IMG/VR virus record: IMGVR_UViG_3300042939_000852
Coordinates: 1-31,833 of that record
Direction: 5' to 3' (one strand)
Origin: a virus
Length of the DNA stretch: 31,833 nt
In this document: piece by piece, positions 1 to 31,833 of the stretch
Position numbering within the stretch: the first letter of the stretch is position 1
Layout: each line of letters begins with the position of its first letter
Position numbers and translations under genes: made by a program
Notes under the pieces: generated by a model
Seen by the model: the letters and a program-made list of their open reading frames with translations, nothing else
The model's database searches: none
Told to the model about the DNA's origin: nothing

Positions 1-556
1 TCTCCTTAAAATCCTCTAAACTTTTTACAATAATATCATATGTTTTTGGAAGATAGGTTTCCTCAAACCAATCAACTAATTCAGTCACATTTTCAAATAA
101 TTCAGGACTATCAATTTCACCAAAATTACCAGAAGTGTCAAATTCTTTTTTATCATCAGGTGAATTAATCGGAGTTACTTCAATATCAAATATATCAATT
201 GGAGTACTATTTTGACCATCCCAATATGGTGTAGCATAAACATTCAATCTATAATAGTTTTCTTCATCCATAAAATTACAATCCCATAAAACAACCCCTT
301 CCAAACCTGAATAGTGTAAAGTACAATTTTTGTATTCTTTATTTTGATTAACCAAATCTCTGAGTAAATCACCAACAACAATTTCGTTTTCACTATGGAA
401 TGTATCTCCTTTAATTGGTAAACCACTAAGTTCAGCTAATTTCAATTTATTAAAACCTGTCATTTTGGCTGTATCGTTAAACCCATGTTTTTCGATACCC
501 ATTCTTAATTTTTGGATAAACTTATCCATTTGATTTTCTGTAATTATTATTTTCAT
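1..556 (-). CDS. Leader-bearing hypothetical protein, C-terminus cut by window
   Basis: The frame is open from an ATG at 556 to the window edge, about 185 codons, so the gene is partial. It begins MKIIITENQMDKF, the short form of the shared leader. The body is clearly paralogous to the product of 1326-1901: both have a stretch ending G-F-N-K-L-K-L-A-E-L-S or similar, L-P-I-K-G-D, an ATPYW block and an F-E-N-V-x-E-x-V-D-W-F-E block near the C-terminus. The start shares one base with the stop of the upstream gene, so it is translationally coupled and is the last visible gene of the nine-gene minus-strand operon. No enzymatic motif is visible and the function is unknown. Confidence 0.8.
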   Translation of the reverse strand, partial: MKIIITENQMDKFIQKLRMGIEKHGFNDTAKMTGFNKLKLAELSGLPIKGDTFHSENEIVVGDLLRDLVNQNKEYKNCTLHYSGLEGVVLWDCNFMDEENYYRLNVYATPYWDGQNSTPIDIFDIEVTPINSPDDKKEFDTSGNFGEIDSPELFENVTELVDWFEETYLPKTYDIIVKSLEDFKE

Positions 557-1329
557 TAGTCGTAATATAATGTTCCCCTAATATCAACCATTTCTTCGAT
601 TTCATTGGGGTCGTATTTATCCAATAATGGGGTTCTCAATATACTCATAGTTGAACCAACAAACTTTAAGTTACCCAAATCTTCAACCTGAGAATCAATT
701 AAGCTAAACCAATCACCAACATACTCCAAGTTACCCAGTGTTTCGATTTTACTTTTACTTAAATCAAGATACTTTTCAACCTTTCTCAACTCACCCAATG
801 ATTTAATATTTTCGGTAATATCTACATCATTACCTCCCCAAAGATAACCAATTTCTTTAAGATTACCCAAACTTGTAACCTTTGTGGTCTCCAATCCTTT
901 AATGGTTTTAACAGTTTCCAATTGACCCAAATCTTCCAATTCAACACAATCTTCAATAGACAATTCACCACCAACTTCTCTAAGATTACCAAGAGATTTT
1001 AAATGGTCAGACCCTTTCAAATACACATTACCACCAACATATTCCAAATCACCAAGGTCTTCAACAAATGAAAATCTTAAATATAAATCACCATCAATTT
1101 TCTTAATCTCACCCAATGATTTAATAAATGCCGTGCTCAAGTTCAAATCATCAATGATATGAATACCAGTGAAACCTTTAGCTTCCTTGGCCTTCTTATA
1201 TAGTTTCATAAAGTTAAGATATCTCTCTTCATTAGAATCACCAGGTAAAGATTTCAAACTAATCTTGGCCAATTTTCCTTTTGATTCTTTAATCAATCTA
1301 TGTTGTTCTTCAGTTATTATTATTTTCAT
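556..1329 (-). CDS. LRR-like repeat protein with virion-type leader
   Basis: 257 aa. The leader MKIIITEEQHRLIKES contains I-K-E, a match to the T4-type prohead-protease rule ([I/L]-x-E). After about residue 50 comes a run of roughly 20-23-residue leucine-rich units of the form S-L-G-N-L-x-x-V-G-G-x-L-x-L, with consecutive D-L-G-D-L, S-L-G-N-L, D-L-G-Q-L and T-L-G-N-L blocks. This suggests a solenoid. It differs from the LRR paralogues at 2621-4879, which use L-P-x-L instead of L-G-N-L. It overlaps its upstream neighbour by 4 bp (ATGA type). Known LRR solenoids bind proteins or ligands; the partner here is unknown. Confidence 0.85.
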   Translation of the reverse strand: MKIIITEEQHRLIKESKGKLAKISLKSLPGDSNEERYLNFMKLYKKAKEAKGFTGIHIIDDLNLSTAFIKSLGEIKKIDGDLYLRFSFVEDLGDLEYVGGNVYLKGSDHLKSLGNLREVGGELSIEDCVELEDLGQLETVKTIKGLETTKVTSLGNLKEIGYLWGGNDVDITENIKSLGELRKVEKYLDLSKSKIETLGNLEYVGDWFSLIDSQVEDLGNLKFVGSTMSILRTPLLDKYDPNEIEEMVDIRGTLYYD

Positions 1330-1901
1330 AATTGTTCTTTTTTAAATCTATCAAGTAAAGTTTTAATGTAATTATATGTTTTTGGTTTATATTCATTCTC
1401 AAACCAATCAACAAATTCACTCACATTTTCAAATGATTTAGGACAATCAAACTCTTCATCATATATGTTTATTACATATTCTTCTTTGTCCTCAGGTGAA
1501 TCAATTGGTGCTATATGAATATTTGTTATAGATACTTGTGTTTTCTCATAACCCGCCCAATATGGTGTTGCATCAACACCAACATAATAATAATTTTCCT
1601 CATCCTTAAATCTACATTCCCACAATAATACTCCATCAATAAAATATTCAAGATTACAAGTTTTATATTTGTCATCTTTCTTTACCAAATCAGACAACAA
1701 ATCACTTGCAACAATTTCATTATCATCAGTAAATCTTGAATCTCTGATATCACCTTTTATAGGAAGATTACTCATTTCAGCAAGCTTCAATTTATTGATA
1801 CCCATCATTTCACTCGCCTCAATAAAACCTTGGTTGTCAATTAGTTGTCTAATCTTAGTTGTGAACTTATCAAATTGTTCTTCAGTTATTATTACCTTCA
1901 T
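1326..1901 (-). CDS. Leader-bearing hypothetical protein
   Basis: 191 aa. It starts MKVIITEEQFDKF, the short leader. Residues 30-45 contain A-S-E-M-M-G-I-N-K-L-K-L. The middle has a W-E-C-R-F-K-D-E-E-N-Y-Y strand region and an ATPYW block, and the C-terminus carries F-E-N-V-S-E-F-V-D-W-F-E. It is a close paralogue of the partial gene at 1-556 and a more distant one of 13357-13800, which shares the N-terminal T-A-R-M-M-G-M region. It overlaps both neighbours by 4 bp. Function unknown; soluble, acidic, no signal peptide. Confidence 0.82.
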   Translation of the reverse strand: MKVIITEEQFDKFTTKIRQLIDNQGFIEASEMMGINKLKLAEMSNLPIKGDIRDSRFTDDNEIVASDLLSDLVKKDDKYKTCNLEYFIDGVLLWECRFKDEENYYYVGVDATPYWAGYEKTQVSITNIHIAPIDSPEDKEEYVINIYDEEFDCPKSFENVSEFVDWFENEYKPKTYNYIKTLLDRFKKEQL

Positions 1902-2242
1902 TTATCCATTCTTTTTCTAACCAATCTTTTAATGTATTCACCATACTTGTCCATTATGTTGGCGGCCATTGTATCGTGATATTCAAATAATTCCATATTA
2001 GTATTTGCACCCATTTCATCAGGTATAGTTTCCCATACGACATTACTAATAACCCTTGTAACTAAATAATGAAATGTCGCGGTCTTATCATAAAATCTGT
2101 CAATATTTTTAATTACCCTATCAATTGCCTCAGGAATATTAATATATTTAATTCTCCTCCTAAAATAAGGTTTCAATCCATCATAGACATCATCAATCTT
2201 ATTTAGTTCGTCATATTGAGATTCATTAATTATTATCCTCAT
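1898..2242 (-). CDS. Small leader-bearing protein, paralogue of next gene
   Basis: 114 aa from the ATG at 2242. An in-frame TTG six bases upstream is not needed, because the ATG gives the canonical leader MRIIINESQYDELNK. The leader is followed by I-D-D-V-Y-D-G-L and a basic Y-F-R-R-R-I-K-Y block, then N-V-V-W-E-T-I-P-D-E. The same blocks occur in the same order in 2226-2624, so the two arose by tandem duplication. It overlaps the upstream gene by 17 bp, more than the 4-bp overlaps elsewhere in the operon. Function unknown. Confidence 0.8.
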   Translation of the reverse strand: MRIIINESQYDELNKIDDVYDGLKPYFRRRIKYINIPEAIDRVIKNIDRFYDKTATFHYLVTRVISNVVWETIPDEMGANTNMELFEYHDTMAANIMDKYGEYIKRLVRKRMDK

Positions 2243-2624
2243 CTTCAAGCATTTTAAGTAATTTACCCATTATATAACCACGATATTTCTTTTTAACTCT
2301 ATCTGTCATTTCATTAACATAATCAAATAATCTTTCATCTTCACTTCCACCCCACTCATCAGGTATTGTACTCCAAACAACATTATGAATTATATCATCG
2401 ATATGTCCATCAATACCACGAGGACTTTTCTTAAGAACATTCATACGCCCGTGCAAAGCTTCCCTTTGAGAAGGAAAAACTTGCCTAAATCCAATCCTCA
2501 TATCAATATCGTCCTTTATATCAATATAATCAATCCTCCTACGATAATATGGGTCTAAACCATCATAGATATCATCAATCTTATTAAGTTCCTTATATTG
2601 AGATTCTGTAATTATTAACTTCAT
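2226..2624 (-). CDS. Small leader-bearing protein, paralogue of previous gene
   Basis: 132 aa from the ATG at 2624, which gives MKLIITESQYKELNK and the same 4-bp ATGA overlap with the upstream stop as the other operon members. An ATG two codons earlier is also possible. Shared with 1898-2242: I-D-D-I-Y-D-G-L, Y-Y-R-R-R-I-D-Y and N-V-V-W-S-T-I-P-D-E-W-G. It carries an extra basic stretch around residues 45-65 (Q-R-E-A-L-H-G-R) that is absent from the paralogue. Function unknown. Confidence 0.8.
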   Translation of the reverse strand: MKLIITESQYKELNKIDDIYDGLDPYYRRRIDYIDIKDDIDMRIGFRQVFPSQREALHGRMNVLKKSPRGIDGHIDDIIHNVVWSTIPDEWGGSEDERLFDYVNEMTDRVKKKYRGYIMGKLLKMLEDEDNN

Positions 2625-3193
2625 AACCATATGTTTCCTTCAACATTTATTTTACTTCTTAATTCTTTCTCAGTAGTTTTCTTAGAGAGGGATGAATCCA
2701 TAATATTCAATACATCACCAACATATTTCAATTTTGGCAAATCCTGAATAAAAGTTTCTCTTAATGATAATGACCCACCAACATATTCCAATTCAGGTAG
2801 TTCCTCAGTATCACTTCCTCTTCCTCTAAAATCACCCCCAACATATCTCAATTTTGGAAAATCAATATCCGAGTTCGCAATATTAACATCACCATCAACT
2901 TTAATTAATAAAGGAAATTCAAATCTTTTTCTGTTTGACATTTCAAAATCACCTGTAACCTCAACTAAGTATTCACAGAAATCTTTAAGATGTTCGTCAT
3001 CCTCATATGTTAAACTCAAATCACCAATTACCTTTATACCAACCCAATTCTTAGTGTCCTTGGTCTTGTCAAATAAACTATAAATCTTTGTAATACCACC
3101 ATCTTGATTCCACATATCTTCAGGTACAGGAAGTAATCTACCCTCACCCTCAATCAATAATCTATATTGTTCTTCTGTTATTATTATTTTCAT
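2621..3193 (-). CDS. LRR-like repeat protein with virion-type leader
   Basis: 190 aa. The leader MKIIITEEQYRLLIEGEG contains both I-T-E and L-I-E. It is followed by a region conserved among the four neighbouring paralogues (P-x-D/E-x-x, I-x-x-L-x-x-x-x-K, G-I-K-V-I-G-D-L), then about five units of the type L-P-x-L-x-Y-V-G-G-x-L-x-L-x-x-T-x-I. The C-terminus ends in the shared K-K-T-x-x-x-E-L-R-x-K-I-x-V-x-G-N-I-x-L cap. It is one of four adjacent L-P-x-L-type LRR genes in the operon, with 4-bp overlaps on both sides. Confidence 0.87.
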   Translation of the reverse strand: MKIIITEEQYRLLIEGEGRLLPVPEDMWNQDGGITKIYSLFDKTKDTKNWVGIKVIGDLSLTYEDDEHLKDFCEYLVEVTGDFEMSNRKRFEFPLLIKVDGDVNIANSDIDFPKLRYVGGDFRGRGSDTEELPELEYVGGSLSLRETFIQDLPKLKYVGDVLNIMDSSLSKKTTEKELRSKINVEGNIWL

Positions 3194-3840
3194 AAATTAA
3201 GATGTCCTCCTACTTGTATTTTTCTTAGTTTCTCTTCATTTTTTTTATCAGCTAAAGGTGTATGTCTCAATGTCAATACACCCTGAACAATTTCTAACTT
3301 AGGTAAATCCTTAATAATTGTGTTATAAAGATTCAAATGTAATCCAACAGATTTCAATTCTGGTAATGAATGAATACCTGTTCTTTGTAAATATAAACAA
3401 CCATCAACCTCTTTCAGTTTCGGTAATTCACTAATACCACTATCTTCCAAACTAACATCACCAGTTACATATTCCAAATTGGGGAATGAAATATTATCAA
3501 CCTCAGAACCTCTCAAATTACCATCAATAACTTTCAATTTACCGAAATTATTATCAGGATTTTCTTCAGCCAAAATTAAAGTTCCATCAATATAAACAAC
3601 CTCATTGGTGAAATTATCCAAGTCATCATTATCATCAGCGTCAATCTCATAATAATCCAATTTACCAATAACCTTAATTCCATCAAATCCTTTAACATCT
3701 TTTAATTTGTTATAAAGATTTAAGGTCTTAGTTACACCACCTATTGTTTGTAAAAAAGCATTAGGCACATTAAATAATTTACCATCACCCTCACTTTCAA
3801 TAATCAATCTTAATTGTTCTTCAGTTATTATTAGTTTCAT
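3190..3840 (-). CDS. LRR-like repeat protein with virion-type leader
   Basis: 216 aa. The leader MKLIITEEQLRLIIESEGDG contains I-I-E, a possible processing site. It has the longest L-P-x-L repeat array of the four similar genes, with units such as S-L-P-E-L-K-S-V-G-L-H-L-N-L, and the common C-terminal cap (P-L-A-D-K-K, then L-R-K-I-Q-V-G-G-H-L-N-L). The insert at residues 65-80 is very acidic. It overlaps the adjacent paralogues by 4 bp on both sides, so it is translationally coupled. Confidence 0.87.
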   Translation of the reverse strand: MKLIITEEQLRLIIESEGDGKLFNVPNAFLQTIGGVTKTLNLYNKLKDVKGFDGIKVIGKLDYYEIDADDNDDLDNFTNEVVYIDGTLILAEENPDNNFGKLKVIDGNLRGSEVDNISFPNLEYVTGDVSLEDSGISELPKLKEVDGCLYLQRTGIHSLPELKSVGLHLNLYNTIIKDLPKLEIVQGVLTLRHTPLADKKNEEKLRKIQVGGHLNL

Positions 3841-4430
3841 AATAATATATTTCCTCCTACTTGTATTTTATTTCTTAGTTCCTCTCTATTTGTTTTCTTA
3901 GCAAAGGGTGTCCCCATCAAGCTCATTGCCTCACCAACATATTTTAATTTTGGTAATTCACTTATCTGTGTTTGCCTCAAATTCAAACCACCTCCAACAT
4001 ATTCTAGTTCGGGTAATGATGTAAGATTACTAACAGATAACGATAAAAACCCCATAACCTTTTTTAATTTTGGTAATAACACTTCACCTGTCAAATGACC
4101 TCTAAAACTACCACCAACATATTCCAATTTATTAAAATCGAAATCAAAATCATATTCAGGTAATAAAATATTTCCCTTAACATAAACAATTTCAGGTAAT
4201 AAACTAAATAAGTGAAAAGTATCGTCAAAGTTCATTATTCTCAAGTTCAAGTCACCCAAAATCTTTATACCAACCCAACCTTTTTTAGATTTAGTTTTAT
4301 GATATAATGTGAATAGTTTATCAATACCTTCTTCATCCTTTATTAATTCAGTTGGTATAGTAAATAACTTACCACCATTTTCATTCTCAATGATTAATCT
4401 ATATTGTTCTTCAGTTATTATTAGTTTCAT
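3837..4430 (-). CDS. LRR-like repeat protein with virion-type leader
   Basis: 197 aa. The leader MKLIITEEQYRLIIENENGG (I-I-E) is followed by K-L-F-T-I-P and the conserved G-I-K-I-L-G-D-L-N-L start of the solenoid. The units Y-V-G-G-S-F-R-G, S-L-P-E-L-E-Y-V-G-G-G and E-L-P-K-L-K-Y-V-G follow, then the shared cap F-A-K-K-T-N-R-E-E-L-R. Residues 1-20 and the C-terminal 25 residues are more alike across the paralogues than the repeats are, as expected if the ends are constrained and the exposed face diversifies. Confidence 0.87.
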   Translation of the reverse strand: MKLIITEEQYRLIIENENGGKLFTIPTELIKDEEGIDKLFTLYHKTKSKKGWVGIKILGDLNLRIMNFDDTFHLFSLLPEIVYVKGNILLPEYDFDFDFNKLEYVGGSFRGHLTGEVLLPKLKKVMGFLSLSVSNLTSLPELEYVGGGLNLRQTQISELPKLKYVGEAMSLMGTPFAKKTNREELRNKIQVGGNILL

Positions 4431-4879
4431 AGATATATTTCTCTTCCAACATTTATTTGTTTCTCCAATTCTTCTTTACTAATCTTCTTAGAGAGGGGAG
4501 TAAAAAGTAAAGCCAAATAACCCCCAACCGATGATAACTTTGGTAATGATTTTATTTTGGTTTTTGTTATATTCAAAAAACCACCAACCTCAGTCAATCT
4601 TGGTAAAGATTCTATTTTTGTATTTGCCAAATAAAGATTACCACCAACCTTAACCAAATAATCCAAAGTGGTAACATCGGCCTCTCTTTCATATAAATCC
4701 AAATCCCCATCAATATAATATCCATCATACTTCCCACCCTTCTTTTTATTAATATGTAAAAACATATCATCCAAAGCTGATGGTTTCAAATTCTCAAATG
4801 ATGTTAAATCAATAAGATTCTTACCATCTTCATTCTCAATCAGTAATCTATATTGTTCTTCAGTTATTATTAGTTTCAT
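4427..4879 (-). CDS. LRR-like repeat protein, first gene of the leader operon
   Basis: 150 aa from the ATG at 4879. A TTG two codons upstream is possible, but the ATG gives the standard leader MKLIITEEQYRLLIENEDG with L-I-E. This is the shortest LRR paralogue, with three units (T-L-D-Y-L-V-K-V-G-G, S-L-P-R-L-T-E-V-G-G, S-L-P-K-L-S-S-V-G-G) and the cap P-L-S-K-K-I-S-K-E-E-L. It is promoter-proximal: the motif GGTATTTATG lies 20 bp upstream on its strand. Confidence 0.86.
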   Translation of the reverse strand: MKLIITEEQYRLLIENEDGKNLIDLTSFENLKPSALDDMFLHINKKKGGKYDGYYIDGDLDLYEREADVTTLDYLVKVGGNLYLANTKIESLPRLTEVGGFLNITKTKIKSLPKLSSVGGYLALLFTPLSKKISKEELEKQINVGREIYL

Positions 4880-4898
4880 ATTCAAATTATATTATCTA

Positions 4899-4908
4899 CA
4901 TAAATACC
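4899..4908 (-). promoter_or_regulatory. TATTTAT motif before the leader operon
   Basis: On the minus strand this reads GGTATTTATG, 20 nt before the operon's first ATG. It is one of about 19 similarly placed copies of the motif in this window. Confidence 0.5.
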
Positions 4909-5013
4909 ATAATGTAATATTAATATACTCACTCACCTCCATTTCCATTCATTTTTCCCCCATCCCTACGGTCGGGGTCAAACCACTCCGTTATGAATGT
5001 CATTCCCCTCGTT

Positions 5014-5408
5014 CATATATTAATACTACATTATATTCATTCACATATAATCCCCCATCTAAAAGACCATATTTTACCAATACTATATTCATTTACATAT
5101 AATCCCCACCATTATGGTAATCCATTATATAACCCACACAATTCCCCCATACAACACTTTTCTATATGTCTTCGACTCTACATATGGTAAGTGGGGAAAT
5201 GTCCTCTAAGATAGTAATTTACTATGGTATTTCATAATAGATATTCCATATCATTCCAGGAAATATATTGGTAAATTATATAAGGGGTTTATGAAAGGAT
5301 TGTTATGGTAATCCATCAAAATATGATACGATTTGATACTTAAAGATACGATTAATTCCATCAAAGATGGGGGTTGAAGTATTCATTTTATAACATATAT
5401 TAATACTA
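5014..5408. repeat. 15-bp direct repeat pair
   Basis: CATATATTAATACTA occurs at 5014-5028 and identically at 5394-5408. Both copies are non-coding, 380 bp apart. Confidence 0.6.
5032..5107. repeat. 24-bp direct repeat pair
   Basis: 5032-5055 and 5084-5107 are the same 24 bp with one C/T difference. The shared 3' end is ACATATAATCCCC. The spacing is 52 bp. Confidence 0.65.
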
Positions 5409-5621
5409 TTCCTAAGACATTACATGTCCCACCCGACTCAAATATATAACTAACATTTTTATCTGGGAAATGTATATAGTAAAAAAAATACCTCTACAGA
5501 TACCGCCAGACACAAAAAAGTGGGTTTTTAATACGCTGGAATGTATTTATCAGTGGTAAGTTGTGGGAAAAGGTGGGAATTAATTACCATAAAACCCTTC
5601 AAAGGGATTGTCCCCTCCACC

Positions 5622-5634
5622 TGACATAATGACA
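5622..5634 (-). promoter_or_regulatory. TGTCA-N3-TGTCA element, inverted copy
   Basis: TGACATAATGACA on the plus strand is TGTCA-TTA-TGTCA on the minus strand. It matches two copies at 7055-7067 and 7115-7127, so the elements flank the 5.7-7.0 kb gene cluster. Possible binding site for a repressor or initiator. Confidence 0.4.
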
Positions 5635-5668
5635 TTTTCAAATTTTTTAACAATTTTAACACATAAAC

Positions 5669-5677
5669 TTATCCACT
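5669..5677 (+). promoter_or_regulatory. DnaA-box-like site
   Basis: TTATCCACT has one mismatch to the DnaA box TTATCCACA. Together with the following GACA it forms a 13-bp inverted repeat with TGTCAGTGGATAA at 7063-7075. Confidence 0.35.
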
Positions 5678-5711
5678 GACATAGCGTCAGGTACATTTTA
5701 TAAACAAAGTT

Positions 5712-6035
5712 ATGAACAATTATCTATCCAATATCCCCACCATAATAGAACAAGTAGACAAGGAGTATCATGTTATATACACAATACAAGAAGATACAAT
5801 GACAATAGTAGGGGGATGTAATTATAAAGAATGGGAACAAAGGTCCAAATACCAAACTGAACCTGTCTATCTGCTGACACAAGTATATATGTTCGAAATC
5901 ATAGATTATATAAATGAAAAATCCCCACTCAACGAGGGGGATTTAACCAAGCTCCAAATGGAGATAAGAACTGATTCTCTTGCCAAACTAAAAGATTACA
6001 TATCCTCGTTATCAGGAATACCCATACAAATGTAG
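5712..6035 (+). CDS. Small hypothetical protein
   Basis: 107 aa, starting MNNYLSNIPTIIEQ at an ATG. It is acidic and soluble, with no leader, signal peptide or recognised motif. Its codons are richer in C (CCC, ACC, CTC) than those of the leader genes, a feature shared with the minus-strand genes at 5996-6958, so this block may have a separate origin. Its 3' end overlaps the convergent small gene at 5996-6154 by 40 bp. It lies alone between two divergent control regions. Function unknown; a regulator of the adjacent region is possible but unsupported. Confidence 0.55.
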   Translation: MNNYLSNIPTIIEQVDKEYHVIYTIQEDTMTIVGGCNYKEWEQRSKYQTEPVYLLTQVYMFEIIDYINEKSPLNEGDLTKLQMEIRTDSLAKLKDYISSLSGIPIQM

Positions 6036-6154
6036 TTATTCCAAAACTTGGCAAACAAAGAGGTGGGATATCTCTTGGAAACTTTCTCCCCAAGATAAAA
6101 GATAAACCACCATATTAAAACGAGGATGGTCGGTATTACTATTAAGTAAATCAT
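5996..6154 (-). CDS. Small single-pass membrane protein
   Basis: 52 aa. Residues 3-21 (I-V-I-P-T-I-L-V-L-I-W-W-F-I-F-Y) form one strong transmembrane helix, followed by a basic tail (K-V-S-K-R-Y), which suggests N-out/C-in topology. The ATG at 6154 lies one base after the upstream gene's stop at 6156, as expected for an operon. The 3' end overlaps the convergent 5712-6035 gene. A small holin- or spanin-like role is conceivable but unproven. Confidence 0.5.
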   Translation of the reverse strand: MIYLIVIPTILVLIWWFIFYLGEKVSKRYPTSLFAKFWNNYICMGIPDNEDM

Positions 6155-6155
6155 A

Positions 6156-6581
6156 TTAACTATATGTATAACGGTTTATTCTAATCTCAGTAAGATGCGT
6201 AATTAATGTGTAATAGTTTCTATAAAAATGTGTAGAGAAGATTGGGGACACCCACTTATTCATATCTTGTCTAACAATATCCTGTACATCTCTATAGTCA
6301 CTCCTATTACCCCTACCATTCTTAAATAAGGTAATATTACGACCATAACCACTTCTAACACATTCAATCACCTTGATGTTCAAATCAATATACTTATACT
6401 CTCCCTTCCAATGTCTACTATCAATCTTCACATTAACATTCACCTTGTAAGTAATGGTCAATCCATATCCCTGACAAGTAAATGTCTTTCCCTTCATAAG
6501 TTTCTTTACAATGTTTTCAATCATAGTGGTGGTGTTTGTGATACAACAAAGATAATAAACCATCCCCACACTACAAAACAT
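6156..6581 (-). CDS. Hypothetical basic protein
   Basis: 141 aa from the ATG at 6581. An internal ATG at 6524 (M-I-E-N-I-V-K-K-L-M-K-G-K) may be the true start, because the first 19 residues (cysteine- and threonine-rich) look unlike a normal N-terminus. The body is basic and rich in Tyr and Arg, with alternating strands (T-I-T-Y-K-V-N-V-N-V-K-I). The gene lies between a secreted-protein gene and a small membrane-protein gene in a three-gene minus-strand unit. Not recognised. Confidence 0.55.
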   Translation of the reverse strand: MFCSVGMVYYLCCITNTTTMIENIVKKLMKGKTFTCQGYGLTITYKVNVNVKIDSRHWKGEYKYIDLNIKVIECVRSGYGRNITLFKNGRGNRSDYRDVQDIVRQDMNKWVSPIFSTHFYRNYYTLITHLTEIRINRYTYS

Positions 6582-6583
6582 TT

Positions 6584-6958
6584 CTAATTAATTCTTTTCC
6601 CCTTGCGATACATTACCACAAACGGATTATCATAAGTCCTATTCAATACCTCCATCAACTTCAATGCCTCAGTATAACTATTAACAATGGTTGGGGATAT
6701 GGTATATCTATATACTTCCCTACCACTCGGTAATAAACAATAGTCCACCTCACATCTATGCGTCCTCAAATACTTACCAAACTTATTCCTGTCTACATAG
6801 GATGATGATACAACCTGTACACGATAGGTCATCTCACTCATATTAAGTGAGTCAATTAATTGAATGGTCTTATTGGTGGGGTTGAACATACTCGAACAAT
6901 CTATTCCCTGAGAATACAATGAACCCCCAACCAACATTAATAATAATGTCTTCTTCAT
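6584..6958 (-). CDS. Secreted protein with possible SPOR-like fold
   Basis: 124 aa from the ATG at 6958, which gives the signal peptide MKKTLLLMLVGGSLYSQG; a start 10 codons upstream would spoil it. The mature part has Y-R-V-Q-V-V-S-S-S, a central V-Y-R-Y-T-I-S-P-T, T-E-A-L-K-L-M-E-V-L-N and the ending P-F-V-V-M-Y-R-K-G-K-R-I. The order and spacing resemble SPOR (peptidoglycan-binding) domains seen in Bacteroidetes, but this is a weak, by-eye match. It is the first gene of a three-gene unit driven by a good host-type promoter, so early expression and export to the periplasm are likely. Confidence 0.62.
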   Translation of the reverse strand: MKKTLLLMLVGGSLYSQGIDCSSMFNPTNKTIQLIDSLNMSEMTYRVQVVSSSYVDRNKFGKYLRTHRCEVDYCLLPSGREVYRYTISPTIVNSYTEALKLMEVLNRTYDNPFVVMYRKGKRIN

Positions 6959-6985
6959 ATTGGTTCTTGATTTAAGTGTGAACAA

Positions 6986-7017
6986 CAAAGGTAATATATG
7001 GTGCCGGCATTACCAAA
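6986..7017 (-). promoter_or_regulatory. Bacteroidetes-type promoter
   Basis: On the minus strand: TTTG (7017-7014), a 20-bp spacer, then TACCTTTG (6993-6986), matching TTTG-N(about 19-20)-TAnnTTTG. It lies 28 bp before the secreted-protein ATG at 6958. Confidence 0.65.
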
Positions 7018-7044
7018 CATTCCCCCATCTTTATTTTATTATTG

Positions 7045-7075
7045 TTATCCACATTGTCATCTTGTCAGTGGATAA
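7045..7075. promoter_or_regulatory. Inverted pair of DnaA-box-like sites
   Basis: TTATCCACA (7045-7053) is a perfect DnaA box. AGTGGATAA (7067-7075) is the reverse complement of TTATCCACT. Between them lies TGTCATCTTGTCA (7055-7067). A replication-origin or DnaA-titration role is possible. Confidence 0.4.
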
Positions 7076-7110
7076 CTATGTTCATATCCCCATCATATAC
7101 GAGAGCATTA

Positions 7111-7131
7111 CCTATGTCATATTGTCATAGG
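7111..7131. promoter_or_regulatory. Palindrome enclosing TGTCA-N3-TGTCA
   Basis: CCTATG (7111-7116) and CATAGG (7126-7131) are inverted arms around the direct repeat TGTCA-TAT-TGTCA (7115-7127). Candidate operator. Confidence 0.4.
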
Positions 7132-7185
7132 GTTTCATTTGACATAGGAGGGGCTATCTATTTTATTTGATTGTTTGAAATGGTA

Positions 7186-7256
7186 TGGGTGGGGTTGGTG
7201 GCCTATATGGGGGGTGGTATGGGTATATACCCCCCTCCTCCGTATCCCCCCTCCCT
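7186..7256. other. G-tract then C-tract block, possible quadruplex
   Basis: A run of G clusters (GGGTGGGGTTGGTGG, GGGGGG, GTGG, GGG) switches at GGGTATATACCC to C clusters (CCCCCC, CCCCCC, CCC). Either strand could fold into G-quadruplexes, or the block could form one large hairpin. It is striking in such AT-rich DNA and lies between a divergent gene pair. Confidence 0.45.
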
Positions 7257-7334
7257 ATATTTGTCGTATTTTTCGTAAAAAGGGGGGACAATCCCCTAAA
7301 CAAAGTATATGGGTGAAAAAATATTTATGGAAAA

Positions 7335-7409
7335 AATTCTGAAAATTGGAAAAATGTCCCTATATTGAAAAAAAAATTTTGGGAAATTGGAAAATTACTC
7401 CTATCTTTA
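7335..7409 (+). repeat. Imperfect tandem duplication upstream of the HNH gene
   Basis: GAAAATTGGAAAAATGTCCC-TATATTGA (7341-7368) is echoed by GAAATTGGAAAATTACTCC-TATCTTTA (7383-7409), giving two successive -7-like boxes about 41 bp apart. A related block precedes the -7 box at 8302. Confidence 0.4.
7378..7409 (+). promoter_or_regulatory. Host-type promoter of the HNH gene
   Basis: TTTG (7378-7381), a 20-bp spacer, then TATCTTTA (7402-7409), one mismatch from TAnnTTTG. It supports the ATG at 7425 as the start, because the in-frame start at 7365 would lie upstream of the promoter. Confidence 0.5.
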
Positions 7410-7424
7410 AAAAAATCGAATAAT

Positions 7425-8174
7425 ATGTGTGGAGTAAAAAAAGTGTGTAGTTCTTGTAAAATTGGGAAGGTACTGGATGATTTTTTCAATGACAAAAAGG
7501 GGACATATGGTAAGGCTAGTTATTGTAAACCTTGTACTAGTATTAGAAAGAAAAATGAATATGAAAAAAACAAAGAATCAATATTGCTCAAGCGAAAAGA
7601 ACGTCACAAAAAAACCTATGTAAAAAAGGAAAAAGGAATTGACAATATAATAGGTATGAGGGTAGGTAGATTAGTTGTTACTGAATTTGTTGAGTCGGTA
7701 AAGAACTATGGTGTTAAATGGAAATGTCAATGTGATTGTGGTAATGAGGTGGATGTTTTCAGAAAGGATTTGACAAAAAAACAAAATCCAACAAGGTCTT
7801 GTGGATGTTTGGTTAAAGATATTGTTAGTGAAAGAATGTCGGGGTCTAATCATTATAATTGGAAGGGGGGTGAACCAATAGTTAATGGGAAGGGATATCT
7901 TGAATATAGACATGGTGAATTCAGAGGGATGCGAGAACATAGGGTTATATATGAACAACACTACGGAATCAAATTATTACCCCACCAAAACATACATCAT
8001 ATAAATGGGATAAGGACTGACAATAGAATTGAGAATTTGGAGTTATGGGATACATCACAACCTGCGGGACAAAGGATAGATGAAAAGATTAATTTTTATT
8101 TTAGCCTATTGAAAGAGTATAAAGAACATCCGTTATATAAAGAATTAATTGAGCAACAAATTGCGGAATTATAA
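7425..8174 (+). CDS. HNH homing endonuclease
   Basis: 249 aa from the ATG at 7425. The N-terminus has a zinc ribbon, C-S-S-C at residues 8-11 and C-K-P-C at about 34-37. A second Cys cluster (C-Q-C-D-C-G, then S-C-G-C) lies near residues 100-127. The HNH nuclease core follows: E-H-R-V-I-Y-E, H-Q-N-I-H-H-I-N-G, then D-N-R-I-E-N-L-E-L-W, which is the H-N-H metal-binding beta-beta-alpha fold. Such free-standing HNH enzymes are selfish elements that nick phage DNA and spread between genomes. It sits in the accessory region next to a copy of the dispersed intergenic repeat. There is no sign of an intron here. Confidence 0.88.
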   Translation: MCGVKKVCSSCKIGKVLDDFFNDKKGTYGKASYCKPCTSIRKKNEYEKNKESILLKRKERHKKTYVKKEKGIDNIIGMRVGRLVVTEFVESVKNYGVKWKCQCDCGNEVDVFRKDLTKKQNPTRSCGCLVKDIVSERMSGSNHYNWKGGEPIVNGKGYLEYRHGEFRGMREHRVIYEQHYGIKLLPHQNIHHINGIRTDNRIENLELWDTSQPAGQRIDEKINFYFSLLKEYKEHPLYKELIEQQIAEL

Positions 8175-8217
8175 TTTTCTCGTTATCACTCGTATTCAAA
8201 TCCCCAACCCATTTTTT
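8175..8217 (+). repeat. Dispersed intergenic repeat, copy A
   Basis: Begins one base after the HNH stop. Core CACTCGTATTCAAATCCCC, then AACCC and a T-run. Closest to copy B (8920-8960). Confidence 0.65.
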
Positions 8218-8301
8218 GGGAAAAAATCTGATGTGTACAAATATAAGTGAAATTGTAAAAAAAATATTTTTGGAAAAATTTTAGAAATTGTGAAATAGTA
8301 A

Positions 8302-8309
8302 TATCTTTG
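8302..8309 (+). promoter_or_regulatory. Host-type -7 box
   Basis: TATCTTTG is a perfect TAnnTTTG match, 30 bp before the ATG at 8340. No TTTG at the usual distance was found. Confidence 0.45.
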
Positions 8310-8339
8310 TTGAGATTACTAACAAAAAAAAATACTAAA

Positions 8340-8882
8340 ATGAAAAAATTAAGTCCAAGTCAGCAAGTAAGAATTAAAGCTTGTTATATTCTTATCAAAG
8401 GATGTTTAAAAGATTGTATTGAAGCTAGGAATAATGATATTATATTATACGATGCTTTGGTTAGTTCATTAAGGAGTCAGATATTTGATGTTTCTTTTTT
8501 TGATACTGGATTAAAATCTGTTGGTGTAATTGAATTGGAGAAAGTGATAAAGGAAATGAAAAAGAATGGGATGATTAGTGAACTTAAAAAGGATGAGTTT
8601 AAGATAGTTAAGGAGCATGTTGTTAATAGGGTTGTTATTGTTGTGTTGTTATTGGAATATCTTCAACAAAACCCTGATATGACGATTGAGGAGTTTACTG
8701 ATTTTTTATATAAGTACAATGTTACGGTGACAGTAACCAAGATGGAACATAATAGTTTGTCGGCAACTACTGGTTATTACATAAAGGATATTACTGATTA
8801 TGAAAGTAGAAATATCATCATTTATAATTTTGACACTATATTTGAAAACATAAAGATAAATCCTAATCTTATTATTAGGTAA
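8340..8882 (+). CDS. Hypothetical protein
   Basis: 180 aa from the ATG at 8340 (MKKLSPSQQVRIKACY). A TTG start 33 bp upstream would lie on the -7 box at 8302-8309 and is unlikely. It is mostly helical by composition, with a hydrophobic segment V-V-N-R-V-V-I-V-V-L-L-L-E-Y-L near residues 98-112 that may be a buried helix rather than a membrane span. There is no leader and no signal peptide. It lies between repeat copies A and B, is followed by its own terminator and has a host-type -7 box. It could be an early accessory gene. Not recognised. Confidence 0.68.
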   Translation: MKKLSPSQQVRIKACYILIKGCLKDCIEARNNDIILYDALVSSLRSQIFDVSFFDTGLKSVGVIELEKVIKEMKKNGMISELKKDEFKIVKEHVVNRVVIVVLLLEYLQQNPDMTIEEFTDFLYKYNVTVTVTKMEHNSLSATTGYYIKDITDYESRNIIIYNFDTIFENIKINPNLIIR

Positions 8883-8888
8883 ATTAGT

Positions 8889-8920
8889 TTCCCCATTCAT
8901 TATAGAGTGGGGTTTTATAT
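8889..8920 (+). terminator. Intrinsic terminator
   Basis: Stem CCCCATTC (8891-8898) with GAGTGGGG (8905-8912), 6-nt loop, then TTTTATATTTT. Confidence 0.75.
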
Positions 8921-8960
8921 TTTCTCGTTTCACTCGTATTCAAATCCCCAGCCCCTTTTT
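8920..8960 (+). repeat. Dispersed intergenic repeat, copy B
   Basis: Same core as copy A (CACTCGTATTCAAATCCCC), then AGCCCCTTTTT. It directly follows a terminator and precedes a leader gene. Confidence 0.7.
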
Positions 8961-8967
8961 AATTTTG

Positions 8968-8977
8968 TATATTTATA
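8968..8977 (+). promoter_or_regulatory. TATTTAT motif
   Basis: TATATTTATA, 13 nt before the ATG at 8991. Confidence 0.45.
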
Positions 8978-8990
8978 TTAAAATTGATTT

Positions 8991-9425
8991 ATGAAAAGAA
9001 TTATAAGATTAACAGAGGGTGAATTAATTAAATTGGTAAATAGAATAATTTCTGAGCAGAATGTTGATTTGTATATTGACCAAGCTCCTCCTGGTGTTCC
9101 CACCTTTCAAGGTAAGATTGATATGGAAAAGATTGGTAAGGAATTGGGGATGGTTTTTGTCAACAATCAATTATATTATAAGGGTAAGAATGGTGGGGAA
9201 TTAGAGTTGAAGGTTGGACCTAAGATTGTTGATGATGAGAGTACATATCGTTTGTTTGTTACTAGTCCCACATCTAATGTTGAACTGTCAAAGAAATTAA
9301 TTAATGGAGTGGGTACGACAATGAATATGGAGAATGGGAAGACATTGGTATGGCAGGGTTATTTTAAGATGCCTGATTTTGATAAATTGAAGATGGAGAT
9401 TAAATCGATAATGGGGTTATTATAA
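8991..9425 (+). CDS. Long-leader hypothetical virion cargo
   Basis: 144 aa. The first 23 residues are a textbook long leader: R-I-I-R-L-T-E-G-E-L, then L-V-N-R-I-I-S-E-Q, with possible cleavage after I-S-E. The mature part (about 120 aa) has a D-Q-A-P-P-G-V-P-T stretch and then mixed alpha/beta sequence with no catalytic motif. The gene is a single cassette: repeat copy B and a TATTTAT motif upstream, repeat copy C directly downstream. Function unknown. Confidence 0.82.
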   Translation: MKRIIRLTEGELIKLVNRIISEQNVDLYIDQAPPGVPTFQGKIDMEKIGKELGMVFVNNQLYYKGKNGGELELKVGPKIVDDESTYRLFVTSPTSNVELSKKLINGVGTTMNMENGKTLVWQGYFKMPDFDKLKMEIKSIMGLL

Positions 9426-9429
9426 TATA

Positions 9430-9472
9430 ATTTTTCTCCCTTCGGTCGTATTCAATCCCCAACCCCTTTTTT
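9430..9472 (+). repeat. Dispersed intergenic repeat, copy C
   Basis: TTTTTCTCCCTTCGG, then TCGTATTCAATCCCCAACCC and a T-run. Diverged at its 5' end from copies A and B. Confidence 0.6.
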
Positions 9473-9481
9473 GAAATAAAA

Positions 9482-9491
9482 TATATTTATA
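9482..9491 (+). promoter_or_regulatory. TATTTAT motif
   Basis: TATATTTATA, 11 nt before the ATG at 9503. Confidence 0.45.
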
Positions 9492-9502
9492 AATAAAAAA
9501 TT

Positions 9503-10039
9503 ATGAAACATTTATTAAACGATTTATCTGGTGAAGAAAAAAATAGAATCTTGGAACAATATAATAATTCCTTGATTGTTGAAACACAAAAATTCAATAA
9601 ATTATTGAAATCAAGTTTGGGAAATGTAAAACCATTAATGGAAATGGATGGTGATGATGAATTTGAAATGACAAATGATGATGAATCAAGTGAATATCCT
9701 ACCTATGAACAATTTAAGGATGAAATTGATGATTTCTTTTCTAACTATGGTGATTATATAAATCCTGAAAGATTAAAGCAAGAGGTTGATATGTTATTGG
9801 GTTTTATGAATGATGACTTTGAATATATTGGTGAGGGAAATGAGGAAAGGGTGGATGATGATGTTTCATATGAAAAAAAGGGTTCTCCATTGGTAACCAT
9901 AACTGTGGATGGTGGTGATTTAATCAAGGCATATCTTGATAATGATTATAGATATGACTATGGTGTTAATTCTGTGGAATTGGGGGGTAGATTTTTCTTT
10001 GATGAGAATGTATATAATGACTTTATAAATAAAAACTAA
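9503..10039 (+). CDS. Acidic protein with EEK-type leader
   Basis: 178 aa. The N-terminus (MKHLLNDLSGEEKNRILEQY) is a variant leader resembling L-T-E-E-E-K-x-x-I and includes I-L-E before Q. It is followed by a second conserved-looking segment, F-N-K-L-L-K-S-S-L-G-N-V-K-P-L-M-E (L-M-E is another candidate processing site). The rest is highly acidic, with D-G-D-D-E-F-E and many D/E-Y pairs, and has no cysteine. It could be a scaffold-like or DNA-mimic cargo, but nothing proves it. It is co-transcribed with 10043-10660 (3-bp gap). Confidence 0.78.
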   Translation: MKHLLNDLSGEEKNRILEQYNNSLIVETQKFNKLLKSSLGNVKPLMEMDGDDEFEMTNDDESSEYPTYEQFKDEIDDFFSNYGDYINPERLKQEVDMLLGFMNDDFEYIGEGNEERVDDDVSYEKKGSPLVTITVDGGDLIKAYLDNDYRYDYGVNSVELGGRFFFDENVYNDFINKN

Positions 10040-10042
10040 AAT

Positions 10043-10660
10043 ATGAAAAAAATAATTAGACTAACTGAAAGAGATTTATTAAGTTTGGTTAAACAAACAA
10101 TAAATGAAATGGAAGAAAACAAAAAAGAATTTCCAAAATCGTATAGAGAATTATATGATGATTTACCCCAAGAATTAAAAGAATTATTATTCAAACAATG
10201 GGATGCAAAACAGAATCCAAAATGGCATCCTGAGGGTAATTCATTAAAACATATTTTGGTTGTAATCAAGAGGGCGTATCATCATTATCCTGATGACCCC
10301 AATATGATAATGACCGCATTATTTCATGATTTGGGTAAAATGGATACCTATGGAATTAATCCTAAGACAGGAGAACCTACCGCATATGGACATGAAGATA
10401 AATCAGAAAAATATGTTGAACAATTTAGAGATTGGGTTGAATCTTATGAAGGAACTGATGTTGATGAAATAAAATATTTGGTTAAAAACCATATGAAGAT
10501 TAAGCCATCAACTTGGGATGTTATGAAGGATGCAAAAAAAGAACCAATATCTTCTCATCCAGCATTTGATAAGTTGAAAGGTTTTACTGATAAGTTGGAT
10601 GGTGGAGGTACAAATATATCTGAAGCCAAGATACGAGAAATAATTAGAAGGTTGGTTTAA
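10043..10660 (+). CDS. HD-domain phosphohydrolase with long leader
   Basis: 205 aa. The leader K-K-I-I-R-L-T-E-R-D-L-L-S-L-V-K-Q-T-I-N-E has I-N-E as a candidate cleavage site at residues 20-22. The body is an HD domain: L-K-H-I (first His), F-H-D-L-G-K (the HD doublet), Y-G-H-E-D-K-S (third His) and a later K-N-H-M-K. These are the metal ligands of HD-superfamily phosphohydrolases, which cleave nucleotides, cyclic nucleotides or RNA ends. The substrate cannot be read from sequence. If packaged and injected, it could degrade host nucleotide signals. A strong terminator follows. Confidence 0.83.
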   Translation: MKKIIRLTERDLLSLVKQTINEMEENKKEFPKSYRELYDDLPQELKELLFKQWDAKQNPKWHPEGNSLKHILVVIKRAYHHYPDDPNMIMTALFHDLGKMDTYGINPKTGEPTAYGHEDKSEKYVEQFRDWVESYEGTDVDEIKYLVKNHMKIKPSTWDVMKDAKKEPISSHPAFDKLKGFTDKLDGGGTNISEAKIREIIRRLV

Positions 10661-10665
10661 AATTT

Positions 10666-10705
10666 AATAATCCCCACTCTTACATAGGTGGGGATTATTA
10701 TTTGA
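10666..10705 (+). terminator. Intrinsic terminator
   Basis: A 12-bp stem, AATAATCCCCAC (10666-10677) with GTGGGGATTATT (10688-10699), loop of 10, then a weak T-run. Confidence 0.8.
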
Positions 10706-10707
10706 CT

Positions 10708-10719
10708 GATATATTTATA
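10708..10719 (+). promoter_or_regulatory. TATTTAT motif
   Basis: GATATATTTATA, 11 nt before the ATG at 10731 and directly after a terminator, so a new transcript is expected here. Confidence 0.5.
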
Positions 10720-10730
10720 AATAAAAATTT

Positions 10731-11801
10731 ATGAAAGTTAGAATTACGGAGGAGGAAAAGGTTTTAATCAAATTATTGTATGGTATTTTGAGTGAACAAG
10801 AATCAAAACCTGAAATTAAAAAATCATCAGAGAGACAAAAACAATTTTGTCCTTATATTAATAAGGACTCTAAACAAATTGTTGATATTGAAAATATTTA
10901 CGATTTTTACAAAAAACAACTTAATTTACCATCGATTACAGTTGATACAACTATTTGGAATTATATTAATAATTTAATAAATAAAAGAGCTGAAATGTAT
11001 TATAAAACAATAAAGAATGATAGAATTTCTTGTGAAATTGCTTTGAATTGTATTAGACCATTGATGAGAACTTATAATTTGATTGTAGTTGACACTTTAA
11101 ATCAATTGATATATCTGTTTGACCCGAATGGTAATTTTATTGCGAAAGATGTAATTATTTCAGGAAAAAACAAACAACCCACTAACCCTACGGATATAGC
11201 AAATGCTATGTTATCTTGGGATGAGTCAGCTATCAAAGCGGGTTTTAAATGGATTAATGGTAAGGGATATGTTGACCAAACAAGTCAGAATAGAAAATAC
11301 AATCATGATTATGTGTATGATTGGATAGATAGAAATAACAAGAGGTTTACCTCTCCTGGTGTTTATGATATGGGTACGATTACGAGTGACGCATCGTATG
11401 CGGGAAAGATAAATAATATAAAACATTTGGTTCAAAATAACAAACAATACACACAAGCAATTCATGGTTATTACCTAGAACAACCACGAACATTAGTATT
11501 ACAAAAGGCAAAAAAGTTTTTGGGAGATGTTAAAAACCCTGAGGCAAAAAAGGAATTTATAAATGCGGTATCCACTGGTGGTTTAAATTTAGATTTATCA
11601 TATGGTTGCATAAATTTAACAACAGAATTTTTGAATATTTTACAAAAATATTGGGATAAAGCTAAAGTTTTTGTATTATCAGAATCCAATGAGAACTATT
11701 TGGTTGATAATTCTAAAAATTATTTCGATAAAATGTTAAATAGTGAGGTATGCCCATCTCCTCAATCACTTGGGGCTCAAGGTACTAGTAATTTTGTGTA
11801 A
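10731..11801 (+). CDS. L,D-transpeptidase-like protein with EEK-type leader
   Basis: 356 aa. The leader is MKVRITEEEKVLIKLLYGIL followed by S-E-Q, with L-S-E as a candidate cleavage site. The C-terminal half carries the YkuD signature: H245-G246 and S290-Y-G-C293-I-N-L, where Cys293 would be the nucleophile. The strand L-I-V-V-D-T-L-N-Q-L-I-Y-L-F (about residues 120-133) fits the usual 'tool'-strand start of YkuD domains. The HG to SxGC spacing is longer than usual. Known YkuD enzymes make or edit 3-3 peptide crosslinks or link proteins to peptidoglycan. In a phage it might seal or remodel the wall around the injection site. That role is inferred. Confidence 0.75.
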   Translation: MKVRITEEEKVLIKLLYGILSEQESKPEIKKSSERQKQFCPYINKDSKQIVDIENIYDFYKKQLNLPSITVDTTIWNYINNLINKRAEMYYKTIKNDRISCEIALNCIRPLMRTYNLIVVDTLNQLIYLFDPNGNFIAKDVIISGKNKQPTNPTDIANAMLSWDESAIKAGFKWINGKGYVDQTSQNRKYNHDYVYDWIDRNNKRFTSPGVYDMGTITSDASYAGKINNIKHLVQNNKQYTQAIHGYYLEQPRTLVLQKAKKFLGDVKNPEAKKEFINAVSTGGLNLDLSYGCINLTTEFLNILQKYWDKAKVFVLSESNENYLVDNSKNYFDKMLNSEVCPSPQSLGAQGTSNFV

Positions 11802-11818
11802 TTACAATAAGAAAATCT

Positions 11819-11849
11819 TTTGTAGTTAGGTCTTTGTTTATTATCTTTG
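11819..11849 (+). promoter_or_regulatory. Bacteroidetes-type promoter
   Basis: TTTG (11819-11822), a 19-bp spacer, then TATCTTTG (11842-11849). The ATG begins only 4 bp later, so the mRNA may be leaderless. Confidence 0.7.
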
Positions 11850-11853
11850 TATT

Positions 11854-12504
11854 ATGAAAAATACAATTATAATACTTACAACAATTTTGGTGACATCAAT
11901 ATTTCTATTATCGTGTAAACCAACAAATGAAAAGATATCTAAAAATATTAAAAAAACAGATATTAAACCAAAAATTAATATCCTACCTTTAGGTGATGTT
12001 TCACCAGAATATTTAAACATCATCAAAAATTCAGTTGAGTCCTTTTACAATTATAAGTGTGAAATAAAACCACGTGTTGAATTAACTGATGATTTACTTT
12101 CCAAAAGTAAAAAAAGATATTGTGCAAGTACAATATTAAAAAAATTTGACTCAAATCAAAATCTATTAATTATTACTGAAATTGATATTACAATGAAAAA
12201 GGGTATGATTGATGAATGGGGTATTCTTGGTTTGGGATATAGACCTGGAAACACTTGTGTTGTATCAACATTCAGAATGAAAAAAAATGTATCTAAAGAA
12301 ATTATAAAAGAAAGGGTTGAAAAAGTATGTTTACATGAAATAGGTCATAATTTAGGTTTAGAACATTGTGATTTTGATAATGAATGTTTGATGAATGATG
12401 CTAAAGGGACTATCAAACAAATAGATAAAGAAAAAAAATGGTTGTGTAAAAAGTGTTGTCAAATAATAAAAAGACCTTTTTCTTTTAAACACCAAAATAA
12501 TTAA
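11854..12504 (+). CDS. Archaemetzincin-like lipoprotein metalloprotease (M54)
   Basis: 216 aa. Residues 1-21 are a lipoprotein signal ending in the lipobox L-L-S-C, so the protein should be exported and lipid-anchored. The catalytic core is H-E-I-G-H-N-L-G-L-E-H-C, then C-L-M, 17 residues, and C-K-K-C. This is the archaemetzincin pattern HExxHxxGxxHC...CxM-x17-CxxC, with five rather than four residues between the first two cysteines. The zinc ligands are the three His; the Cys form a second zinc site. Unlike its neighbours it lacks the N-terminal leader and has a host-type promoter. Likely a secreted protease made early or constitutively; substrate unknown. Confidence 0.85.
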   Translation: MKNTIIILTTILVTSIFLLSCKPTNEKISKNIKKTDIKPKINILPLGDVSPEYLNIIKNSVESFYNYKCEIKPRVELTDDLLSKSKKRYCASTILKKFDSNQNLLIITEIDITMKKGMIDEWGILGLGYRPGNTCVVSTFRMKKNVSKEIIKERVEKVCLHEIGHNLGLEHCDFDNECLMNDAKGTIKQIDKEKKWLCKKCCQIIKRPFSFKHQNN

Positions 12505-12518
12505 ATATTATCTGATGA

Positions 12519-12559
12519 TTTCCTTGTTTCACTCGTATTGAGTCCCTAACCTTTTTTTT
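12519..12559 (+). repeat. Dispersed intergenic repeat, copy D
   Basis: TTCCTTGTTTCACTCGTATT, then GAGTCCCTAACC and a T-run. The most diverged copy; it has lost about two bases in the centre. Confidence 0.55.
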
Positions 12560-12566
12560 ATAGAAG

Positions 12567-12576
12567 TATATTTATA
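12567..12576 (+). promoter_or_regulatory. TATTTAT motif
   Basis: TATATTTATA, 10 nt before the ATG at 12587. Confidence 0.45.
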
Positions 12577-12586
12577 TTAAAAAATT

Positions 12587-12709
12587 ATGGCAAAGAATAA
12601 AAGAGTTCCAAGAAACAAAAGACAAAGTAAAAAATCATTTAAGAAAACCTTGAAAAGAATGAATGAGAATAAAGAGGTTTTGAAAAAATGTTTAACAACC
12701 CAACAATAA
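12587..12709 (+). CDS. 40-aa highly basic peptide
   Basis: 40 aa, MAKNKRVPRNKRQSKKSFKK then T-L-K-R-M-N-E-N-K-E-V-L-K-K-C-L-T-T-Q-Q. About 14 Lys/Arg in the first 24 residues. It has its own upstream motif and a terminator formed by its last codons, so it is a stand-alone transcription unit. It is probably a nucleic-acid-binding peptide, either packaged with DNA or acting on host RNA or ribosomes. Its N-terminus is not the shared leader. Not recognised. Confidence 0.6.
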   Translation: MAKNKRVPRNKRQSKKSFKKTLKRMNENKEVLKKCLTTQQ

Positions 12710-12725
12710 AAGTTGGGTTTTTTAT
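12697..12725 (+). terminator. Intrinsic terminator overlapping a stop codon
   Basis: Stem AACCCAAC (12697-12704) with GTTGGGTT (12712-12719), then TTTTTATTT. The stop codon of the basic peptide lies in the loop. Confidence 0.8.
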
Positions 12726-12729
12726 TTAA

Positions 12730-12739
12730 GATATTTATA
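12730..12739 (+). promoter_or_regulatory. TATTTAT motif
   Basis: GATATTTATA, only 4 nt before the ATG at 12744. Opens a four-gene leader operon. Confidence 0.5.
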
Positions 12740-12743
12740 TATT

Positions 12744-13067
12744 ATGAAAGTAGAAATCACGGATAAACAATTGGAGAAATTCAAAAAACACATTCAAAAT
12801 TTGATTGATGGTGAATTGGATAATTTGAGAGAAGAATCTCAGGATTGGGGATTGGGTGAGATGGATGAATTGGAGGAGTTGGAATCTGTTAAGAGAATTG
12901 AGATTGATAGAATTGTGCCATATACAGGATTAAATGTTTATCTTAATTTTTATGTTAGTGGTAATAGAGAGGATTTTGATAATATTAGAGCAACAATTCA
13001 ATATTTAATTGGTACACATTTCCCAAATATAAAATTATTTTTCAACGATATAATATATGAAGATTAG
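12744..13067 (+). CDS. Small acidic leader-bearing protein
   Basis: 107 aa. It starts MKVEITDKQLEKFKKHIQNL, a short leader with I-T-D in place of I-T-E. The middle is strongly acidic (E-M-D-E-L-E-E-L-E). The C-terminus ends in F-P-N-I-K-L-F-F-N-D, similar in pattern to the ends of the next genes in the unit, so the four genes 12744-14246 look like distant paralogues. It overlaps the next gene by 11 bp. Function unknown. Confidence 0.75.
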   Translation: MKVEITDKQLEKFKKHIQNLIDGELDNLREESQDWGLGEMDELEELESVKRIEIDRIVPYTGLNVYLNFYVSGNREDFDNIRATIQYLIGTHFPNIKLFFNDIIYED

Positions 13068-13344
13068 AATTAACGAGAATCAATTTGATAGAGTATTACA
13101 AAAGTATTTGGATAAATTATTAAATAGATATTCAGGTAAGATATGTCGTTTTGAGGTTGATGGTTATGATGAGGATGATGTGTTTTGGATAATGGCTATA
13201 ATATCTCAAGATTGGAGGGATGAAAATAATACTGATGATTTTTGGATTGATGTTGTTAGATTAAAAAAAGAAATAAAAGAGGAATTGAAAACAATATTTT
13301 CAGGTATTAATTTTCACATCGGTTCTTATGTTGGAAATTGTTAA
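13057..13344 (+). CDS. Small leader-bearing protein
   Basis: 95 aa. Leader MKIRINENQFDRVLQKYLDK with the ITE core changed to I-N-E (still [I/L]-x-E). The body has D-G-Y-D-E-D-D-V-F-W-I-M and I-K-E-E-L-K-T-I-F-S-G-I-N-F-H. The last block resembles H-N-E-L-K-N-I-F-S-K-S-F-P in 13797-14246, which supports common descent. Translationally coupled to the gene upstream. Function unknown. Confidence 0.74.
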   Translation: MKIRINENQFDRVLQKYLDKLLNRYSGKICRFEVDGYDEDDVFWIMAIISQDWRDENNTDDFWIDVVRLKKEIKEELKTIFSGINFHIGSYVGNC

Positions 13345-13356
13345 TATATATTGTAT

Positions 13357-13800
13357 ATGAGAATTATTATTTCGGAAAGTAAGTTGGAGAAATTAAAACA
13401 AACCATATCCAAAAAGGTTATGGAAGATGGTATCTATAATACGGCCAGAATGATGGGTATGGATACAAATCAATTTATTGATAGATTTGGTTTCGAGTTG
13501 GAGGATAAAAGAATTACTGATTTAATTGATTTCTATATGGAAAATAAATTTCATAAAGTTTATGACTTCGATAAGAAAATTGGTATGTGTGACCTTTATG
13601 AAACCCCAAGTCAATTTCTTATTGTCGTAACTGAGGCAATTAATGAGTTTTGTTATAATAATTTTAATTTTACTTCTCATTATAATATTGATGAAGAAGA
13701 TATGGAGTTTGAAAATATATTTTATCAAATGGAACATTATCTTATCAAAAATTATGGTGAATTAATTACAAATACATTTATTAAAAATTGTGGGGAATGA
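13357..13800 (+). CDS. Leader-bearing protein, relative of 1326-1901
   Basis: 147 aa from the ATG at 13357, giving MRIIISESKLEKLKQTISKK. A TTG two codons upstream is less likely. Residues about 30-45 contain Y-N-T-A-R-M-M-G-M-D-T-N-Q-F-I, matching the E-A-S-E-M-M-G-I-N-K-L-K-L block of the minus-strand gene at 1326-1901, so the families on both sides of the window are related. The next gene's ATG overlaps its stop (ATGA). Function unknown. Confidence 0.75.
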   Translation: MRIIISESKLEKLKQTISKKVMEDGIYNTARMMGMDTNQFIDRFGFELEDKRITDLIDFYMENKFHKVYDFDKKIGMCDLYETPSQFLIVVTEAINEFCYNNFNFTSHYNIDEEDMEFENIFYQMEHYLIKNYGELITNTFIKNCGE

Positions 13801-14246
13801 AAATTATAATAACTGAAAGTCAATTTGAAGATGCTGTAATAAGATATGTCAAGAAATCATTTAAGAATGAAATTGTTGATGTTTACTTCACAGGCAAGAT
13901 GCTTGAGATTATTCTTCCTGGTGAGGAAAGTTTCAAAAGAGAAAATGCTATCAAAGTTCAATTACATAATGAATTAAAAAATATTTTCAGTAAGAGTTTC
14001 CCAATCCAAGTTCATTTTGAACAAAAGTTTTATGGTAATGTTGAATTTGATGGTGATGATGTCACATTCACAAAGGAATTAGATAATGGTGAAATGTTTG
14101 AATTGACAGGAAGTATGCAAGAATTTCACGATGGTAGAGATTATGATTATGAGTTTGAGCCATCGTATATTTCCAACGAAGATTATTACTCAGATAATTG
14201 GGATATAATTGAACAATTCATACAAAATAAATTTTATTATAGGTAA
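13797..14246 (+). CDS. Leader-bearing acidic protein
   Basis: 149 aa from the ATG at 13797, which overlaps the previous stop by 4 bp. Leader MKIIITESQFEDAVIRYVKK. The body includes H-N-E-L-K-N-I-F-S-K-S-F-P, also seen in 13057-13344, and a C-terminal Asp/Glu/Tyr-rich region (D-G-R-D-Y-D-Y-E-F-E-P). It is the last gene of the four-gene unit and is followed by a terminator. Function unknown. Confidence 0.76.
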   Translation: MKIIITESQFEDAVIRYVKKSFKNEIVDVYFTGKMLEIILPGEESFKRENAIKVQLHNELKNIFSKSFPIQVHFEQKFYGNVEFDGDDVTFTKELDNGEMFELTGSMQEFHDGRDYDYEFEPSYISNEDYYSDNWDIIEQFIQNKFYYR

Positions 14247-14247
14247 A

Positions 14248-14279
14248 TTAAACCCCACCTGAGTAAGAGTGGGTTTTTA
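14248..14279 (+). terminator. Intrinsic terminator
   Basis: AACCCCAC (14251-14258) pairs with GTGGGTTT (14269-14276) with one bulge, followed by a T-run. Confidence 0.65.
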
Positions 14280-14312
14280 ATTACAATTTTTGAAGTAATC
14301 CACAGAATTTTA

Positions 14313-14343
14313 TTTGTTTTTTTGATATTTATAGTTATATTTG
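14313..14343 (+). promoter_or_regulatory. Bacteroidetes-type promoter with embedded TATTTAT motif
   Basis: TTTG (14313-14316), a 19-bp spacer, then TATATTTG (14336-14343). The spacer holds GATATTTATA (14324-14333), so both promoter types overlap before the secreted-protein gene at 14373. Confidence 0.6.
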
Positions 14344-14372
14344 AACTATAAACGATTAAAAAAAATCTTATT

Positions 14373-14765
14373 ATGAAAAATTTAATTCTGTTGTTAGTTT
14401 TTTTACTTGGTAGTTATATCTCTTTTGGACAATCCGAGAAAACATTAATTAGGTCTTTTAATGTAAATGTGAATGAGGTTGTATTCCCTTTGGAGTGTAA
14501 AAAATCTGTTTTAACTTGGGACAAGACATATGTTAGGGTGGAATTGATGGTTAAAACAAATCTTAGGTATGAAATTTTGGATGTTTTGGCAAAAAATGGT
14601 CGATATAATTTTGAAAGTCAGATTAATAATCAAACATTGATTATAACTTTACCAAACCTAAAGGATAAAATAAAAATTGGTGAATTGGAACTGGTTGAAA
14701 ATTTTGAGATAAAGATTTGGTTACCAAATGAAACAATAGTCAAGGATGGTATATTGAATTTATAA
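14373..14765 (+). CDS. Small secreted protein
   Basis: 130 aa. Residues 1-20 (MKNLILLLVFLLGSYISFGQ) form a Sec signal peptide with the F-G-Q cleavage region typical of Bacteroidetes. The mature 110 aa are predicted to be mostly beta-strand (V-N-V-N-E-V-V-F, T-L-I-I-T-L, F-E-I-K-I-W-L) and have one Cys. There is no enzymatic motif. It sits between leader genes but is exported by the host pathway and has a host-type promoter. A periplasmic exclusion or wall-related function is possible but not shown. Confidence 0.75.
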   Translation: MKNLILLLVFLLGSYISFGQSEKTLIRSFNVNVNEVVFPLECKKSVLTWDKTYVRVELMVKTNLRYEILDVLAKNGRYNFESQINNQTLIITLPNLKDKIKIGELELVENFEIKIWLPNETIVKDGILNL

Positions 14766-14787
14766 TGGGTAATTTTTTTATTTTTAT

Positions 14788-14799
14788 GATATATTTATA
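14788..14799 (+). promoter_or_regulatory. TATTTAT motif
   Basis: GATATATTTATA, 30 nt before the ATG at 14830. Confidence 0.45.
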
Positions 14800-14829
14800 G
14801 ACAATAATAAAATTATAAAAAGTATAAAA

Positions 14830-15741
14830 ATGAAAAGGATTATAACTCTAACTGAATCTGATTTGACAAGATTAATAAAAAAAATAATAGACGAACAAAC
14901 AACATCTTATCAAGCAGGACAACAACAAGGTCAAAAGGCCGCTCAAGCAACAAAACAAGCTGTAGGTCAGGCGGTAACTGCGGTAAAACAAGGTGCTCAG
15001 GTAGCCGGTCAAGCTATATCTAGTGGAGCACAACAAGTAATGAAAGCTGGTAAACAAACTATTGTGACTTTGGGTAACATTACCTTTACAATTGTAATAT
15101 ATGGTGCTGCAGTTATTTGGTTGATTGGTAAAGGTGTTTATAGAATAGCTAAAGCCACATCCGATGCTTTATTAAAATTATTATCATCAACAGGTAAATT
15201 AGTTATTGGGGGGGCAACTGAATTAGGTAAGAAATCAGTAGATACTTTAAAAGCTGGTGGTATATTAATTGATAAGGGTGCTCAATATGTAGGACAACAA
15301 CTTTCTAACCTTAAAGATTCATCAGTAACCTTAGGTAAATGGATTATTGGTCAAGCAAAACAATTTGGTTCCAAGATTTATGCTGCAGTATTAAGTGGAG
15401 CATCTAAAATAGGTACAATTGCTAATTTGGTCGGAGATTATCTTAAACAACAATGGTCAACAGTTCAAGCACAGGTTGGTAAAACTTGGGAACAAGCTAA
15501 ATCTTTAGCTTCAGGTGCTTATCAGACAGCAAAAAAAACAGCCCAAAATGTTGGTTCACAAATTTCGAAAACCGCAAGTGATATTGGTAGTGGTATTTCT
15601 AAGGCTGCAGGTAATGTTACTGGATTCTTGGGTGGTTTAATGAGTGAAATGTTTGAAAGGTATTTCAGTTTCGAAGGTGAGACAACATTAGATATACTTT
15701 TTGAAGCAAGAAGATTCAACGGAAAATCAATACTTTTATAA
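14830..15741 (+). CDS. Ala/Gln-rich helical protein with long leader and membrane segment
   Basis: 303 aa. The leader is R-I-I-T-L-T-E-S-D-L-T-R-L-I-K-K-I-I-D-E, with I-D-E before Q as the candidate cleavage site. Residues about 25-75 are a low-complexity Ala/Gln/Lys/Gly helix. Residues about 78-106 contain a strongly hydrophobic segment (F-T-I-V-I-Y-G-A-A-V-I-W-L-I-G). Further amphipathic helices with S-G-A-S-K-I-G- and A-Q-V-G-K-T-W-like units run to about residue 265, and the end is non-repetitive. This composition resembles ejected pilot or internal virion proteins that insert in host membranes during DNA entry. No enzymatic motif. The pilot role is inferred. Confidence 0.72.
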   Translation: MKRIITLTESDLTRLIKKIIDEQTTSYQAGQQQGQKAAQATKQAVGQAVTAVKQGAQVAGQAISSGAQQVMKAGKQTIVTLGNITFTIVIYGAAVIWLIGKGVYRIAKATSDALLKLLSSTGKLVIGGATELGKKSVDTLKAGGILIDKGAQYVGQQLSNLKDSSVTLGKWIIGQAKQFGSKIYAAVLSGASKIGTIANLVGDYLKQQWSTVQAQVGKTWEQAKSLASGAYQTAKKTAQNVGSQISKTASDIGSGISKAAGNVTGFLGGLMSEMFERYFSFEGETTLDILFEARRFNGKSILL

Positions 15742-15768
15742 TTATAAATTTTAAACTATTTATCAGAC

Positions 15769-15799
15769 ACATCCCCATCAATAAGGTGGGGATTTTTAT
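15769..15799 (+). terminator. Intrinsic terminator
   Basis: ATCCCCATC (15771-15779) pairs with GGTGGGGAT (15785-15793) with one G-T pair, then TTTTATTT. Confidence 0.75.
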
Positions 15800-15803
15800 T
15801 TGT

Positions 15804-15813
15804 GATATTTATT
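15804..15813 (+). promoter_or_regulatory. TATTTAT motif
   Basis: GATATTTATT, 13 nt before the ATG at 15827 and directly after a terminator. Confidence 0.5.
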
Positions 15814-15826
15814 GTAAAATTCATTT

Positions 15827-16513
15827 ATGAAAATTATAATTACTGAACAACAATACGATAATATTTTACAACAAGTAAATAAAACGATTGGAAATATAAC
15901 TGACCCATATAAAATGGTGGGGATTCAAAGACCTTCTCAGAAAAAAATAGAAACAACAAAAAAGGTAAAACCAAAAGGTATTGCCAATCCTGAACCACAG
16001 AAAATTAGTGGGAAACAATTGATGGATGGTTCTGTTATGAATATAACAAATGATTACAAAAAAATAGTTAGAGAATGGGAGGGTGACGCAGCAAATAGAA
16101 TTGGTGGGGTAAAACAACCTAAGTTGGTAGGATATCTTGACTCAAGGGGAATACCAACGATTGGATATGGTCATACCGATGGTGTTAGGGTTGGTATGAA
16201 AATAACCAAAAAACAAGCTGAAGATTTTTTGGTTCAAGATTCTGGCGATGCTATTGGTTGTATCAGACGAATAATGGATGAATGGAAAAAAAATGATTTA
16301 AAAACTTATAAATTAACTCAAGGACAATTTGATGCTATGGTTTCAATGACATTCAATGCTGGATGTACAAGTATGAGAAAATCTAGATTTATACAAGAAC
16401 TAAAAAAAGGTAATACAAAAAAAGCTGCTGAACTTGTGAAAACTTTTTATATTGGTACAACAGAGGGATTAGCAAATAGAAGAGAACAAGAATACAATTT
16501 ATTTATATCCTAA
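15827..16513 (+). CDS. GH24 (T4-type) lysozyme with short leader
   Basis: 228 aa. Short leader MKIIITEQQYDNILQQ, a linker of about 55 residues rich in Lys, Pro and Thr, then a GH24 lysozyme domain. It has W84-E85-G (catalytic Glu, likely E85), G-Y-L-D-S-R-G with T-I-G-Y-G-H-T (the Asp and Thr of the T4 lysozyme triad) and D-A-M-V-S-M-T-F-N-A-G. It cleaves the NAM-NAG bond of peptidoglycan. Having the leader rather than a signal peptide makes it more likely a virion-associated (entry) lysozyme than the lysis enzyme; a GH19 endolysin for that role lies at 26787-27590. A leader-like gene follows after 3 bp. Confidence 0.88.
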   Translation: MKIIITEQQYDNILQQVNKTIGNITDPYKMVGIQRPSQKKIETTKKVKPKGIANPEPQKISGKQLMDGSVMNITNDYKKIVREWEGDAANRIGGVKQPKLVGYLDSRGIPTIGYGHTDGVRVGMKITKKQAEDFLVQDSGDAIGCIRRIMDEWKKNDLKTYKLTQGQFDAMVSMTFNAGCTSMRKSRFIQELKKGNTKKAAELVKTFYIGTTEGLANRREQEYNLFIS

Positions 16514-16516
16514 TAG

Positions 16517-16975
16517 ATGAAAAAGATAATTAAAAAAATATTATTGGAAGAATACAATAACTCAATTCATAACTGGGAACTTCATCATCAACTTAATAAA
16601 AATGAATTTAGAATTACAAATAAGTTAAAGTTTGTTAATGAAAACAAGGAAGAAAGATTAAAAAACTTGTTTGATTCTATGATGGAGAAGTATGAAAATC
16701 TAATTGAAGTTCAGAGGGAGTATGAAGATTTTAAGACTTATGATATATACCAAGCATATGTTTATTATGTTGACCCTGAAATAGATTGGGAAGACGATGA
16801 ATATGTGTTTAAAGTATTACCAGTAGACAATTCAGACGATTACAATTTAGAATATCATGCTTGGGAACTTAAGAATGTTTCAGGTGCTTTTGGTAAAGAA
16901 CTTTTCGAAAAAATGTTGAAAGCTTGGTTTGAAAAAACTTACCAACTCCAAATCAACGCAGTTTATCCAGTTTAA
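16517..16975 (+). CDS. Hypothetical protein with degenerate leader
   Basis: 152 aa. It begins MKKIIKKILLEEYNNSIHNW, a shortened leader-like helix with L-L-E before E. The rest is acidic and Trp/Tyr-rich (V-Y-Y-V-D-P-E-I-D-W-E-D-D-E-Y) with no motif. It is co-transcribed with the GH24 lysozyme (3-bp gap) and could be its partner or inhibitor, but this rests only on position. Confidence 0.68.
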   Translation: MKKIIKKILLEEYNNSIHNWELHHQLNKNEFRITNKLKFVNENKEERLKNLFDSMMEKYENLIEVQREYEDFKTYDIYQAYVYYVDPEIDWEDDEYVFKVLPVDNSDDYNLEYHAWELKNVSGAFGKELFEKMLKAWFEKTYQLQINAVYPV

Positions 16976-17003
16976 CACTTTGTGGCTTTACTTACTTAAC
17001 TAT

Positions 17004-17013
17004 TATATTTATA
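17004..17013 (+). promoter_or_regulatory. TATTTAT motif
   Basis: TATATTTATA, 48 nt before the ATG at 17062, farther than usual. Confidence 0.4.
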
Positions 17014-17023
17014 ATGTAATGGG

Positions 17024-17045
17024 GTAAAACGAATTGTGGTTTTAC
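17024..17045 (+). promoter_or_regulatory. Hairpin in the GH73 leader RNA
   Basis: GTAAAAC (17024-17030) and GTTTTAC (17039-17045) are perfect inverted repeats with an 8-nt loop, 16 nt before the GH73 start. Confidence 0.3.
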
Positions 17046-17061
17046 AAAAACAAAAAACAAA

Positions 17062-17694
17062 ATGAAAAAGATAATTGCAATCATTTTGTGGTTCTTGTTG
17101 GTTTCCTTGGATTCTAATAGTCCACAAAAAATTTCAGTTTCTTCGGAGGTTGAAAAGAAAGTTCACAATGATGTTGTAGCAATACAATTATCAAACAAGG
17201 TGAAAATAAATCGAAAACACCCGTATAGTAAATTTTGTGATAATTACCACGAAATTGCAATGTACTATCACTTAGAACATGGTATACCTACAAGTGTTCA
17301 ATTAGCACAAGCGATAGCTGAAAGTGGGGGTGGGTATTCACCAATTGCAAAGAATGCAAATAATCTATTCGGTATGAAGTATTATAAAGAATTGTACGAT
17401 GGTGATTATTATGTATCTTTGGGTGGAACAAAATGGAGAAAGTATGAAAGTTTCTCTGAATCATTTGAAGACCATGCTTTATTTCTTAAGAAATATTACA
17501 AACACGCTGTTGGTAAAAATTGGAAATATTGGACAAATCATTGTAAAGGTTATGGATTTGGTGAATATTGGAAACACATTGGTATGGTTATAGAAAAATA
17601 CGAGTTATGGCGTTATGATGAATTGATTATTAAACATCAAATTAATCAAAGTTATGATTTGTTATGTGATTCTTCTCTTAATTTATCTAAATGA
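17062..17694 (+). CDS. Secreted GH73 glucosaminidase
   Basis: 210 aa. Residues 1-20 (K-K-I-I-A-I-I-L-W-F-L-L-V-S) are a signal peptide or anchor. Residues about 55-190 form a GH73/flagellar-type glucosaminidase domain: G-I-P-T-S-V-Q-L-A-Q-A-I-A-E-S with the catalytic Glu, then N-N-L-F-G-M-K, F-S-E-S-F-E-D-H-A-L-F-L and Y-W-K-H-I-G-M-V-I-E-K-Y. It cleaves the NAG-NAM bond and should act in the periplasm. Unlike the other wall enzymes nearby, export is by the host pathway. Its last 43 bp overlap the convergent membrane-protein gene. Confidence 0.85.
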   Translation: MKKIIAIILWFLLVSLDSNSPQKISVSSEVEKKVHNDVVAIQLSNKVKINRKHPYSKFCDNYHEIAMYYHLEHGIPTSVQLAQAIAESGGGYSPIAKNANNLFGMKYYKELYDGDYYVSLGGTKWRKYESFSESFEDHALFLKKYYKHAVGKNWKYWTNHCKGYGFGEYWKHIGMVIEKYELWRYDELIIKHQINQSYDLLCDSSLNLSK

Positions 17695-18143
17695 TGTTTA
17701 TATAAAAGTATTGTAAGATGGTATGACCCCAGTATTAAAACACAATAAATCTCGAACCACAACATACCTGAATACAACAATACAAATATTGACATATAAT
17801 AAAGAATACCAAAAAATTGGAATCTTTTTAATGTCATAAGAGGATAGGAACAAGAGAGAAAGAAAAGACCTGCAATAATATTATGTGTTGTTGGGTATAG
17901 GTCTAAAGAAAACGCAGTCAGAAGTAATAACAGAATCGAAGGTACCAACCATTTGTCTGTACTAAAGAAGAAGTAACTTGTGGCTGCGTTTATTATTATG
18001 AACATTGGTTGAAGTGGTGTTCTCCAATAACTTGATAAAGACCATAATTCACCACATATTGACAAAAGAATAAATGGTTGTATTATTGATAGTATAATAA
18101 CACTAAGTTTTATATAAAACTCATATTTTTTGATAAAAAACAT
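17652..18143 (-). CDS. Polytopic membrane protein
   Basis: 163 aa from the ATG at 18143; an in-frame TTG at 18152 is not needed. Five or six hydrophobic helices are visible, for example I-I-L-S-I-I-Q-P-F-I-L-L, S-I-L-L-L-L-L-T-A-F and L-Y-Y-M-S-I-F-V-L-L-Y-S-G. The C-terminus is charged and probably cytoplasmic (K-H-H-L-D-K-L-R-E-E). Its start is 11 bp from the divergent 18155 gene. Not recognised; a superinfection-exclusion or lysis role is possible but unsupported. Confidence 0.66.
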   Translation of the reverse strand: MFFIKKYEFYIKLSVIILSIIQPFILLSICGELWSLSSYWRTPLQPMFIIINAATSYFFFSTDKWLVPSILLLLLTAFSLDLYPTTHNIIAGLFFLSCSYPLMTLKRFQFFGILYYMSIFVLLYSGMLWFEIYCVLILGSYHLTILLYKHHLDKLREESHNKS

Positions 18144-18154
18144 AAAATACAAAA

Positions 18155-18340
18155 ATGACTGAAGAACAAAAAGCTCAAATTTATGGTAGTTTACTAAATG
18201 AACATACCAAATTATTTAATGAAATAAATAGAATAAAAGGTGAAAGTTTGGAGTTGTCTAATCAACAAAAACAAAGAATTAATGATTTGGAACGAAGACA
18301 AGTACAAATTATGGAACAGGTTAAAAGATTATTGAGTTAG
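18155..18340 (+). CDS. Small coiled-coil protein
   Basis: 61 aa, almost entirely predicted coiled coil with heptad-like spacing (L-L-N-E-H-T-K-L-F-N-E-I-N-R-I-K, then I-N-D-L-E-R-R-Q-V-Q-I-M-E-Q-V). M-T-E-E-Q-K-A-Q at the start recalls the T-E-E-Q of the leader, but the rest does not fit. No enzymatic motif. Likely a structural or chaperone-like small protein. Confidence 0.62.
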   Translation: MTEEQKAQIYGSLLNEHTKLFNEINRIKGESLELSNQQKQRINDLERRQVQIMEQVKRLLS

Positions 18341-18343
18341 ATA

Positions 18344-18353
18344 TATATTTATA
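18344..18353 (+). promoter_or_regulatory. TATTTAT motif
   Basis: TATATTTATA, 12 nt before the ATG at 18366, starting 3 bp after the previous stop. Confidence 0.45.
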
Positions 18354-18365
18354 TTTAAAAACAAT

Positions 18366-18605
18366 ATGTCATACAGAAAAACAAAACTCATACAAGAAAG
18401 AAATGTTTTAATTGAAAAAAATAGATTAATGGAACAAGGTGTTGTAACAACAACAACCACTAAAAAGTTGGATAAAAAAACATATGAGAACTTATCGTTA
18501 TGTTCGAGTGTTAAAAATCCACCTAATCCTACTGAAATTAAAACAGAATTCGGAGTTGTACTACAAGACCCTTCAGGTAAAGTACCTTATTGTCGAAAAG
18601 AATAA
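18366..18605 (+). CDS. Small protein with divergent leader
   Basis: 79 aa. The start, MSYRKTKLIQERNVLIEKNR then L-M-E-Q, looks like a rearranged leader with L-M-E before Q. It is followed by T-T-T-T-T-K-K and a Cys-containing C-terminal half (L-C-S-S-V-K, P-Y-C-R-K-E) that could form one disulphide. It ends 2 bp before the convergent gene at 18608. Function unknown; leader assignment less certain than for the others. Confidence 0.65.
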   Translation: MSYRKTKLIQERNVLIEKNRLMEQGVVTTTTTKKLDKKTYENLSLCSSVKNPPNPTEIKTEFGVVLQDPSGKVPYCRKE

Positions 18606-18607
18606 TT

Positions 18608-19444
18608 TTATACTATACCTGAGGCTTCTTTATCAATGAGAGCTTTTACCTTTTCGTTTGCTTTAGCCCATGCACCACCACCTAATCTTCTGTCTCTATC
18701 GTTTTTAGCGATTTTGACTAATTCCTTCTCTGATTTGCCTTCATCAACACCTTTATTAATACTTTTTGCAAAATCTTTGAAGAAACCAGGACCATTCCAC
18801 GTGGCGTATGAGAAGTGTAATAATAATGGATTACTATTATTTACAATATTTCTTGCTTTTTCAGATAAATAATTTTTTGAATTTTTATCAAACAAACTTT
18901 TCATAGTTTTTACTGCTAAATCAAGTAATTGATTTTTAATTTCACCACCCCTATAATTCCAAGTCCATTTTTTACAAAAATTATCCATACCCATCTTTTC
19001 TTTTTGGTCATCAATCAACTGAAAGAATTTTTTTCCATCTGAGGATATATCTTCAATCTTACCTGCTTCTCTATCCAATCCGAACATTGTTTCACCTGAC
19101 CTACTATACATTCCTGTTTTACGAGGATGTTTTGAACCTGGATAACCAGCACATTCAGGATTCCAATAACCGCCTTCAAAATTTTCAATAACCTTTTTTG
19201 TTATGTCATAAAAATCGCCTTTACCACTTGATTTATACGGAGTAGTTTTATCATCGATTTCAGTATCTGATTCGGTATCTTTATTATCGGCATCAGGTGA
19301 AATTTTACCACTTCTATAATCATCTAGTTTTTTCATTGCGGTTTTAAAAATAATATCTAAAGGATTTATTTCTTGTTCAATTATTTTATACAAACTTTTG
19401 ATTCTATTTTTCTCATTTTCTGAGATTATCATTCTTCTTGACAT
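18608..19444 (-). CDS. Muramidase-like protein with EEK-type leader
   Basis: 278 aa. Leader M-I-I-S-E-N-E-K-N-R-I-K-S-L-Y-K-I-I-E-Q (residues 5-24; I-I-E before Q). Residues 24-55 (I-N-P-L-D-I-I-F-K-T-A-M-K-K-L) match the same region of the adjacent 19457-20752 protein. A charged linker follows. The catalytic part starts N-F-E90-G-G-Y-W-N-P-E, then S-G-E-T-M-F-G-L-D-R-E-A-G and later S-Y-A-T-W-N-G-P-G-F-F. The E-G-G-Y plus G-x-T-x-x-G-L layout recalls GH108-type N-acetylmuramidases with Glu90 as catalytic acid. This family call is by eye and moderate. It lies 12 bp after its upstream neighbour in one operon. Confidence 0.7.
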   Translation of the reverse strand: MSRRMIISENEKNRIKSLYKIIEQEINPLDIIFKTAMKKLDDYRSGKISPDADNKDTESDTEIDDKTTPYKSSGKGDFYDITKKVIENFEGGYWNPECAGYPGSKHPRKTGMYSRSGETMFGLDREAGKIEDISSDGKKFFQLIDDQKEKMGMDNFCKKWTWNYRGGEIKNQLLDLAVKTMKSLFDKNSKNYLSEKARNIVNNSNPLLLHFSYATWNGPGFFKDFAKSINKGVDEGKSEKELVKIAKNDRDRRLGGGAWAKANEKVKALIDKEASGIV

Positions 19445-19456
19445 AATTTAATATTT

Positions 19457-20752
19457 TTACACAAAGTTTTTAAAGTCACTAAAAAATTGACTTGGCATAT
19501 CGGCATGTTTAACATTTCTTCGTACCTCAGGTTGAGTCGACTCTAAGTTTTTTAATCTTTCACCATGTTTTCTAAATTGCCCCGACCAATTTTCTTGTCT
19601 TGATATCATTTTGATGTTTGAGGGTAATTCACCATTAAAATTAGAACCAACAAATTGAGTTGCAAAATCAGGTACAACTGGGTCAATTAAACCCACCTTA
19701 TAACCTTTAGTTGCTGCCTCCCAAGCATTTTTACCACCAGCTGAAAATCCACTTACTGAAGTTATTTTAGCCTTAGGGTCTTGTAATTTAATCTGATTCA
19801 AAACATTGTCCAATGAATTTTCAAAATTACTATAAACTACATTTTTGTCTGAAAGTATTTTTGAACCTTTATCAAACATAAACTGAGCACCATATGAACT
19901 ACTTGGTGAACCACCGAAAACAATTGCATAATTTGATGTATTATTATTTTTATCAACAATGATACCCCCCTTAGACATTTGTTTATCAAATCTTTTTTCT
20001 TCTTTTTTTGATGGCATTTTTGGAATCGTGCCAATACCACCTTTATCTGTCACAGGAAAATTGAATTCTATGTGAACAGCGTTATTATTCTTTTCTCTTA
20101 GAACCTTTCTTATCCCAGAGTTTGGGGTTTTCATTAATTTTTCTGCGGCACTTGCAAATTGTTCACTATATGGTGCAACATCGATAGCAAATCCAGGTAT
20201 ATGGTTACTTAAAACTTTACCTCTTTTTTTATCTCTATCTTCTAAAAAATCAGCATATTGTTTTTGTGTTAATTCACCTGACATATATTTATCCCAAACA
20301 TTTACCACATCTTGTCCATACCAAGATGCTATATTTGACCTACTATTTTGTTTATTAACTCTCGCTTGGTCTTCATACGTTCTTAAAGTACTTGTAACTT
20401 TCAAATTTGATGTATTTGCTTGAGCAAAAATACTTTTAAGTAACAATTCAGAGGGTGAATTTAATTTTATTGCTGATGGTCCGTAAGTAATTTTAAAAGA
20501 TTCAGCATTTGGATGTACAAAAAATTCTCCAGGTTCGAAACTTGATACTAATGAAGAATCATATTCACTACTATCGGATGTTGAATCAGATGTTGTCATA
20601 TCTTCAGGGTCAATTTCACCTCTTCTAAATTTTTCTAATTTATCTAATGCTGTACTAAAAATAATGTCTAAAGGAGATTTTCCTTGTTCATTAATTTTGT
20701 ATAGACCTTTTATATGTTTTTTTTCTTCTTCAGAAATGACAATTTTTTTCAC
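19457..20752 (-). CDS. M15-type peptidase fused to a serine hydrolase, EEK-type leader
   Basis: 431 aa from a GTG at 20752. Leader K-K-I-V-I-S-E-E-E-K-K-H-I-K-G-L-Y-K-I then N-E-Q (I-N-E), and S-P-L-D-I-I-F as in the neighbour. Residues about 95-235 are an M15 (VanY/DD-carboxypeptidase) domain with zinc motif S-N-H184-I-P-G-F-A-I-D191 and H227-I-E229. Residues about 270-431 look like an alpha/beta hydrolase: the nucleophile elbow G-F-S337-A-G-G, then G-L-I-D357-P and K-H416-A-D fit a Ser-Asp-His triad. The first domain should trim peptidoglycan stem peptides; the second may be an esterase or amidase acting on wall or membrane substituents. It is first in a two-gene operon. Confidence 0.78.
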   Translation of the reverse strand: MKKIVISEEEKKHIKGLYKINEQGKSPLDIIFSTALDKLEKFRRGEIDPEDMTTSDSTSDSSEYDSSLVSSFEPGEFFVHPNAESFKITYGPSAIKLNSPSELLLKSIFAQANTSNLKVTSTLRTYEDQARVNKQNSRSNIASWYGQDVVNVWDKYMSGELTQKQYADFLEDRDKKRGKVLSNHIPGFAIDVAPYSEQFASAAEKLMKTPNSGIRKVLREKNNNAVHIEFNFPVTDKGGIGTIPKMPSKKEEKRFDKQMSKGGIIVDKNNNTSNYAIVFGGSPSSSYGAQFMFDKGSKILSDKNVVYSNFENSLDNVLNQIKLQDPKAKITSVSGFSAGGKNAWEAATKGYKVGLIDPVVPDFATQFVGSNFNGELPSNIKMISRQENWSGQFRKHGERLKNLESTQPEVRRNVKHADMPSQFFSDFKNFV

Positions 20753-20764
20753 AACACTTTTTTA

Positions 20765-20774
20765 AATAAATATC
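20765..20774 (-). promoter_or_regulatory. TATTTAT motif
   Basis: GATATTTATT on the minus strand, 12 nt before the GTG at 20752. Confidence 0.45.
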
Positions 20775-20807
20775 AATAATTCATTGTTTATTTTAATTAT
20801 AATAAAT

Positions 20808-20817
20808 GATATTTATA
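20808..20817 (+). promoter_or_regulatory. TATTTAT motif
   Basis: GATATTTATA, 3 nt before the ATG at 20821. An alternative ATG at 20806 overlaps it. Confidence 0.4.
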
Positions 20818-20820
20818 GAT

Positions 20821-21207
20821 ATGAAAGTCAAAATTGTATTTAAAGACGATAAAAAAAAGACCACACATAAGTTGTATTTGGAGTTTATTAAATTCATTCA
20901 AAAGAATTACCCTTTAAAATACGACTTGACTATTGAATTACTTGGTGAAAGGGAAGGTGTAATGACTACTGGGTCTAGGAACACCAATCATACCTTGAAA
21001 GTATTAACATCAGGTAGGATGAATCGAGATATATTGAGAACATTAGCTCATGAATGGATTCATGAATATCAAATGACAATTTTGGGAAGAGAAAGAGGAC
21101 CTGACATTGGTGGAATTAATGAGGATGAGGCTAACGCATATTCAGCAAGATTAATAAAGTTGTTTGAGAAAGAGTTCCCAAATGATGAAAAGTATATGTA
21201 TGAATAA
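20821..21207 (+). CDS. Zincin-like metallopeptidase
   Basis: 128 aa from the ATG at 20821 (MKVKIVFKDD). Motif L-A-H-E-W-I-H-E-Y-Q near residues 75-84 is HExxH; the downstream N-E-D-E-A-N-A-Y supplies a likely third zinc ligand (Glu), as in gluzincin-like small peptidases. No signal peptide or leader, so it acts in the cytoplasm or virion. Target unknown. It is divergent from the wall-hydrolase operon and converges on the SlyD-like gene. Confidence 0.72.
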   Translation: MKVKIVFKDDKKKTTHKLYLEFIKFIQKNYPLKYDLTIELLGEREGVMTTGSRNTNHTLKVLTSGRMNRDILRTLAHEWIHEYQMTILGRERGPDIGGINEDEANAYSARLIKLFEKEFPNDEKYMYE

Positions 21208-21233
21208 AAAAAAGGTATTTCCTAAGAAATACC
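21205..21233 (-). terminator. Intrinsic terminator overlapping a stop codon
   Basis: Minus-strand stem GGTATTTC-TTAG-GAAATACC (21233-21214) followed by a T-run. The TAG stop of the SlyD-like gene is in the loop region. Confidence 0.7.
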
Positions 21234-21647
21234 CATAACTTCCAAATCAAAGATTAATTTTTTTCCTGCAAGAGGATGGTTAGCATCCAAAGTTACTGAA
21301 TCATCAGTCACTTCAATTACTTTTACAATAATCGGTCCATTAGGTGTGTTTCCTTGGAGGGTTTCACCAACTTGTATTGTTTCAGGTACTTGACTCTTGG
21401 ATACTATTGTAATCATTTCTGATTGATAATTGCCATAGGCATTCTCAGGTTCAATTTCGATTGTTTTTGTCTCACCAACTACCATATCAATTAAACCATC
21501 CTCAAAACCTGAAATGAGTTGACCTTGACCTAATGTTGATGTTAATGGTTCACGTCCCTCATTAAGTGAAGAATCAAAGATTGTCCCATCTTCCAATCTT
21601 CCTGTATAATTGACTATAACGGTGTCACCTACTTGAATTTTTTTCAT
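21222..21647 (-). CDS. slyD: SlyD-like FKBP peptidyl-prolyl isomerase
   Basis: 141 aa. The N-terminal FKBP half has V-N-Y-T-G-R-L-E-D-G, F-D-S-S, L-I-S-G-F-E-D-G-L and the insert-in-flap region from about residue 65 to 120 (G-N-Y-Q-S-E-M-I, V-G-E-T-L-Q-G). The flap is followed by D-A-N-H-P-L-A-G-K, the standard end of SlyD. The His-rich metal-binding tail of E. coli SlyD is absent. It catalyses cis/trans prolyl isomerisation and acts as a folding chaperone. It is unusual cargo for a phage and could aid folding of virion proteins. It has no leader. Acquisition from a host is likely. Confidence 0.93.
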   Translation of the reverse strand: MKKIQVGDTVIVNYTGRLEDGTIFDSSLNEGREPLTSTLGQGQLISGFEDGLIDMVVGETKTIEIEPENAYGNYQSEMITIVSKSQVPETIQVGETLQGNTPNGPIIVKVIEVTDDSVTLDANHPLAGKKLIFDLEVMGIS

Positions 21648-21691
21648 TTTAAATTGTAATGTTTTATTGAATGAATAATAATCACATTAAT

Positions 21692-21967
21692 TTAAAATGT
21701 CAAATCAAAAGATATTTGTAGCATAAAATTTTTATCATAAAATCCCAAATACTTCCAAGATTCTTCAAATAGATAATTTAAACCTGTTTCACCTATGTCT
21801 TCATACAACTTAACATCTCCGATTTTTAACTTACAACTAATCACGTGAATTTTATTATTTGTACTGAATATAATGTTAGTTATTTCTACATCACTACCTA
21901 TACCATAAAGAAGCTCTAAATCCTTTTTGAAAACTTTATTCAATAAAATCCATAATCCTTTCTTCAT
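21692..21967 (-). CDS. Small hypothetical protein
   Basis: 91 aa, starting MKKGLWILLNKVFKKDLELL. Amphipathic N-terminus, one Cys, then beta-like segments (V-E-I-T-N-I-I-F-S, K-I-H-V-I-S-C-K-L-K-I). It is divergent from 22016 with 48 bp between the starts. Not recognised. Confidence 0.55.
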   Translation of the reverse strand: MKKGLWILLNKVFKKDLELLYGIGSDVEITNIIFSTNNKIHVISCKLKIGDVKLYEDIGETGLNYLFEESWKYLGFYDKNFMLQISFDLTF

Positions 21968-22001
21968 TTGATTAAAATAAGTAAATTTGTTATAATCATC
22001 A

Positions 22002-22017
22002 ATATTTATATAAATAT
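22002..22017. promoter_or_regulatory. 16-bp perfect palindrome with TATTTAT motif on both strands
   Basis: ATATTTATATAAATAT reads the same on both strands, so the motif faces both the 22016 gene (+) and the 21967 gene (-). The ATG at 22016 begins inside it. Confidence 0.5.
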
Positions 22018-22318
22018 GAAAAGAATAGTACTTACAGAAGAAGAAAAAGAGGATATACTTGCCAAATACACAGAAGCTGACGATAAAGTTTTAGTTTATT
22101 TGAGGAGAAATTTTCCAGTCAATGAAGTTCCAACAGAATTTCAGGAATACTTTGGTAAATATAGGATTTTAGTTGATGACAAGTCAGTTCCTGTAAGAGG
22201 TAACTTTAAAAAGTTGATTGATAAAATTGATAATTTACTTGTTGATGTATTTGCGGATGTGGACGACAAAAAAAGAAGACAAACAATAAAAAAATATGTA
22301 AAATATTTTGAGGATTAG
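22016..22318 (+). CDS. Small protein with EEK-type leader
   Basis: 100 aa from the ATG at 22016. MKRIVLTEEEKEDILAKYTE is the L-T-E-E-E-K form of the leader, without the final I-x-E-Q. The rest is helical and charged, ending K-K-Y-V-K-Y-F-E-D. It has no catalytic motif. The start overlaps a palindromic promoter-like motif, so the mRNA would be nearly leaderless if that motif is a -10 box. Confidence 0.72.
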   Translation: MKRIVLTEEEKEDILAKYTEADDKVLVYLRRNFPVNEVPTEFQEYFGKYRILVDDKSVPVRGNFKKLIDKIDNLLVDVFADVDDKKRRQTIKKYVKYFED

Positions 22319-22375
22319 ATTATAAAACTTATCTTTGTCTGAGAAATATTTGTTCACCCAATAAAATAAATCGAA

Positions 22376-22630
22376 ATGACAAAGCACGAGTTACTAAATC
22401 AATACACTTGGGTTATGAAAGTTCTTGATTCTTGTCAGAACGAAGAACAAGTGAGAACAACTGAAAGATTGTTCGAGTTGTATGTCAAAAAATGGAACAA
22501 AGAATTAACTGACAAACAGATGGGGCAACTTAGTTCCAATTTCGAAAAAGAAAAAAAAGGTAAACTTTCTAAAACACGAAAAAAGAAAGGGAACTTTCTT
22601 TCAAACATTTCACAATTTTTCTTATTTTAA
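22376..22630 (+). CDS. Small basic protein
   Basis: 84 aa. N-terminal helix with V-M-K-V-L-D-S-C-Q-N-E-E-Q-V-R-T-T, then a Lys-rich tail (K-K-G-K-L-S-K-T-R-K-K-K) and a hydrophobic end F-F-L-F. The Lys-rich tail suggests nucleic-acid or membrane contact. It is co-directional with 22646 (15-bp gap). Not recognised. Confidence 0.62.
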   Translation: MTKHELLNQYTWVMKVLDSCQNEEQVRTTERLFELYVKKWNKELTDKQMGQLSSNFEKEKKGKLSKTRKKKGNFLSNISQFFLF

Positions 22631-22645
22631 TCAAAACAAAAATTT

Positions 22646-23203
22646 ATGGCTTACGGATATACTTGGTATGATGAATTGCGAATATTCCTATTCAAAGATT
22701 TACCTAACTTTTTAAAAAACATTTGGAGATTTAGAAAAGCCCTATGGAATCATCACTGGTGGGATTATAATGGGACTTTGAGGTTCATTGAGATATCTAC
22801 TGAACATATGGCTAAAAACCTCAAGGTGAAAGGAAATGAGGTAGAAAAACCACGATTCAAGAAAGTTGATAAAATGAACAGAGTTGTTGAAATCCTAAAG
22901 AATATCCGTGAGGACAGATACTTTGACATCGTTGAAAAAGAATTGGGTAGAGGTTACAATACCAGTAAAATCGAATTTGTTCCTTGTGAGGATAAACCTG
23001 ATTATTTTGAACTAGTTGACTATGATTCTGATGAAGAAAAAGAATTCAACAACAAATATTTCAATAGGGTTACTGAGCTTGAAAATGAAGAATGGAATGA
23101 ATTGTGGGAAATATTGAAGGGACAAGACTACGATAAGTTCGACAAGGAAAAAGATTGGGATGACCAATTTGATGGTTCTGGTATGAGAGGTTGGTGGGAT
23201 TAA
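22646..23203 (+). CDS. Trp-rich hypothetical protein
   Basis: 185 aa. The N-terminal 50 residues are rich in aromatics (Y-G-Y-T-W-Y-D-E-L, W-N-H-H-W-W-D-Y-N-G). The middle is helical, and the C-terminus is very acidic with paired D-D/D-W and ends G-M-R-G-W-W-D. There is no signal peptide or leader. The layout suggests a soluble structural or regulatory phage protein, but no family is recognised. Confidence 0.7.
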   Translation: MAYGYTWYDELRIFLFKDLPNFLKNIWRFRKALWNHHWWDYNGTLRFIEISTEHMAKNLKVKGNEVEKPRFKKVDKMNRVVEILKNIREDRYFDIVEKELGRGYNTSKIEFVPCEDKPDYFELVDYDSDEEKEFNNKYFNRVTELENEEWNELWEILKGQDYDKFDKEKDWDDQFDGSGMRGWWD

Positions 23204-23236
23204 ATTTTCTAAAACTTTTTTTTTGAGTATATATAA

Positions 23237-23246
23237 TTTATTTATA
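23237..23246 (+). promoter_or_regulatory. TATTTAT motif
   Basis: TTTATTTATA, 20 nt before the ATG at 23267. Confidence 0.35.
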
Positions 23247-23266
23247 AACATATAATATTAGTAAGT

Positions 23267-23755
23267 ATGAAAAATTTAATTTTATTTTTCTTGTTCGTTT
23301 TTACATCCCAAAATATTAATTCTCAATCAAGAATACCTAATTCTGAACCAACATGGGATTCATTAGAATTAGAAGGACTCAAAGAAATTGGTTTTTATTT
23401 TAATAAAACTGATTTAATTGATAGTAGAATAGACACTTTGGATTCTAACATAAAACAAATACGTACACTCGATGATGATAGAATAATTGAGGAACAAAAT
23501 AATTTAATTACTTTTTATGAATATGAAAATCTATTGGTGCTTAATAGTAATTCTGATATCGAAAAAAAATTTTTATTTTTAACCTTTTTGTATGAAGAGG
23601 GAACTCCTTATCATAGCTCAAGACATTTTTTATCGGATAAAGGTGAAAGAATCGTAATAGAATATAAATCAAAGAACTCATCAGAAAAAAAGATGTTTTT
23701 TGTGTCTATATATTATAGTCAAAAGAATGATTATTTAGTAACACACTTCGATTAA
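23267..23755 (+). CDS. Secreted hypothetical protein
   Basis: 162 aa. Signal peptide MKNLILFFLFVFTSQNINSQ with the Bacteroidetes-like N-S-Q end. The mature part is acidic and contains L-D-D-D-R-I-I-E-E-Q, a strand-rich middle and S-S-E-K-K-M-F-F-V-S-I-Y-Y. No known motif. Followed by a strong bidirectional terminator. Confidence 0.72.
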   Translation: MKNLILFFLFVFTSQNINSQSRIPNSEPTWDSLELEGLKEIGFYFNKTDLIDSRIDTLDSNIKQIRTLDDDRIIEEQNNLITFYEYENLLVLNSNSDIEKKFLFLTFLYEEGTPYHSSRHFLSDKGERIVIEYKSKNSSEKKMFFVSIYYSQKNDYLVTHFD

Positions 23756-23757
23756 AT

Positions 23758-23793
23758 AAAAAAAAACGAACTTAGTTTAAGTTCGTTTTTTTT
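23758..23793. terminator. Bidirectional intrinsic terminator
   Basis: Stem ACGAACTTA (23766-23774) with TAAGTTCGT (23778-23786), flanked by A- and T-runs. Between convergent genes 23267-23755 and 23814-24191. Confidence 0.85.
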
Positions 23794-23813
23794 ATAATAA
23801 TTATCCTTTTTTT

Positions 23814-24191
23814 TTATTTACCACCAGAACCTTTTACACAATTTACAAAAGCCCCAACTTTAGCTAAAGCAACAGCCATATCTTTATCCTCTTCTTTGTT
23901 GCCAAAATTAACAGAAGTTACACATGCAAATGCTGTCTTATTTGCTTTTAATGTTTCTGTACCAAATTGTACATTAGGGTTACTTTTTATGTAACTTTCA
24001 AGAGCACTACAATTTTGAATAAGCAAATCTCTATATGGTTTCTTTTGGCCTTCTTTGAAATTAGGACCTAAGTTCATCATACCCTCTAAATGAGATTGTA
24101 ATGGTTCCATACAACTTGTTGCTTGTTCACTGATTACTCTTTTTACTAATTTAACTAAATCACTTTCAGTTAATCTTACAGTTCTTCTCAT
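23814..24191 (-). CDS. Long-leader hypothetical virion cargo
   Basis: 125 aa. The leader R-T-V-R-L-T-E-S-D-L-V-K-L-V-K-R-V-I-S-E is near the consensus, with I-S-E before Q. The mature 100 aa contain four Cys (A-T-S-C, Q-N-C-S-A-L, F-A-C-V-T, F-V-N-C-V-K), which could form two disulphides, and end G-S-G-G-K. Helical by composition. It is a single-gene unit with its own upstream motif. Function unknown. Confidence 0.82.
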   Translation of the reverse strand: MRRTVRLTESDLVKLVKRVISEQATSCMEPLQSHLEGMMNLGPNFKEGQKKPYRDLLIQNCSALESYIKSNPNVQFGTETLKANKTAFACVTSVNFGNKEEDKDMAVALAKVGAFVNCVKGSGGK

Positions 24192-24230
24192 AATTTATTT
24201 TTTAATTTTTTTTATTTTCTATTATTTTAT

Positions 24231-24240
24231 AATAAATATG
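24231..24240 (-). promoter_or_regulatory. TATTTAT motif
   Basis: CATATTTATT on the minus strand, 39 nt before the ATG at 24191. Confidence 0.4.
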
Positions 24241-24269
24241 TTTATCTTGTAAAAAAAAACGATGAGATT

Positions 24270-24992
24270 ATGAGAACAAGTATTTTATTCCTTTCATTTT
24301 TGGTTTCCACATCTATTTTTTGTCAAGTTACAATGATGGTAGGTGATTTAACATTACCATCTAAATCAATTGACACAATTTCTGATGTTACTAATGGTAT
24401 CATAAGAACTAACAAATTGTACATTGCTGAAGGTAATGATGTTAATAAAAACAAACATTACTTCGATGGTGATGATATTATGTTTGTTGATGCCCAAAAA
24501 TATGTAACTGAGGTTAATTCTGTTTTTTCAATTGACAATCATTCAAAACCTAGTTTCATTTCTTTCAATACCACAAGATTAAAAATTGACTTGAATCAAA
24601 AGGTAAATTATTCTTTGAATTACATTCCTTTTTCTATTTTCTACGTTGATAGTATTGTTGAGTACAAAACAAAGTATGATTTTAGAGTGGAGTTGATTTA
24701 CAATGGTAGATTAGTTGAGTCTGTTGAAGTTCACTTTGATAGAATAACTGATAAAAGTTACACATTAGCTATGACTTGGTTCAATTCACTATCCTCAGAA
24801 GAAAAGATGAATATCAATAGTAATGACAAGGATGATGTATTAGCCGCTTGGATTGATAGAACATTTATGAGTTACTTATCTAAATCACTTCCAAACAAAG
24901 ACTATTGTAAAACTCTAATCAAGAATGAAAAGTTTTCATTTAACTACACTAATAAGGTTTACTACACAGACTTCCAAGACAAGGAATGGTAA
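24270..24992 (+). CDS. Secreted hypothetical protein
   Basis: 240 aa. Signal peptide R-T-S-I-L-F-L-S-F-L-V-S-T-S-I-F, then C-Q. The Cys is not in a good lipobox. The mature part has many beta-like segments (I-S-F-N-T-T-R-L-K-I-D-L, D-F-R-V-E-L-I-Y-N-G-R-L-V-E-S-V-E-V) and a helical C-terminal third. It is divergent from the leader gene at 23814-24191. No family recognised. Confidence 0.74.
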   Translation: MRTSILFLSFLVSTSIFCQVTMMVGDLTLPSKSIDTISDVTNGIIRTNKLYIAEGNDVNKNKHYFDGDDIMFVDAQKYVTEVNSVFSIDNHSKPSFISFNTTRLKIDLNQKVNYSLNYIPFSIFYVDSIVEYKTKYDFRVELIYNGRLVESVEVHFDRITDKSYTLAMTWFNSLSSEEKMNINSNDKDDVLAAWIDRTFMSYLSKSLPNKDYCKTLIKNEKFSFNYTNKVYYTDFQDKEW

Positions 24993-25023
24993 AAAAAAAC
25001 ACTACGTAAGTAGTGTTTTTATA
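24991..25023. terminator. Bidirectional intrinsic terminator
   Basis: CACTAC (25000-25005), GTAA, GTAGTG (25010-25015), extended by A/T-runs. Shared by 24270-24992 and 25026-26006. Confidence 0.85.
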
Positions 25024-25025
25024 TT

Positions 25026-26006
25026 TTAAGCAAGTTCTACACCTCCAGGATTTGGTGAATAAACCACAACAACAAGTTTACTTATTTTAGGATTTAGTTT
25101 GTTCATTCCCCCAATACCGCCTTTATCAATTTCGTTTTTAATTCTTGGACTCGCCTTAAACAATGATTCTAAAGAAGGTATAAAAATGTTATTCTGTTTT
25201 ATTCCATTTTTTACAAATTCCAAATATTGTTGTCCAATCATATCACGGAATGTTTCATATTTAGAATCCAATTGGTCATCACCTGTATCATCAACTTGTA
25301 ATGTTAGATACACTTGCATTTTATCACCAAAGTAAGCTTGACCATATTTTTCAACGTTAGAAAATTTACCTAAATCAAGTCCTTGAACACCCTTTTTTTC
25401 AAACTCAGTCTTGAAGTTTCCGAATGCTTTTCTGAAACTTTCTACAGCTCTCATAATATTATTTAATTCATCTCTAGTCATAGATGGTACTGAATTAACA
25501 AATGTCATAACGTTGTTTGGGTTCAGATTTCCTGACAAACCTAATCCTGAAGAAAGGTCACCAATCAATTTATTAAACTCATTACTAATTGTGTAAAAAG
25601 TAGGTCCTACATTTGGTTCGTCAACTGGTCTCCCTTGGTCTAAAGGTTGTCCATTTATTGTTAGTTTTCCTGCAAGACTATTTAGGTTCATAGTCAAAAC
25701 GGAGTTCAAATAAGACTTCAGACTTTCTGATTCATCTTTAATAAAAAAATGAACACCATTTTCAATACCTGCAACATTGATAGGTTGTTTGGTAATTTGA
25801 GGTGATGGTATGTTACCAAGGGTTCTATCGAAGGTTATTGTTGCACTTTGTACATCTGGTCTTATTGGAAATAGACCTTTGAAAGAATATGGGACACTAT
25901 TTTTAAGGTAATTTCCTGCTTTGTTTTCATCACTTACTTGTTCTGAGATTACTCTCTTAACAATTTTGTATAAATCATTTTCTGTTAATCTAATAATTGT
26001 TTTCAT
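25026..26006 (-). CDS. Large long-leader hypothetical virion protein
   Basis: 326 aa. The leader K-T-I-I-R-L-T-E-N-D-L-Y-K-I-V-K-R-V-I-S-E is close to consensus, with I-S-E before Q. The remaining 300 aa have a beta-rich first half (S-A-T-I-T-F-D-R-T-L-G-N-I-P-S), a helical middle (R-D-E-L-N-N-I-M-R-A-V-E-S-F-R) and a C-terminal strand, K-L-V-V-V-V-Y-S-P. No enzyme signature. It could be a structural head or injected protein. It is divergent from the phosphoesterase gene. Confidence 0.82.
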   Translation of the reverse strand: MKTIIRLTENDLYKIVKRVISEQVSDENKAGNYLKNSVPYSFKGLFPIRPDVQSATITFDRTLGNIPSPQITKQPINVAGIENGVHFFIKDESESLKSYLNSVLTMNLNSLAGKLTINGQPLDQGRPVDEPNVGPTFYTISNEFNKLIGDLSSGLGLSGNLNPNNVMTFVNSVPSMTRDELNNIMRAVESFRKAFGNFKTEFEKKGVQGLDLGKFSNVEKYGQAYFGDKMQVYLTLQVDDTGDDQLDSKYETFRDMIGQQYLEFVKNGIKQNNIFIPSLESLFKASPRIKNEIDKGGIGGMNKLNPKISKLVVVVYSPNPGGVELA

Positions 26007-26022
26007 TTTTGTATTTTTTATT

Positions 26023-26032
26023 CATAAATATC
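26023..26032 (-). promoter_or_regulatory. TATTTAT motif
   Basis: GATATTTATG on the minus strand, 16 nt before the ATG at 26006. Confidence 0.45.
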
Positions 26033-26034
26033 TT

Positions 26035-26042
26035 TATATTTG
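26035..26042 (+). promoter_or_regulatory. Host-type -7 box
   Basis: TATATTTG matches TAnnTTTG, 27 bp before the ATG at 26070. The nearest TTTG is 23 bp upstream, a longer spacer than usual. It overlaps the divergent leader gene's control region. Confidence 0.4.
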
Positions 26043-26069
26043 TATTAAAATAAAGACAATACAACAATT

Positions 26070-26750
26070 ATGAAAATAACATTTATATCTGACACACACA
26101 ACAAACACAAGTTTGTTACTGATGATTTACCTGGTGGTGATTTGTTAATCCATGCTGGTGATATATCTTCTATGGGTTATGAACACGAAATTCGTGAGTT
26201 CTGTAAATGGTACAATAGTTTGGACAATTACACTCACAAAGTATTCATTGCGGGTAACCACGATTGGGGATTCCAAATCAATACTGAGAAAGTAAAAGAA
26301 ATCTTGGACTTCTATAGTGACATAACATATATAGAAGATAATGAAGTATTGGTGGGTGAAAAACTTGTAAGTGTTTATGGTAGTCCTTGGCAACCTGAGT
26401 TTTATAATTGGGCATTCAATCTTCCAAGGAATGGTTATGAGTTAAAAGAAAAGTGGGGTAACATTCCAAATAATACAGACATATTAATTACTCACGGACC
26501 TGCTTATGGTTATGTTGATAAAGTAATTGGTAGACCTGAAAATCTTGGTTGTGAATTATTGACTGATAGAATCAAAGAAATTAAACCAAAGATTCATGTG
26601 TGTGGACACATTCACACAGGATATGGTTACACATTTGATGGTGACACTCACTACATTAATGCCGCAGTATTAAATGAAAGTTATAATTACCATCACAAAC
26701 CACTTACAATCGAATGGAATCCTGAGACAAACGAAATTGAGTTCTTATAA
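26070..26750 (+). CDS. Calcineurin-like metallophosphoesterase
   Basis: 226 aa. All signature blocks are present in order: S-D-T-H (residues 7-10), H-A-G-D-I, A-G-N-H-D-W, T-H-G-P and C-G-H-I-H-T-G-Y-G. These coordinate the two metals of the calcineurin-like superfamily. The layout is similar to small class III-type or MPPED-like phosphodiesterases. Substrate unknown; nucleic acid or cyclic nucleotide is possible. It has no leader or signal peptide and a host-type -7 box, so it is probably a cytoplasmic enzyme expressed differently from its virion-type neighbours. Confidence 0.88.
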   Translation: MKITFISDTHNKHKFVTDDLPGGDLLIHAGDISSMGYEHEIREFCKWYNSLDNYTHKVFIAGNHDWGFQINTEKVKEILDFYSDITYIEDNEVLVGEKLVSVYGSPWQPEFYNWAFNLPRNGYELKEKWGNIPNNTDILITHGPAYGYVDKVIGRPENLGCELLTDRIKEIKPKIHVCGHIHTGYGYTFDGDTHYINAAVLNESYNYHHKPLTIEWNPETNEIEFL

Positions 26751-26751
26751 T

Positions 26752-26788
26752 AAAAAACCCCACCTAAAAAGTGGGGTTTAATTTTTTT
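26752..26788. terminator. Bidirectional intrinsic terminator
   Basis: AAACCCCAC (26755-26763) with GTGGGGTTT (26771-26779), then AATTTTTTT. The endolysin gene's stop lies at its right edge. Confidence 0.85.
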
Positions 26789-27590
26789 AAGCTAAAAGTA
26801 ATTTTTCGAATCTTTTGAACTCGTGTTTTCTGTGGTCTAAACCATTGAATCCACCATTTACTCTTCTACTTACTTCTGTTACAACATCTTCACCAGTACC
26901 ACGGTCGCAAACAGACCAAAGATTGTTACTATTGAAAAAGAATGCTGCGGAAGTTAAAGGGTATTTCGTTGCAACTAAGTCTGGATTTGTTACTAAATCT
27001 TCACCTAAAAACTCACCAAATTTTTTGAAGTTGTCTTTTCCTGTCAACTGTATAAAACCTGCTCCACGATATTTCCAACCTTCTTTAGTTGTTTCATCAC
27101 CATTACCCAATCTACTTCCATAAACACGAGATGCGATTTTCTCAGGTTTATATGCGTAGGATTCTGCTAAGTTACCAGGAAAATACTTTGGAAAAATTTT
27201 CATCAAACCATCCTTTGAGTAATTAAGATTCTCATTAACAGCTTTGAAGTTACCTGATTCTGTTGAACATTGTGCTAAAAAGTGTGTCAATCTCAAATTC
27301 GTGATAATACCGAACTTTTCACCATTGGCATTAATTTCATTGATTACTGAATCAGGAATTTGTCCTTTAAGTTTGTCCAATTTTAATGTCTCTTTTTCGA
27401 CTTTTGGAAGAGATACCCCCATTTTCTCAAGTGTTGCAGGACCTGCAATACCATCAGCAACTAAACCATTTTTAGTTTGCCATTCTTTAAGTGCTTTGTC
27501 AGTACCAGGACCGAATGCACCATCGGCAGTAACGCCTAATTTTGTTTGGAGTTGTTTAACTAATTCTCCTTGTGAACCGATTTTTAACAT
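26787..27590 (-). CDS. Endolysin: peptidoglycan-binding domain plus GH19 catalytic domain
   Basis: 267 aa. Residues 1-60 are a PG_binding_1 repeat (V-K-Q-L-Q-T-K-L-G-V, D-G-A-F-G-P-G-T, V-A-D-G-I-A-G-P-A-T). Residues about 75-267 are a GH19 chitinase-like lysozyme: H-F-L-A-Q-C-S-T-E-S-G-N-F with a catalytic Glu, E-N-L-N-Y-S, Y-G-S-R-L-G-N, and G-W-K-Y-R-G-A-G-F-I-Q-L-T-G-K. No signal peptide, so a holin or similar release step is needed. It likely lyses the host at the end of infection. It is divergent from the histidine-kinase locus, with matching promoter-like motifs in the 74-bp gap. Confidence 0.93.
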   Translation of the reverse strand: MLKIGSQGELVKQLQTKLGVTADGAFGPGTDKALKEWQTKNGLVADGIAGPATLEKMGVSLPKVEKETLKLDKLKGQIPDSVINEINANGEKFGIITNLRLTHFLAQCSTESGNFKAVNENLNYSKDGLMKIFPKYFPGNLAESYAYKPEKIASRVYGSRLGNGDETTKEGWKYRGAGFIQLTGKDNFKKFGEFLGEDLVTNPDLVATKYPLTSAAFFFNSNNLWSVCDRGTGEDVVTEVSRRVNGGFNGLDHRKHEFKRFEKLLLA

Positions 27591-27607
27591 AGTTTTATAG
27601 TTTTTTT

Positions 27608-27617
27608 TATAAATACC
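27608..27617 (-). promoter_or_regulatory. TATTTAT motif, endolysin side
   Basis: GGTATTTATA on the minus strand, 17 nt before the endolysin ATG at 27590. Confidence 0.5.
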
Positions 27618-27635
27618 AATTAACTAGGTTCAGTT

Positions 27636-27645
27636 AGTATTTATA
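27636..27645 (+). promoter_or_regulatory. TATTTAT motif, kinase side
   Basis: AGTATTTATA, 19 nt before the kinase ATG at 27665. It points away from the endolysin copy, so both units may belong to one regulon. Confidence 0.5.
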
Positions 27646-27664
27646 TAAAAAAAAGTTATCAATT

Positions 27665-29788
27665 ATGTCAATCAAGGTTAAAATTTCTATTTACTTTTCA
27701 GTTTTAATTATGTCAATTTTCTTTATAATGAAGATGATTTCATTATTTTTTATAAATGACGCACTACAATTAATCAAAATAATTGAATTATCTTGTTTTA
27801 TTGTTTTTTTACCATTCTTTTCAATCTTGGTAAAAGAATATACTAATAAATTAAAACATAATATAAAATTAACACAATACTCCAAAAAACTTAACAAAGT
27901 TCTTATATCACAATCACACAATTCATTATTTTATCAAGGAAATGTAAAGGATGGGGCAAAAACTTTAACAAAGGAAGTAACAGAATCAATTGATGCTGAT
28001 AGATGTTCAATTTGGTTATATAATTCAGATAAAACCTCAATTATCTGTCAACAACTTTATATTAAAAAAGAAGATGAATGGTATAGTGGGGCGGAAATGT
28101 ATAAAAAAGATTTTATCGCCTATTTTGAACACTTAGAAATCAATCCGATTATTATTGCAAACAATGCTGAAACTCATACCGCAACATATTGTTTTGTTGA
28201 AGGGTATTTGAAACCCCTTGGTATTAAATCTATGTTGGATGTTCCAATTATGTACAGAGGCGATGTAATTGGTGTTGTGTGTATTGAGAGTAAAACATTA
28301 AGGGAATGGATTGGATTAGAAGTTAACTTTGCTCAAATGTTATCATCACTATATTCTTTTGCTTATTCGGTTAAAGAAAGTAATATTTTGAGAGGTAATT
28401 TACAAGAGTTCGAAAAGTTTGTTGATACATCTGTTTTGGTTTCTAAAGCGGACAATAAAGGTAGAATAACATATGTAAATAAAAAGTTTGAGGAAGTATC
28501 TGGATGGTCTTTAGATGAAGTAAGAGGAAAAGACCATAGTATTGTTAATTCGGGTAAACATCCCAAGGAGTTTTGGGCTAATATGTACAAAGATGTTGTC
28601 GTTGAGAAAAAGATTTGGAATGAGATTGTTACAAATAGGGATAAAAATGGTAACTTATATTGGGTTGATTCATATATAAAAGGTGATTTTGATGAAAATG
28701 GTAAGTTTTTGGGGTATATGTCAATCAGATATGATGTAACAGAAGTCAAGAAAAAAGAAATTGATATAAAAAATAGGATGAATGCTATTAATACATCGAA
28801 TATGGTTATTGAGTTTGATTTGGATGGTAAAATTATGTTTGCTAATAGTTTATTCTGTGAAAAAATGGGTTATGAAGAAAAAGAATTAAAAGGTAAACAT
28901 CATAAGATTTTTGTTTCAAAGGAATATTCAAAATCTCCTGAATATAAAGAGTTTTGGAAATTGTTAAAAAGTGGAGAATATGTTACTGATGAGTTTTTAA
29001 GGTTTACTAAAGATAAAAACAAAGTTTGGATTCAAGCTTCATATAATCCTGTATTTGATATAGATGGTAAAGTACAAAGAGTAATGAAAATTGCAACAGA
29101 TATAACTGATAGAATTACACAATCAATAGAAATTGAGAAAAAGAACACTTATTTAGAACACGCAGCAAAGATTCTAAGACACGATATGCACTCAGGTATT
29201 AACACATACATACCTAGGGGAGTTAGTTCATTAGAACGAAGATTAACTATTGAACAAATAGAGGAGTTAAAAATAACAGCACCATTTAAAATGATTAAAG
29301 ATGGGTTGAGCCATGCTCAAAAAGTTTATAAAGGTGTTTATGAATTTACAAACTTAGTAAAAAAAGATGTTGTATTAAATAAAACAGAATGTAATCTAAA
29401 AAGTATTTTAGAAAGTTACTTAACAACAACCTCATACAAAAGTCAGGTTCATATCGAGGAATTAATAACTAAAGATGTGAATGAGTCATTGTTTTGTACA
29501 TCAATTGATAATCTGATAAGAAATGGTTTGAAATATAACGATTCTGATACGAAATTTGTTAAAATATTTATGGAGGGGGATTTGTTAATAATACAAGATA
29601 ATGGTAGAGGAATCACTCAACAAGATTTCGACCATTTATCAAAACCATATACAAGAAAAGAAGGACAAAAAGAGAGTGGTACAGGATTAGGGTTAAATAT
29701 TTGTGTTGCAATTTTAGAAGAACACGGATTTGAAATTACATGTGAAAAAAATGATATTGGTACTAAAATGAAAATAAACATAAAATAA
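27665..29788 (+). CDS. Membrane sensor histidine kinase (TM-GAF-PAS-PAS-HATPase)
   Basis: 707 aa. Two membrane helices (about residues 7-30 and 36-56) with almost no periplasmic loop, so sensing is probably in or under the membrane. A GAF domain (about 85-235; D-A-D-R-C-S-I-W-L-Y, then L-D-V-P-I-M-Y-R-G-D-V-I-G-V-V) is followed by two PAS domains (about 255-365 and 375-490). The phosphoacceptor helix has I-L-R-H506-D-M-H-S-G. The ATPase has N-box N616-L-I-R-N620, G1 D645-N-G-R-G and G2 G672-T-G-L-G-L. All kinase residues are intact. It probably phosphorylates the receiver at 29803-30237. Host-derived signalling genes of this size are rare in phages. Confidence 0.92.
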   Translation: MSIKVKISIYFSVLIMSIFFIMKMISLFFINDALQLIKIIELSCFIVFLPFFSILVKEYTNKLKHNIKLTQYSKKLNKVLISQSHNSLFYQGNVKDGAKTLTKEVTESIDADRCSIWLYNSDKTSIICQQLYIKKEDEWYSGAEMYKKDFIAYFEHLEINPIIIANNAETHTATYCFVEGYLKPLGIKSMLDVPIMYRGDVIGVVCIESKTLREWIGLEVNFAQMLSSLYSFAYSVKESNILRGNLQEFEKFVDTSVLVSKADNKGRITYVNKKFEEVSGWSLDEVRGKDHSIVNSGKHPKEFWANMYKDVVVEKKIWNEIVTNRDKNGNLYWVDSYIKGDFDENGKFLGYMSIRYDVTEVKKKEIDIKNRMNAINTSNMVIEFDLDGKIMFANSLFCEKMGYEEKELKGKHHKIFVSKEYSKSPEYKEFWKLLKSGEYVTDEFLRFTKDKNKVWIQASYNPVFDIDGKVQRVMKIATDITDRITQSIEIEKKNTYLEHAAKILRHDMHSGINTYIPRGVSSLERRLTIEQIEELKITAPFKMIKDGLSHAQKVYKGVYEFTNLVKKDVVLNKTECNLKSILESYLTTTSYKSQVHIEELITKDVNESLFCTSIDNLIRNGLKYNDSDTKFVKIFMEGDLLIIQDNGRGITQQDFDHLSKPYTRKEGQKESGTGLGLNICVAILEEHGFEITCEKNDIGTKMKINIK

Positions 29789-29802
29789 AAAAAAAACAAA
29801 AA

Positions 29803-30237
29803 ATGATTGATTCGTTAATGTTGGTAGATGATGAGGACTTGTTCCATTTAGTTTTTGAAGACGCTTGTTCTTTATTAGATATTAGTTTATCACTAAAATC
29901 ATTGAATAGTTCTGATGAAGCCGCTAAACTTTTTCAAAAATGGTTGGGTGGTGATTATTCAGATAGACCTGAGTGTGTATTTGTTGATTTAAATATAATT
30001 GGTTCTTCCTTTGATGGTATAGAATTGATTAGAAAGATTAACTTTGAGTATGGTAATAATGTGGTTATAGGGATTATATCCTCATCTAATGAACCTGAAG
30101 AACAAGCTAAAGCTGTTCAAGCTGGCGCACAATTTTGGATTATAAAATCTGATGATATCGAACCTAGATTAGAAGAATTCAAAAAAGATTATGAAGGCTA
30201 TAAAAAAAGAACTGCCTCATTTAAGGTGTATAAATAA
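29803..30237 (+). CDS. Stand-alone response regulator receiver
   Basis: 144 aa, a single receiver domain. Acidic pocket D9-D10, phosphoacceptor D62 in V-F-V-D-L-N-I, switch residue S93/S94 in I-I-S-S-S, and K115 in W-I-I-K-S. It has no DNA-binding or other output domain, as in CheY or Spo0F types, so it should act by binding a protein partner. It starts 14 bp after the kinase and its stop overlaps the next gene's ATG by one base, so the three genes form one operon. The coiled-coil membrane protein next door is the obvious candidate target. Confidence 0.9.
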   Translation: MIDSLMLVDDEDLFHLVFEDACSLLDISLSLKSLNSSDEAAKLFQKWLGGDYSDRPECVFVDLNIIGSSFDGIELIRKINFEYGNNVVIGIISSSNEPEEQAKAVQAGAQFWIIKSDDIEPRLEEFKKDYEGYKKRTASFKVYK

Positions 30238-30914
30238 TGAAATTTAATAAGGAAACAAAACAAGAGTTAATAGAATTACTCGAAAAGAAAAATATTGGTT
30301 TAGAAGGTAATATTTTGAAGATTATTGACTCTTCAGATGACCCTGATTTTGCTAAATATGTTGAGAATTGTAAGGATAAAGATAAAGAAACAAGAAAAAA
30401 AAGGTTAGAAATAACAAAACAAGTTCAGGAAAAGAACAAAGAACTAATTGAACTCAATACTGAAAATCAAAGAATAATGGATGAACTCCAAGTTTCTTTG
30501 AAAGAGGTTGAGGAGGCAAAAATGACTTTCGAAGTTCAAAATAGAGAGTTACTTGCTTGGCAACAAGACAACCAAAGAATGAGTGTGGAACTTCAACAAG
30601 AGATGGCCAAGTCAGAATTAGCAAGAATCCAAGCAGAAGAAGCCAAAACTGCAGCGGTTAATGATTTGGATGTTCTACAAAAGAAAAAACAAACCGAATT
30701 AATTGGTAACATCGTGAGAATTGCATTAGGTGTTATTATATCTATCGGTATTATAACCACATTTATGTATATTTTGGCTTTAGTAATAAACAAAGATACA
30801 CAAATGATTGGTTCTACTTGGTCAAATATGTTAGGTATATTATTAACTAACGCATTTAGTATAATCGGTACAATAATGGGGGTTAAATACTCAGGAAAAG
30901 AGGAAAAAGAATAA
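30237..30914 (+). CDS. Coiled-coil protein with two C-terminal membrane helices
   Basis: 225 aa. Residues about 45-155 are a long coiled coil rich in E, K and Q (E-L-N-T-E-N-Q-R-I-M-D-E-L-Q-V, Q-Q-E-M-A-K-S-E-L-A-R-I-Q). Two membrane helices follow near residues 160-184 (I-V-R-I-A-L-G-V-I-I-S-I-G-I-I) and 195-215, with a short charged tail. Cytoplasmic coiled coil, membrane-anchored. Coupled to the receiver gene, so it may be the output of the two-component pair, for example a regulated membrane protein affecting lysis timing or envelope state. No family recognised. Confidence 0.8.
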   Translation: MKFNKETKQELIELLEKKNIGLEGNILKIIDSSDDPDFAKYVENCKDKDKETRKKRLEITKQVQEKNKELIELNTENQRIMDELQVSLKEVEEAKMTFEVQNRELLAWQQDNQRMSVELQQEMAKSELARIQAEEAKTAAVNDLDVLQKKKQTELIGNIVRIALGVIISIGIITTFMYILALVINKDTQMIGSTWSNMLGILLTNAFSIIGTIMGVKYSGKEEKE

Positions 30915-30945
30915 AAAAAAGGGGGTCTATTTCGACCCCTTTTTT
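30914..30945. terminator. Bidirectional terminator within a gene end
   Basis: GGGGGTC (30921-30927) and GACCCC (30934-30939) with A- and T-runs either side. On the minus strand its stem encodes the last residues and stop of the 30927 gene. Confidence 0.8.
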
Positions 30946-31112
30946 AATTTACTAAACTTAGCTTCCCCTTTATAAACATTTTCCACTTCATAGGCATTTC
31001 TACCCAATTTTTTGTCATATTTCCATATTTGGATGATATCTCCGTGGTCTATAACAACTTCTGATTTGGTATCTTGTGTCATTTGAGGTTCAGGGTTTAG
31101 TTTTTTCGCCAT
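30927..31112 (-). CDS. Small basic protein downstream of the synthetase
   Basis: 61 aa (M-A-K-K-L-N-P-E-P-Q-M-T). Beta-like middle (V-V-I-D-H-G-D-I-I-Q-I-W-K-Y) and Lys-rich end (F-S-K-L-K-K-G-S-K). It starts 2 bp after the synthetase-like gene's stop, so it is co-transcribed. Its last codons and stop form part of the terminator. Not recognised. Confidence 0.62.
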   Translation of the reverse strand: MAKKLNPEPQMTQDTKSEVVIDHGDIIQIWKYDKKLGRNAYEVENVYKGEAKFSKLKKGSK

Positions 31113-31114
31113 AA

Positions 31115-31833
31115 TTAAATGATTGCTTCAGTAAGTTTTTTTGTAAGATTCAATTCATAAGCTCTTGCCAATCTTGTAAGGCCACAACCCCATCCAAATC
31201 TTGGGAAGAAATCCAAAGATAAGAAATGTTCCAATTCTTTTTCTACTCTTTCCTTACCAAATAATTCAAAAAGTTTTGCTGAGTAGTTCCCACCTTCGAT
31301 TGTGTAGAACATTTCTTTCATACTTTCTTTATCACAACTTCTTTCAGCAGAACCGATTGTTTCTTGACCGAAAAGGATAACATCAACCTTTTGGAATTTG
31401 TCACCTTCACCCTTTTGCATATTCCAAAAAGGATTTGTTCTCAATGGGAAGTTTTGAAGTGAGATAGAATCACCGATTTCATTCCACATTTTTGTTTCGT
31501 GTTCAGCTTCAAGGATTTCAGTTCCGTATTTTTCACAAAGTTCATTATAATCTACAACTATTGGAATATCAAATCCCAAATATTCTAACATTTCCGCTTG
31601 AAGTTTAACCATATCTTCTTTAGTTCCTTTTGTTTCAACTTCGAACATAGGGAAGATTAAGTCGTGACGACCAGGGATTGGGTTTGCTTCTTGTCTGTAT
31701 GATGTGGAGATACAATATACACCAGGAAATTCAGGATTTAGAAGTAATTCATATTCCAACCACATTTGACCTGTTTGTGGTAAAGGCCAAATTTCACCTG
31801 AATATTCAAATTTTGTGATGCTATGTGGATTTT
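31115..31833 (-). CDS. Class II aminoacyl-tRNA synthetase-like protein (Asp/Asn type), N-terminus beyond window
   Basis: The frame is open to the right window edge, at least 238 codons, ending at 31115. Class II features: motif-2-like Y-R-Q-E with G-R-H-D-L (ATP/Arg region), V-D-V-I-L-F-G-Q-E-T-I-G-S-A-E-R and motif 3, G-W-G-C-G-L-T-R-L-A-R-A. The pattern G-Q-E-x-x-G-S-x-x-R plus motif 3 is characteristic of aspartyl/asparaginyl-tRNA synthetases and the related asparagine synthetase AsnA. Which of these it is, and whether an anticodon domain precedes it, cannot be judged from the part seen. A phage copy could charge tRNA or make asparagine-type products. Confidence 0.75.
   Translation of the reverse strand, partial: NPHSITKFEYSGEIWPLPQTGQMWLEYELLLNPEFPGVYCISTSYRQEANPIPGRHDLIFPMFEVETKGTKEDMVKLQAEMLEYLGFDIPIVVDYNELCEKYGTEILEAEHETKMWNEIGDSISLQNFPLRTNPFWNMQKGEGDKFQKVDVILFGQETIGSAERSCDKESMKEMFYTIEGGNYSAKLFELFGKERVEKELEHFLSLDFFPRFGWGCGLTRLARAYELNLTKKLTEAII

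Follow-up and report, generated by a model that had tools for sequence, protein, structure and literature searches.

Why should so many different proteins of one virus begin in the same way? A stretch of viral DNA of 31,833 nucleotides (the window; IMG/VR record IMGVR_UViG_3300042939_000852) raises this question, and a reading made from its letters alone (the sequence-only reading) had proposed that about 26 unrelated proteins share a leader of the kind that T4 uses for capsid targeting and cleavage. We found related N-terminal leaders on 26 window genes: 14 of type A (MKIIITExQ), five of type B (IIRLTESDLxxLVKRVISEQ), five of type C (ISEEEKxxIxxLYxIxEQ, including a weak one at 9503), one short helical leader of type D at 16517, and a single uncertain leader at 18366. 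The sharing is not due to chance; [IL][TS]E occurred at residues 3-11 in 20 of the 50 window genes that are 60 residues or longer, compared with 1/147 internal-Met segments and a shuffle mean of 0.84 (maximum 5). The word unrelated was too strong, since the paralogue groups of five, two and two genes in the nine-gene array at 2-4879, and the approximately 25 residues common to the 18608 and 19457 cargoes right after the leader, reduce the 26 genes to 19 cargo clusters. When the leader proteins were aligned (131/144 proteins), only M1 and E7 were near-invariant; within the A core (45 leaders with distinct cargo), E7 was kept in 45/45, T/S6 in 44/45 and Q9 in 42/45. No enrichment was seen for a strict leader regular expression in G001 outside the window (3/149, against 14/596 internal Mets) or for [IL]xE alone anywhere in residues 10-30 of window genes (21/50; shuffle mean 17.0, maximum 25).

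The array genes all lie on the minus strand and carry A leaders. Its first gene (4427..4879, MKLIITEEQYRLLIE/N, where the slash marks a predicted cut; TATTTAT at -27) and those at 3837..4430 (MKLIITEEQYRLIIE/N), 3190..3840 (MKLIITEEQLRLIIE/S) and 2621..3193 (MKIIITEEQYRLLIE/G) encode paralogues of the LRR-like cargo at 556..1329 (MKIIITEEQHRLIKE/S; Receptor L domain, 8.6e-5). The remaining four cargoes are unnamed and fall into two paralogous pairs, 2..556 (MKIIITENQ, reaching the window edge) with 1326..1901 (MKVIITEEQ), and 1898..2242 (MRIIINESQ) with 2226..2624 (MKLIITESQ). On the plus strand, A leaders precede unnamed cargoes at 12744..13067 (MKVEITDKQ, with D replacing E; TATTTAT at -12), 13057..13344 (MKIRINENQ), 13357..13800 (MRIIISESK) and 13797..14246 (MKIIITESQ), as well as a GH24 phage lysozyme at 15827..16513 (MKIIITEQQ; PF00959, 5.3e-26; TATTTAT at -21).

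All five B leaders have their proposed cut at residue 22. Three are on the plus strand, at 8991..9425 (ISE/Q; unnamed cargo; TATTTAT at -21), 10043..10660 (INE/M; HD-domain cargo, PF01966, 9e-5) and 14830..15741 (IDE/Q; helical cargo weakly matching tape-measure proteins, phrog_58, 1.1e-6; TATTTAT at -38), and two on the minus strand, at 23814..24191 (ISE/Q; unnamed; TATTTAT at -47) and 25026..26006 (ISE/Q; an unnamed cargo of 326 residues; TATTTAT at -24). Plus-strand C leaders begin 9503..10039 (weak and C-like at 11.0 bits; ILE/Q, residue 18; unnamed; TATTTAT at -19), 22016..22318 (no distal cut site; unnamed, with a relative in G004; TATTTAT at -13) and 10731..11801 (LSE/Q, residue 22; TATTTAT at -19), whose cargo matched nothing in Pfam or PHROGs and is called L,D-transpeptidase-like from AIHG ... 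SYGCIN, which we take to be the signature of that family. On the minus strand, the cargo of 18608..19444 (IIE/Q, residue 23), also lacking a Pfam or PHROGs family match, is muramidase-like by motif only (EGGY ... SGETMFG, presumably of that type), and 19457..20752 (GTG start; INE/Q, residue 22; TATTTAT at -20) has a weak, below-cut-off match to DUF5715. The D-type leader MKKIIKKILLE/E opens 16517..16975 (plus strand; unnamed; TATTTAT at -17), and the uncertain leader, ending LME/Q at residue 23, opens 18366..18605 (plus strand; small and unnamed; TATTTAT at -20). Structure models of two cargoes were poor (mean pLDDT 34.8 and 55.9); a fold search with the second gave no match at E <= 0.001, and a PDB sequence search with three cargoes gave no convincing match.

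Profiles for A, B and C trained on window leaders only were run on the called genes of relatives, where they matched 20/148 in G004, 35/401 in G015, 24/341 in G025, 35/387 in G027, 3/212 in the partial contig G024, which is without the window region, and 1/228 in phage immuto; 6138 shuffled N-termini gave 0 (A), 0 (B) and 1 (C) matches. In five of six contigs, G024 being the sixth, leader genes account for 7-14% of those called (27/218, 20/148, 35/401, 24/341 and 35/387). The leader genes of G015 are arranged in clusters. When 50,697 named phage records were searched by tblastn with the B consensus, one spurious match (E 9) was returned. The source is best read as a large uncultured bacterial virus of a jumbo-phage lineage of which no isolate was found. 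Among open-licence PMC papers, which may leave out earlier subscription articles on T4-type internal proteins, we found none on these leaders and none combining "capsid targeting sequence" with metagenomes; a term search for "targeting sequence" found nothing in a jumbo-phage review (PMC13282480).

A longer contig of the same virus encodes an S77 (gp21-type) prohead protease with the conserved H and S, in which ELNHP and GISSRG of T4 gp21 are kept, and a gp23-type capsid protein. A genome lacking such a protease was half of what the sequence-only reading had named as counting against itself; the enzyme is present, together with gp23. The T4-like scaffold that it had expected also has a candidate, an acidic gene between the S77 protease and gp23, which is named from position and make-up because it matched nothing in Pfam or PHROGs. 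Among 28 contigs fetched by leader, S77 and gp23 occurred together in 21 and were both absent from seven, which are possibly fragments. The predicted capsid cut, LINE/A, was found in 79 of 80 loci, the remaining one being unreadable; P3 is I in 79/79 readable proteins, and the E-A pair is invariant as far as immuto. The position-named scaffold has the motif KESLNE/Q, and by eye L-x-E-Q survives insertions in several. The end motif of the leaders matches these conserved motifs of the virus's own capsid (LINE/A) and scaffold (SLNE/Q).

Where the leaders end was examined with 45 B leaders picked on residues 1-12 only. Conservation ran up to I-x-E and beyond it was 0.9 bits, dropping under 0.4; E was present in 43/45, P3 was I, L or V in 44/45, and P1' was Q, E, N or D in 31/45. 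In the window, an [I/L]-x-E within the first 25 residues and past the core motif was present in all five B leaders, four of the five C, five of the 14 A and both others, so that the claim that most leaders end in this way holds for 16 of the 26. Nine of the ten leaders without the distal site are A and one is C; at residues 5-8 nine have nothing beyond I-[TSN]-E or L-T-E, and the 12744 leader shows I-T-D in that place, with L-R-E following at residue 30. Outside this count, C leaders had a distal site in 14/17, and A leaders with distinct cargo had a second [ILVM]xE in 24/45 (shuffle mean 15.9, maximum 24). Predicted cut sites are clear in B, C and D leaders. With the distal site missing from 21/45 A leaders, this type may be cleaved behind residue 7 or left on; T4 Alt sheds a propeptide of seven residues (PMC9026906).

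Families defined by BLAST in which one cargo follows different leaders bear on the same point. Three of them had [ILVM]xE between -14 and +4, counted from where the cargo begins, in 33/33, 38/38 and 14/16 members (shuffle means 20.0, 12.5 and 8.1; maxima 28, 23 and 14), and it was retained in leaders whose length varied between about 8 and 37 residues. For FFSN and APIDY, about half of the N-termini would have the motif by chance, the APIDY count of 14 being reached by at least one of 1000 shuffles. The PENI family, of five members only, says nothing either way, as 5/5 had the motif with a shuffle maximum of 5. The families support a fixed predicted cut position. The same motif precedes an internal DLAVWF module in 26/26 cases and a looser internal TS...G module in 48/58, against a background of 2%. 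These data bear on whether the leaders are instead tags for docking onto the head or core that mostly stay uncleaved, IxE belonging to the docking helix. The many A leaders without a distal site would suit such a tag, as would the conservation of E7, Q9 and T/S6 beyond what a bare cut motif needs, but the sharp end of conservation at E in B leaders, the retention of [ILVM]xE as leader sequence and length change, and its position at the borders of internal modules make it improbable.

Codon usage separates conservation of peptide from conservation of DNA. At identical residues, codons differed at 0.38-0.41 in A leaders (expected 0.43) and at 0.36-0.40 in B leaders (expected 0.49); they are largely randomised there, so it is mainly the peptide that is conserved, and in C leaders randomisation was far short of complete. 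Were the 5' ends recombination handles for shuffling cargo genes, with a peptide of no function, the clusters in G015 and a codon identity exceeding full randomisation, most of all in C leaders, would be understandable; the codon variation under identical A and B residues, and the end motif shared by unlike leaders of one cargo, leave this a very slight chance.

Among genes with free upstream sequence, TATTTAT was found within 50 bases upstream of 68/78 leader genes and 254/622 others (41%), with 7 in shuffles. In immuto it precedes 10/21 virion genes and 2/30 early genes. This late-type motif may point to expression of the leader genes late, together with those for the virion. We take it to be the reverse complement side of the T4 late motif. 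The recognisable cargoes are few and rich in peptidoglycan-related domains (lysozyme, PG-binding and LysM). Such cargoes could suggest that the leaders send proteins to another address, such as the tail, the membrane or the host envelope; yet column compositions judged by eye showed no hydrophobic signal core, charged residues recurring throughout, and the leaders co-occur with S77 and gp23 and end in the capsid and scaffold motif, so that we regard such an address as highly unlikely. The observation that genes with Sec signals lack the leader holds to sight, yet says little on export versus packaging because signal peptide and leader both occupy the N-terminus.

The S77 protease, gp23, the scaffold candidate, the common end motif and the one-cargo families thus support the T4-like role first proposed, and we consider it highly probable that the leaders act as capsid-targeting propeptides in a jumbo phage, as parts of a much enlarged T4-like system of targeting and cleavage. 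The core [IL]-[TS]-E-x-[DEQ]-x-x-x-[IL] would be the start of a short helix that docks the cargo onto the scaffold core while the head is being formed; at head maturation the S77 protease would cut after the distal [I/L/V/M]-x-E, and the trimmed cargo would remain with the DNA inside the virion and probably be ejected into the next host. If this is true, the leader core and the I-x-E rule would flag which nameless proteins of the lineage sit in the virion.

In T4, as described in PMC9026906, IPI, IPII, IPIII and Alt carry short N-terminal propeptides whose L/I-x-E end is cut by gp21, the protease that likewise cleaves gp23 and gp22, and targeting and cutting residues are separable. The likeness lies in a short N-terminal leader with an L/I-x-E end on many otherwise unrelated proteins. 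Unlike T4, with its four, the three largest contigs of relatives have 24 (G025), 35 (G015) and 35 (G027) genes tagged with A, B or C leaders, the leaders come in several flavours that share a conserved [IL][TS]E core, P1' of B leaders is mostly Q, E, N or D and not A, and lysozyme, HD, LDT-like and LRR-like proteins are among the cargoes. No similarity to T4 MKTYQEFIAE was detectable (T4 sequences from NC_000866, without Alt); in T4, immuto and the T4-like records Mel-JY01 and LR756511 nothing matched the B profile at E <= 1, and a third such record, LR756508, gave 12.4 bits (E 0.12). In the jumbo phages phiKZ and SPN3US, PMC5694885 describes a gp21-related prohead protease cutting after A-x-E or S/A/G-x-E, head proteins gp53 and gp54 with a shared N-terminus, and eight cleaved head proteins in SPN3US, several with propeptides of more than 100 residues; here, by contrast, the site is I/L/V/M-x-E, leaders are mostly of 7-23 residues, dozens of proteins are tagged, and P3 is I, L or V in 44/45 B leaders and I in the readable capsid sites, unlike the A/S/G-x-E type. 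The N-terminal 30 residues of P1 DarB send a reporter into the head, the one signal protein tested there, and P1, unlike T4, apparently has no separate scaffold protein (PMC9024508).

More tentatively, and at rather less than even chances, the leaders may serve a lineage-wide store of cargo, with dozens of tagged proteins per genome freely swapped, taken into the head, trimmed there and delivered at infection; free swapping is proposed because any cargo behind a leader of core helix and I-x-E would be loaded. The B leader may here imitate the helix-plus-cut segment ELVKESLNE/Q of the scaffold, a mimicry that is only suggestive: in B likeness among non-leader proteins the scaffold site ranked 4/191 in G001, 9/128 in G004 and 101/317 in G025, and, among the matches listed, ninth in G015 and sixth in G027.

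Moraphages (PMC12619734) are aquatic jumbo phages whose genomes reach 307 kb; they have a prohead core protease and an MCP, with DnaK in some and a lysine-tRNA ligase in most, and neither "N-terminal" nor "internal" turned up when the main text of the paper was searched for these terms. Set by description beside the 25 published genomes, our virus resembles them in its size and T4-type head genes, and in two other genes. A DnaK-like gene start was seen by eye in G001, and a class II D/K/N synthetase is encoded in the window.

The idea of the sequence-only reading, that shared N-terminal leaders form a T4-like capsid-targeting and cleavage system, is supported by sequence evidence which that reading did not contain: the leaders appear to work like the T4 system, enlarged here so that several kinds of leader serve dozens of cargoes. 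A leader common to about 26 window proteins had been claimed, and this was borne out, as it stands on 26 genes falling into 19 cargo clusters. Profiles of leader types A (MKIIITExQ), B (IIRLTESDLxxLVKRVISEQ) and C (ISEEEKxxIxxLYxIxEQ) were trained solely on window leaders and run on the called N-termini of relatives; of 6138 shuffled N-termini they matched 0, 0 and 1, respectively. Matches numbered 20 in contig G004, 35 in G015, 24 in G025, 35 in G027, 3 in G024 and 1 in Flavobacterium phage immuto, and the 27 in G001, a longer contig of the same virus, were mostly the training set itself. The window, a complete virus record of 31,833 bases, corresponds to positions 109,943-141,775 of G001 (IMGVR_UViG_3300042868_010462, 147,874 bases), reversed and at 99.65% identity. 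Outside the window, the strict leader regular expression alone was not enriched in G001 (3/149), indicating that leaders are concentrated in some regions. The capsid protein encoded by the 194,498-base record G024 is 100% identical to its G001 counterpart; G024 covers about 73 kb of G001 1-92,069 at 91-99.8% and stops short of the window region.

In an alignment of 131 of 144 leader proteins (eight crossing a stretch border and five with fewer than 90 residues were left out), the only near-invariant columns were M1 and E7. The core common to the three types is [IL]-[TS]-E-x-[DEQ] plus a hydrophobic residue six positions past that E, which is L/I in 40/45 A, I/L/V in 43/45 B and I in 17/17 C leaders. 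Codon differences under identical residues were 0.38-0.41 for A (expected 0.43), 0.36-0.40 for B (0.49) and 0.17-0.22 for C (0.39), so the A and B leaders are conserved mainly at the peptide level and C is unclear.

To locate the leader boundary, 45 B leaders were picked by residues 1-12 alone. Conservation ran to position +10, which is E in 43/45 with I/L/V at P3 in 44/45, and past this E it dropped from 3.7 bits to 0.9, 0.7, 0.7 and 0.2, and then to no more than 0.4. A distal [ILVM]xE was present in 14/17 C leaders (shuffle mean 6.4, max 14) and in 24/45 A leaders (shuffle mean 15.9, max 24); the A leaders are the weak point of the capsid-targeting reading.

Cargo families carrying different leaders were traced through 80 capsid loci and six contigs with BLAST queries that begin at the proposed cut (↓). 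A site was scored as [ILVM]xE between -14 and +4 of the aligned cargo start, with 1000 shuffles as the control. It occurred in 33/33 distinct N-termini of the FFSN family (42 members, 2 unusable; shuffle mean 20.0, max 28), in 38/38 of GSF (53 members, 7 unusable; shuffle mean 12.5, max 23) and in 14/16 of APIDY (22 members, 5 unusable; shuffle mean 8.1, max 14), where the two N-termini without a site have TRE↓A and TKE↓A; a fourth family, PENI, was uninformative (5/5). The site lay exactly at the aligned cargo start in 10/33, 28/38 and 12/16, respectively. Upstream of it, sequences ranged from stubs of about eight residues (MKKNWLFE↓APIS) through B-type leaders to 37-residue forms. In a G015 paralogue pair, one member with a B leader and one with an A leader (NQEEVDRILDKIS, NQKYVDSLLDKIS), similarity begins at the first residues past the site. 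Sites also occur inside the GSF protein, with [ILVM]xE ahead of its DLAVWF module in 26/26 and ahead of its more loosely defined TS...G module in 48/58, each against a background of 2%. The GSF protein at L025:9990-10925 (G001 49987-50925, minus strand) is polyprotein-like, with three [IL]xE-led modules, and the G015 GSF open frame runs on into a full B leader and another cargo.

A gp21-like protease and a scaffold were sought in the rest of the genome. An S77 protease is encoded in G001 (E 7.5e-24) and G004 (E 1.7e-22), as is gp23, the T4-type major capsid protein, in both. ELNHP and GISSRG of T4 gp21 are kept in the S77 protease of the leader lineage; the solved chain 5jbl, presumably a catalytic mutant, has A at both places. 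The capsid protein carries the site LINE↓A in 79/80 loci, the remaining one being unreadable, and the pair E60-A61 (full-length numbering; E59-A60 when trimmed) is invariant as far as immuto; since capsid proteins of the lineage are 74-100% alike, conservation of LINE↓A by itself tells little. The putative scaffold, so labeled from its place between the protease and capsid genes and its acidic make-up, had no Pfam or PHROGs match and carries KESLNE↓Q or similar. By eye in 45 of 74 sequences, insertions shift this site in several relatives with L-x-E-Q retained (LREQ, SLHEQ, LFEQ), and some, e.g., L154, lack L-x-E-Q there. T4 substrates (NC_000866, cut places assigned by motif) have comparable sites: IAE↓A (IPII, IPIII, gp22), ITE↓A (IPI), LRE↓S (gp24) and LTE↓A (gp23). 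PMC9026906 gives the T4 motif as L/I-x-E and propeptide lengths between 7 residues (Alt) and 65 (gp23), and ascribes IPIII targeting mainly to residues 4 and 7 and processing to residues 8 and 10. By sequence, as searched with the B profile, the leaders here are no detectable relatives of the T4 leader. Presence of cargo in the virion, leader cleavage and delivery are predicted parts of the capsid-targeting reading.

The B alignment, scanned against viral contigs, yielded at least 391 confirmed loci (80 kept), and a closer set of five leaders gave at least 516; near-identical patterns in 84,980 prokaryote genomes came to 3 loci, in two metagenome-assembled genomes (MAGs). Among the B-scan matches listed, all 19 contigs of at least 90 kb were searched, and S77 and gp23 were found in 16 and neither in 3. 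Among the five-leader matches listed, nine new contigs of at least 120 kb had both in 5 and neither in 4; two more of about 95 kb were left out. Pooled among the matches listed, with the two MAGs kept out, 21/28 had both, 7/28 neither and 0/28 just one, the 28 being partly non-independent since one virus is probably represented more than once (size and layout are similar in G005, G006 and G038). As a rough baseline, a capsid relative occurs in 2483/50,697 named phage records. Of 22 large records searched, the B profile matched all but G028 and immuto (20/22). One MAG lacked S77 and gp23, and the other, UBA3650, had S77 and a gp23 N-terminal piece; the B leaders on two UBA3650 contigs (L276, L277) are longer, as in LTESDLHRIVKESVKRVMMEG. 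The B-leader gene at L275:1032-1541, on a contig from a reindeer Bacteroidales MAG, adjoins bacterial-looking genes (acetate kinase-like, by eye) and may be a chimera or a remnant.

Few of the 131 leader proteins match Pfam (12 families, each in at most three members): lysozymes, peptidoglycan binding, LysM, GDSL, HD, M78, abhydrolase, receptor L (LRR-like) and families of unknown function. Peptidoglycan enzymes packed in the head would suit entry or ejection. Among the 50,697 named records, the closest capsid match was uncultured LR756508 (46% identity, half of the protein covered), immuto reached 41%, and no isolate of this lineage was found by this capsid search. In features rather than by compared sequence, the lineage resembles the moraphages as described in PMC12619734: contig size (leader contigs reach 322 kb among the five-leader matches listed), gp23, S77, a DnaK-like gene start (by eye in G001) and a class II D/K/N tRNA synthetase. 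That paper predicts Bacteroidota hosts for most moraphages. In the window, a class II (D/K/N) tRNA synthetase (PF00152, 6e-11) lies at 31115-31831 (minus strand), and an M54-type metallopeptidase (PF07998, 7.5e-16; lipoprotein-like signal by eye) at 11854-12504 (plus strand). At 27665-30914 (plus strand), a PAS/GAF/HATPase histidine kinase precedes a receiver-like protein and a coiled-coil/membrane-like one (the latter two by eye), apparently a phage-borne two-component-like cassette.

TATTTAT occurred within 50 bases upstream of 89/144 leader genes versus 356/1434 others and, where at least 30 upstream bases were free, of 68/78 versus 254/622 (shuffle 7.0); in the window it precedes 13/26 leader genes. 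In immuto, with 51 genes hand-labeled from annotation and four further hypothetical genes excluded, it lay within 80 bases of 10/21 virion versus 2/30 early or metabolic genes (Fisher p 0.0016). Because it matches T4's late motif in reverse complement, we call it late-type and not T4-type. The window array at 2-4879 (minus strand), nine A-leader genes with mostly 4-base overlaps, five of them LRR-like paralogues, has a single TATTTAT, ahead of its first gene. Two immuto genes (NC_055915, 25061 and 111675) share a leader of their own, MKKQILSEQF(K/R)RMQ.LAGIITES, ending in ITE↓S.
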